Below are positions 1 to 42,751 of a DNA stretch of 42,751 nucleotides, piece after piece; the first letter of the stretch is position 1, and the number at the start of each line of letters is the position of its first letter. A model generated the notes under the pieces. The model did no database searches and was not told where the DNA came from. It worked only from the letters and a program-made list of their open reading frames with translations. The DNA is from a virus, in IMG/VR virus record IMGVR_UViG_3300035698_012139, positions 1 through 42,751 of that record. One strand, 5' to 3'. The translations under genes and the position numbers were made by a program.

Positions 1-143
1 CGTAACTCAATTCCAACCATGATCCCCCCAAAAGGAATGACGAATATTCCAAAAGAGAATCACGAACACCCTCCGGACGAAACCCGCAAATCACGAGTCA
101 AAATCCGGACGAATTGGTATAAGTTGATCCATAATCAGAAAGG

Positions 144-177
144 CTAGTGGTTCGGAACGTCAGATTCGAACCACTAG
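144..177. repeat. Perfect inverted repeat, 11-bp arms
   Basis: CTAGTGGTTCG (144-154) and CGAACCACTAG (167-177) are exact reverse complements around a 12-nt loop. The right arm overlaps the stop codon of the broken DUF2147 gene on the minus strand, so it sits where a terminator hairpin would, but no T-run follows on either strand. A tRNA T-arm was considered because of GGTTCGAATC on the minus strand, but no cloverleaf fits. Nothing was recognised in positions 1-143. Confidence 0.6.
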
Positions 178-565
178 TTAATCTTGGTCCAGTTCTGCGC
201 CGGGCAGATCAGACCACCAGCGACACAGCCCTTGATCTTGTTGCCGTTGACGGACGTCTTGCCGATGTAAATCTTGTCATTCGACGGACGCCAGACTTGG
301 CCATTATAGCTGCCGTCGCCATTCGCGGCCATGTTGATCACCAGCTGCTTACCCAGGTTTTCTGACTGGTACTCACCGGACGCATTGAACAGCTTGGCGA
401 TCTTGCCGCAGACCTTACCGCTGCAGGGCTACATATCCACATGGGCATATGGGCATATGCGCCGTCATCGACTTCTGTTTTCCAGGTCGTGCCATCCAGC
501 GGATCGCCAAGCGCGGGTGCGGCAAAGCCAAGGGCCAGTGCCGCGCCAAGGATCAGTGTCTTCAT
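174..565 (-). pseudogene. DUF2147 family secreted protein, disrupted
   Basis: Reading from ATG at 565 gives a signal peptide (MKTLILGAALALGFAAPALG) and the start of a DUF2147 domain. The frame is lost at an 8-bp tandem duplication (GGGCATAT at 443-450 and 451-458). Beyond it another frame carries a good DUF2147 remainder (CSGKVCGKIAKLF, then VWRPSNDKIYIGKT) ending in TAG at 174-176. Removing one copy of the duplication restores the frame but leaves a TAG just before the CSGKVCG segment, so there are two lesions. DUF2147 proteins are small exported proteins of unknown function. The gene is divergent from hisA. A sequencing artefact is less likely because of the two independent defects. Confidence 0.8.
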
Positions 566-701
566 GAGTGGTTCCTCCCCAAAACTCGCGCGGACTAAGC
601 GGTAAGGTTGAAATTCGATCATGCGTAACGTCGGGTCGCGTTGCACTTTCGGCGATCTCGTGCTTATCGGCAGGAGAAATTCCCGACCGAAGGCCAAGAG
701 A

Positions 702-1424
702 ATGATCCTTTATCCTGCAATCGACCTGAAAGATGGCAACTGCGTGCGCCTGTATAAGGGCGAGATGGAACAGGCGACCGTGTTCAGCGATGACCCCGCA
801 GCGCAGGCCTTGGCCTTTCAGAATGCGGGCTGCGAGTGGCTGCACCTGGTCGATCTGAACGGCGCCTTTGCAGGCGCGCCGGTCAATGCCAAAGCGGTCG
901 AGGCGATCCTGAAGGCAATTTCGGTTCCCGCGCAACTGGGCGGTGGCATCCGCGATATGGCCACTATCGAACGCTGGCTCGAAAAAGGCCTGCGCCGCGT
1001 CATCCTTGGAACGGTCGCCGTCGAAAACCCCGATCTGGTACGCGAGGCCGCGCGGAAGTTTCCCGATCAGGTCGCCGTGGGCATCGACGCGCGCAACGGC
1101 AAGGTCGCCACGAAAGGCTGGGCGACCGAAACCAACGTCATGGTCACCGATCTGGCCCGCCAGTTCGAGGACGCAGGCGTCGCCGCCATCATCTACACCG
1201 ACATCAACCGCGACGGCGCAATGCAGGGGCCGAACGTCAAGGCCACCGCGGCCCTGGCCCGTGCGGTGTCGATCCCGGTGATCGCCTCGGGCGGCGTTTC
1301 GTCACTGGCCGATCTGATCGAGCTGCGCGACTGTGGTGCGGGACTGAACGGAGCCATTTCCGGCCGGGCCCTCTACGACGGGGCCATCGATCTTGCCGAG
1401 GCGCTTGAAACGCTGCAATCCTAA
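702..1424 (+). CDS. hisA: HisA, ProFAR isomerase
   Basis: This is the 240-residue cytoplasmic isomerase of histidine biosynthesis, which converts ProFAR to PRFAR by an Amadori rearrangement on a (beta/alpha)8 barrel. The two expected catalytic aspartates are visible: D8 in AIDLKDG and D129 in GIDARNGKV. Phosphate-binding segments LGGGIRD (79-85) and ASGGVSS near the C-terminus are present. The ATG at 702 is chosen because it gives the standard [12 protein letters not shown] start, with a weak purine-rich AAGAG just upstream; an upstream in-frame ATG at 621 would add 27 non-homologous residues. It is divergent from the DUF2147 remnant and convergent with the DUF302 remnant, so it is separated from hisF by a non-his gene. 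Confidence 0.97.
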
Positions 1425-1524
1425 AGCGCAATCCGAAAAGTGGGAACCGGTTTTCGGTACAAATTGCGCGGAAAAACAACAAGCTGGAGCATCGACGGCG
1501 GTTCAGATTCTAGGGTCGATGCTC
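1425..1524. repeat. Palindromic mosaic intergenic element
   Basis: There are two adjoining hairpin modules. Module 1 pairs GCGCAAT-CCGAAAA (1426-1439) with TTTTCGG (1451-1457) and ATTGCGC (1463-1469), with one internal bulge. Module 2 pairs GAGCATCGAC (1487-1496) with GTCGATGCTC (1515-1524). The core CCGAAAAGTGGGAACCGGTTTTCGG type is a dispersed intergenic palindrome familiar from alphaproteobacteria (RIME-like elements). It lies between the convergent hisA and DUF302 stop codons and may act as a bidirectional terminator or RNA-stability element; that role is inference. Confidence 0.7.
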
Positions 1525-1969
1525 TAGCCGCCAGCCGCGACACCTGTCAGCTTCTTCAAGGCTCCGCTCATCAACCCCAGATAGGCCGCGTCGGCCCGGA
1601 TCTGCGGGTCGCCGAACATTGTGGCCGGATCGACATAGGCAAACCAGACTTGATCGTCGCCATCCACGTAGACCAGTACTTTCAGTGGCAGGTATAGACC
1701 GGCAAGCGCGTCGTCCTGCATCGCAGGTGTGCCAAGTTTTGGATTACCAAAGATCAAAAGCTGCGACGCCCCAATACCATCCCGGCGCTGTCCGCCCCGG
1801 CTGCATGATCGCCGCGCGCGAAAACTGTGGCGCCCGCACCTGAAACGGCAACCTCCAGCGCGTTCATAACCGCAACGACGCCGCCATTGGCCTTAACGCA
1901 CAGGATTTCAGCCGATGCAGCCGAAGGCAGCGCCAATAGAACTGAAATGATAAACAGGATGGATCGCAT
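1524..1969 (-). pseudogene. DUF302 family protein, frameshifted
   Basis: From ATG at 1969 the product begins with a signal peptide (MRSILFIISVLLALPSAASA) and a DUF302 N-terminal half ending in GATVFARGDHAAGADSAG. The frame then breaks near a CCCC run (1769-1772 on the plus strand). In the next frame the family's C-terminal half continues as LLIFGNPKLGTPAMQ and LPLKVLVYVDGDDQVWFAY, to TAG at 1524. The total span of 446 bp is one base short of a multiple of three, which fits a single-base deletion in the homopolymer. DUF302 proteins are small, often exported proteins of uncertain function. A sequencing error in the G/C run is a real alternative to true inactivation. Confidence 0.75.
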
Positions 1970-2077
1970 GAGTTTTCTCCTTGACCGAACCGGTTGGATA
2001 CCGGGCACGCCTAACCTCTGGCATCCGCCCGCGTTTGCCCATAAAAGTTCCTGTGAGCCCTCAAAAGGAGCGTTTCC

Positions 2078-2839
2078 TTGCTGAAAACCCGCATCATCCC
2101 CTGCCTTGACGTCGCCGAAGGCCGTGTCGTCAAAGGCGTCAACTTCGTCGATCTGATCGACGCCGGTGACCCAGTCGAGGCCGCCATCGCCTATGACGCG
2201 GCGGGCGCGGACGAGCTGTGCTTCCTTGATATCATGGCGACCGAGGACAATCGCGGCACTATGTTCGATCTGGTCACGCGCACCGCCGAACATTGCTTCA
2301 TGCCGCTGACCGTGGGTGGCGGCGTGCGCACGCCGGACGATGTGCGCAAACTGCTGCTGGCGGGGGCGGACAAAGTCAGCTTCAACTCCGCCGCCGTGGC
2401 TGATCCGGATGTCGTGGCGGCGAGTGCTGCGCGGTTCGGCTCGCAATGCATCGTTGTGGCCATTGATGCGAAAACCGTCAGTCCCGGTAAATGGGAGATT
2501 TTTACCCACGGCGGACGGCGCGCCACCGGCATCGATGCAGTGGATTTTGCCCGTACCGTGGCCAACAAGGGGGCCGGAGAGATCCTGCTAACCTCAATGG
2601 ATCGCGATGGCACCCGCGCCGGGTTCAACCTGCCCCTGACCCGCGCGATCTCTGATGCAGTCGACATCCCGGTAATTGCCTCGGGCGGTGTTGGCACGCT
2701 GGATCATCTAGTCGAGGGCGTGACCAAGGGCCGCGCCAGCGCCGTGCTGGCCGCCTCGATCTTCCATTTCGGCGATTTCACCATTGGTCAGGCCAGGGCC
2801 CACATGGCCGCTGCCGGTATTCCGATGAGGCTGACATGA
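2078..2839 (+). CDS. hisF: HisF, imidazole glycerol phosphate synthase cyclase subunit
   Basis: HisF pairs with the glutaminase HisH (not in the window) and turns PRFAR plus ammonia into IGP and AICAR. The 253-residue barrel has both catalytic aspartates, D11 (IIPCLDV) and D130 (VVAIDAK), and the phosphate-binding VGGGVRT and ASGGVGT segments. The start is TTG at 2078: AAAAGGAG lies 7 nt upstream and the product starts with the standard [12 protein letters not shown]. It overlaps hisE by four bases (ATGA), so the two are translationally coupled. It is divergent from the DUF302 remnant, leaving a 108-bp upstream region for its promoter. Confidence 0.97.
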
Positions 2840-3150
2840 GCGCGCTTGAACGGCTCGCCGCAACGATTGAAGCGCGCAAAGGGGCCGATCCGGAAACCTC
2901 GTGGACCGCGAAACTGCTGGCCGAAGGCCCGGAAAAATGTGCAGAAAAATTCGGCGAGGAAGCCATCGAGGCGATCATCGCCGCCGTCAAGGGCGACCGC
3001 GAAAACCTGACCGCCGAGGCGGCGGATGTGCTTTATCACCTGCTGGTCATGCTCACCGCGCGCGACATTCCCCTAAAGGACGTCCTGGCCGAACTCGAAC
3101 GGCGCGAGGACCAATCCGGAATCGACGAAAAGGCCACCCGCACACCCTGA
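2836..3150 (+). CDS. hisE: HisE, phosphoribosyl-ATP pyrophosphatase
   Basis: This 104-residue protein of the all-alpha MazG/HisE fold hydrolyses PR-ATP to PR-AMP, the second step of histidine synthesis. The metal-binding signature is visible as [11 protein letters not shown] followed by [13 protein letters not shown]. The length is typical of a monofunctional HisE. ATG at 2836 overlaps the hisF stop. The product ends in a polar tail, and the gene is convergent with the CoA-binding protein gene. The 90-bp gap after it contains CCTCGGGGGAAGCC-type GC-rich sequence but no clear terminator. Confidence 0.95.
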
Positions 3151-3241
3151 CCATCTTTGGTCCAGAAATACCTCGGGGGAAGCCGCAGGCCAGGGGCAGA
3201 GCCGCCACTCGGGCGACGCGCGAAGGCGCGGCGCAATTCCT

Positions 3242-3715
3242 TTACAGTCTCGACGAAATCACACCTGTATTAAACCCGCCCATGCGCAACTCGCCAAATA
3301 ACCTTTGGTATTCGATCTTCGGACAGCGATTTTGGATTACCGTGACCGCGCTCGCCTCGGCCTTTGCCGCTGCTGCCGAATGCTGCACCCCAATCTGCAT
3401 CCAGATCGTCCTTAGCTTAGGCAAGTGCTCCAGTGCCGCATCGACAATCGGCGGCACGTGTTCCGAGCGGCGAAAGACGTCAACCATGTCCACCGGAACG
3501 TCGCCAGGAATGCCCGCGAGATCCGGGTAAACTGTCTCTCCAAACAACATCTGCCCTGCCAGCCCAGGATTGACCGGGATTATCCGAAACCCCTTCAGGC
3601 CAAGGTAGAGCGCCACAAAGTAGCTGGGCCTGACCGGGTTCGCAGAGACACCCACGCAGGCGATGCAGCGCGTCTGGCGCAGGATTTTGGTCAACAATGC
3701 GTCTGAATATTCCAT
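3242..3715 (-). CDS. CoA-binding domain protein (YccU type)
   Basis: This 157-residue stand-alone Rossmann CoA-binding domain resembles the N-terminal domain of succinyl-CoA synthetase alpha. It shows CIACVGVSANPVRPSYFV near the N-terminus, GFRIIPVNPGLAGQ, then VDMVDVFRRSEHVPPIV and a late IQNRCPKIEY. The ATG at 3715 gives the normal family start (MEYSDALLTKIL); the frame stays open upstream without homology. The substrate is unknown for the family; nucleotide/CoA binding is the only safe statement. A terminator hairpin lies just upstream on the same strand, so the gene needs its own promoter or readthrough. Confidence 0.85.
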   Translation of the reverse strand: MEYSDALLTKILRQTRCIACVGVSANPVRPSYFVALYLGLKGFRIIPVNPGLAGQMLFGETVYPDLAGIPGDVPVDMVDVFRRSEHVPPIVDAALEHLPKLRTIWMQIGVQHSAAAAKAEASAVTVIQNRCPKIEYQRLFGELRMGGFNTGVISSRL

Positions 3716-3742
3716 GCCCCGGCATAGCACAAAATCGGCGAC

Positions 3743-3774
3743 AAAAAAGCGCCCGGACCTGGAGGACCGGGCGC
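3743..3774 (-). terminator. Rho-independent terminator, minus strand
   Basis: Read on the minus strand, GCGCCCGG (3774-3767), a 10-nt loop and CCGGGCGC (3756-3749) are followed directly by six T residues (3748-3743). It lies 28 bp upstream of the CoA-binding gene, with no complete gene ending immediately before it, so it may close a short leader or small RNA (see 3775-4020) or act as an attenuator. Confidence 0.75.
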
Positions 3775-4020
3775 AAGTGCGGAACGAGGGACAGTGAAGT
3801 GAAACGCAGGGGTTCCGAACCTGCGCTCGTACTATGTGATGTAGGAAAGCATCATCTGCAAAAAAGAGCATGTAATAAGGTTGTGAACGGTTCGTTACCA
3901 AAAATCGCAAATATAGCGCCTGGATCGTGCCGGATGAGGCATTATTTGAATAATCGCCGCGTCTCGCTTCTTGCGAACACGAAAGCCAATCCAGCGAGTT
4001 CAGCTCATCCCCGAAGCACT
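3775..4020 (-). other. Non-coding gap with a hairpin; possible small RNA or leader
   Basis: No convincing gene is seen in this 246-bp gap. It has an inverted repeat CGCAGG (3805-3810) and CCTGCG (3820-3825) around 9 nt, which on the minus strand precedes the terminator at 3743-3774. It also holds an AT-rich stretch around 3870-3925 that could carry a minus-strand promoter. A minus-strand transcript of about 100 nt ending at the terminator is possible but unproven. Confidence 0.35.
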
Positions 4021-4290
4021 TTAATCCAAGATATCTTCGATCAAGTCGACAGCTTCGCCAAACAGCCTGCGAAACGGACTTTTCTTGCGCGATTTGCGCT
4101 TGGACGATCGCGAATTCGGACGCTTAGCGCGCTCTGGTTCAACCCACTGCGGCATCGGCATCTGTTTGAGGTCATGCAGCGGCGCGCCACAGCTCGCACA
4201 GGACTACTCGGGTCGGTCCCTGCCTCGAAAAACAAGCGCCGCCCGCGTTCCACAATAGCAGCAAGTGGCGATTTTCGTGGCGTGGGGCAT
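4021..4290 (-). pseudogene. Zinc-ribbon protein interrupted by TAG
   Basis: From ATG at 4290 one frame reads a small protein with two cysteine pairs, C-C-Y-C near residues 10-13 and CASC shortly after the lesion. A basic segment rich in Lys/Arg/Ser and an acidic end (EAVDLIEDILD) run to TAA at 4021. Codon 29 is TAG (4206-4204) between the two cysteine pairs; the frame is otherwise intact over 90 codons. A one-base change from a sense codon such as TTG explains it. Full-length homologues beside rlmB are familiar in Rhodobacteraceae (recalled, not searched). Stop-codon readthrough is possible but less likely. Confidence 0.75.
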
Positions 4291-4291
4291 G

Positions 4292-5086
4292 TCATTGCGT
4301 GACGTTGGGCGGGTTCCTGACTGCATATAAGGCCACAGCAGCGGCATTCGATACGTTGAGCGAGCCAAATTCGCCATTTGCGTCAATTTTGACCAGCCAG
4401 TCGCAGGTTTCCTTGGTCTTGTCGCGCAGCCCCGGCCCCTCGGCCCCAAGGACCAGCGCCACAGCGCGGGTTCCCACTTTTGCCAAAATCGGACCCAAAT
4501 CCGCTTCTGCCGCGCCGTCGAGGCCGATAATCATATACCCCATTGCGCGCAGTCGCTCCATCGCCTCGGCGAGGTTCTTGACCCGCAAGTATGGTTGCCG
4601 TTCCAGCGCGCCAGAGGCCGTCTTGGCCAGCGCCCCTGTTTCAGGGGCCGAATGGCGAAGCGTCCCAATGACAGCTCGCGCACCAAACACCTCTGCCGAA
4701 CGCAGGATCGCGCCAACATTATGGGGGTCCGTTACTCGGTCGAGCAGAACAACAACAGCCGTCTGATCCTCACCCGCCAGACACCGATCCTCTAGCGCAC
4801 CCCAAGCCAGCGGCTTGACCTCCAGTGCAGCGCCTTGATGCACCGACCCGGCGTCAAGCGGGGCCCCAAAACTGCGGGGATCGGAAATTTCAGGCTCAAT
4901 TTCGACTTTTGCAAGGGCATCGCCCAGACGGTCTGCAGCGTTACGCGTCAAAATCAGCCGTAGCTTTTCACGTGCCGGATTTAACAAAGCATCCCGAACC
5001 GCATGCAAACCGAACAGCCAAACAGTTTCGGCTGCGGCAGCTCGTTTGCCCTGTTCCTTTTCGACGACCCATTTGGGCTTTTTCAT
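4292..5086 (-). CDS. rlmB: TrmH-family 23S rRNA (guanosine-2'-O-)-methyltransferase, RlmB type
   Basis: This 264-residue SPOUT methyltransferase has a substrate-binding N-terminal domain (about 20-95) and a knotted AdoMet domain. The three SpoU motifs are visible: DPHNVGAILRSAEVFG, LVLGAEGPGL and GSLNVSNAAAVALY. The family modifies a guanosine ribose in rRNA (RlmB at G2251) or tRNA; RlmB is chosen from length and domain layout. The start at 5086 (MKKPKWVVEKEQ) has a basic lead. Its stop lies 1 nt before the zinc-ribbon start, so the two probably formed an operon. It is divergent from tRNA-Tyr. Confidence 0.88.
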   Translation of the reverse strand: MKKPKWVVEKEQGKRAAAAETVWLFGLHAVRDALLNPAREKLRLILTRNAADRLGDALAKVEIEPEISDPRSFGAPLDAGSVHQGAALEVKPLAWGALEDRCLAGEDQTAVVVLLDRVTDPHNVGAILRSAEVFGARAVIGTLRHSAPETGALAKTASGALERQPYLRVKNLAEAMERLRAMGYMIIGLDGAAEADLGPILAKVGTRAVALVLGAEGPGLRDKTKETCDWLVKIDANGEFGSLNVSNAAAVALYAVRNPPNVTQ

Positions 5087-5157
5087 CGCCTTGATCCTTG
5101 TACCGGTTCAATAGTGTTCCTGACCGCCCTGCCCCTGATCCGCAAGGGATTTTCCGG

Positions 5158-5186
5158 TTGACGGTTTGGAAGGTGCCGAGTATCCA
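5158..5186 (+). promoter_or_regulatory. Sigma-70-like promoter of tRNA-Tyr
   Basis: TTGACG (5158-5163) and TATCCA (5181-5186) are separated by 17 bp, about 38 bp upstream of the tRNA 5' end. Position and spacing fit a housekeeping promoter for the tRNA. Confidence 0.5.
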
Positions 5187-5224
5187 ACCCATCGCTAGAG
5201 GTGCCGGGTTCCGGCGGCTTGAGC

Positions 5225-5308
5225 GGGCGACGGGCTGCAAGGTGCGGCAGGGGACTGTAACTCCCCCGAGGAGACTCACGCCTGGTTCGATTCCAGGGTC
5301 GCCCACCA
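5225..5308 (+). tRNA. tRNA-Tyr (anticodon GTA)
   Basis: This is an 84-nt tRNA with encoded CCA (5306-5308). The acceptor GGGCGAC (5225-5231) pairs with GTCGCCC (5298-5304). The anticodon stem-loop GGGGA-CTGTAAC-TCCCC gives GTA. A class-II variable arm (GAG-GAGA-CTC) and the T-arm CCTGG-TTCGATT-CCAGG follow. The long variable arm is expected for bacterial tRNA-Tyr. The adjacent integrase makes its 3' end the probable attachment site. Confidence 0.93.
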
Positions 5309-5430
5309 ACAAAACCCCCATTAAAACGCAACAATCCCCAAAAACCCTTGCTTTACTCGCTCAAATGCGTTAGCTGAAAGAGGATATTTTAGGACAAGAC
5401 GCAAAGAGACGCAGTAAAGCGCAGGCCTTT

Positions 5431-5486
5431 TGTTACCTAACGACGCTTGAGGTAACACCTTAAGGTAACAAATCTGATAGGTAACA
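5431..5486 (+). promoter_or_regulatory. GGTAACA repeats before the integrase
   Basis: TGTTACC at 5431-5437 is followed by three direct copies of GGTAACA at 5451-5457, 5464-5470 and 5480-5486. They lie between the tRNA and the integrase ribosome-binding site (GAGGAG, about 5490-5495). Such clustered repeats are typical of integrase arm-type sites or of an operator for int autoregulation. Confidence 0.5.
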
Positions 5487-5503
5487 CCGAGAGGAGCCGA
5501 CCC

Positions 5504-6700
5504 ATGCTGACTGACAAAGGCATCAAGGCGATGCGCCCCGAATCCGCCAAGGTCACCGAGGCAGATAGCGGAGGCCTCGCGATAGAGGTCCACCCGACCG
5601 GACGGAAGACCTTCAAGCTGTGGTATCGGTTCCTCAAGAAACAACGCACCGTCACCATCGGCGAGTACCCGGCGATGAAGCTGGCCGCCGCCCGGATCAT
5701 CCGGGAGCAGGTCAAGGCCATGCTGTCTGAGGGGCACGATCCGAAGGAGGTGCATTGCATTCGGAAAAGACGCGCGCCGGTAGAGGACGTGAGCGGCCCC
5801 GACCCTGCCGACACCTGGCAGGCCTGGACCGAGAAGTACCTTTTGAAACGGAAGCGCGAGAACGCAGCAGCGGGCACGATCAAGAAGCTGACCCTCCACG
5901 CCAAGGTGACGTTCGCCACGATGGGCGACAAACCGATCCGGGATATAGGTGCGCAGGATGTGATCGCCGCCTGCCAGAGATACGAGGAACAGGGCATGGC
6001 GAACTCGGCCCACGCCGTCCGCGCGCTCTGCGGCCAGGTGTTCCGGTTCGCCATCGCCCACGGCGCGGCAAATCACGACCCCGCCTCGCCGACGCGGGAC
6101 GCTCTCGCCCGGCCCCAAAACATTGGCTACCGGGGAATCACCGAACCGGCCCGCGTGGGCGACATGATGCGCGCGCTCCGGGCTTTCCAAGGGGAGCCGC
6201 CCGTCCGCGCCGCTCTCCTGCTCTCGGCCTACCTGTTCCCGCGCAACGGGGAAATCCGACAGATGGAGTGGAGCCAGATCAAGGGCGACGTTTGGGAGGT
6301 CCCGGCGGAAGCGATGAAGAAGAACCGGCCCCACGTCGTCCCCCTGCCCCGACAGGCCCGGCAAGTCCTCGCGTGGATCAAACCGTACTCGGGCCAGGAC
6401 CGGCTGGTCATGCCGTCGCGCACGTCCGCCTGCGGCCTGCTGTCGGGGAACACCTTGAACCAGGTGATCCGGCGGTTGGGGTTCCCGAAAGAGGAGCATT
6501 GCCACCACGGTTTCCGAATTACCGCGTCCACGACGCTGCATGAGCAGGGTTTCAACAGTGATTGGATCGAGCGCCAGCTTGCCCACGTCGAGGAAAACAA
6601 GATCAAGGGGGCCTACAACAAGGCGCTCTACCTGGAGGACCGGAAAGGCATGATGCAGTGGTACGCGGACTGGCTCGATGCGCAAGAAGCCACCGCATGA
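5504..6700 (+). CDS. Tyrosine recombinase (P4-type integrase)
   Basis: This 398-residue integrase catalyses site-specific integration and, with an excisionase, excision. It has a DUF4102-type arm-binding N-terminus (about 1-85, with KTFKLWYRFLKKQRTVTIGEYP), a core-binding helical domain (about 100-205) and a catalytic domain. The active-site set is visible: R247 (PRNGEI), H335 and R338 (HHGFRIT), H361 (LAHVEEN) and Y371 (GAYNKA). The ATG at 5504 follows GAGGAG at good spacing. Reading away from tRNA-Tyr and starting 195 bp from its CCA, it is placed as in many tRNA-targeting islands and prophages. Confidence 0.93.
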   Translation: MLTDKGIKAMRPESAKVTEADSGGLAIEVHPTGRKTFKLWYRFLKKQRTVTIGEYPAMKLAAARIIREQVKAMLSEGHDPKEVHCIRKRRAPVEDVSGPDPADTWQAWTEKYLLKRKRENAAAGTIKKLTLHAKVTFATMGDKPIRDIGAQDVIAACQRYEEQGMANSAHAVRALCGQVFRFAIAHGAANHDPASPTRDALARPQNIGYRGITEPARVGDMMRALRAFQGEPPVRAALLLSAYLFPRNGEIRQMEWSQIKGDVWEVPAEAMKKNRPHVVPLPRQARQVLAWIKPYSGQDRLVMPSRTSACGLLSGNTLNQVIRRLGFPKEEHCHHGFRITASTTLHEQGFNSDWIERQLAHVEENKIKGAYNKALYLEDRKGMMQWYADWLDAQEATA

Positions 6701-6953
6701 GCCCCCGGACCCGATCATCCGAGTAGAAGCGATTGTGGAGGCGGCGGGAAATTTGATCGGCTCCAAAGAGCATCGCTGACTCCGTGTCAGGTAGGCGGGA
6801 CCAAGCGCAGGGAGGAGCGACAACGGCAGGGTCCCGCCAGGCATCTCTGCCACCCATATCTTGTGCCATGGCTCCACGGGGCAATCAACTTTTAGGTTGA
6901 ACTTCCGCTTTCAGGTGATTTAACGTGTACGGGAACCAGGAGTTTTCGACGCG
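6701..6953 (+). promoter_or_regulatory. Leader with two AGGT-motif copies
   Basis: This 253-bp non-coding gap follows the integrase. It contains TCAACT-TTT-AGGTTGA (6885-6900), a near-palindrome, and a second related copy CTTTCAGGTGATTT (6908-6921). Both belong to the motif family seen before the decoration, tail-tube and endolysin genes. They lie 30-70 bp before the first gene of the packaging operon, where a promoter/operator is expected. Confidence 0.5.
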
Positions 6954-7205
6954 ATGACACGCACTGACGCGCAGCCACACGATGAACGAGACCTGGACCC
7001 GGATGCCGACTCCGATCTGGTTTTCCTGACGATGGACGACGTGGCCCAGCGCGTGGCGCTCTCTCGTCGCACGATTGAGACCTATATTGATTCGGGTCAG
7101 TTCCCCAAGCCGATCAAGCTGACCGAGCGCCGGATCGTCTTCATCCAGTCAGAGGTCGTTGCGTGGATGCGCCAGAAGATCGCAGAATGCCGGGGCGCAG
7201 CATGA
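6954..7205 (+). CDS. AlpA-like HTH regulator/excisionase
   Basis: This 83-residue protein has an acidic N-terminus (about 1-22) and a MerR-like winged helix typical of AlpA/HTH_17 proteins: TMDDVAQRVALSRRTIETYI, then FPKPIKLTERRIVFIQSEV and VVAWMRQKI. AlpA-type proteins act as excisionases or as activators of phage and satellite operons. It is the only obvious DNA-binding regulator in the prophage and heads the late operon, overlapping the next gene by ATGA, so it is the prime candidate for acting at the AGGT motifs. That link is inference. Confidence 0.75.
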   Translation: MTRTDAQPHDERDLDPDADSDLVFLTMDDVAQRVALSRRTIETYIDSGQFPKPIKLTERRIVFIQSEVVAWMRQKIAECRGAA

Positions 7206-7858
7206 GCGACATAGACGATTTCCTGACGGGCGATGACGACGCGCACGAAGAACCGCAGGCGCTTCCGCAGTCCCGCCGAGGCGTTCGGCAACAAGCAGGC
7301 ACGGTGGCCGACTCCACGGTCATCATGGCACTGGCCCGCCCGGTCTCGATCACCTTCCTGATGCAGGTGTGGGGGATGGACCGGAAAACCATCGTCAAGC
7401 GGCTTGCCGATCTGCCGCCGGTCGGACAGCACCGGGGGCAGCAGCCTCTCTATGACTTCCGCCAGGCCGCGCAGTACCTCGTTGTCCCTCGCGTCAACAT
7501 GGCTGAGTACATCAAGAAGGTCGGCATTGATGCGCTACCCGCCGCCCTCCAGGGCGATGCTTGGGACGCCAAGCTGAAATCCCAGAAGTGGAAAGAGAAG
7601 GCCGGAGAACTGTGGCCGACCGGCTCGGTGCTGGAGGTTCTGGGCGACACGTTCCAGCGGATCAAGACGACGACCCAGCTTTGGATCGACCAGCTATCCG
7701 AATCACATGCGCTCCCGGCCCCCGTGCGAATCGAACTGACCGGGATGGTGGACGCCCTCCAAACCGACATGCACCGATCCTTGGTCGAGATGCCGCAGGA
7801 AAAGGCCACGCTCTCCCAGCTTGGCGAAATCGAAGGAACGGAACTGGACGATGACTGA
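7202..7858 (+). CDS. DUF1441-type terminase small subunit
   Basis: The 218-residue protein starts at ATG 7202, overlapping the regulator stop. After an acidic, low-complexity N-terminus (1-45) it has an HTH-like segment, FLMQVWGMDRKTIVKRLADL, then GQQPLYDFRQAAQYLV, the pattern of DUF1441 proteins located before GpA-type terminases (lambda Nu1 role). These bind the packaging start site and hand DNA to the large subunit. The C-terminal half is helical and polar. Position four genes before the large terminase supports the call. Confidence 0.75.
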   Translation: MSDIDDFLTGDDDAHEEPQALPQSRRGVRQQAGTVADSTVIMALARPVSITFLMQVWGMDRKTIVKRLADLPPVGQHRGQQPLYDFRQAAQYLVVPRVNMAEYIKKVGIDALPAALQGDAWDAKLKSQKWKEKAGELWPTGSVLEVLGDTFQRIKTTTQLWIDQLSESHALPAPVRIELTGMVDALQTDMHRSLVEMPQEKATLSQLGEIEGTELDDD

Positions 7859-8033
7859 ACGGCACGCGGAGAACATGGCCGATAAGCTGGAGAACCTGCT
7901 GATCGGTATCGGGATGAATTGGGACACGGACGGGTTGTTCGATGATGCCCGGCTGGCGCTAGACCAGTTCCGAGCCGCGCCAGGGGAACGCGACAACGAA
8001 TATGAGCGGCAGCACCCGGAGTTTTTCACCTGA
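7851..8033 (+). CDS. Small phage protein, unknown
   Basis: This 60-residue acidic protein is not recognised. ATG 7851 overlaps the small-terminase stop by 8 nt and is preferred over an upstream in-frame ATG at 7821. No motif is visible; the sequence is soluble and mainly helical (MADKLENLLIGIGMNWD, then DDARLALDQFRAAP). It sits between the small terminase and the SLOG gene and shares TGATG with the latter. Confidence 0.6.
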   Translation: MTERHAENMADKLENLLIGIGMNWDTDGLFDDARLALDQFRAAPGERDNEYERQHPEFFT

Positions 8034-8362
8034 TGGGCGAGGTCGTCATCGTATGCGGTGGTCGAAACTACCGGGACAAGGCGTCCCTGTATGAGTTCAT
8101 GGATTCGCTCGATCCCATCTCGACCGTGGTGACCGGGGCCGCGCGCGGCGCTGATTTGATGGCGGACGAGTGGGCGCAAGACCGCCTCCTCTCCCGCGTC
8201 ATCGTTCCGGCGAACTGGGACGGCGAGGGCCGAGGTGCCGGGTTCAGCCGAAACGAACGGATGATCCGGCTCATCCAGCCGATCCACCGCGTCGCGGCGT
8301 TTCCGGGTGGCAACGGCACCCAGCACATGATCCGAACAGCCCGCGACCGGAACGTCCGGTGA
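8033..8362 (+). CDS. SLOG-family (DUF2493/YspA-like) nucleotide-binding protein
   Basis: This 109-residue protein has the SLOG Rossmann-like pattern: VVIVCGGRNYRDK at the N-terminus, VVTGAARGADLMADEWA in the middle and FPGGNGTQHMIRTA near the end. SLOG proteins bind nucleotides or nucleotide-derived ligands. Stand-alone DUF2493 proteins are frequent in phages and often of unknown role, some near conflict systems. ATG 8033 overlaps the previous stop (TGATG). Confidence 0.85.
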   Translation: MGEVVIVCGGRNYRDKASLYEFMDSLDPISTVVTGAARGADLMADEWAQDRLLSRVIVPANWDGEGRGAGFSRNERMIRLIQPIHRVAAFPGGNGTQHMIRTARDRNVR

Positions 8363-8400
8363 CAATCTTCAACCCGGAGATGTGGGGGATGCTGTCGTGA
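8359..8400 (+). CDS. 13-codon micro-ORF coupling two genes
   Basis: GTG at 8359 shares GTGA with the SLOG stop, and the TGA at 8398-8400 shares GTGA with the likely terminase start at 8397. The 13-residue product (MTIFNPEMWGMLS) has no recognisable function. Overlaps at both ends suggest a relay cistron that carries ribosomes from the SLOG gene to the terminase. Expression is unproven. Confidence 0.3.
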   Translation: MTIFNPEMWGMLS

Positions 8401-10490
8401 GCGCGCCCTTCGGTAGCCTGGAGCAGATGGTGCTGGCGACCGCTGAGGCGGTGCGCCCGCCGGAACGACTTACCGTCGCAGAGGCCGCCGAGAAATACCG
8501 CTATATCAACAACCCCGGCTCCTATGTCGGCAAGTTCAAGAACTCTGTCACGCCGTACCTGGTGCAGCCGATGGAGACGTTGTCCTCGGTGGACTTCACC
8601 GGCATGATCTTTGTCGGCCCGGCCCAAAGCGGCAAGAGCGACATGAGCCTGAACTGGCAGACGTACTCCGTCGTCTGCGATCCTGCCGATTTCATGCACA
8701 TCGACAAGGCCCAGGCCTCGGCCCGGGACTGGTATCAGCGCCGCGTGGAAAAGCTGTTCCGGGACACCAAGGCCGTGAAAGAACGGCTAATGCCCGGCGC
8801 GCACCACCAGTCCACATACTCGACGCGATTCACCTCCGGCATGCTCTACACGCTTTCCTGGCCGACCGTGAACGAACTGTCGGGTAAAGCGGTGGGCCGC
8901 CTCTGGCTCGCAGACTACGACCGGATGGACGAGGACGTGGGCGGAGAAGGTTCGCCCTACGACCTGGCCACGCAGCGCATGAAATCCTTTGGCCGGTTCG
9001 GCATGTGCGCCGCCGAGTCCTCGCCTTCGCGGGTCATCACCAACTCGCGTTGGCTGCCGCAGCACCCGCACCAGGCTCCGCCGACGACGGGTATCCTCGC
9101 CCTCTACAACCGAGGCGACATGCGGCGCTGGTACTGGCCGTGCCTCGCTTGCGGGGTTCCCTTTGAGCCGGATTTCAAGCTGTTCGATTGGCCCGACTGC
9201 GGTGAGGACCTGCTGGCGTCCGCCGAGCAGGTGGTGATGAAGTGCCCGCACTGCGATCACGCCTACCGGGACACGACCCACGATGAGTCCAACACCCCCG
9301 GCAAGCGTGGGATGAACCAGCGCGGGTTCTGGCTCCGCTCTGGCGAAGTCTACGACGCGGAGACCGGCGAGATCACCGGGACACCCATGCGATCCCGAAT
9401 CGCGTCGTTCTGGCTGAAAGGCCCGGCAGCGACGTTCGCGGACTGGACCGATATGACGCTCAAGTACCTCAAGGCGGTGCAGGAGTACGAGAACACCGGG
9501 TCCGAGGAAGCCCTGAAAACCACGACCAACACCGACCAGGGAGACGCCTACCTGCCCGCCGGAATCGAGGCCGAGCGTCTGCCGGAGGAGTTGAAAGCCC
9601 GCGCGCAAAACCTCGGCGACCGTGTGGTCCCGCCGGGCGTTCGGTTCCTGATCGCGACGATTGACGTGCAGGGCAACCGGACGGGCCGGTTCGAGTGCCA
9701 AATCCACGGCGTAATGCCGCACGGGGACATAGTGCCCATCGACCGGTTCAAGATCAGGAAGTCCGCCCGGCTGGATGAAGACGACGACCCCTTGCCCTTG
9801 AACCCCGGCTCCTACGTCGAGGACTGGCACCTGCTGATCGACAAGGTTCTGCTCAAGACGTACCCGCTCGGGGACAAGTCCGGTCGGTTGATGCAGATTC
9901 GCATGATGGCCGTAGACTCCGGCGGCGCGGACGGCGTGACCGCGAACGCCTATGAGTTCTACAGGCAGTTGAAAAAGGACGGGCGGAACCTGCACCGCCG
10001 CGTCCAGTTGCTCAAGGGTGAACCGCGCGACACCGCGCCTCTCGTGAGGATCGACTACCCTGACGCCGAGCGGAAAGACCGCCGTGCCCAAGCGCGCGGC
10101 GAAGTCCCTGTGATGTTCATCTGTTCCAACAAGATCAAGGACATGGTGAACAACATGCTGAACCGGACTGACCCCGGCGGCGGCATGGTCTACTTCCCGG
10201 ATTGGCTGCCCGATTGGTGGTATGTGGAACTCACGGCGGAGACCAAAACCGCGAAGGGCTGGAAGAACCCCGGCAACGCGCGCAACGAGGCGTGGGACCT
10301 TCTCTGCTACGCGATTGCGCTGCTCTACTCGTCGCGTATCCGGTTCCAGCACATCGACTGGGAGAACCCACCATCTTGGGCCGCAGAGTGGGATGACAAC
10401 GACATGGTGTGTCCTGCCTCCAACTTTCGGTTTGAACTTCAACCAAAAGGTGATAGTAAATTGCGAGACCTGGCGGAACAACTGGGCTGA
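8397..10490 (+). CDS. Terminase large subunit, lambda GpA family
   Basis: This 697-residue DNA-packaging motor cuts concatemers and translocates DNA into the prohead. The Walker A is GPAQSGKS (about 74-81), and an acidic LWLADYDRMDED lies near 169-180. Two CxxC pairs (CLAC and CPHC, about 248-285) form a probable zinc finger. The C-terminal nuclease has aspartates in ATIDVQGN (about 423), MMAVDSGG (about 506) and NEAWDLLCYA (about 630). GTG at 8397 is preferred because GGGGGA lies 7 nt upstream; the GTG at 8382 has its GGAG too close. It is the GpA-type neighbour of the DUF1441 protein. Confidence 0.93.
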   Translation: MSAPFGSLEQMVLATAEAVRPPERLTVAEAAEKYRYINNPGSYVGKFKNSVTPYLVQPMETLSSVDFTGMIFVGPAQSGKSDMSLNWQTYSVVCDPADFMHIDKAQASARDWYQRRVEKLFRDTKAVKERLMPGAHHQSTYSTRFTSGMLYTLSWPTVNELSGKAVGRLWLADYDRMDEDVGGEGSPYDLATQRMKSFGRFGMCAAESSPSRVITNSRWLPQHPHQAPPTTGILALYNRGDMRRWYWPCLACGVPFEPDFKLFDWPDCGEDLLASAEQVVMKCPHCDHAYRDTTHDESNTPGKRGMNQRGFWLRSGEVYDAETGEITGTPMRSRIASFWLKGPAATFADWTDMTLKYLKAVQEYENTGSEEALKTTTNTDQGDAYLPAGIEAERLPEELKARAQNLGDRVVPPGVRFLIATIDVQGNRTGRFECQIHGVMPHGDIVPIDRFKIRKSARLDEDDDPLPLNPGSYVEDWHLLIDKVLLKTYPLGDKSGRLMQIRMMAVDSGGADGVTANAYEFYRQLKKDGRNLHRRVQLLKGEPRDTAPLVRIDYPDAERKDRRAQARGEVPVMFICSNKIKDMVNNMLNRTDPGGGMVYFPDWLPDWWYVELTAETKTAKGWKNPGNARNEAWDLLCYAIALLYSSRIRFQHIDWENPPSWAAEWDDNDMVCPASNFRFELQPKGDSKLRDLAEQLG

Positions 10491-10501
10491 CGGAGAGCAA
10501 C

Positions 10502-10714
10502 GTGACCAACGCCGAAAAACTCACCGACGCAAAAACGCAATACCACCTGCTCGTCTCCGGGCAGGCTGCGAAAGTGTTTGTCGATCAGAACGGAGAGCGC
10601 ATCGAGTACGTCGCGGCCAACGCCGACAGGCTGTTGCGCTACATCGGCACCCTGGATCGCCTGGTCAACCCGACCGACAGCAACGCGCTGGCCCCGATGC
10701 GGATTCTGATGTGA
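10502..10714 (+). CDS. gpW-like head-tail connector
   Basis: This 70-residue protein has the gpW pattern: a helical start (LTDAKTQYHLLVSGQ), a short beta hairpin (AKVFVDQNGERIEYV) and a second helix (NADRLLRYIGTLDRLV). In lambda, gpW stabilises filled heads before tails join. It lies between terminase and portal exactly as lambda W does, and shares TGATG with the portal gene. Confidence 0.85.
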   Translation: MTNAEKLTDAKTQYHLLVSGQAAKVFVDQNGERIEYVAANADRLLRYIGTLDRLVNPTDSNALAPMRILM

Positions 10715-12405
10715 TGCTGGATAACGAAGCCCTGGAGATGCTGGGCGAAACACCGGAGACCCCGAGAATCGTGGCGTTCGACCGCGAAGTTCGTGAGATG
10801 CTGGGCGAGACCCTTCCTGACGAAAAAGCGATGGTCGGTGGTGCCTACGACGCGGTCAAGCGCAATGACCGGACGATGGCGCTGTGGAACCCGCCGCTGC
10901 GATCCGCTGATCGGGACATCATGCCCGACAAGAAGGGTCTCGACGCCCGCGCTCGCGATGTCATGCAGAACGACGCGTACGTCAAAGGCGGCGCGACGAT
11001 CTACCAGGACAGCATCGTTGGCTCCCTTTACGCGCTGAACGCCAAGCCTGCCCTTCGGGTTCTCGGCAAGTCCGTTTTCGATGACACCTGGGAGACCGAG
11101 TTCCAAGAGGAAGCCGAGGAGCGGTTCACGCTCTGGGCGGAATCGCCGGAGAACTGGGTGGACGCCTCGCGTCGGCAGACCTTCACGGAGATGGTCCGCC
11201 TGGCCACCGGAGTCCACGTCGCAGCCGGGGAGTCCCTGGCGTCGGTCGAGTGGCTGCGCGGCGGAGGTCGTCCGTTCAGCACGGCGATCCAATTCGTGGA
11301 CACCGACCGGCTCTCGAACCCTCCGCAGATGATGTTCGACCCCCGGGTCGTCGGCGGCGTCGAGAAGGACGCCTACGGCGCGGCCAAAGCGTACCATTTC
11401 CGCATGGTCCACCCTTCGGACTACTCGGTCACCGGAGAGAACTACAAGTGGCGTCGGGTCCCGGCCCGAAAGCCGTGGGGCCGTCTCCAGGTCCTTCACA
11501 TCTTCGAACGGACGCGCCCCGACCAGACGCGCGGCATCTCCGCGATGGTGTCGGCGCTCAAAGAAATTCGGATCACCAAGCAGTTCCGCGACGTGGCGCT
11601 GCAACAGGCGGTGGTCAACGCGACCTACGCGGCCAGCATCGAGTCCGATCTACCGAGCGCGGACGTGTTCGCGTCCCTCGGCGGCCAAGACAACCCGGCA
11701 GCGGCGATGGAAGCCTGGTCGGAAAACTACCTCGGCCAGATCGCAGCCTACACAGGCGGCGCGAAGAACCTGACGCTCGACGGCGTGAAGATTCCGCACC
11801 TGTTCCCGGGCACCAAACTTAACCTGCACCAGGCAGGCAAAGGTGCCCCGCTCGGCCAGGATTTCGAGCAGTCGCTTCTGCGCTACATCGCGGCCTCGCT
11901 GAACATCAGCTACGAGCAGCTTTCCAAGGATTACTCGGAGACCAACTACTCCAGCGCCCGCGCTGCGATGGCCGAGACCTGGAAGCACATGGACGCCATC
12001 AAGCGCATGGTCGCCGACCGGTTCGCCACCTCGGTCTACCGTCTGTGGCTGGAGGAGGTCGTCAACAAGAACCTGCTCGACACGATGCCTGCGGTCGCCA
12101 AGCAGCGCGGCTGGTTGTACGAGGCGCAGCGCCTTGACGCTCTGTCGCGTTGCGACTGGATCGGCGCATCGCGCGGCCAGATTGACGAACTGAAAGAGAC
12201 TCAGGCCGCGATCCTGCGTCTTCGCCACGGCCTGTCCACCCTGGAGATCGAATCCGGTCGCCTCGGCCAGGACTGGCGCGCCCTCACCCGGCAGCAGAAA
12301 CGTGAGATGGAAGCCCGCGTAGCCGCAGGGCTGCCCTTGTCGGTCGAAGACAACACGGTCAACGCGATCAGCGGCGACCCCCGCGAGCAAGACGGAGACA
12401 AATAG
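10714..12405 (+). CDS. Portal protein, lambda gpB family
   Basis: This 563-residue dodecameric portal forms the vertex for packaging and tail attachment. ATG 10714 overlaps the gpW stop and gives a start (MLDNEALEMLGET) after which family-like sequence follows: NDAYVKGGATIYQDSIVGSL, LQVLHIFERTRPDQTRGIS and YEQLSKDYSETNYSSARAAM, the last being strongly typical of lambda-type portals. Length fits gpB (533 aa). The stop is directly followed by the protease gene. Confidence 0.93.
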   Translation: MLDNEALEMLGETPETPRIVAFDREVREMLGETLPDEKAMVGGAYDAVKRNDRTMALWNPPLRSADRDIMPDKKGLDARARDVMQNDAYVKGGATIYQDSIVGSLYALNAKPALRVLGKSVFDDTWETEFQEEAEERFTLWAESPENWVDASRRQTFTEMVRLATGVHVAAGESLASVEWLRGGGRPFSTAIQFVDTDRLSNPPQMMFDPRVVGGVEKDAYGAAKAYHFRMVHPSDYSVTGENYKWRRVPARKPWGRLQVLHIFERTRPDQTRGISAMVSALKEIRITKQFRDVALQQAVVNATYAASIESDLPSADVFASLGGQDNPAAAMEAWSENYLGQIAAYTGGAKNLTLDGVKIPHLFPGTKLNLHQAGKGAPLGQDFEQSLLRYIAASLNISYEQLSKDYSETNYSSARAAMAETWKHMDAIKRMVADRFATSVYRLWLEEVVNKNLLDTMPAVAKQRGWLYEAQRLDALSRCDWIGASRGQIDELKETQAAILRLRHGLSTLEIESGRLGQDWRALTRQQKREMEARVAAGLPLSVEDNTVNAISGDPREQDGDK

Positions 12406-12406
12406 G

Positions 12407-13729
12407 ATGCTGCGGACCCCAGACCTGGGCCACATGCTGCTCAACGCCGAGCGCGTCGAATGGGCGGAGCAGACCGTGGCCGCGATGATGTCGCCTGCTG
12501 CGGACGCTCGCAGGGCCGAGATGATGGCCTACCACGAAGACGCCGACGCTGAGAACGATTTCTGGCGGAACGACGAACACTGGGCGCGTCCATACAACGT
12601 CGTGAACGGCACTCTCCTGATCCCTGTCCAAGGGATTCTGATGCACGGTTTCCCGTACCAGTTCGATGACATGGCGACCGGCTACGAGTACATCTGGGCG
12701 GCTGTTGTACGCGGGTTGAAAGACCCGGAGGTGAAACGGTTCGCGCTGGTGACGAACTCCCCCGGCGGCGACGTGACCGGTTTGTTCGACTTGGTGGATT
12801 TCCTCTACGAGGCCGCCCAGGAAAAACCGTTCATCGGAATCGCGGATGAGCATGCCTACTCGGCGGCGTACGCGATCATCTCGGTCGCCAAAGAGATCAC
12901 GGTCGCTCGCACGGGCGGCGTGGGCAGCATCGGCGTTCTGACCACACACACCGAGATCAGCGGCGCGCTTGCGCAGCGCGGGATCACGAAGACCCATATC
13001 TTCTCGGGCGCACAGAAGACCGACGGCAACTCGACCGAGCCGCTGTCCGACCGGGCCAAGGCGCACATGCAAGAGCGCGCCGATTATCTCTACGGTATTT
13101 TCGTTGCCATCGTGGCGCGGAACAGGGGGATGGACGAAGCAGCGGTGCGCGACACCGAGGCCGCGACCTACTTGCCCCCGCAAGCAATCGAAGCAGGTCT
13201 CGCGGACAAGATCGGCACTTTCGATGACACCATGTCTGCACTGGTCGAGACGACCAACAACCAAGAAAGGGACTACCACATGTCGAAAGACAAACTGCCC
13301 AGTGACCAGGCCGCTCTCGATGCACTCCTGGAAACTGCCCGCGCCGAAGGCGCTGCTACGGCCACAGCCACGGCGAACGAAACTTCCACGACCGCTGCTG
13401 CGGACGGCGCGAAGGCCGAGCGTACCCGGATCAGCACGATCCAGGGCAGCGAAGCCGCCAAGACCCGCCCGGCTGCGACCGCCCACGCTGTCAAGAGCGG
13501 CATGACCGTCGAAGACGCCGAGGCGTTTCTGGCCGGGATGCCCTCGGAGAAAACCGAGACGCAGGAATCCGGCGCGACGTTCGAGGCTGCGATGAATGGG
13601 ACCGAGAACCCGAACCTGGGTGAAGGCGAAGATGGCGGCAGCAAGGATGACAAGAAAGACAAGGCCGCAGCGGTCGTGTCGCGCGTCCAGGCCCTCGGTC
13701 TTTCGGGGTTCAAGCCAGCCAAGGCCTGA
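12407..13729 (+). CDS. Prohead protease, S49 (gpC-like) with C-terminal scaffold
   Basis: The 440-residue protein has an S49/ClpP-fold protease domain (about 60-285). The likely nucleophile is S152 (EHAYSAAY) and the general base K204 (GAQKTDGN), the SppA-like Ser-Lys pair. NSPGGDVTG and TGGVGSIGV are further S49 landmarks. The C-terminal 149 residues are charged, Ala-rich and scaffold-like, as in lambda gpC. The protease matures the prohead by cleaving scaffold and portal. An internal start at 13280 probably yields the free scaffold. Confidence 0.92.
   Translation: MLRTPDLGHMLLNAERVEWAEQTVAAMMSPAADARRAEMMAYHEDADAENDFWRNDEHWARPYNVVNGTLLIPVQGILMHGFPYQFDDMATGYEYIWAAVVRGLKDPEVKRFALVTNSPGGDVTGLFDLVDFLYEAAQEKPFIGIADEHAYSAAYAIISVAKEITVARTGGVGSIGVLTTHTEISGALAQRGITKTHIFSGAQKTDGNSTEPLSDRAKAHMQERADYLYGIFVAIVARNRGMDEAAVRDTEAATYLPPQAIEAGLADKIGTFDDTMSALVETTNNQERDYHMSKDKLPSDQAALDALLETARAEGAATATATANETSTTAAADGAKAERTRISTIQGSEAAKTRPAATAHAVKSGMTVEDAEAFLAGMPSEKTETQESGATFEAAMNGTENPNLGEGEDGGSKDDKKDKAAAVVSRVQALGLSGFKPAKA
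13280..13729 (+). CDS. Nested scaffold protein (Nu3-like), internal start
   Basis: Within the protease gene, ATG 13280 is in frame and follows an AGAAAGG ribosome-binding site (about 13264-13270) at workable spacing. The product (MSKDKLPSDQAALDAL onward, 149 residues) is hydrophilic and Ala/Thr/Lys-rich with a conserved-looking C-terminal end (VVSRVQALGLSGFKP), the profile of lambda Nu3. Lambda makes Nu3 in just this way from the 3' part of C. Confidence 0.6.
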   Translation: MSKDKLPSDQAALDALLETARAEGAATATATANETSTTAAADGAKAERTRISTIQGSEAAKTRPAATAHAVKSGMTVEDAEAFLAGMPSEKTETQESGATFEAAMNGTENPNLGEGEDGGSKDDKKDKAAAVVSRVQALGLSGFKPAKA

Positions 13730-13749
13730 TCCGTTTTTCTGAAACTATC

Positions 13750-13769
13750 TTCATCTGAAAGGTGAAACT
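13750..13769 (+). promoter_or_regulatory. AGGTGAA dyad before the decoration gene
   Basis: TTCATCT-GAA-AGGTGAA is an imperfect palindrome (7-3-7) in the 59-bp gap after the protease. It is not the ribosome-binding site, since ACGGAGAC lies closer to the ATG at 13789. The same motif with one changed spacer base recurs at 17265. It is probably a promoter or operator feeding the head genes. Confidence 0.55.
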
Positions 13770-13788
13770 CAACCTACGGAGACCTTAA

Positions 13789-14190
13789 ATGGCTACTATC
13801 CCTAACCAATACGCCGACCCGGGGCGGGCCGCTTTCGAAGAACTGGACACTTACACCCAGACCTTCCTGCTGGCCGGCAACCACCCCGAGTTGTCGCAAC
13901 CGTTCAGCTACCCGTGCGCGGCTGGCGCGTCCATCGAGCAGTTCGCGGTCGTCGGCCTGGATGTCTCGGGCGACCTGACCCTCGCCACCTTCGACAAGGT
14001 GGTCCAGGCCATCGGCGTCGTGGCGCAGTCGTTCGACAACGCCGCCGTTGGCACCGCTCCGGTGTTCTACCAGGGCGCATTCAACATCGACGCGCTTGTG
14101 TGGGACGCCTCGTTCGACACTGACGCGAAGAAGTTGGCCGCCTTCGCAGGCGCTCCGACCCCCACCCAGATCATCTGCGCAAAACGCTAA
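13789..14190 (+). CDS. Head decoration protein, gpD-like
   Basis: This 133-residue protein sits between protease and major capsid, the lambda D position, and has the size and beta-rich composition of gpD homologues. YPCAAGASIEQFAVVGLDVSGDLTLATFD and APVFYQGAFNIDALVWD are the recognisable parts. The trimer clamps expanded capsids. It is preceded by its own AGGTGAA motif. Confidence 0.8.
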   Translation: MATIPNQYADPGRAAFEELDTYTQTFLLAGNHPELSQPFSYPCAAGASIEQFAVVGLDVSGDLTLATFDKVVQAIGVVAQSFDNAAVGTAPVFYQGAFNIDALVWDASFDTDAKKLAAFAGAPTPTQIICAKR

Positions 14191-14249
14191 ACGGAACCCC
14201 TGCCTGACCGCCGAGCGCGGAAAATGGAAATTGAGAAAGAGGACTTACC

Positions 14250-15344
14250 ATGCCCAACCCCTACGAGCTGTGGGAGACCAACACCTTCCTCGGCGTCATG
14301 CGCGCAACGGAGGCAGACCCGCTGTACTGGATGCAGTGGTTCCCGAACGAGGCGGAAACCGACGCCAACGGCTGGATCGACTTCGAAAAGATGCCGATTG
14401 AGGGCCGTTCGCTGGCTCCGTTCGTTATGCCGCTGGCGCGCGGTGCGTCGGTGTACGAAGACCAGTCCACCCACTTCCGGTTCAAGCCTGCTTACCTGAA
14501 ACTGGAAGACCGGATTGACCCACTGATGCCGCTGACGCGCCGTGCAGGTATCGACCCGACCGCTTCCCAGGTTCTTTCCATGCTGGACCCGATGGAGCGT
14601 CTGGACGCGATTCGCGCCGCGATGACCGGCCAACACGTCCGCGCCATCCGCCGCACCTGGAACTACATGGCGGCCACCGCGCTGCGCGACGGTCAGATCA
14701 CCCTGGCCGCTCCCAAGTACCCGACCACGCTGGTCGATTTCCGGCGCGACGCAGGCCACACCGAAACCCTGGGTGCCGGATTCCGTTACGGCGAAGCTGG
14801 CGTGTCCATCGTGGACCACTTCCAGGCCGTTGTGGACACCATGACTTCGGCGGACTTCGGCGCGATGCCGACCCGTGCGACCATGGGCGGCGGCGTGTGG
14901 GCCGTGATGCGCAAGGACGAGGAGTTCTTGAAGCACCTCGACAAAAACTTGCGCGGCGGGAACATCACCATCGAGCGCGGCCTGGTTCCGGGCGCGGGCG
15001 AGAAGGTGTTCAAGGTCGGCGAGATGACTGTCGGTGGCGGCTCCGGTGCGACCATCGAACTGTGGGTGGACAACTCCACCTTCGTCCATCCGGTCACCAA
15101 GGTTGCGACTCGCTACATCGGCGCGGGTCAAATTCTGTTCACTGGCACCCCGGAGGCTGTCAACGGCCACCAGGCCTTCGGCGCGATCATCGACCGCGCT
15201 GCTGAGTACAAGGCGCTGCCGATCTTCCCGAAGAACTGGGTCACCCAGGGCGACGTTGAAGTCGAGTACATCACGCACAAGTCTGCGCCGCTGATGGTCC
15301 CGATCCACCCGAACGCGACCTACCTGTGTAACGCCGTCGTCTAA
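14250..15344 (+). CDS. Major capsid protein, gpE family
   Basis: This 364-residue HK97-fold capsid protein is of the lambda E type. Visible landmarks are PLARGASVYEDQ in the E-loop region, an internal QVLSMLDPMERLDAIRA helix, and MVPIHPNATYLCNAVV at the end. Length matches lambda E (341). It is preceded by an AAAGAGG ribosome-binding site. Two hairpins follow the stop. Confidence 0.93.
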   Translation: MPNPYELWETNTFLGVMRATEADPLYWMQWFPNEAETDANGWIDFEKMPIEGRSLAPFVMPLARGASVYEDQSTHFRFKPAYLKLEDRIDPLMPLTRRAGIDPTASQVLSMLDPMERLDAIRAAMTGQHVRAIRRTWNYMAATALRDGQITLAAPKYPTTLVDFRRDAGHTETLGAGFRYGEAGVSIVDHFQAVVDTMTSADFGAMPTRATMGGGVWAVMRKDEEFLKHLDKNLRGGNITIERGLVPGAGEKVFKVGEMTVGGGSGATIELWVDNSTFVHPVTKVATRYIGAGQILFTGTPEAVNGHQAFGAIIDRAAEYKALPIFPKNWVTQGDVEVEYITHKSAPLMVPIHPNATYLCNAVV

Positions 15345-15373
15345 CGGCAGCCAGGACCACCACTACCGCCTCA

Positions 15374-15408
15374 GGGGATCACCGATCCTCGGGGGCGTTC
15401 CACCCCCC
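15374..15408 (+). other. Tandem hairpins after the capsid gene
   Basis: GGATC-ACC-GATCC (15376-15388) and GGGGG-N7-CCCCC (15391-15407) follow each other in the 94-bp gap after the capsid stop. No U-run follows, so RNA stabilisation or partial attenuation is more likely than full termination. Confidence 0.4.
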
Positions 15409-15438
15409 AACAAATCCATACCGTGAGGAAGCAACCCC

Positions 15439-15771
15439 ATGTCGAAACTTGGCTACACGATCCACAAGATCACCCAAAACCCGCCCCTGGCACCCAAGGC
15501 CGTCGCGGAGTTCTCGGACGAAGCGTTCGCGGAACTGAAAAAGCTGGGCGCGATTCGCGTTCCGACCGAAGACGAAGTGGCGATGTACGAGCAGGTTCAG
15601 GCCCGGAAGTCCAAGCCTGCCGCCAAGCCCGCCGCGAAACCTGCTGCCGCGAAGAAGGTTTCCAAAGCGAGCAAACCGAAGACCGACGCTGACGCTGACG
15701 TTGCCAACGCTGCCGCTGCGGCTGCCGCGCCTGCCGCGCCTGCGTCGGAAACTGACGGCCTGCTCGACTGA
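15439..15771 (+). CDS. Head accessory protein, gpFI position
   Basis: This 110-residue protein has a structured N-terminus (MSKLGYTIHKITQNPPLAP to about 55) and a low-complexity C-terminus of Lys/Ala/Pro then Ala-rich repeats (AAKPAAKPAAAKK). It lies where lambda has FI, which aids packaging at the capsid-terminase interface. Sequence similarity to FI itself is not evident, so the role is positional inference. Confidence 0.55.
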   Translation: MSKLGYTIHKITQNPPLAPKAVAEFSDEAFAELKKLGAIRVPTEDEVAMYEQVQARKSKPAAKPAAKPAAAKKVSKASKPKTDADADVANAAAAAAAPAAPASETDGLLD

Positions 15772-15772
15772 T

Positions 15773-16147
15773 ATGAGCATCCGCGATCAGAAGAACCGCG
15801 CTAGGCGTCAACTCCACGACCGGATGGCATTTCCTGCTGTCTACGTGGACGAGGCCCGTACGGTCGAGGTGCCCTGCACGATCAGGTCACACGGCCGTAC
15901 GAAACCGTTCGGCGACATGTCGGGGTTCGACTACGCCCCTGCCGAGCGGATTGAGTCGGTTCCCGAGATCGTCTGGCTGAACGCCGTGGTCAGCCCTTCC
16001 CGAGGCGGCATGTTCTCTGTCGCCTCGGACGAAGCCTACACCGTGGAGGTCGTCTTGCTACCGGACGGCATCACGACGACGGCCCAGGTCACCCGCATGA
16101 AGCAGAGCGAAATCGACGCTGCTGCCCTGCCCGTTCCGGCCTCCTGA
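15773..16147 (+). CDS. Head-tail connector, gpFII-like position
   Basis: This 124-residue protein lies between the FI-position gene and gpZ. ATG 15773 lies one base after the previous stop. The protein is beta-rich (VEVPCTIRSHGRTKPF, IVWLNAVVSPSRGGMFSVASDEAYTVEVVLLPD), as expected for FII-like connectors that form the docking surface for the tail. Function is assigned from order and fold-like pattern. Confidence 0.6.
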   Translation: MSIRDQKNRARRQLHDRMAFPAVYVDEARTVEVPCTIRSHGRTKPFGDMSGFDYAPAERIESVPEIVWLNAVVSPSRGGMFSVASDEAYTVEVVLLPDGITTTAQVTRMKQSEIDAAALPVPAS

Positions 16148-16148
16148 C

Positions 16149-16757
16149 ATGTTGAAGCCTCGGATTGCACAATCGGGTCTGTCGTACCTCGTGGCGGTCG
16201 AGGGCCTGGAAGACGTAAACTTCGACAACGTGTCGGAACAGATCAAGCGATTCGCTTCGCAGGCCGTCAACGCCACGGCCCGACGTTATCGCACCGAATC
16301 ATCCCGCCGAATCCGTGAGCAGATCGCCTTCCCGGCGCGCTATCTCGACTCCAAGACGGACGGCAATCTGCGGATCGTACGCAACTCGACGGTGGACGCG
16401 ATGGAGGCCGTGATCGAAGGCCAGTTCCGTCCGACCAGCTTGGCCCGGTTCGTCAAAGGGGCGAAGACCGGCGGACGGAGGTCCCCCACGGTCGAGGTCG
16501 CTCCCGGCAACCGCGAGAAAATGAACCGTGCTTTCCTGATGAACCTGCGCTCGGGCAATGTCGGCCTCGCCGTGCGGCTCCGCCCCGGTGAGCGCGTCGA
16601 GAACAAGCAGCGCATGGTGCAGATGAACAACGGACTCTACCTCCTCTACGGCCCCTCGGTCGATCAGGTGTTTCGCCAGGTTGCCGACGACGTGAGCGAC
16701 GAGGCAGGCGGATACCTTGAGACTGAATTTATCCGATTGACGGAGGCGCTATCCTGA
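16149..16757 (+). CDS. Minor tail protein Z-like
   Basis: This 202-residue protein resembles lambda gpZ: an N-terminal helix with basic residues (QAVNATARRYRTESSRRIREQIAFP), a middle RPTSLARFVKGAK and a late LYLLYGPSVDQVFR, which is characteristic of gpZ/HK97 gp10-like tail-completion proteins. It likely acts at the tail terminus facing the head. It shares TGATG with the next gene. Confidence 0.75.
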   Translation: MLKPRIAQSGLSYLVAVEGLEDVNFDNVSEQIKRFASQAVNATARRYRTESSRRIREQIAFPARYLDSKTDGNLRIVRNSTVDAMEAVIEGQFRPTSLARFVKGAKTGGRRSPTVEVAPGNREKMNRAFLMNLRSGNVGLAVRLRPGERVENKQRMVQMNNGLYLLYGPSVDQVFRQVADDVSDEAGGYLETEFIRLTEALS

Positions 16758-17257
16758 TGCCGATGTTCGACCCCTTCAAACTAAAGGTTCTCAAGGCGCT
16801 CACAGCCGCGCTAGAGGACATCACCATCGCCAACGGATACCAGCACGATCTCACGGACGCGGTGTTCCGTGGCCGTCTACTGCTGACGGAGGAGGACCCG
16901 GATACCTGTGTGGCGATCAATGAGCCGCCCCAGATTCCCGACACCCTGGACTCGCCTGCCGATTCTACTTTGGTGAAAACCGTCCACCCCTTGCTCGTCC
17001 AGGGGTTCGTCCCTGACGACCGAAAGAACCCGACCGACCCGGCGTACCGCCTGCTGGCAGACGTGCAAAAACGTCTCGCCCTAGAGCGCACCCGGTCGCG
17101 CGGACATGACATCCTGGGCCTCGGGACGCGCATCGGCGCGCTCAAGATCGGCCAGGCTGTCGTACGCATGCCCGACAAGCTGATCTCAGACGACAGCTTC
17201 TTCTGGCTACCGGTCACGCTGGAGTACGCAGAGGACCTGCGAAATCCCTTTGCGTGA
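16757..17257 (+). CDS. Tail terminator, gpU-like
   Basis: This 166-residue protein occupies the U position before the tail-tube gene. Its plan fits tail terminators: an N-terminal helix (KLKVLKALTAALEDI), a beta region (VHPLLVQGFVP), then LLADVQKRLAL and a C-terminal LPVTLEYAEDLRNPF, the kind of ending seen in gpU-like proteins. These hexamers cap the completed tail tube. Confidence 0.7.
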   Translation: MPMFDPFKLKVLKALTAALEDITIANGYQHDLTDAVFRGRLLLTEEDPDTCVAINEPPQIPDTLDSPADSTLVKTVHPLLVQGFVPDDRKNPTDPAYRLLADVQKRLALERTRSRGHDILGLGTRIGALKIGQAVVRMPDKLISDDSFFWLPVTLEYAEDLRNPFA

Positions 17258-17264
17258 CCCGGCT

Positions 17265-17284
17265 TTCATCTGTAAGGTGAATAT
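17265..17284 (+). promoter_or_regulatory. AGGTGAA dyad before the tail-tube gene
   Basis: TTCATCT-GTA-AGGTGAA lies in the 50-bp gap before the tail-tube gene and matches the 13750 site in 14 of 14 arm positions. A separate ribosome-binding site (AAAGAGGAA) follows, so this motif is not needed for translation. Probable promoter/operator. Confidence 0.55.
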
Positions 17285-17307
17285 TAACTCAAAAGAGGAA
17301 TAACGAC

Positions 17308-18081
17308 ATGCCTGAAACGAACCACGTACTTGGCAAGGGTGAACTGCACTTTGACCCCTTCGTCACCGGCACCAACACGAAAACTGGCGAGCAATACTTC
17401 GGCAACACGCCGTCGTTCGGCATCACGGTCGAAGCGCAGAAAGTTGACCACTTCAACTCCGACCGGGGCCTGAACGAAAAAGACCTCACGGTCACCATCT
17501 CGGTGAACCGCTCCGGGTCGTTCGTGACCGACAACATCATCGCCGACACCCTGGCCAAGATGTTCTTGGGCAGCGCCGCCGTCCTGTCGCAGGCCAGCGA
17601 GACTGCCACCATGGAATCGATCACCGTCCTCCAGGACCGCACCTACCAAGTCGGTGCGTCGGATGCGCTGCCCTCGGGCAAGCGCAGCGTGACCATCACC
17701 TCGGTAACCAGCGTTGGCGGTGCCACCGTACACGTCCTGGACACCGACTACACCGTTGACGCGGAATTGGGTCGGGTCTTCATCATTGAAGGCGGCGGGA
17801 TCGCGGACGGAACGGAAGTCGAGATCACCTACGACGTGGCTGCGCATTCGCGCAAGCAGACGATCTCGGGCACGGAGTCGATCTACGGCGCGCTTCGGTT
17901 CATCGCCTACAACAACGCAGGCGAGCAGACCGACTACTACATGCCGAAGGTCTCGTTGATGCCGAACGGTGAGTTCTCGCTGAAAGGCGACGACTTCCAG
18001 CAGATCAGCTTCACGGTGGACATTCTCAAAGACGGCAACAAGCCCGCCGTCCTGGCAGACGGTCGAGCTTTCATCGCCTGA
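17308..18081 (+). CDS. Major tail tube protein (gpV-like)
   Basis: This 257-residue beta-rich protein lies directly before the tail chaperones, the standard place of the tail-tube gene. HVLGKGELHFDPF at the start, VTISVNRSGSFVTDNI, TYDVAAHSRKQTISGTESIYGALRF and a Q-rich end (GDDFQQISFTVDILKD) are typical of siphophage tube proteins. It probably carries a small Ig-like or beta insertion (about 110-175). Its own upstream motif suggests high, separate expression. Confidence 0.88.
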   Translation: MPETNHVLGKGELHFDPFVTGTNTKTGEQYFGNTPSFGITVEAQKVDHFNSDRGLNEKDLTVTISVNRSGSFVTDNIIADTLAKMFLGSAAVLSQASETATMESITVLQDRTYQVGASDALPSGKRSVTITSVTSVGGATVHVLDTDYTVDAELGRVFIIEGGGIADGTEVEITYDVAAHSRKQTISGTESIYGALRFIAYNNAGEQTDYYMPKVSLMPNGEFSLKGDDFQQISFTVDILKDGNKPAVLADGRAFIA

Positions 18082-18122
18082 TCCGGCACCTGAACTCAGC
18101 CCACACATAGGAGGAGCAACCT

Positions 18123-18596
18123 ATGCCACCCAACGGTCTAGAGTCTTTCGAGCCTCAATCCGAAACAGTCAAACTTCCGAACGGCGGTGAGTTCGCCGTT
18201 CGGGGTCTGGCCCTGGAAGATTTCTCGGTTCTTATCCGCAAACACCACGACCCGATCAACGCGCTGTTCGAGAAGTACGTCGCGGAAGCAGCGGCCCACG
18301 CCATCGACCAGCAAACGACCGGCGGCAAGATGAACTTGGCCGACATCCAAGGCGTCGTGCTTGAAGCCCTGGAGGAAGCGCCGCCGCTCATCGGCGACGT
18401 GATCGCCCGGGCGTCCGGTCTGTCGGAGGAGAACGCCTTCCGCGCTCGGCTGCTCCCGCTCGGTGTGCAGATCGACACCATCGAGAAGATCGTGCGTCTG
18501 ACCCTGGAGGCGGAGGGCGGCTTGGAAAAGTTCGCCGAGCGGATTTCGCAACTGGGGAGCAGCCTAACCGGCATCGCGGCGAACGCCTCTCACTAA
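18123..18596 (+). CDS. Tail assembly chaperone G-like
   Basis: This 157-residue protein sits between tube and tape measure. LPNGGEFAVRGLALEDFSVL near the N-terminus is the usual tail-chaperone signature, followed by helical acidic sequence. A GGAGGAG ribosome-binding site is present (about 18111-18117). The downstream T reading frame overlaps in the -1 frame, so part of the product is probably extended by frameshifting as in lambda G/GT. Confidence 0.8.
   Translation: MPPNGLESFEPQSETVKLPNGGEFAVRGLALEDFSVLIRKHHDPINALFEKYVAEAAAHAIDQQTTGGKMNLADIQGVVLEALEEAPPLIGDVIARASGLSEENAFRARLLPLGVQIDTIEKIVRLTLEAEGGLEKFAERISQLGSSLTGIAANASH
18524..18560 (+). other. Candidate -1 frameshift region for G-T
   Basis: The -1 frame is open from before 18520 through to 18832. 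Two candidate slip points lie in the G frame: G-GAA-AAG (18524-18530) and CTG-GGG-AGC (18552-18560). Neither is a perfect X-XXY-YYZ heptamer. The post-slip reading continues sensibly as LSLNDWVAGLREMVSLLQAHG. Confidence 0.45.
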
Positions 18597-18622
18597 ACGA
18601 CTGGGTCGCGGGCCTGCGGGAG

Positions 18623-18832
18623 ATGGTCAGTCTCCTACAGGCCCACGGCCACCCCCAGGCCCGCCACTACCCGGTGCCGTATCTTTGGATGGAGACGCAG
18701 ATCGTGCGACAGCGAGTGAACAGAGACCACGCCACCCAGGCCACCCTCCTCCAACTCGCGGTCGCTTCGATCATGTCTAAGGACGGCGGCAAACTTTTCC
18801 AGAAGCGCATCACCGCACTGACGGAGACGTAA
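18623..18832 (+). CDS. Tail chaperone T domain (made as G-T fusion)
   Basis: The T part reads LNDWVAGLREMVSLLQAHG then YPVPYLWMETQIVRQRVNRD, the known pattern of the T half of siphophage tail chaperones, and ends one base before the tape-measure start. The first ATG at 18623 has a purine stretch too close to serve as a normal ribosome-binding site. The frame is -1 relative to G and stays open through the end of G. Synthesis by frameshift is therefore the likely route, and the true coding part starts earlier than 18623. Confidence 0.7.
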   Translation: MVSLLQAHGHPQARHYPVPYLWMETQIVRQRVNRDHATQATLLQLAVASIMSKDGGKLFQKRITALTET

Positions 18833-18833
18833 G

Positions 18834-21800
18834 ATGGCTTCGCGCGACGTTCAACTCATCATCAAAGCGAAAGACGATGCCTCCAAGGCCTTCAAAGCAG
18901 TTAACGCCGCCCTGGAGGACCTGGTCGGCATCCAAGGCCGTGTCACGGACGGGTCCAGCGATATGTCGCGCGCTCTGGATGCCGGGGAGGCGGACGCCAA
19001 GGGACTCGCAAAGGCCCTCGGCAAGGATACTGCCGGTGCCGCTGACAAGGCCCAGGCGGCCTACAAGCGTGTCGGCGATGCGGTGGACACCGCACGGACG
19101 AAGTTCAAGGCCCAGCAGGGCGATCTGGCCGAGAGCGAGGCCGCCTACAGGGCGCTCAAGGCACAGACCGACTCTGCGGCCAAAGCCATCGAGAAAATGC
19201 GCGCCAAGGTCGGCCCGTTCAACGACGGGTTCGAGGACCGGCTGCGCGCGGGCGAGAAGCAATACAAAGCGCTGAACCGGGAAGTCTCCCGCCTGGCCCC
19301 CACGCTGTCCCGGCAGCAGGGGGCGCTGGATGAGTCCGCGAACAACCTCCAGCACATCGAGAACTCCGCCCTCGCGGCGAGCGTGGCCCTGGGCCAGTTC
19401 GAACGCGGCCAACGCAAGATCGCGATGGGTAACGGGACAGAGGCGCAGCGCAAGCTGGCCGCAGGGTTCCGGGAGGTCTCGAACGCCAGCCGCACGACCG
19501 CAGCGGACCAGGCCAAGGTCGCCGCGTCTTTCCGCCAGTCGGAAACCGCCGCCCGTCGTGCTGATCCGTCGATCCGTAAAGTCGTCCGCGAACTGCTCCG
19601 GCTCGGCCCCGCTGCCGACCAGGCCGCCGCAGGCATGATGCGCGGTGCGCGCGGGGCCACCAACATGCGCCTCGCGATGGCTGCGTTCTACGGGGACAGC
19701 CGCAAGGCGCTCTCCCTGATGCAGCGCATCCGGGGCGAGGTGTTGTCGATGACGGCCAGCTTCGTTGGCTTCTACGGCGTATTTCGCACCGGGCAGTCCT
19801 TCCTGGACGCGTTCCAGACGATGGAAGCGGCGCAGACTCGATTGAGCGCAGCGTTCGACCAGAACGCCAAGCGCACGGGCGCAGAGATCGCGTACCTGCA
19901 AAAAGAGGCCGAACGGCTCGGCGTCTCGTTCGGAGTCGTATCCGACAACTATTCGAAATTTCTGATCTCCGGTCAAAAGGCCGGGTTAGGCCTGCAAGAA
20001 ATCCGCACGATCTTCCGGCAAGTCACGGAATCCGGTCGCGTCCTCAAGCTGACCAACGACCAGATCAGCCGCACCTTCGTCGCCCTCACCCAGATCGCCG
20101 GTAAGGGCGTGGCCGGGATGGAAGAAATCCGGCAGCAGATCGGTGACCAGATTCCAGGGGCCGTTGGTATCCTGGCCCAGGCCCTCGGGTACACCTCCGA
20201 GAACATGGGCGAGTTCTTCAAGCGCGTTGAGAACGGTGCGTTGGACTCCCGTACGGCGCTGCTGGCCTTGGGCCGAGGCATGGAGGAAACCTTCGGGGGC
20301 CAACTCGACGGCGCGCTCGACCAGACAGCCGCCAAGATCGGTCGCCTGCAAGACCTCCTGTTCAAGCGCCAACTGACAGCGGCGAACTCCGGTTTCATCG
20401 AAGGCCTGGAGAAGGCCATCGACGGCGTCACGGCGTTCCTGGAGAGCGACGAGGGCGTCCAACTGTTCGAGTCGCTGGGCGCGGCTCTCGGCCAGGTCCT
20501 CGAACTCCTACCAGGCATCGTCTCGAACTTCGGACTGTTCATCACGGCAGCCCAGATATTCATCTCGATCAAGCTGGCCCAGGTTGCCGCCGGTATGGTG
20601 CGCTCGCTGGTGTCGGTCGGCACGGCCAGCTTCGGCACCCGTCGCGCGATGGTCCAGATGAATCGAGTCATCATGGCCGCGTCCCCGGCGTTCGCTGCTG
20701 CGGTCGTCGGTTCCGGTCGCCTCGGGATCGCTCTGCGCGGTCTTCGCCAGGTCATGTTCTCCCTGGTCGCAGTGGGCCGGGGCTTGGTCGCGGCTGTCGG
20801 CGGGCCCATCGGCATACTGGTTGCGGCGCTCTCGTACTTCGCCTTGGACGGCTTGGGCCAGGTCGATGACAGCACGAACACGCTGAACGACACCCTGTCC
20901 CGCCACAAGGCGATGCTGGCCGAGGTACAGGCCGGGTACATCTCGGCGGCTGACGGCGCGACGAACTGGAAAGACGCGCTGGAGAGCGTGAACGAGATCG
21001 AGATGGCCGCGCAACTGGGCCGCCTCCGGGACGAACTCAAGGCCTTCCGGGAAGACTCAGAGAACACGCTGAACACGATGAAGGGCAGCGCCTCCGAGGT
21101 TCGCGCCCTGATGCTGGAGCGCGGGGCCGAAGTGGGTCAACGCCAACTGGTGCGCGATCTTCTCGACGCGGACGCGGCGTTCAACGAAAACCGCATCTCC
21201 GCCAAGGCGTACCTCGACGTGATCGAGCGCGTCCGCAAAGAAGCGCCCGACATGTTCTCTCCGGCTCTCCTGGAGACGATGGTTAAGGTCGCCCGGCGCG
21301 GGATGGAAATCGAAGACGCGATTGCCGAGACCGAAGCCGCCATGCGGTTGATGAACGGCACCGCGACCAACGCCGACAAGGTACTCCTTGGCCTGGCCAA
21401 GGCGTCCGAAGCGGGCGCTGACGCAATGGAAGCCCAGGAAAAGGCCGCCGCTGCCTTCGACAAGAAGCTGGACGAACTGGCCGAGAAGGTCCCCCACCTA
21501 GCCGACGAGATGGAGCGTATAGGTGAGGAGGAGGCGATCAAGCAACTGGCGCTCGACGCCGCCAAGCTGGCGCTGGAGTCCGAGGGCGTTGCGGACGCCT
21601 GGGGCCGGATCGTCACCGCTCTCGGCAACGCGGACGCGTCGGCTGCGGGCGGCGGGTTCATGGCGATGATCCAGGGACTCGGCGGCGCTGCTGAGAAAAT
21701 CATGAAGGCGATGGCCCTGGCCGGTCAGGCGTCGGAGGCGCTGAACAACGCGGGCGACTACGAGGCCCAGTACACCGCCCTCCGCAACAGCCCGGCGGGA

Positions 21801-23432
21801 TCGCAGACCGAGGAGTTGGTGCGCGCGGTCACGGTCGTCGCGGAGAATATGGGCGTGGCGGCAAAAGACCTGCTGACGGCTATGTCCTACGAGACCGGCG
21901 GGACGCTGAACCCGTGGCAAGCTGGCCCGACCACGCAGTACGGGCAGCATCGCGGCTTGATTCAGTGGGGAGAGCCACAGCGGGAGAAGTACGGCGTCTC
22001 CGAAAGCACGTCCGTCACCGACCAAGTGATCGCCGCAGGCCGGTATCTGGAAGACGCCGGAGTCAAAGCGGGCGACGGTTTGCTTCAAATCTACGCCGCG
22101 ATCAACGCGGGTAGCGCGTCCAAGACCGGCGCGAGCGATGCCAACAACGGCGGCGCGCCTGGAACGGTTTTGGATAAGGTCAACGACCAGATGGACGGGC
22201 ACAAAGCCCGTGCCGAGGGCCTTCTGGCCGCCTACGCCGGTATCGTCACCCAGCAGGAAGACTCGCTCGAACTGGAGAAGGACGCCGCCGAGGAGGCCGA
22301 GAAGCGCGCGGAGAAGATCGCCGAGTTCCACGCGGACCAGGACAAGTCCATCGAGAACGAGCAATTCCTTCTTAGCATCAAAGACCAAGCCCTCCTCGAC
22401 CGGGAGGTCGCCACCGCCCTGATGGAGGCGGAGAACGCCGCTGCCAAGCTGGGCACGGAATTGACGGCGGAGCAGCGCGAGCAGATCGAGAAGATCACCC
22501 GCGAGAAGTTCAAGCAGCAGGCTCTCGATGAGCAGCGGGACACCTCACTAGAGAAGGCGAAGGCCCTGGAGGAGGAGGTTTCTCTGCTCCAAGAGCGCCG
22601 GTCGTTCCTGATGGAGCAGGCCAGGTACCAGAAAGAGCAAGGCGACGGTGCCGGGCTGGCGGCCACCAACTCCGAACTGGAGCAGGTGAACGCCGCACTT
22701 GAGGCCGCGACCGCGAAAGCCTTGGCCTTCTGGGAAGCCTTGGGCGGCGAAGGCTCGGCCCGGGCGATCCAGGGACTCAAGCAGACCCAGGCAGAACTCA
22801 AGCGCACCGAATCCACTGCTGTCGTGACCGGCGAACAGATCAGCGCCATGTTCGCGGACGCAGCGGTGAAAGCGTTCGGCAAGCTGGCCGAGAAGATCGC
22901 AGCGGGTGAAGCCACCCTGGCGGACTTCGGCAACGCCTTCCTGGAGATGGCCGCCGATGTGCTGATCCAGATCGGCCAGATGATCCTGAAACAACTGATC
23001 TTCAACGCGATCTCCGGGATGATGGGCGGCCCGGGCGCTGCCTCGGGCGGTGCCGGTGGCGCTATAGCAGGCGCGATCAACAGCCTGTTCCACGGCGGCG
23101 GGATCGCGGGCGGCTCGGCTCAAAAGCGCACGACCAGCCCCATCGCGTTCGCCAACGCGGTTCGCTACCACGGCGGCGGAATCGCCGGTCTGCGGCCCAA
23201 CGAGGTGCCTGCGGTTCTGGAGGAGGGCGAGGAGGTCCTGACGAAAAGCGATCCGCGCCACATGTTCAACGGCGGCGCTGCGGCGAAGCTACCGGACTGG
23301 AAGATCGTCAACGCCTTCGACGGCACGAGTTTCCTCGACCAGGCGCTCTCCACCCCGAGCGGGATCGAACTGGTCGTGAACTTCATGCGCCAGAACTCCG
23401 ACACCCTGAACTCTGCTTTGGGGATTCGTTAG
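18834..23432 (+). CDS. Tape measure protein with lysozyme-like insert
   Basis: This 1532-residue tail-length ruler starts with long coiled-coil/helical sequence (about 1-260) and the conserved tape-measure N-domain around 310-520 (FGVVSDNYSKFLISGQKAGL, GMEEIRQQIGDQIPGAVGIL). Hydrophobic segments lie at about 560-690. A lysozyme/transglycosylase-like insert lies at about 990-1110 (LLTAMSYETGG with a candidate catalytic Glu, then QHRGLIQWGEPQREKYG). More coiled coil follows, and then a lambda-type C-domain (ADFGNAFLEMAADVLIQIGQ) and PNEVPAVLEEGEEVLT near the end. The insert would open peptidoglycan during DNA entry. At about 10 residues per 1.5 nm of tail, typical for such rulers, the tail should be well over 150 nm. 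Confidence 0.93.
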   Translation: MASRDVQLIIKAKDDASKAFKAVNAALEDLVGIQGRVTDGSSDMSRALDAGEADAKGLAKALGKDTAGAADKAQAAYKRVGDAVDTARTKFKAQQGDLAESEAAYRALKAQTDSAAKAIEKMRAKVGPFNDGFEDRLRAGEKQYKALNREVSRLAPTLSRQQGALDESANNLQHIENSALAASVALGQFERGQRKIAMGNGTEAQRKLAAGFREVSNASRTTAADQAKVAASFRQSETAARRADPSIRKVVRELLRLGPAADQAAAGMMRGARGATNMRLAMAAFYGDSRKALSLMQRIRGEVLSMTASFVGFYGVFRTGQSFLDAFQTMEAAQTRLSAAFDQNAKRTGAEIAYLQKEAERLGVSFGVVSDNYSKFLISGQKAGLGLQEIRTIFRQVTESGRVLKLTNDQISRTFVALTQIAGKGVAGMEEIRQQIGDQIPGAVGILAQALGYTSENMGEFFKRVENGALDSRTALLALGRGMEETFGGQLDGALDQTAAKIGRLQDLLFKRQLTAANSGFIEGLEKAIDGVTAFLESDEGVQLFESLGAALGQVLELLPGIVSNFGLFITAAQIFISIKLAQVAAGMVRSLVSVGTASFGTRRAMVQMNRVIMAASPAFAAAVVGSGRLGIALRGLRQVMFSLVAVGRGLVAAVGGPIGILVAALSYFALDGLGQVDDSTNTLNDTLSRHKAMLAEVQAGYISAADGATNWKDALESVNEIEMAAQLGRLRDELKAFREDSENTLNTMKGSASEVRALMLERGAEVGQRQLVRDLLDADAAFNENRISAKAYLDVIERVRKEAPDMFSPALLETMVKVARRGMEIEDAIAETEAAMRLMNGTATNADKVLLGLAKASEAGADAMEAQEKAAAAFDKKLDELAEKVPHLADEMERIGEEEAIKQLALDAAKLALESEGVADAWGRIVTALGNADASAAGGGFMAMIQGLGGAAEKIMKAMALAGQASEALNNAGDYEAQYTALRNSPAGSQTEELVRAVTVVAENMGVAAKDLLTAMSYETGGTLNPWQAGPTTQYGQHRGLIQWGEPQREKYGVSESTSVTDQVIAAGRYLEDAGVKAGDGLLQIYAAINAGSASKTGASDANNGGAPGTVLDKVNDQMDGHKARAEGLLAAYAGIVTQQEDSLELEKDAAEEAEKRAEKIAEFHADQDKSIENEQFLLSIKDQALLDREVATALMEAENAAAKLGTELTAEQREQIEKITREKFKQQALDEQRDTSLEKAKALEEEVSLLQERRSFLMEQARYQKEQGDGAGLAATNSELEQVNAALEAATAKALAFWEALGGEGSARAIQGLKQTQAELKRTESTAVVTGEQISAMFADAAVKAFGKLAEKIAAGEATLADFGNAFLEMAADVLIQIGQMILKQLIFNAISGMMGGPGAASGGAGGAIAGAINSLFHGGGIAGGSAQKRTTSPIAFANAVRYHGGGIAGLRPNEVPAVLEEGEEVLTKSDPRHMFNGGAAAKLPDWKIVNAFDGTSFLDQALSTPSGIELVVNFMRQNSDTLNSALGIR

Positions 23433-23433
23433 C

Positions 23434-24627
23434 ATGGCGCAGATTCTCGAAAGGATCGGTCGGATCGCCGTGACGCAACCGGACTGGCGCAGCCCCGTTC
23501 AGGTCGCGTTCGAGTTCAAGACGTGGGTGGGCGAATCCTACGACGGCACCGAGACTCGTGACGCGCTGCGCACCCGCGCCCGGGTGGAACTGGAGTTCCG
23601 GTCGCTTCTGACGGCTGCCGGTATCCGGCGGCACCAGGCCGATCTGTCGGAGTCTATCCACGCGCCCTTCATTCTTCAATCGCCCTGGCGTGAGGCTGCG
23701 CTGGCCGCTGACGTTGCGGCCTTCGCGAACACGATCACGATCACAAGCCCACCGGTCTGGGTCGCACCCGGGGCGCACCTCATCGTAGAGTCAGATACCC
23801 GGCAAGAGGCGGTGGAGGTCACCAGCGTTACGGGGGACGTGGTGACCCTGGTGAACCCTATCGAGTGGGATTTCTCTGCTGGAGGCAAGGTGCGCCACGC
23901 CTACATGGCGCGAGCAGCCGAGACGGTGGACTTCCGCGCGGAGACCTCGAACCTGTGGTCAGGCAACGTCGAATATCGCGCCGACCCGGGCACCGATCCG
24001 CAGTCCTACGCACCCGCGACCCCGGAGACGTTCGAGGGCGTTGAAGTTTTCCTGACGAAGCCGAACTGGCGGGAGAAGCCCCGCCTCACCTTCGCGGAAA
24101 CGCGCGAGACGAGCGACAGCGGGCGCGGCGTGATCGAGACCGAATCCCGCACGGGCTACGTGACGTTGCGAGAAAACCTGGAGTTCCTTGGGGCCAACAC
24201 CGAGGCCGCCGAGGCGCTGATTGCGTTCTTCCTCCGCCAGAAGGGCCGTCGCGGTTCGTTCTGGATGCCGACCTGGCAGAGCGACCTGGCCGCCGTCGAG
24301 AACCCCGTCGCCGTCAGCGCTTTCGATGTGCAGGGGGTTGACGCCTTCTACGCCTACAACGGTTCGCCGGTCTTCAATGTCGTGATCGCGCACGGCTCAG
24401 ACGGGTCCCACCAGCTAAACCGCGTCACCGGAGTCGCTCTGAACGGTGTGAACACCACGTTCACCTTCGCAGACGACTGGACGGTTGCTGTCACGACCGA
24501 GACCCGGCTGTCGTGGTGCCCACGTTGGCGGTTCGCAGCCGACCGGCTGGAGGTGAACTGGCGCTCGAACGCAGTCGCCGAGACGACGTTTTCCCTAATG
24601 ACATTGCCGAACGAGGAGCCTGTCTGA
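23434..24627 (+). CDS. Distal/minor tail protein
   Basis: This 397-residue protein follows the tape measure, the lambda M or distal-tail position. It is beta-rich with Trp motifs (TQPDWRSPVQVAFEFKTW, KPNWREKPRLTF) and ends in LEVNWRSNAVAETTFSLMTLP. Repeated WR-type strands around residues 19 and 211 suggest an internal duplication. It shares TGATG with the next gene. Family is not certain. Confidence 0.6.
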   Translation: MAQILERIGRIAVTQPDWRSPVQVAFEFKTWVGESYDGTETRDALRTRARVELEFRSLLTAAGIRRHQADLSESIHAPFILQSPWREAALAADVAAFANTITITSPPVWVAPGAHLIVESDTRQEAVEVTSVTGDVVTLVNPIEWDFSAGGKVRHAYMARAAETVDFRAETSNLWSGNVEYRADPGTDPQSYAPATPETFEGVEVFLTKPNWREKPRLTFAETRETSDSGRGVIETESRTGYVTLRENLEFLGANTEAAEALIAFFLRQKGRRGSFWMPTWQSDLAAVENPVAVSAFDVQGVDAFYAYNGSPVFNVVIAHGSDGSHQLNRVTGVALNGVNTTFTFADDWTVAVTTETRLSWCPRWRFAADRLEVNWRSNAVAETTFSLMTLPNEEPV

Positions 24628-25544
24628 TGGCGTTCAGCGACTACGAAAATGCGCGGGAGCGCGGACAGCCGGTCGAACTGTTCCAGTTCACCTACGGCGT
24701 TGAGGCCGACGGCGAGACGCCGATCTACTACGCCTACACGGACGGCGAGGACGAGATCGAGCATGACTCGATCATCTACAAGCCGTTGCCGGGCCTCGTC
24801 CGGTCGAAGTTCGAGAGCAAGGGGAAACTGGGGGCGAACGAGGTTCGTGTGACCGTGCCCCGGGACTCCGAGGTTTCCGATCTGTTTCGAATCTACCCCC
24901 CGGGCCGGGTGGTCACCGTCGCGATCCGCCAAGGACACGTGCCCGGCGAGACAGACCCGGCGAGTTGGCTGCTGGGCGAGAGCTTCCCCGTGGCCTGGCT
25001 GGGTCGGGTGCTGGAAGCCTCGCGCACCGGTTCCAAGACCGTTCTTGTGTGCGAGGCGTCGAGCGCGTCCATGAAACGCCCCGGGCTTCGTCGGCACTAC
25101 CAATGGCCCTGCGGCCTGGTTCTCTACGGCGAGCGGTGCCAGGCCAACAAGGCAGCGGCGACCACGGCCTCCACGGCCTCCGTCATCAGCGGCAACGCCG
25201 TCACGCTTTCGGGGACCTGGCAGAAGCAGGTGCCCGTTGATGTCGAGGACCCGGGCGGCGCGCAGACGGACGTGGGCGCGTCCTACTACACTGGCGGGTT
25301 GCTGGAGTGGGACGGGCCGCTCGGGCGCGAGCGACGGTCGATCCTGCGCGTGAGCGGCACCGACATCCTGATCCTGGCCGGGCCTGCGACGAACCTGGAG
25401 GTGGCCGGAGCGGTCGAGGTCAGCCTGGGCTGTCCTCACACCCTGACGGACGGCTGCACGTACCTGCACGACAACGCGGTCAACTACGGCGGGCACCCCT
25501 TCATCCCCGCCAACAACCCGCTCAACCAGAACAACCACACGTAA
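24627..25544 (+). CDS. Tail-tip protein (gpL/BR0599-like), probable Fe-S site
   Basis: The 305-residue protein starts at ATG 24627 on the overlapping stop. The N-terminal part (1-150) is a beta domain with SKFESKGKLGANEVRVTVP. The C-terminal part has four spaced cysteines: C162 and C171 (WPCGLVLYGERC) and C269 and C277 (LGCPHTLTDGC), followed by a GGHPFIPANNP end. This is the pattern of lambda gpL and of phage_BR0599/GTA hub proteins; lambda gpL is known to bind an iron-sulfur cluster. A hub role at the tail tip fits its place before J. Confidence 0.75.
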   Translation: MAFSDYENARERGQPVELFQFTYGVEADGETPIYYAYTDGEDEIEHDSIIYKPLPGLVRSKFESKGKLGANEVRVTVPRDSEVSDLFRIYPPGRVVTVAIRQGHVPGETDPASWLLGESFPVAWLGRVLEASRTGSKTVLVCEASSASMKRPGLRRHYQWPCGLVLYGERCQANKAAATTASTASVISGNAVTLSGTWQKQVPVDVEDPGGAQTDVGASYYTGGLLEWDGPLGRERRSILRVSGTDILILAGPATNLEVAGAVEVSLGCPHTLTDGCTYLHDNAVNYGGHPFIPANNPLNQNNHT

Positions 25545-25553
25545 GGCGCGATT

Positions 25554-25790
25554 ATGGCATTTTTCGCCACCCTACTGGTCAGCCTGGTCCTCCAGGTCAT
25601 CGGCTACATGCTCATGCCCAAGCCGAAGAAGCCGAAGCCGCTTTCGGTCGATGACCTCAAGGACCCTACGGCGGAAGCTGGGCGACCGATCCCGGTGGTC
25701 TTCGGCAGCCTGACCGTGAAAGGCCTCAACATCCTCTGGTACGGCGACAAAGACATCCATCTCCGCAAGGCGTCGGGAGGCAAGAAATGA
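25554..25790 (+). CDS. Small tail-tip protein with membrane-like N-terminus
   Basis: This 78-residue protein begins with a hydrophobic segment (FFATLLVSLVLQVIGYML) and a Lys/Pro stretch, then APTAEAGRPIPVVFG-like sequence (TAEAGRPIPVVFGSLTVKG) common to small proteins encoded just before J in this phage group. Position resembles lambda I. Specific role unknown. It overlaps the next gene by ATGA. Confidence 0.65.
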   Translation: MAFFATLLVSLVLQVIGYMLMPKPKKPKPLSVDDLKDPTAEAGRPIPVVFGSLTVKGLNILWYGDKDIHLRKASGGKK

Positions 25791-25990
25791 CCGACGTAGT
25801 GACGATCCACCACTGCCGGAAGGGGGGCTACTGCGTCTCGGGTGTCAAGAAGCACTGCAAGACGCTGGGCCTGGACTTTGTCCGCCTCGTGAAAACCGGA
25901 ATCCCGATTTCGGAAATCGAACATCTGAACGACGCAATCGTGCAGCGGTGCATCGGCATCGCCCGCGCAGAGGAGGCTGACAATGGGTAG
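25787..25990 (+). CDS. Small Cys-containing tail-cluster protein, unknown
   Basis: This 67-residue protein has four cysteines (C10, C16, C24, C55) in HHCRKGGYCVSGVKKHC and later sequence. GLDFVRLVKTGIPISEIEHLNDAI is a pattern recalled from small genes between hub and J in related phages. No function is assigned. It overlaps both neighbours (ATGA at the start, 8 nt at the end). Confidence 0.65.
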   Translation: MTDVVTIHHCRKGGYCVSGVKKHCKTLGLDFVRLVKTGIPISEIEHLNDAIVQRCIGIARAEEADNG

Positions 25991-28811
25991 CGGCAAAAAA
26001 GGCGGACGCGAGGTCTACGACTTCCTCATGTCCATCCACTATGGAATCTGCCACGGGCCGATTGACTCCATCAACCGGGTCACCGTGAAGCAGAAAAACG
26101 TCCTCTGCGGAGCCTACCAGGGTCGCCAAGACGTGTCGGTCGATCAGCCGGAGTTGTTCGGCGGTGACAACGGCGAGGGCGGCGCAGTTGGGGTCGCGGA
26201 AATCTACATGGGCACGGATGATCAGGTCTCCTCGGAGTCCCTGGCCTCCCGTTTCAGCCTCACGCCGACCTCCATGCCGGGCTATCGCGGCCTGGCGAGC
26301 ATCTTCTTCCGAGGTGCCGGGGCCTTCGGCTTCCGCTGGACCTCCAACAACCCGTACCTGCCGCCTGCGGAGATCAGCGTGACACGTCTGCCGCGCACTC
26401 TGAACGACTCCACCGCGCTAATCTATCCGTTCTCCCACTACGAGGACGAGACCGGCGCAGGGATCAACGACCCGGTCGCTTTTCAGGACTTCCTGTTCCA
26501 GCCGGAGCCGACGACGGGCCTCGTGGACTTTCTTGTCACCGACCAAACTTTCGATCTGACCACGATGATGACGCCCGCCCGCATCGCCTCGGGCCTCGGT
26601 CGCGTCGTCGTTCGGAACAGCGCCTACGCGAAGCACCGGTTCAGCGGCGCGGAAACGCAGGGCGATCTGACCGCTAACTGCTACTACTACACCGAGACGG
26701 ACGGCACCGGCACGAATTTGACGACCAACTCGACGCCCTCGGTTTTTGTGGCGGAGGGCTACGGCCAGGTCGATCTGGAACTGATCTCCCCCATCCCGGC
26801 GGGCGCTCGCTCGGTGCGGATCAAGACCAGTCAGGAACTCCTGTTTCCCTTCTTCGCCGACTGGATCGACATCGAAACCTACGGAGAAATCCACGCAAAC
26901 GCGGGCGACCTTCTGCCCACGTCCCACTGCGACGTTGACGGCGAGGGCCTGGCGCTGCTCCCCAACGCCAACCCGGCGCACATTATCCACGAGTGCCTGG
27001 TGAACGCTGAATGGGGAAAGGGGGAAGACCCTCTGAACATCGACGTGGACTCCTTTGAATCTGTGGCGCAAACCTTGGTGGACGAGTTCTTCGGCCTCTC
27101 CATGATGTGGGCGCGCCAGGCGGAGATCGAGGCTTTCGTGCAGGAGGTCCTGGACCACATCCAGGCGATGCTGTTCCTGCACCCTGCGACCGGCAAGTGG
27201 ACCCTCAAGCTGCTGCGCGGTGACTACGACGCCGAGGCCGCGCCGTTGCTGGACCCGTCGAACTGCAAGGCGATGAGCCGCCGCAGGAAAGGCTGGGGCG
27301 AGACCATCAACGAGATCGTCGTTGAATACACCGATCCTCGCACCGAGGAACCGGCCACGCTGACGGCGCACAACCTGGCGAACATCGCGATCCAGGGCGA
27401 AACCATTTCGGAGACGCGGTCCTACTACGGCGTCCGTGACCCGTGGCTCGCGCAAGTCATCGCCGACCGCGACGTGCAGGCGTCGGGGCACCCGCTTTTC
27501 GCCTGCCGTGTCGAAGCGGAACGCGTGGCGCGGTTGACCGTGCCGGGAGACGTGTTCCGGCTCTCATGGCCGGAGGACGGGATCGAGAACATCCTGGTCC
27601 GCGTGACCGGCGTAGACTACGGGACCGCGCAGAAGCGGACGGTCACGTTGGATGTCGTGGAAGACGTGTTCAGCCTCGAAAAGACCGCCTACAGCAACGT
27701 CCAGAAATCCGAGTGGGTGACCGATCGGTCTCGCGCGGTGCCGTTGACTGCTGAGACCGCAATCACCGTGCCGCTCCCTGTCGTCCTACGGAACGGAGCC
27801 AGCCTGACCGACGTTGACGATGCGTACCCTGGAGTCGCCGTTGCGCTGCTCGGCATGCACGACACCTCGCGGTTCAGTGAGTTCGAGGCTCGCGCCGCCG
27901 TCACCAAGCCGAACGGCTCCGTCGTGGTGGAGGCGATCACCAACGTCCCGCCGACCCGGGCGGTCCTGACGGAATCTGTCTGGGAACTTGAGCCCTCAAC
28001 GGTGGTAGCGGGCAGCCTGTTCGCGACCCTGACGTTCGCCACGGCCTCGGAGGGTGATTTCTTCCTGCTCGGGGACACCGACGCTCTGCACGAAGTCGTC
28101 ATGCTCGACAGCTACGACGAGGGTGCAGACGAATGGACGGTGGCGCGGGGGCTGTACGACACGGTGCCGCTCCGCTGGCCCGGGGCTACCCGGCTTTGGG
28201 TCTTCCCGGAAGATGTGTCGCGCACCGATCCGACTGAGCGCGCCGCAGGGGAAACCACGACCTACCGCTTCCTGCCGCGCACCTCCGAGGGCCGCCTGGC
28301 CTACGAAGATGCGGCGGACGTGGTCCACACGGCGACGGCACGACCCCACCTGCCCTTCCGGCCCGCCGACTGTCAGATCGACGGCAACGGGTTTGACCTG
28401 GCCGACTACTCCCAGGTCCCCCGACCGGTCACCGTCACGGCCACTTGGGTCGAGCGGAACCGGGCTATCGAAGACCAGGTTGCGCTGCGCTGGGACGACA
28501 TAACTGCGACCCCGGAAGTCGGTCAGACAACCGTTTTGGTGATCGTTGACGAGTACGGCGTTGAGCAGAACGAGGTCACCGGCCTGACGGGCACCAGCTA
28601 CGCGCTGACCACGGCGGATTTCGCGCTAGTCCAGTACGGACACGTCGCTTTCTATTCGGATCGCGATGGCCTCCGGTCGTTGAAAGCGGCGCAGCGTTGG
28701 TTCGACTTCCGCCAAGGCGGCTGGGGCAACTCCTGGGGTGAGGGCTGGGACGGACGTGAGATCGGCTACGGGAACAACTGGGGAGGCGGCTGGGGCCAAG
28801 GCGTAGAGTAA
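25983..28811 (+). CDS. Tip attachment protein J-like
   Basis: This 942-residue central tail-tip protein has a J-type N-terminus (YDFLMSIHYGICHGPIDSI), a middle tail-hub region (DEFFGLSMMWARQAEIEAFV, VVEYTDPRTEEPATLTAHN, RVEAERVARLTVPGD) and C-terminal fibronectin-like beta domains (about 780-900). The last 30 residues are Gly/Trp-rich (GGWGNSWGEGWDG onward), an unusual tail that may bind the next fibre component or the host surface. ATG 25983 overlaps the previous gene by 8 nt. It likely governs host recognition and DNA release. Confidence 0.85.
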   Translation: MGSGKKGGREVYDFLMSIHYGICHGPIDSINRVTVKQKNVLCGAYQGRQDVSVDQPELFGGDNGEGGAVGVAEIYMGTDDQVSSESLASRFSLTPTSMPGYRGLASIFFRGAGAFGFRWTSNNPYLPPAEISVTRLPRTLNDSTALIYPFSHYEDETGAGINDPVAFQDFLFQPEPTTGLVDFLVTDQTFDLTTMMTPARIASGLGRVVVRNSAYAKHRFSGAETQGDLTANCYYYTETDGTGTNLTTNSTPSVFVAEGYGQVDLELISPIPAGARSVRIKTSQELLFPFFADWIDIETYGEIHANAGDLLPTSHCDVDGEGLALLPNANPAHIIHECLVNAEWGKGEDPLNIDVDSFESVAQTLVDEFFGLSMMWARQAEIEAFVQEVLDHIQAMLFLHPATGKWTLKLLRGDYDAEAAPLLDPSNCKAMSRRRKGWGETINEIVVEYTDPRTEEPATLTAHNLANIAIQGETISETRSYYGVRDPWLAQVIADRDVQASGHPLFACRVEAERVARLTVPGDVFRLSWPEDGIENILVRVTGVDYGTAQKRTVTLDVVEDVFSLEKTAYSNVQKSEWVTDRSRAVPLTAETAITVPLPVVLRNGASLTDVDDAYPGVAVALLGMHDTSRFSEFEARAAVTKPNGSVVVEAITNVPPTRAVLTESVWELEPSTVVAGSLFATLTFATASEGDFFLLGDTDALHEVVMLDSYDEGADEWTVARGLYDTVPLRWPGATRLWVFPEDVSRTDPTERAAGETTTYRFLPRTSEGRLAYEDAADVVHTATARPHLPFRPADCQIDGNGFDLADYSQVPRPVTVTATWVERNRAIEDQVALRWDDITATPEVGQTTVLVIVDEYGVEQNEVTGLTGTSYALTTADFALVQYGHVAFYSDRDGLRSLKAAQRWFDFRQGGWGNSWGEGWDGREIGYGNNWGGGWGQGVE

Positions 28812-28890
28812 CAAAAACGAAATCGCCTGGCAGACGAGGGTTAGCGGAGAACGCAGCTCGCGCAGGCAGCAACCAAAAAGGAATGGAACT

Positions 28891-29544
28891 ATGGCAGGTG
28901 AACGCGAACTTCCGGGGCTGGGCTTTCGGGCTTACTGGACTCCCGGATCGAAGGGCTGGGGCGATCAGCGCAGCGAAGACATCCGATTGACCTCGGTGCT
29001 TCTGCAAGGCCGGGCCAAGTCACGGACGACTGTGCTGCCCGGCGCGCCGGTCCTTGGGGACGTGTATATCGTTCGCAGCGACGACGGCTCGAACCCGGAT
29101 GAGATCGCGATCTGGGACGGCGAGGTCGGGTTCGAGGCGTGGGTCTACGTCGTACCGCAGACCGGTTGGAAGCTGTACGTCATTGACGACGCCCAGCACG
29201 TCGAGAAGTTGGCCACCGGCTGGACTCCTTTCCAGCAGACCGTGGTAGACGCGGCTGAAACCGCCGCGTTCAACGTCACTGACACGCACTTCAAGGGCAA
29301 CCGGATCAAACCGGTGAACTTCGCGACCGATCTGGACATCACCGTCCCGGCGGGCCTCACCGGGAAAGAGCCGTGTACTTTCATCTCGACCGGCGCGGGC
29401 ATCCCGACTTTCGTTGCGGGCGGCGGCGTGACGATCATCTCGGCGGAAGTGCGCGTGAAGATCAGGACGACTGGCTCGTCCGCGACCCTGATCCCTGCGG
29501 GCGTAGCGGACACTTACTACCTGGTCGGAGACATTGAAGCATGA
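28891..29544 (+). CDS. DUF2793-like tail accessory protein
   Basis: The 217-residue protein has a DUF2793-like N-terminal domain (about 30-120: PVLGDVYIVRSDDG, then GFEAWVYVVPQTGWKLYVIDD) followed by a beta-repeat-like C-domain (about 125-217, FNVTDTHFKGNRIKPVN). DUF2793 proteins are found next to J in Rhodobacterales phages and GTA-like clusters. Surface or fibre role is inferred. It overlaps the next gene by ATGA. Confidence 0.6.
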   Translation: MAGERELPGLGFRAYWTPGSKGWGDQRSEDIRLTSVLLQGRAKSRTTVLPGAPVLGDVYIVRSDDGSNPDEIAIWDGEVGFEAWVYVVPQTGWKLYVIDDAQHVEKLATGWTPFQQTVVDAAETAAFNVTDTHFKGNRIKPVNFATDLDITVPAGLTGKEPCTFISTGAGIPTFVAGGGVTIISAEVRVKIRTTGSSATLIPAGVADTYYLVGDIEA

Positions 29545-30869
29545 GCATGCAAGCACTTATGGGTTCGGTCTCTATGTCGATCCTCGCGGAGCTGGGCGGC
29601 GGTCCAGTCGCCGTGGAACCGTACCTCGACCCCACCTATACGCCGCCGCAATACACCATTGACGGTAACAACGCGACGGCTGACACGACCATCCTCAGTG
29701 GCTTTGTCCCTGCGTCGTTCCCCTGTGCCGGGCGGTCGTATTTCGAGGTCGAGGTCGTCAACCAGGTCGGCAACGCCTCGTGCATCGGAGTCGCCCTTGT
29801 GAGCCAGCGAAGCAACTACCCGAGCGGCGGCAACCCGATGGCCTACCCGGACGGCGTCCAGCTTCAAGGAAACGACAACGTCGCGTCCAACGGCACGTCT
29901 TATGGCGCGTCAGGCCTCGGCGCGTGGTCCAACGGCGATATCATCATGTGCGCGGTCAACCACACGAACGGGCGCATTTATTTCGGGCGGAACGGAACCT
30001 GGCACGTGGATCCGACGAACGCTGCCTCGTCTACCCGGGTGCTGACGACCAAGGGGGGCGAATACTACTTCTGCCTGTCTCCCACCGAGACAGGATGTTC
30101 TTACACCGCCCGGTTCGTCGCCTCGGCGTTCACCTACCCGATCCCCGTGGGGTACAAAGCCGCCCGGGCCGCCTACGACGACATCAACGGCACTGTCGCA
30201 GGTGTAGGCACCGACCCCTACTGGGACGACGTTGTGTTCCTCGCCGGTTGGGATGGAGCCGATGCCTCGCAACCTGCGACCGACGAAGGCCCGAACGCGG
30301 TTCCGCTCACCTATGTCGGAGCGCTCTGTGCAACGGACACGGCCCAGGCTCCGGCTGGGGGAGACTCCACCGGCTCGCTCTACGTGGAATCCGGGGACTA
30401 TCTGACGTTCGCAGGGTTGGACATCGGCATCCTGGCCGGGGACTTCACTGTCGAGTTCCACATCCGGTTCGACACGTTCTCCAGTTGGGACGGCCCGATG
30501 GGCGACTTCGACACGAACGACTCGGGATCGTGGGGTTTCCTGCGCAACGGCTCTACGAACGAGATCATCTTCGTTGTGAAGAACACGGCGCTCGACTTCT
30601 TCGGCCCGGTGCTCGCCGTCGATACCGACTACCACATTGCGGTGTCGCGGTCGGGCCTCACGACGCGCATGTTCGTCAACGGTGCGCTGGAGAAGACGGT
30701 CACGGAGACGTACCAGGCTGCGATCAACGCACGGCTCGTCACCAACTACGTCGGTCGCAACGAGTTCGGTGATCCGATGCACGGCTGGTTCGATGAACTT
30801 CGGATCACGAAAGCGGCTCGCTACGCCGCCGCGTTCACCGCGCCCACGGGCCGATTCCCGCGCGGCTGA
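29541..30869 (+). CDS. Receptor-binding candidate with SPRY and LamG-like domains
   Basis: This 442-residue protein has two lectin-like modules. Residues about 55-195 resemble a SPRY domain (RSYFEVEVVNQVGNASCIGVAL, GDIIMCAVNHTNGRIYFG). Residues about 225-440 resemble a concanavalin/LamG fold (FTVEFHIRFDTFSSWDG, YHIAVSRSGLTTRMFVNG, HGWFDELRITKAARY). Last in the tail block, it is a good candidate for the glycan- or surface-binding protein. Confidence 0.7.
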   Translation: MSMQALMGSVSMSILAELGGGPVAVEPYLDPTYTPPQYTIDGNNATADTTILSGFVPASFPCAGRSYFEVEVVNQVGNASCIGVALVSQRSNYPSGGNPMAYPDGVQLQGNDNVASNGTSYGASGLGAWSNGDIIMCAVNHTNGRIYFGRNGTWHVDPTNAASSTRVLTTKGGEYYFCLSPTETGCSYTARFVASAFTYPIPVGYKAARAAYDDINGTVAGVGTDPYWDDVVFLAGWDGADASQPATDEGPNAVPLTYVGALCATDTAQAPAGGDSTGSLYVESGDYLTFAGLDIGILAGDFTVEFHIRFDTFSSWDGPMGDFDTNDSGSWGFLRNGSTNEIIFVVKNTALDFFGPVLAVDTDYHIAVSRSGLTTRMFVNGALEKTVTETYQAAINARLVTNYVGRNEFGDPMHGWFDELRITKAARYAAAFTAPTGRFPRG

Positions 30870-30900
30870 CCCGCAAAAAGACGGCAATAAAGAGCCTAGT

Positions 30901-30946
30901 CCAGACCAGTCAACCGTGACGTGTAGCTTGCGGGTGACTGGTCTGG
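30901..30946 (+). terminator. Long hairpin after the tail operon
   Basis: CCAGACCAGTCA (30901-30912) and TGACTGGTCTGG (30935-30946) are perfect 12-bp arms around a 22-nt loop, just before the next AGGT-type motif. There is no U-run, so a factor-dependent terminator or RNA-processing hairpin is likely rather than an intrinsic terminator. Confidence 0.5.
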
Positions 30947-30953
30947 CCAGATT

Positions 30954-30974
30954 ATCATCTTTAGGCTAAAATAT
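30954..30974 (+). promoter_or_regulatory. Degenerate AGGT-type motif before the lysis genes
   Basis: ATCATCT-TT-AGGCTAAAA resembles the sites at 13750 and 17265 with two changed arm bases and a shorter spacer. It follows the hairpin and precedes the endolysin ribosome-binding site, the place expected for the lysis promoter. Confidence 0.4.
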
Positions 30975-31005
30975 CCTTTATCGGATGATTCCATTGGGGG
31001 CTAAG

Positions 31006-31869
31006 ATGCTTCAACTCGACCGCAAGACGTTCTTCGCGCACGTTCGCTCCGGGCCTTTTCCGGGCAAGTTGACGGCTCGCCAGGTCTCCGGCATGAACGA
31101 TCTGCTGGACGAGTGGGAGAAAGCTGGGACCGACGATCCGCGTCACCTGTCCTACGCCTTCGCCACCGACTACCACGAAACCGGCGCGAAGATGCAGCCG
31201 GTGCGCGAGGGATTCAAGACCTCCGACAAAGCAGCCCGGGCCTACGTCAAACGCAACTACGGGCACAAAGGCTCCAAGTGGTACTGCTTCCCGCAGGGTC
31301 CCTGGGGCCACGTCTACTACGGTCGCGGCGACGTTCAACTGACCTGGTACGAGAACTTCGTGCGGATGGGCAAAATCCTCGGCATCCCGCTGGCCCAGTT
31401 CCCCGATCTGGCGCTCAAGCATTCGAAACGCATCCTGGTCGAGGGTATGGTTCGCGGCCTGTCGAACCGGGGCGACTTCACCAAATACTCGCTGGAGAAT
31501 TTCTTCAACGAGACGACCGACGACCCGGTCAACGCTCGCAAGATCATCAACGGCAAGGACAAGGCCTCGCTGATCGCAGGCTACCACAACCTGTTCCTGT
31601 CTGCCGTGATCGCGGCCATCGCCGCCTACGGGGACCCGGATGTTTCGGAGATCGTGGACGACCCGGCTCCCGCCAAGCTGCCGAAGCGCACCGACCCGAC
31701 CTCCTGGGGCGCAGGCATCGCCGCCGTCATGGGCCTCGGAACCGCAGCAGCGGGCGCTTTCGAGAAGCTGACCGATGCCTACGCGCTGGTGGCCGTGGCC
31801 GTGATCGCGATGGGCACCGTCCTCTTTATCGTGGGCCGCAAGCGCCTGCTGAATGAAACTGGCGAGTAA
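31006..31869 (+). CDS. GH19-type endolysin with C-terminal membrane segments
   Basis: The 287-residue protein starts at ATG 31006, with GGGGG 5 nt upstream; an in-frame ATG at 30985 lacks this. The catalytic domain (about 1-215) carries ATDYHETGAKMQPVREG, with E58 as the likely acid, and GRGDVQLTWYENF, both typical of phage GH19 lysozyme/chitinase-like endolysins that cut peptidoglycan. Two hydrophobic segments (about 233-253 and 259-277) end in a basic tail, so the enzyme is probably membrane-tethered or partly self-exporting. No N-terminal signal is seen. Confidence 0.85.
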   Translation: MLQLDRKTFFAHVRSGPFPGKLTARQVSGMNDLLDEWEKAGTDDPRHLSYAFATDYHETGAKMQPVREGFKTSDKAARAYVKRNYGHKGSKWYCFPQGPWGHVYYGRGDVQLTWYENFVRMGKILGIPLAQFPDLALKHSKRILVEGMVRGLSNRGDFTKYSLENFFNETTDDPVNARKIINGKDKASLIAGYHNLFLSAVIAAIAAYGDPDVSEIVDDPAPAKLPKRTDPTSWGAGIAAVMGLGTAAAGAFEKLTDAYALVAVAVIAMGTVLFIVGRKRLLNETGE

Positions 31870-31880
31870 GGAACCTCGAC

Positions 31881-32114
31881 ATGAAAAACGTGATCCCCTT
31901 CATCCCCACCTTGGCCCGGTACATGCTGGTGGCCCTCGCCGCCAAGCTGACCAGCGGCGGCCTGCTGCCGGAGGACCTGGTGCGGGAGTTCACCGACGAT
32001 CCGATCCTGCTTGAGTTCGTTTCAGGCCTCCTGGTCGGCGCGGGCACCCTCGCATGGTTCTGGTTCTCCAAGGCCCGCAAGGGCATCGCGTGGATCAGCC
32101 AGTGGCGGGCCTAA
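31881..32114 (+). CDS. Small membrane protein, holin candidate
   Basis: This 77-residue protein has a hydrophobic N-terminal segment (IPTLARYMLVALAAKLT), a short acidic middle, a second segment (LLEFVSGLLVGAGTLAWFWFS) and a basic C-terminus, the shape of a class II holin. It lies between endolysin and spanins. An AAGGAAC ribosome-binding site precedes it. No family is recognised, so holin is inferred from context and topology. Confidence 0.55.
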   Translation: MKNVIPFIPTLARYMLVALAAKLTSGGLLPEDLVREFTDDPILLEFVSGLLVGAGTLAWFWFSKARKGIAWISQWRA

Positions 32115-32452
32115 GCCGCATTCTGTTCAGCCGCGTCGGGATGGTCGTGTTGACCCTCCTGGCGCTCTACGGCTGGCATGTGGCGGACAAGACCAGTGCC
32201 GTTAAACAGACGGTCGTACGCTTCATCGCGGACATTGAACTCACCGCCGCCGAGGCCGAAATCCGGGTTCTTCGGGAACAGGCCGTGCGCCTGGCCGCTG
32301 CGAACGCCGCCCTCCTCCGGGAGACCACCCAAGCCGAGAAGGATACCCGCGATGCAACCCAAGCGCGCCTCGACTACCTGGAGAGCCACCCTGACGCACC
32401 TGCTGGTTGCGTTGTCGATTCTGACCTTCGCCTCCTCCTGCGGTCGAACTAA
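32102..32452 (+). CDS. i-spanin (Rz-like)
   Basis: The 116-residue protein has one N-terminal membrane anchor (VGMVVLTLLALYGWHVA) and a periplasmic coiled coil (IELTAAEAEIRVLREQAVRLAAANAAL trimmed here to its heptad core AEAEIRVLREQAVRL). GTG 32102 overlaps the holin candidate; ATG 32141 is the alternative start. The 3' 100 nt encode the start of an Rz1-like lipoprotein in the +1 frame, the hallmark of Rz/Rz1 gene pairs. i-spanins fuse inner and outer membranes in the last lysis step. Confidence 0.75.
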   Translation: MAGLSRILFSRVGMVVLTLLALYGWHVADKTSAVKQTVVRFIADIELTAAEAEIRVLREQAVRLAAANAALLRETTQAEKDTRDATQARLDYLESHPDAPAGCVVDSDLRLLLRSN

Positions 32453-32693
32453 TCAGGCTGAACGGATCAAAGCCGCCGCCGTCAAGATTGGTGAAACGAA
32501 GGCCGAGGAAGCCCCGAAGCCTTCTCTCCCGGCGTACTGCCGCAAGACGGAGTCTGCCGGTGTAACTGACGAGCGTCTGGACGAGGCTGTGCTGATATAC
32601 GACGCGGCGCTGACGACCGTGAACGGTCGGCTCGTAAGTTGCGCCCGGTGGCACGACAGGGTCCACGGTCCGCGCGCGGGAAACCAAAAATGA
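32352..32693 (+). CDS. o-spanin lipoprotein (Rz1-like), overlapping Rz
   Basis: The 113-residue protein starts at ATG 32352 inside the Rz-like gene in a different frame, with GAAGGAT upstream. The signal (THLLVALSILTFASSC) ends in a lipobox-like ASSC with C30 as the lipidated residue. The mature part is short, charged and contains further cysteines (PAYCRK, VSCARW). The nested position is diagnostic of Rz1 o-spanins. It ends in ATGA overlap with the next gene. The lipobox is weak at position -3. Confidence 0.7.
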   Translation: MQPKRASTTWRATLTHLLVALSILTFASSCGRTNQAERIKAAAVKIGETKAEEAPKPSLPAYCRKTESAGVTDERLDEAVLIYDAALTTVNGRLVSCARWHDRVHGPRAGNQK

Positions 32694-32938
32694 GCGATCA
32701 GCGCGAAACCCTCCATCCGTACACGCTCACGGAGTCCCAGTTCAAGATGCTGGTCCTCATGGAGAAGGAAGGCCTGTCCGACCCGGAACGAGTCCACGTA
32801 CTCGCCGACATGGTGAAACAAGCCGCTGCTTGGGGCTATCTTCGTCGTTGGATCACCCAGATTGCCGCCGTGTGTGGGGCCGGAGCCGTTATCTGGGGCT
32901 TTGTCACTGCCCTGCGTACCTTCGGAGGTCCCCAATGA
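32690..32938 (+). CDS. Small membrane protein, unknown
   Basis: This 82-residue protein has a soluble helical N-terminus (TLTESQFKMLVLMEKEGL) and one C-terminal membrane segment (ITQIAAVCGAGAVIWGFVTAL). Overlaps of 4 nt on both sides place it in the lysis operon. It could be a second holin or a holin regulator; no family is recognised. Confidence 0.55.
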   Translation: MSDQRETLHPYTLTESQFKMLVLMEKEGLSDPERVHVLADMVKQAAAWGYLRRWITQIAAVCGAGAVIWGFVTALRTFGGPQ

Positions 32939-33432
32939 GAGTCCTTCTCCGTAAAGCCCACATCATCGTGCCCTGGGGCACCTTGGCGGCTGCCCTGGTC
33001 GTGTACGGCCTTAACGGCAGGCGAATCCCTGCGAGCCTCGACTTCGGGCCTGCGGATCACTGGTTTTCGGTTGAGAGGATCGAAGTCTTGGAGGACCCGG
33101 AGGGCGCGCTGATCGTCTGCGCCACGTCGGAAATCCACTATCCTTTCTCCTCGCAATGGCGGACCACGCTGCGCACCGTCGAACCTTCCGACCTCGCGCT
33201 GGACCCGAGGCATCCCGGTTCGTATGTGGATGGTGGCGAAGCCGAACGGGCTTACGACTACGAACCACGCCCGGCTAAAACCAAATGCTTCGCCTGGTCC
33301 GACTACACCAACATGCAGCTTCCTAAGAAGCCGGGGTTTTACCGGCTTTTTGTCTCATGGCCGATGGTGGACGAACGAGGCGCGCTGCGCACTCAACGAG
33401 GCACCAGCAACGCCTTCGAAACGGGGGAGTGA
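32935..33432 (+). CDS. Membrane-anchored protein, unknown
   Basis: The 165-residue protein starts at ATG 32935 after a strong GGAGGTC ribosome-binding site. It has one N-terminal hydrophobic segment (HIIVPWGTLAAALVVYGL) and a beta-rich exterior domain (HWFSVERIEVLEDPEGALI, WRTTLRTVEPSDLAL, GFYRLFVSWPMVDERG). It is last in the plus-strand lysis operon and convergent with the next gene, whose stop codon starts at the following base. A role in lysis or superinfection control is possible but unproven. Confidence 0.55.
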   Translation: MRVLLRKAHIIVPWGTLAAALVVYGLNGRRIPASLDFGPADHWFSVERIEVLEDPEGALIVCATSEIHYPFSSQWRTTLRTVEPSDLALDPRHPGSYVDGGEAERAYDYEPRPAKTKCFAWSDYTNMQLPKKPGFYRLFVSWPMVDERGALRTQRGTSNAFETGE

Positions 33433-34125
33433 CTAGGCCGCTTTGTACTCCGAGGGGCGGCTTTTGCTCTCCTCGTAGTGTGGCAACATCGAGCGTTGGT
33501 AGACCGTGGCGTCCGCCGGAGCGGAGATCGCAGCCTCGGCCAAGACATGGATGCACCCGAGCCGGATGAACTCGTCCCCTGTGTCGTTACCCGCCGGTCG
33601 GTTGTTCGCGCTGATGCCACAGAGGACCTTCGGGTTTTTCGTGGCCTGGAGAAACCGCAGGAGATGCGATCCGTAGAAGCGCCCGGTCGCCATGTCCTGG
33701 CTCGCGTCCCTTGTGACCTTCACCGCCCACGGGTCCAGGCTCCCGTCGTCCCGCGCAGACACGAACGGCAGCGCCCGGTACAGGTCATCCGGGCACGACT
33801 CGGATTTCTTGCCTGCCCACAGTCCCAGGTGGACCATCGCCTCCATCGGCATCGTAAGCACGGTCTCGCCGAACTCCTCACAAAACCCGTCCATCGCAGC
33901 CTTGTGCGCGGGGTCGCTGTCCAGGTCCCGCCAGGCAGCAACGACATGGAAGACAACGTGCGGTGCGTCGTGTTCGCGAAGCAGGTGCAGAAGGAGCGCC
34001 GCGTTCGACCGGCCCGTGCGGCGGTCTGATTCTGGGCAACCTGTGGGCGGCACACTCCAGTAGTCTAGACCCTCGGCGGATTCTGTCACGAAGGGCAAGG
34101 TTAGCAAGGCTTTTCTCAGGGACAA
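33433..34125 (-). CDS. Unknown phage protein
   Basis: About 230 residues, not recognised. TTG at 34125 is favoured because AGGAG lies 7 nt upstream; ATG at 34149 and TTG at 34185 are in-frame alternatives without a good ribosome-binding site. Visible features are an N-terminal DYWSVPPTGCPESDRRTGR, a helical AALLLHLLREHDAPHVVFHVVAAW, DFGEETVLTMP-like acidic sequence and several cysteines. It is soluble with no signal peptide. It follows the HD phosphohydrolase gene on the same strand and is probably co-transcribed with it and the methyltransferase. Confidence 0.6.
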   Translation of the reverse strand: MSLRKALLTLPFVTESAEGLDYWSVPPTGCPESDRRTGRSNAALLLHLLREHDAPHVVFHVVAAWRDLDSDPAHKAAMDGFCEEFGETVLTMPMEAMVHLGLWAGKKSESCPDDLYRALPFVSARDDGSLDPWAVKVTRDASQDMATGRFYGSHLLRFLQATKNPKVLCGISANNRPAGNDTGDEFIRLGCIHVLAEAAISAPADATVYQRSMLPHYEESKSRPSEYKAA

Positions 34126-34185
34126 GTAAACACTCCTAGGCACAGGCATGAGGGTTTCGGTATGGGCGACCCACTGACAGGTCAA

Positions 34186-34198
34186 CCCGTTAAACGGG
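34186..34198. promoter_or_regulatory. CCCGTTAAACGGG palindrome
   Basis: This is a perfect 6-1-6 palindrome in the short gap between the HD gene stop (34208) and the unknown gene. It could be an operator or a small RNA hairpin affecting translation of the downstream gene. Confidence 0.4.
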
Positions 34199-34207
34199 AG
34201 TCGGCCC

Positions 34208-34786
34208 TTACGTCAGGCCGAGGTTCCGAGCCTCCGCCAAGAAGGCTGCAAACCGCTCACGCTCGTCCATTCGCAGCAAATCGAGCGGCAGTCGGCGGGT
34301 TTCCACTAATTCGAAGATGGGCCACCGCCCGGAAGTCTTGGAGATCAGCGCCACTTTCTCGGTCGCTCCGCAGATCATGTCGTAGTGCTTCACGATCTGG
34401 GGCATCACCAACGGCAGGCTGAACCGGGTGGAGAACGCCCGCCACCAGACCGCCTCGATTCCCCGGTACTCCGGGCAGCCACGTTTCATCGGTGCGATTA
34501 AGTCCCGGATCATGTACTCTGGACCGTCGTGCAGGAAGATAGTGCGGAGGGCGGCGTCCTCGGTCACACCGTCGTCCTCGGCGAACCGGAGGGCCATGAG
34601 AAGGTGTTGGGCCACGGTCCAGGCGACCGAGGTGGCCGATCCGCCATAGCGGGTCTCTCGCGACAGGCCGACCGCCACGTCCCACAGCTTGATCGCAGCG
34701 GGATCAGGGTCAAGCATGTCGATGTAGCCGGAGCCGGTCCAAGCCATCGTGTCGGTGATTAGAACTGGGCGTATCGGTGCGTTCAT
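34208..34786 (-). CDS. HD-domain phosphohydrolase (YfbR-like)
   Basis: The 192-residue protein shows the HD-domain metal-binding set: H61 (WTVAQHLLMAL) and H86-D87 (IFLHDGPEYMIRDLIAPMK), with the second conserved Asp likely in the following helix. Phage proteins of this type resemble YfbR/HD 5'-deoxynucleotidases that adjust dNMP pools. Adjacent to a DNA methyltransferase it may belong to a nucleotide or DNA modification set. The start at 34786 lies 10 nt after the methyltransferase stop. Confidence 0.8.
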   Translation of the reverse strand: MNAPIRPVLITDTMAWTGSGYIDMLDPDPAAIKLWDVAVGLSRETRYGGSATSVAWTVAQHLLMALRFAEDDGVTEDAALRTIFLHDGPEYMIRDLIAPMKRGCPEYRGIEAVWWRAFSTRFSLPLVMPQIVKHYDMICGATEKVALISKTSGRWPIFELVETRRLPLDLLRMDERERFAAFLAEARNLGLT

Positions 34787-34795
34787 GGGTTGGTC

Positions 34796-35773
34796 CTAAA
34801 ATCCGAGAAATCTGTCTATGGTGTCGTCGGCGAGGCCGAGGAAGGCGTCGATGTCTTCGTCTTCCCCGTCCAGCCAGCAGTCGATGTCGTCTGCCGTTTC
34901 GACAAAGGGTTTGGGTCGGGGCTGCACTGCCGCGCCCAACCGGATCGCTGCGCGCGCACAGTATTCCTCGCCCATCTCGATCCCGATGAACCGCCGGTCC
35001 AGATCGAGCGCGGCAACGCCGGTCGCGCCGGTCCCCATGAACGGGTCCAGGACGGTCTCGCCGGGCTTGGTCGAGTTCTCGATGTAGGTCCGCATGAGGT
35101 TGACCGGCTTCTCGGTCGGGTGGCTCTTGGGGCTGGGCACGTTGTCCCAGTCGAGCGGATGCGGGAAGACCGTCATGGAGGTGCGCGAGCCGCAGTCGTT
35201 GATTTTGAAAGCAGCGCCCTTGCGCGCAAAGATCGTGTATTCCACATCCTTCATGTACCAGCGGTTCGGGGTTGCGTTGTTCTTGCGCCACGGCAGGACG
35301 TTGTGGATATGGAAACCGGCGCGCCTCACGTCGCCGAGAACGTCCCGCTCGACCAGGTTCAGCACGTTGGTCATCAGATAGAGATGCGCCCGGTCCCGCA
35401 GCACACGGTAGACCTCCGGCAGGTACTCGCCGGGGGCGATCTCGTTGTGCGCGAAAATCTTGCCGTCGTTCTTGGTCAGGATGCCGCTGGGCCGTGTGTG
35501 CTTGCCGCCTGCCTTGTCGTTCGATCCGCCCGAGATCGTCGGGTACGGCGGGTCGAAGACTGCCGCGTCAATGCTGCCGGATTCAATCGCCGCCAGGACG
35601 GCGAGAGCGTCCCCGTGGTGGATCGTCGGGGGCGGCGTGTCGGCGTAATGGGGGAGCAGAACTTCTCCGCAAGAGTGGGCAGCCAGGACGCCGCGACAGC
35701 GGCCTTTGGTGGTGGTTCCGCAATAGTCGCAGGTAGGGTCCATGTCGCTCGATTCTCTCGCTGGCGTTTGCAT
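34796..35773 (-). CDS. DNA adenine/cytosine-N4 methyltransferase, beta class
   Basis: The 325-residue enzyme starts at ATG 35773 with AGGTGA 9 nt upstream; GTG 35785 and ATG 35743 are alternatives. Motif IV is DPPYPT (74-79). The AdoMet motif is DPFMGTGATG (243-252) after HPTEKP (218-223), so IV precedes I as in beta-class N6A/N4C methyltransferases. Unusually, four cysteines lie at the N-terminus (C15, C18, C26, C35), suggesting a zinc knuckle. An acidic tail (about 292-325) ends the protein. No cognate nuclease is seen beside it, so it is probably an orphan used for anti-restriction or regulation. Confidence 0.9.
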   Translation of the reverse strand: MQTPARESSDMDPTCDYCGTTTKGRCRGVLAAHSCGEVLLPHYADTPPPTIHHGDALAVLAAIESGSIDAAVFDPPYPTISGGSNDKAGGKHTRPSGILTKNDGKIFAHNEIAPGEYLPEVYRVLRDRAHLYLMTNVLNLVERDVLGDVRRAGFHIHNVLPWRKNNATPNRWYMKDVEYTIFARKGAAFKINDCGSRTSMTVFPHPLDWDNVPSPKSHPTEKPVNLMRTYIENSTKPGETVLDPFMGTGATGVAALDLDRRFIGIEMGEEYCARAAIRLGAAVQPRPKPFVETADDIDCWLDGEDEDIDAFLGLADDTIDRFLGF

Positions 35774-35777
35774 GTAC

Positions 35778-35818
35778 CGTTTCACCTAAATACTATAATT
35801 TCAATTGAAAAGTGAAGT
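35778..35818 (-). promoter_or_regulatory. Promoter/operator of the methyltransferase operon
   Basis: On the minus strand a TATAGT -10-like hexamer (35796-35791) lies next to a perfect palindrome TTTCAATTGAAA (35799-35810). A -35 is not clear. TTTAGGTGAA at about 35788-35779 resembles the AGGTGAA family but may simply be the ribosome-binding site. Confidence 0.4.
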
Positions 35819-35823
35819 TCGAA

Positions 35824-36030
35824 TCAAATCAAGGTCTCGCGGTTGCTGCCGACCTCGCCGACCGAGGTCGAGGTGGTAGGTGAGCAGCGGGAGCGGTAGG
35901 GGTTCCCGCCATTCCTGCAAGGAGACGTGATCGGCCCAAACGGGTTGTTCGCATCAGTTGTGATTGCCGCACTGCAGCTTCCCAAAGCGGACACCGCCAC
36001 GTAGAGCGCGATCTTTCGGTGGCAAGACAA
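35824..36030 (-). CDS. Possible small lipoprotein
   Basis: The frame from TTG 36030 to TGA at 35824 reads about 68 residues: a basic start (MSCHRK), a hydrophobic stretch (IALYVAVSALGSC) ending in a lipobox-like LGSC, then a polar Thr/Ser/Pro-rich mature part with further cysteines. The start is uncertain (no good ribosome-binding site; TTG 36054 is also in frame). Small phage lipoproteins can block receptors for competing phages. It could also be chance; the lipobox and placement are the only support. Confidence 0.4.
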   Translation of the reverse strand: MSCHRKIALYVAVSALGSCSAAITTDANNPFGPITSPCRNGGNPYRSRCSPTTSTSVGEVGSNRETLI

Positions 36031-36057
36031 TTTGGTAGTACAACCTTGAAACAAAAC

Positions 36058-36081
36058 GGGGCGCTGCAGATGCAGCGCCCC
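36058..36081 (-). terminator. Terminator hairpin downstream of the ATPase operon
   Basis: GGGGCGCTGCA and TGCAGCGCCCC form an 11-bp perfect stem with a 2-nt centre; on the minus strand it is followed by GTTTTGTTTC. It lies 166 bp past the ATPase stop and separates the defence operon from the phage genes. Confidence 0.65.
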
Positions 36082-36247
36082 CTCATAGTGCCATTGGCAA
36101 TTCCAGCCGATTCTACTCGTCTGACCCAGGATGGTAGATCATCTCAACACTCCAATAATGTACCTCAGTTGTAAGTGAAGCTAGTTACGATATCGTAAAC
36201 TGTCCAGTAGCGATCGCACGGGCGCTTCCAAAAGCCGCTTGACGCGA
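36082..36247. other. Gap with TTACGATATCGTAA palindrome
   Basis: This non-coding gap downstream of the ATPase gene has base composition that falls visibly relative to the phage. It contains a perfect 14-bp palindrome at 36185-36198. No repeat of the tRNA-Tyr end is found here, although this is where an attachment site could be expected. Confidence 0.4.
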
Positions 36248-38104
36248 TCATTGATGGTGATCTGCGACCTCTCGGAAAAATGGTGGCGTAACAGGGCGAT
36301 TAAGCACGATCAACTCACGCATTTCTTCCAAGTGCTGCGACATCTCTTCACTTGTGGAGTTGAGATAGGACCAACAACTAAACGGCATCTCTCCCGGCTT
36401 CAGTACCTCTTTCGCAAGTTCAATTTGCTCCAAGGCAACCTCGTGTCTTCCTATGGCTGCGTAAGCTAGTGCCAAGCATTGTCTGCCATTTACGGTATGA
36501 TTCGAAGCCTGCATTCCGGGATGCTCTACGAGTTTGCTGAATAGCTCTATTGGTGGTTCTCCTTCCATCGCCCAACTGGCCACTGCACGGTTGAACAAGT
36601 GTTGCACCTGATTTTCATCAGCGTCATCGCGCCCGAATCTTTCAATGGCCTGTTCCGCCTCGTTAAATTCGCCTGCTGCGATCAGGCATAGCACTGCATA
36701 GTTGCGGACTTGTATTCTTCTTTTGGTCGGCAACTCCTCGAACTCAGAAAGTTCCAGTAACCGTTTTGCGCATAGCGGAGTTGCATCTCGCCACGACATG
36801 AGGCTTCCCATCATTGATAGCAGTGTGGAGAACTGCTCGTCTGGCCGATCAAGCGCAGCTTGTACCGCCACTGGCCATTCCTCTGAGATATCTTTCAGAA
36901 TTTGCAGTGCGGGAATGATCTCGAAAGCTGTTGCCGTTTTCGACCTCAGCACAGCGACTAAATCAGCTACTGATGCTCTAGTATCTTGCGTCGCGACAAG
37001 AGATTTCACTCCACGGAACAAGCGGGCGCGATCAACTTCGTAGCCGTGCTCAATGGCAATTCCTAGTGCTTCTAGCTCTTCAATTTTATCTCCCAATGCA
37101 TCAAAGGCTTGGGCAGCAAGGAAACCAATTTCACCATCGCTGGAATGGAGAAAAAGTATGTTCCGAGTGTGCTCATGTAGCTTTTCCCGCCTGTCGGCAT
37201 CTTCGCGTTTTCTTGCTTTGTTGAGTTCCGCTGGAACAGTGCTCAGAGTGTAAACAGCACCCTCTCGATCCGCAAAATTTCGCCCGATAATTTGTAGCCT
37301 CAATTCCTCCAACTCTCTTGTCAGTTTGGAATTTGGCCTAGTAATTGAGAAGGCATCCTTCGCGAGAACATCCAAACTTTGATAGTGGTGAACCGTTGCA
37401 GGGAAGTCGTAGCCTCGATTGAGCTTCTTGGAAGCATAGTCGAGTAATCCAGCAAGGATACCCTTCTCATCGTCGAGGTCGGGGACATTGGAGGGCGTTA
37501 TGTGAAGATCAATCTTAGTTGATCTGGCTTCATTCTCATCCCGGATATTTTTCACAATCGGTATCAAGCCAGTAATGTTGGAGTCGTTGGGTAGGAACAT
37601 GACGCTGACGGCATCAGGTAGATGCCTCGTGCAGATGCCGCCGACATCGGTGTGCCCAGTCCTACTGTCGATCAAGACGTAGTCAAAGCCATGCCCATCA
37701 TATTGGGACCATTGCTGTTTCATGTCCTCGAAGAACAGATATCCGTCCTGTTCTTCGTACAGAACTTTCCAATCAATATTGTTCAAGTCGTCAGCATATT
37801 CATGGTGCGAATGACGGCCAGCGGGCATTACCCAGATCGGATTTTTCTCGACCTCACAAGGGACGATGAAGTCCTCACAATTTGGTGCCTTTCCCGTCTT
37901 GCGATACAAAGAGACATAATCGACTAACCCTCTAGCGTTTTGAGCGGGCTCGAATATCTCGAAGCTTGGCAAACTTGGCGCTTCGAGATCAAAGTCCACG
38001 GCAAGAATTTTTCGCCCAGATTTGGCAAGCATCGCGGCTATATTGACGAGCGCCAATGTCCGACCGACACCGCCCTTGTAAGAATAGAAAGTGACAACGT
38101 ACAT
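36248..38104 (-). CDS. KGGVGR-variant MinD/ParA-like ATPase with TPR-like C-terminus
   Basis: The 618-residue protein opens with a deviant Walker A, YSYKGGVGRTLALVNIA (K10, R15 where ParA/MinD has Lys), then VDFDLEAPSL (D37, D39) and a Walker B-like YVLIDSRTG (D146). The P-loop domain occupies about 1-300. The rest is helical with TPR-like pairs, for example RNYAVLCLIAAGEFNEAEQAI and CLALAYAAIGRHEVALEQI near 500-600. KGGVGR proteins recur in conflict and defence loci, but no single role is established. ATG 38104 overlaps the antitoxin stop (TAATG), so ATPase output follows the antitoxin. Codon use and lower GC differ from the phage. Confidence 0.8.
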   Translation of the reverse strand: MYVVTFYSYKGGVGRTLALVNIAAMLAKSGRKILAVDFDLEAPSLPSFEIFEPAQNARGLVDYVSLYRKTGKAPNCEDFIVPCEVEKNPIWVMPAGRHSHHEYADDLNNIDWKVLYEEQDGYLFFEDMKQQWSQYDGHGFDYVLIDSRTGHTDVGGICTRHLPDAVSVMFLPNDSNITGLIPIVKNIRDENEARSTKIDLHITPSNVPDLDDEKGILAGLLDYASKKLNRGYDFPATVHHYQSLDVLAKDAFSITRPNSKLTRELEELRLQIIGRNFADREGAVYTLSTVPAELNKARKREDADRREKLHEHTRNILFLHSSDGEIGFLAAQAFDALGDKIEELEALGIAIEHGYEVDRARLFRGVKSLVATQDTRASVADLVAVLRSKTATAFEIIPALQILKDISEEWPVAVQAALDRPDEQFSTLLSMMGSLMSWRDATPLCAKRLLELSEFEELPTKRRIQVRNYAVLCLIAAGEFNEAEQAIERFGRDDADENQVQHLFNRAVASWAMEGEPPIELFSKLVEHPGMQASNHTVNGRQCLALAYAAIGRHEVALEQIELAKEVLKPGEMPFSCWSYLNSTSEEMSQHLEEMRELIVLNRPVTPPFFREVADHHQ

Positions 38105-38628
38105 TATACTGCCTCTAATTGTCTGCTGGCATTTGGTCGCAATGAAAAGCTTCGAGCCCGCTCCCTCATTGCATCGGGGATGGTCGTGCGAAAAGTAGGG
38201 ACCCAAGGCGTCTTTGTGCTGGCCGCAACTTTTTGCTCTAACTCGCGAAGCTGTTTGTCCATGGCAGCGCCTTGGATTACGACGCCAGTTTCCCATCGTT
38301 TGATCGATGCTGTCCCAATACCCGTATGCTCAGCAAGTTGTGCTTGTGACATGCCTAACGTGCCGCGAAGCTCAACAATGGCTTTAGGCGTCAAGCGACC
38401 CAGGAAATCACAGACCGCTTCATGCTTAATTTCTTCTGCGCCTTGTGCAAAGTAAGCCTCCCCACATTCGCTACATTCGACAACAGGCACATGAGCAACC
38501 AAAACTTCTGCCTTGTTGCCACACTTAAAATCAAACTCATGATTGACCAGGGTAGTTTTTGCGCTCTTCGAGCCGCAGATGGCGCATGTTTGGGTTTGCT
38601 TGGACTCTGTTGTTTGCGTGTTGGTCAT
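38104..38628 (-). CDS. MqsA/YgiT-type zinc-finger HTH antitoxin
   Basis: The 174-residue protein has two CxxC pairs in the N-terminal zinc domain (CAICG about 15-19 and CSECG about 53-57) and an MqsA-type XRE helix-turn-helix (TLGMSQAQLAEHTGIGTASIKRWE). A basic C-terminal extension of about 55 residues is longer than in E. coli MqsA. ATG 38628 follows AGAGGAG at 8 nt; GTG 38649 is rejected. MqsA-type proteins neutralise an adjacent toxin and repress their promoter by binding palindromes. The gene begins one base after the upstream stop and overlaps the ATPase start. Confidence 0.85.
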   Translation of the reverse strand: MTNTQTTESKQTQTCAICGSKSAKTTLVNHEFDFKCGNKAEVLVAHVPVVECSECGEAYFAQGAEEIKHEAVCDFLGRLTPKAIVELRGTLGMSQAQLAEHTGIGTASIKRWETGVVIQGAAMDKQLRELEQKVAASTKTPWVPTFRTTIPDAMRERARSFSLRPNASRQLEAV

Positions 38629-38629
38629 C

Positions 38630-38980
38630 TCAGTGGCTCCTCTTTTCACTTACGTGAAAGCTACGGCCGAATACCATTTCACCGACGATCTCTAACTTGA
38701 TGTAGACATCTTCGCCGTGGTTTCCTGGTACCAGCATCACATAGCCAATTTTGTCAGGTGGCTTGTCTAGTGGGATTGTCTCGATCTTGACGCCAGCTTG
38801 TAAGCAGCAAGCTATGAACTCCCAAGCTCCTGCTTCGGTAAATGGTTCAATTGAACCTGGCCGACATATGCTTGTAGGCGACCATTTGTTGGGTCGCTTT
38901 TTTGTGAAGATGGAAGTCCTCTTACGGGCAGACCTGCAAAGCATGGCTAGTCTTTCACGTATATCGCTAGACTCCGCCAT
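38630..38980 (-). CDS. MqsR-like toxin candidate
   Basis: The 116-residue protein starts at ATG 38980, after AAGG and downstream of the promoter palindrome. A basic N-terminus (RKRTSIFTKKRPNKW) precedes a helix (EAGAWEFIACCLQAGVKIE) and a beta pair, GYVMLVPGNHGEDVYIKLEI then MVFGRSFHVSEKR. The VYIKLEI-strand-SFH ending recalls the MqsR/RelE RNase fold. Gene order toxin-antitoxin with a 1-nt gap matches mqsRA. Identity as a toxin is inferred; no catalytic residue can be named with certainty. Confidence 0.55.
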   Translation of the reverse strand: MAESSDIRERLAMLCRSARKRTSIFTKKRPNKWSPTSICRPGSIEPFTEAGAWEFIACCLQAGVKIETIPLDKPPDKIGYVMLVPGNHGEDVYIKLEIVGEMVFGRSFHVSEKRSH

Positions 38981-39013
38981 TACGCCTTGCTCACTCGTTG
39001 AGATGTTCGGTAT

Positions 39014-39047
39014 GGCATCATATGATACCAAATCCGCCCGATGTCAA
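39014..39047 (-). promoter_or_regulatory. Promoter and operator of the toxin-antitoxin-ATPase operon
   Basis: On the minus strand TTGACA (39047-39042) is followed by an AT-rich region overlapping a 16-bp near-perfect palindrome, GGCATCATATGATACC on the plus strand (39014-39029, one mismatch). The -10 must lie inside the palindrome, so binding by the HTH antitoxin would block transcription. The exact -10 is ambiguous. Confidence 0.55.
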
Positions 39048-39130
39048 CTATTGGATCGAATTTCTCAAGGACCGTTTGTTTTGCACATCGAACCTAGATT
39101 CCATCCGCAGCGAAAGGCAGCTTTCCGCCC

Positions 39131-39341
39131 ATTGTGTTGAAAAACTCGGGTTTTAGGCCTGACCGACGAAATTTTTCGCCATACAGGCCTATCAGTTGGT
39201 TTTGGCGAGGGAGTCGGCCAGATTCGCTTTCGGGTGCCCATGAACAAGCTTGTCTCAGGAGCAATCCCTTTCGACTTCCTCGTTTCAAGGGGTTCTGTCG
39301 GAAAACCGCGATTCTCAAATTTCGGACTTTTTCAACACAAT
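39131..39341. mobile_element. MITE-like element, 211 bp
   Basis: The ends are inverted repeats: ATTGTGTTGAAAAACTCGG (39131-39149) matches the complement of the right end ATTGTGTTGAAAAAGTCCG with two or three differences. The 211-bp body encodes no convincing protein. A target duplication is not clear. It could be a MITE or a collapsed insertion sequence using the same transposase. Confidence 0.55.
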
Positions 39342-39391
39342 ACGCCATTCTTACGATTTTTCACTGATAAGTTTCAGTGACTTGGGTCGTC

Positions 39392-39523
39392 CTAAACGCG
39401 ATGGATTGTTGATCGACTACCTTTGAAAACGCGAGTGATTTCGGCAATCGGTCGAAGTTCTTTATCCCGCATTCTCCATATCTCGGACTTTGCATCATCT
39501 GTCAGGGCAGCTGGGTGCCCACC
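39392..39523 (-). pseudogene. Serine recombinase C-terminal HTH fragment
   Basis: The minus-strand frame ends with GGHPAALTDDAKSEIWRMRD, then LRPIAEITRVF and SRSTIHRV before TAG, the pattern of the HTH_7 DNA-binding tail of resolvases/invertases (GRPxALTxxQ...SRSTVYR). The catalytic domain is absent. Sequence from 39524 to 39758 holds no recognisable gene. Confidence 0.6.
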
Positions 39524-39758
39524 CGTCGCCAGAGGTGTAAAAGATTGCTCTCGCACGGCTGAATTCTGCGCGCTGCCCCGCCCGCTTGTTTGCCATTCCT
39601 TACGCCTCCTCGGTCTTTGTGGACCACCGACCAATTTTTCAAAGGTTATTCTAAGCGCAGAACGGGTCCTTGGTCTAACCGAATGTTAGCCTCTGACACC
39701 ATTGCTCCCTGATGAGGGACGGGCTGCTAACCGCATGGTCCGGAACCAGGAACTTAGA

Positions 39759-41849
39759 TCAACGACCTTTTAGAAAATCGTCAACGAATTCTGACACTGG
39801 CGCGATACCAGTGACCAACAGATGATCTCGCGCCCGCGTGCAGGCGACGTAAAGGAGATGCCGTTCGGTGTTGTACACCTCTTCCAAGTCCGCATCGTCC
39901 GCTATCGATTCAATTCGATCCGATTGCGGGATGACATCGTCGTCGCAAGCCATCACGACGACCGAGCGGAACTCCAACCCCTTTGCGAAATGCATGGTGC
40001 TGATGGCAACGGCTCCGTCTTCAACCTCGACCTTGTCGTTCAATTCGACAGCGCGCACCCCTGCGGCCTTGACCGCACCCCGGGCGCGTTTCAGTTCGGC
40101 ATCGGAACGTACGAAAACACCCATCTCGTTGGGCTCGCATCCCTCTTGCAGCCGGTCCCTGATCCATTGACCAACGATGCGACATTCGTGGTCGGCGTCC
40201 GTGCACACCTCGACCATCGGTGGGGGGCCATCGAACATCGACACTGTGCCGCGCCGTCCTTCCGAATTTCCATCGACGTCTGAGACGGTCGCCGGAAGCA
40301 ACCTATCCGCATGGAGCCGTATCTGATGCGAAGTGCGATAGTTTATGCGTAACGTGAAGGACCGACCACGGACATCGAGGCCCAGCACCCTCCAGGAAAA
40401 TGGCTGCTGGAAGATACGCTGGCCGAGGTCGCCTGCGAAGAACAGACTGTCGCTGCGCCCTACTGCCATTGCTGCGAAGAAACGCGCCTCGGCCACGCCT
40501 AGATCCTGCGCCTCGTCGATGACTGCGAAGTCATAGGGTCCAGCGCCCTTCTGGACGATGCTATCCGTCAACCGTCCGAACACTTCGGACCAGGTCACTG
40601 CACCTCGCTCAGCCAGAGCCTTCCGCAAGCGTTCAAAGATCGCCCAGAGTATCTCACGCTGTTTGCCACCGATCCTGGTCTTGCGACCAAGGCGGGACAC
40701 GTCCCGATAATCGTCCCAGGATCGCAGCTGCCAGGCATCGACAACGTCCGCCCACTCGCCGACCAGGAAATGGTCGGAGAAGCGATGGCCTTCGACCTCC
40801 GACGCCGCCTTGGTGATCAACGACCTGATCAGCGCCGGGGGGGCTATTTGAGGCTGGCCGAACCGTTCGGAATAGAGGTCGTAGCCAACAGCCGAGATTG
40901 CCTTGACGACAATGCGCGCGGCTACCGACGGCTCCCCTCCCACCAGACTGGTCAATTTGACCCGAAGGGAGTTAGCCAGCGCAGTTGAGAACGTGGTCAA
41001 GAGCACTGTGGCGGCAGGATTGGCCCGCGCCAAATGAACGGCGCGGTGCAGAGCAACGATTGTTTTGCCGGTCCCCGCTGAACCGGATACACGTGTCGGG
41101 CCGGAAAAGGACCGCTCGACTAAATCGGCCTGTGCAGGATGCAGAAACACCGCCCATTTGTCCCACGGGTAATCCATCGCCTGCCTCAGCTCTTCAGCAT
41201 TGGTTAGCACGCGGAAACGGCGTTGCGCGTCGGGATGAGCGAATGGGTCGGCCTCGTCCAGAACAGCCTCTGGTGGCTCCGGTTTCTCTCCAACTGCTAG
41301 CTTCAGCAGCGCTTCCTGTGCCTCTTGTGGGAGGTGATCGATGATATCGAACAGGGTGTCCTCGGTGGCCGCACGAACGTCGTTCACCCATTCCCCAGGC
41401 ACGCCGAACGCCATCAGTTCGAGCTTACGCAGGTTGTCAAAAAGACGCGGTGCTGGATTGGCGGAGGGCACCGGTTCGGCAGGCGCGACCACAGGCTTGA
41501 ATACCTCGACCTCTTTGACGCGCTCGCGCACCTCGACCAGCTGCATAGCGCCGGTCGTGGGATGGCGTTCGATCTTGCGCCGCTCAGCCCATTTGTAGGC
41601 GTCGTCGTGGTGGTCGATATAGACCAGCAGAATGCTCGCAGCAGTGCGATGCACGATCAAACGGATATCGGCATTGACCCGCACCGACCAGAAGTTCGAA
41701 TCCTTGGCCCGGTCCAGCTTGTGGAACGAAAGACCATTCGAAGTCGGGTCCAGCTGCAAGTCGAATGCCGTGGTCTTGGCAGCCTTCTGCTCCTGTGCAG
41801 TCAGGCGACCGAGACTATCGGTAAAGGTGTCAGCGATACGGAATTCCAT
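39759..41849 (-). CDS. SF1 (UvrD-like) helicase fused to RelE/ParE-like domain
   Basis: The 696-residue protein has an N-terminal domain of about 100 residues with the RelE/ParE pattern (FHKLDRAKDSNFWSVRVN, DIRLIVHRTAASILLVYIDH, HDDAYKWAERR). A linker of about 120 residues follows, then a UvrD-type motor: Q-motif HPAQ (237-240), Walker A GSAGTGKT (256-263), DEAQD (445-449), RINYRTSHQI, a motif V AISTMHFAKGLEF and motif VI HLLYVACTRARDHLLV. It starts 3 nt after the stop of the four-cysteine protein gene, so the three minus-strand genes form one operon with the methyltransferase. DNA unwinding is safe to infer; the toxin-fold domain could bind nucleic acid or a ribosome. Confidence 0.88.
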   Translation of the reverse strand: MEFRIADTFTDSLGRLTAQEQKAAKTTAFDLQLDPTSNGLSFHKLDRAKDSNFWSVRVNADIRLIVHRTAASILLVYIDHHDDAYKWAERRKIERHPTTGAMQLVEVRERVKEVEVFKPVVAPAEPVPSANPAPRLFDNLRKLELMAFGVPGEWVNDVRAATEDTLFDIIDHLPQEAQEALLKLAVGEKPEPPEAVLDEADPFAHPDAQRRFRVLTNAEELRQAMDYPWDKWAVFLHPAQADLVERSFSGPTRVSGSAGTGKTIVALHRAVHLARANPAATVLLTTFSTALANSLRVKLTSLVGGEPSVAARIVVKAISAVGYDLYSERFGQPQIAPPALIRSLITKAASEVEGHRFSDHFLVGEWADVVDAWQLRSWDDYRDVSRLGRKTRIGGKQREILWAIFERLRKALAERGAVTWSEVFGRLTDSIVQKGAGPYDFAVIDEAQDLGVAEARFFAAMAVGRSDSLFFAGDLGQRIFQQPFSWRVLGLDVRGRSFTLRINYRTSHQIRLHADRLLPATVSDVDGNSEGRRGTVSMFDGPPPMVEVCTDADHECRIVGQWIRDRLQEGCEPNEMGVFVRSDAELKRARGAVKAAGVRAVELNDKVEVEDGAVAISTMHFAKGLEFRSVVVMACDDDVIPQSDRIESIADDADLEEVYNTERHLLYVACTRARDHLLVTGIAPVSEFVDDFLKGR

Positions 41850-41852
41850 CGT

Positions 41853-42284
41853 CTACTCCAACCAGTCCTTTTTCTTCACGCCCTGACGGAGGAAGTGCAA
41901 TCGACGCTGTTCAATCGTCCGGGCATAATGCGCCCGCATGCCAGAAAGCACATCACCAGCGAATGTGCCGCTCAAGACCGGGAACAGTTCTTCGTGGACG
42001 CGATCCCCCCAACGTTGCCAGAGCATGTAGAGCATCCACATGATCGCCTCCGCGCTGGTGCTAGTGTCGCAGTTGCGAAGCCCCTCGACCACCTCTTTGG
42101 CTCGCGACCAGGTCATGTCGTCCAGCGACTTTCGGATAGGGGCACGCCCCGAAACGGCTGTCCCAGTTAGCAATTCGATCATCTGGAACGAGCCGCAGGT
42201 CGTGCAACCAGGACGCATGCACCAGCTCTCACGAACCCCGCATGCAAGTTCTTCCTCCAGCCACTGTGGGTTCGCTATCGACAT
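41853..42284 (-). CDS. Small four-cysteine protein of the helicase-methyltransferase operon
   Basis: This 143-residue protein is not recognised. Cysteines C15, C22, C27 and C30 (ACGVRESWCMRPGCTTCG) may bind zinc. The rest is helical with Trp-rich parts (EAIMWMLYMLWQRWGD) and a basic end. ATG 42284 overlaps the methyltransferase stop (TAATG) and the stop is 3 nt from the helicase, so it is almost certainly part of the same system, perhaps an adaptor. Confidence 0.7.
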   Translation of the reverse strand: MSIANPQWLEEELACGVRESWCMRPGCTTCGSFQMIELLTGTAVSGRAPIRKSLDDMTWSRAKEVVEGLRNCDTSTSAEAIMWMLYMLWQRWGDRVHEELFPVLSGTFAGDVLSGMRAHYARTIEQRRLHFLRQGVKKKDWLE

Positions 42285-42751
42285 TACTCCACCGCGAACA
42301 CTTTCATTACCTCGTCGCCGAGGTGGTTGATCACCTTCACTGCGATCCGGCCTGACTTTGGTTTGGCAAACGGCCGCGAGGTGTCGGAATACAGGCTGTC
42401 CCAGGCTTCCTCGTCGATCTCGGCCTTCAGCGTGGTTTTAAGCGCCTTGTAGGGGTCGTTGGCACCAAGGAAATAGGCGTGGCGGACGAAGAACGACTCC
42501 TCGTTGTAATCGGTGTCTAGCATCCACAGGGCGATGCCTTCGGTGCCCTCGGATTGGACCTCGCCGGTTTGGGGCTTGAACACGTCCACACCGTAGACTT
42601 GCACCGTCACCATGCCGTCGCCCACATCAGCAATGCGGATGTCGGGTTCGCCGAAGATCACGAACAGGTTGCCAGCGCCGGTCGTCTTCAGGTCCTTTGC
42701 CATGTGCATGTCGGGGTTCATCCGGGCCTTCAGCACCTTGATGCGGCCCAG
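42284..42751 (-). CDS. Site-specific DNA-methyltransferase, C-terminal part (partial)
   Basis: The frame enters from the right edge (LGRIKVLKARMNPDMHMAKD) and ends at 42284. It is the C-terminal 155 residues of a protein whose ending (NLFVIFGEPDI, SGRIAVKVINHLGDEVMKVF) I recall from large Mod-type adenine methyltransferases paired with helicase/restriction subunits. The catalytic motifs lie outside the window, so the call depends on this recalled C-terminus. It is the first visible gene of a three-gene operon with the four-cysteine protein and the RelE-helicase. Confidence 0.6.
   Translation of the reverse strand: MGRIKVLKARMNPDMHMAKDLKTTGAGNLFVIFGEPDIRIADVGDGMVTVQVYGVDVFKPQTGEVQSEGTEGIALWMLDTDYNEESFFVRHAYFLGANDPYKALKTTLKAEIDEEAWDSLYSDTSRPFAKPKSGRIAVKVINHLGDEVMKVFAVE

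Follow-up and report, generated by a model that had tools for sequence, protein, structure and literature searches.

A dispersed 15-bp palindrome in an apparently truncated Casjensviridae prophage and its temperate relatives: putative operators and a candidate reader

The prophage and its palindromic sites

The window, that is, the whole stretch of DNA analysed here (42,751 nucleotides; IMG/VR record IMGVR_UViG_3300035698_012139), holds a prophage in Rhodobacterales-like DNA with his genes. The prophage begins at a tRNA-Tyr (5225-5308), and its genes comprise those for integrase, AlpA, terminase, portal, protease, decoration, capsid, tail tube, tape measure and lysis proteins, together with a DNA methyltransferase on the minus strand (Table 1). 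From about 36.2 kb on there are genes for a ParA-like ATPase, an MqsA-like antitoxin and a UvrD helicase, and this region to the right of the prophage (36248-42736) is possibly an island. Neither a gene for R24, the regulator described below, nor a right-end att repeat was found in the window, and no replication genes were recognised in its prophage. Because all of these are missing, positions 5225-36000 are read as a truncated Casjensviridae prophage, which would have retained the integrase and late genes and lost the early module and the repressor. Between the tail and lysis genes lies an inverted repeat (30901-30946) with 16-nt arms that are 94% complementary and are not followed by a T run.

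A preliminary description of this sequence had proposed that a motif, TTCATCT-N3-AGGTGAA, recurs before the phage transcription units, with near-identical partial palindromes at 13750 and 17265. The recurrence is confirmed by a scan of the window, which gave nine matches with at most three mismatches against 1.81 expected, nine being reached in none of 100 shuffles. The copies at 13750 and 17265 match the motif exactly, and each does occupy an intergenic gap, the first ahead of the decoration gene and the second ahead of the tail-tube gene. What recurs is a 15-bp palindrome, TCA(M)-N7-(K)TGA, of which the window holds four strong sites and one decayed site; on the scale of Table 1, the match that comes next after the four scores 9.9. 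When a matrix built from the relatives only is used, the sites at 35801 and 10439 are the top window matches, while those at 13751 and 17266 rank lower because of the T at position 4. Other parts of the description had to be revised. Not all copies are intergenic, since the one at 10439, missing from the original list, sits inside the 3' end of terL; the weak copy reported near 35779 has its true site 22 bp away, at 35801; and among the related copies, the one in the 6903/6904 region stands as a degraded site, with 6885, 30954 and 35779 rejected as members because they do not fit the family motif, 6885 having the wrong spacing.

Table 1. Features of the window; operator scores come from a family matrix partly trained on the same four strong sites.
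Feature	Position	Strand	Remarks
Tyrosine integrase	5504..6700	+	Adjoins the tRNA-Tyr
-35-like TTGAAC, alpA/packaging promoter	6897..6902	+	17-bp spacer to -10-like TTAACG (6920-6925)
Degraded operator TCCGCTTTCAGGTGA	6904..6918		In the alpA promoter spacer; score 6.9; position of the relatives' conserved alpA-promoter palindrome
AlpA-family protein (PF05930)	6954..7205	+	First gene of the packaging operon; 5.8e-11
-35-like TTGAAC	10432..10437	+	From sequence; class I position -7
Putative operator TCAACCAAAAGGTGA	10439..10453		terL 3' end, before gpW/portal, within a promoter spacer; score 19.1
-10-like TAGTAA	10454..10459	+	From sequence; spacer 16 bp
Putative operator TCATCTGAAAGGTGA	13751..13765		Precedes head decoration gene; exact match; score 22.4; no -35 in register
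Putative operator TCATCTGTAAGGTGA	17266..17280		Precedes tail tube gene; exact match; score 22.4
-10-like TATAGT	35792..35797	-	From sequence; adjoins the 35801 operator; relatives show a TA peak at +4 after the palindrome
Putative operator TCAATTGAAAAGTGA	35801..35815		Upstream of minus-strand DNA methyltransferase; score 21.7; top window match with the relatives-only matrix

The site at 13751 has no counterpart before the decoration gene of the nearest relative, L003 (capsid 80% identical). At the tube-gene position, a palindrome is present in about 93% of 44 relatives; L003 reads TCACCTGTAAGGTGA there, and its copy before the tail tube gene, TTCACCTGTAAGGTGAT, is a more perfect palindrome than that of the window. 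The 10439 site lies in identical register in L069, L072 and L075.

The palindrome in related phages

A genome scan with the window capsid alone returned nothing and an alignment-based scan gave relatives; capsid protein searches yielded 81 viral and 6 bacterial loci as well as named Casjensviridae phages. The relatives fetched via the capsid gene are Casjensviridae, mostly from Alphaproteobacteria. The motif search in related prophages that had been suggested at the outset recovered the same palindrome de novo, independently at three unrelated places, namely upstream of the tube gene (44 non-redundant regions; WTCACGTTATAAGTGA; log-likelihood 281 versus 49-54 for shuffled regions), upstream of alpA (28 regions; TTGAATGTCACGTTAAAAG; 237 versus 62-67) and after terL (53 regions; TCACTTTAAAAGTGA; 212 versus 45-50), using our own implementation of expectation maximisation (EM) and four to five shuffles each. 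Downstream of the protease, decoration and capsid genes, the EM search returned coding sequence, start codons or weak motifs. In the alpA promoters of the relatives, the palindrome fills the spacer from the -35 (TTGAAT) to the -10 (TAT...); at the tube gene, the right half of the palindrome is frequently broken. A terminator-like hairpin stands immediately before the tube-gene operator in L047, L063 and L064.

Copies are not confined to these places. Eighteen genomes or large fragments each have their own version of the site, for instance TCACATCnGATGTGA in RcCWillis, TCAACN5GTTGA in AchV4 and TCAATTTAAAATTGA in G044, with 5 to 28 sites; a temperate relative that is complete has about 10-28 copies of its version. 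For AchV4, the version was built from a manual seed of three palindromes, since the generic matrix matched only 3 times against 1.8 expected; elsewhere, matrix matches numbered 4-24 in sixteen IMG/VR relatives, whose records are possibly fragments, and 15 in RcCWillis, where at most 2 were expected. These counts come from matrices that were rebuilt several times, with score thresholds (12-14) chosen by eye, and the collection of sites per phage began from a matrix biased to TCA...TGA. At homologous places, sites are more alike within a phage than between phages (permutation p = 0.0004). In RcCWillis (68.8 kb, 7.2% intergenic), 15 of the 19 sites scoring above 10 are intergenic (binomial p = 2e-14), mostly no more than about 50 bp before a gene and in both the early and the late regions. 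The intergenic claim rests on this annotated genome, because our simple gene caller places 177 of 382 site centres inside its coding mask.

With respect to promoters, the 382 sites together show one TTGA[CA] maximum at -7/-8 and another at -16 to -18, and the strict class I and class II arrangements occur at 34 and 12 of them, versus 11 and 2 of 5400 random positions. Several early RcCWillis sites show TTGACT-17 bp-TAGATG with the palindrome containing the -10. Thus, judged by sequence, some copies in the relatives would occupy the -35/-10 spacer, or overlap the -10, of putative σ70-type promoters. The palindrome had initially been suggested to be either a phage promoter or an operator. As a promoter in itself it is not supported, since no recognisable -35/-10 stands in register with 336 of the 382 copies. 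The motif is most likely a phage regulatory element, an operator tied to transcription units.

R24 and AlpA as candidate readers

R24 (RCCWILLIS_24), a CI-like regulator encoded beside the integrase, was present in each of the seven temperate genomes with the motif that were compared at first and missing from pCB2051-A, and was later found in 18 of the 18 relatives compared. The palindrome is enriched in 20 of 20 genomes with R24 versus none of seven without it, two of which have AlpA, a tally that pools two enrichment measures, in which matches in genomes without R24 were called background by judgement and for which R24 was chosen after its presence or absence in the first genomes had been seen. 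Lifestyle is confounded with R24, since the genomes lacking it are also non-temperate and phylogenetically apart. Named phages with R24 gave 17, 20, 29 and 11 matches versus 3, 1, 3 and 0 in the control (29 and 11 in RHph_X2_30 and RcRios), and six without it (phiWae15, which has AlpA, Phobos, SLP-22, Seifer, S-ESS1 and Saba) gave 2-11 versus 0-3. The matches in phages without R24 have mostly GC-rich, codon-like cores, although by this crude pattern S-ESS1 (11 versus 2), pCB2051-A (8 versus 2) and phiWae15 (6 versus 0) stand above the control. By the matrix, pCB2051-A, which carries AlpA and no annotated integrase, has 2 copies versus 1.2 expected, and no palindrome of its own was seen by a simple search.

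The R24 gene is itself flanked by the palindrome. Among R24 loci fetched without reference to the capsid, a loose pattern places a copy upstream, within about 180 bp, in 15 of 16 (expected, by our estimate, at about 0.19 per case) and a strict pattern does so in 10 of 16 (p = 4e-16), and a second copy is often found just downstream; this sample is only partly independent, because L200, L202, L207, L210, L214 and L215 are contigs used before. Of five distant HTH homologues, just one has a loose match upstream.

PHROG 2967, annotated as transcriptional regulator, matches 16 of 16 R24 members. The best PDB sequence matches are TP901-1 CI and a LexA-type HTH, none significant alone (best E 0.012), and the Pfam match of the HTH is below cut-off; in a structural model (pLDDT 85.7, pTM 0.57), the HTH domain matches CI and EspR. 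For the C-terminal part, Pfam gave no match, and by fold it matches PD-(D/E)XK nucleases weakly (best E 4e-4, TM about 0.34). R24 is thus predicted to be a CI-like protein with an XRE-type HTH and a C-terminal domain, the match of its HTH to CI being weak in both sequence and fold. In the R24 of L202 (10001-10672), the C-terminal domain resembles the I-Ssp6803I and Hjc folds in a model search.

AlpA, named in the preliminary description as a possible regulator, was the first candidate binder, because in most relatives whose sequence covers this place its gene immediately precedes terS. An AlpA that binds the palindrome and activates or autoregulates the packaging operon and other units would fit the position of alpA as first gene of that operon, with the palindrome in its promoter spacer in nearly all relatives, and a PF05930 AlpA, that of EcCICFT073, activates its own promoter (PMC6092414). 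A first Mantel test, limited to at most three sites per phage (n = 12), also points to AlpA (r = 0.47, p = 0.002), with r = 0.06 for R24 (0.14, p = 0.2, at n = 16). On the other hand, a second Mantel test on genome-wide consensus sites (n = 18) gave r = 0.30 (p = 0.016) for the R24 HTH, and 0.27 (p = 0.025) given AlpA, versus 0.165 (p = 0.043) for AlpA, which falls to a non-significant 0.11 (p = 0.13) given R24; the two tests disagree, the measure changed between them and the p values are uncorrected for the number of tests. More weight is given to the second, which draws on a much larger number of sites. In the recognition helix of R24, a Ser/Thr difference is associated with a C in position 5 of the site (Fisher p = 0.03), a pattern spotted post hoc. 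Nor does the site accompany AlpA (PF05930) everywhere: pCB2051-A and phiWae15, with AlpA and without R24, lack clear enrichment and look like background, and all genomes with R24 are enriched. AlpA was dropped as first-choice binder after these counts and the genome-wide test; given also that the sites span early genes and flank R24, its being the reader is unlikely. The AlpA genes of Rhodobacter capsulatus RcD phages (OP009268.1, 23351-23536, and RcD-cluster relatives) are annotated "excise", that of RcCWillis as hypothetical.

Antitermination of the Pseudomonas aeruginosa type was set aside as well. The AlpA of that species is an antiterminator with a Q-like fold (PMC9371919), and its binding element, GGGACG-N5-GGTA, lies between -35 and -10 (PMC7969949), a position like that of the palindrome but with a different sequence. 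The reported protein fold differs, and P. aeruginosa AlpA was not among the matches of a PDB sequence search with the window AlpA; from these two observations, we infer that the window PF05930 protein and P. aeruginosa AlpA are probably unrelated.

The sites might also serve a CI/Cro-type pair, in which R24 would act during lysogeny and a second small HTH protein during lytic growth; several small HTH genes do lie in the early region of RcCWillis, and weak homologues of one of them, located beside the primase, occur in most temperate relatives, but their conservation is weak and incomplete, and we regard such a pair as improbable. As for the palindrome being an RNA element (a 5' hairpin) or a promoter for an unusual σ factor or polymerase, its symmetry and, at the tube gene, a short spacing to the ribosome-binding site that varies rather little could be so explained, but the broken right halves argue against it, as does the alpA-promoter copy, which would stay untranscribed because it sits between -35 and -10. 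That explanation appears very remote.

Probable dispersed operators and known systems

Since the copies both track R24 and flank its gene, the repeats are probably the operators of a dispersed prophage-silencing system, of which R24 would be the putative reader in intact relatives. Acting as an immunity repressor, R24 would bind the roughly 10-28 phage-specific 15-bp palindromes, which are spread across early as well as late genes and lie on either side of the R24 gene. Initiation would be blocked wherever the bound palindrome occupies the -35/-10 spacer or covers the -10. At the promoter-less copies, whose number permits such an effect, R24 binding may block elongation, like the stoperators of mycobacteriophage L5, and the sites are perhaps partly stoperator-like. 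Other regulators could share them. In the window, the prophage has retained four good operators and one decayed one, and seems to have lost the repressor and early genes.

Repressors of the L5 type bind at least 20 asymmetric 13-bp sites, which belong to promoters or, as stoperators, stand in gaps (PMC9283540, PMC6550527). As in L5/Cluster A, where there are 20 or more phage-specific sites genome-wide, the sites of the relatives are numerous, lie in promoters and short intergenic gaps, differ in version among related phages and include one near the repressor gene; the window itself keeps the four strong copies only. However, in L5 a monomer binds asymmetric sites of 13 bp that follow the direction of transcription, whereas those described here are 15-bp palindromes, hence without a fixed orientation. 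The nearest palindromic case is the actinophage phiC31, with a repressor that has conserved inverted repeats as sites; its operators are likewise dispersed in intergenic regions, although its host group differs. With CI of TP901-1 and lambda, R24 shares the XRE-type HTH, the palindromic operators and sites beside the repressor gene, but CI operators are few and clustered, and the C-terminal domain of R24, with its weak nuclease-fold matches, sets it apart.

The kind of system is therefore a known one, while the sites and the repressor of this phage family appear to be undescribed in the open-access papers searched; the genome paper on the R. capsulatus RcD phages nowhere mentions a promoter, palindrome or motif. 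As a tentative and rather doubtful generalisation, temperate Casjensviridae may silence their prophages through a stoperator-like palindrome network with an undescribed type of repressor (XRE HTH plus a PD-(D/E)XK-like domain) and a site version of their own in each phage. If the dispersed-operator reading is true, it would explain why intergenic motifs recur in isolates such as the RcD phages, the immunity groups of these phages would be readable from sequence, and dispersed-operator silencing, best known from mycobacteriophages, would also hold for a large set of proteobacterial phages.
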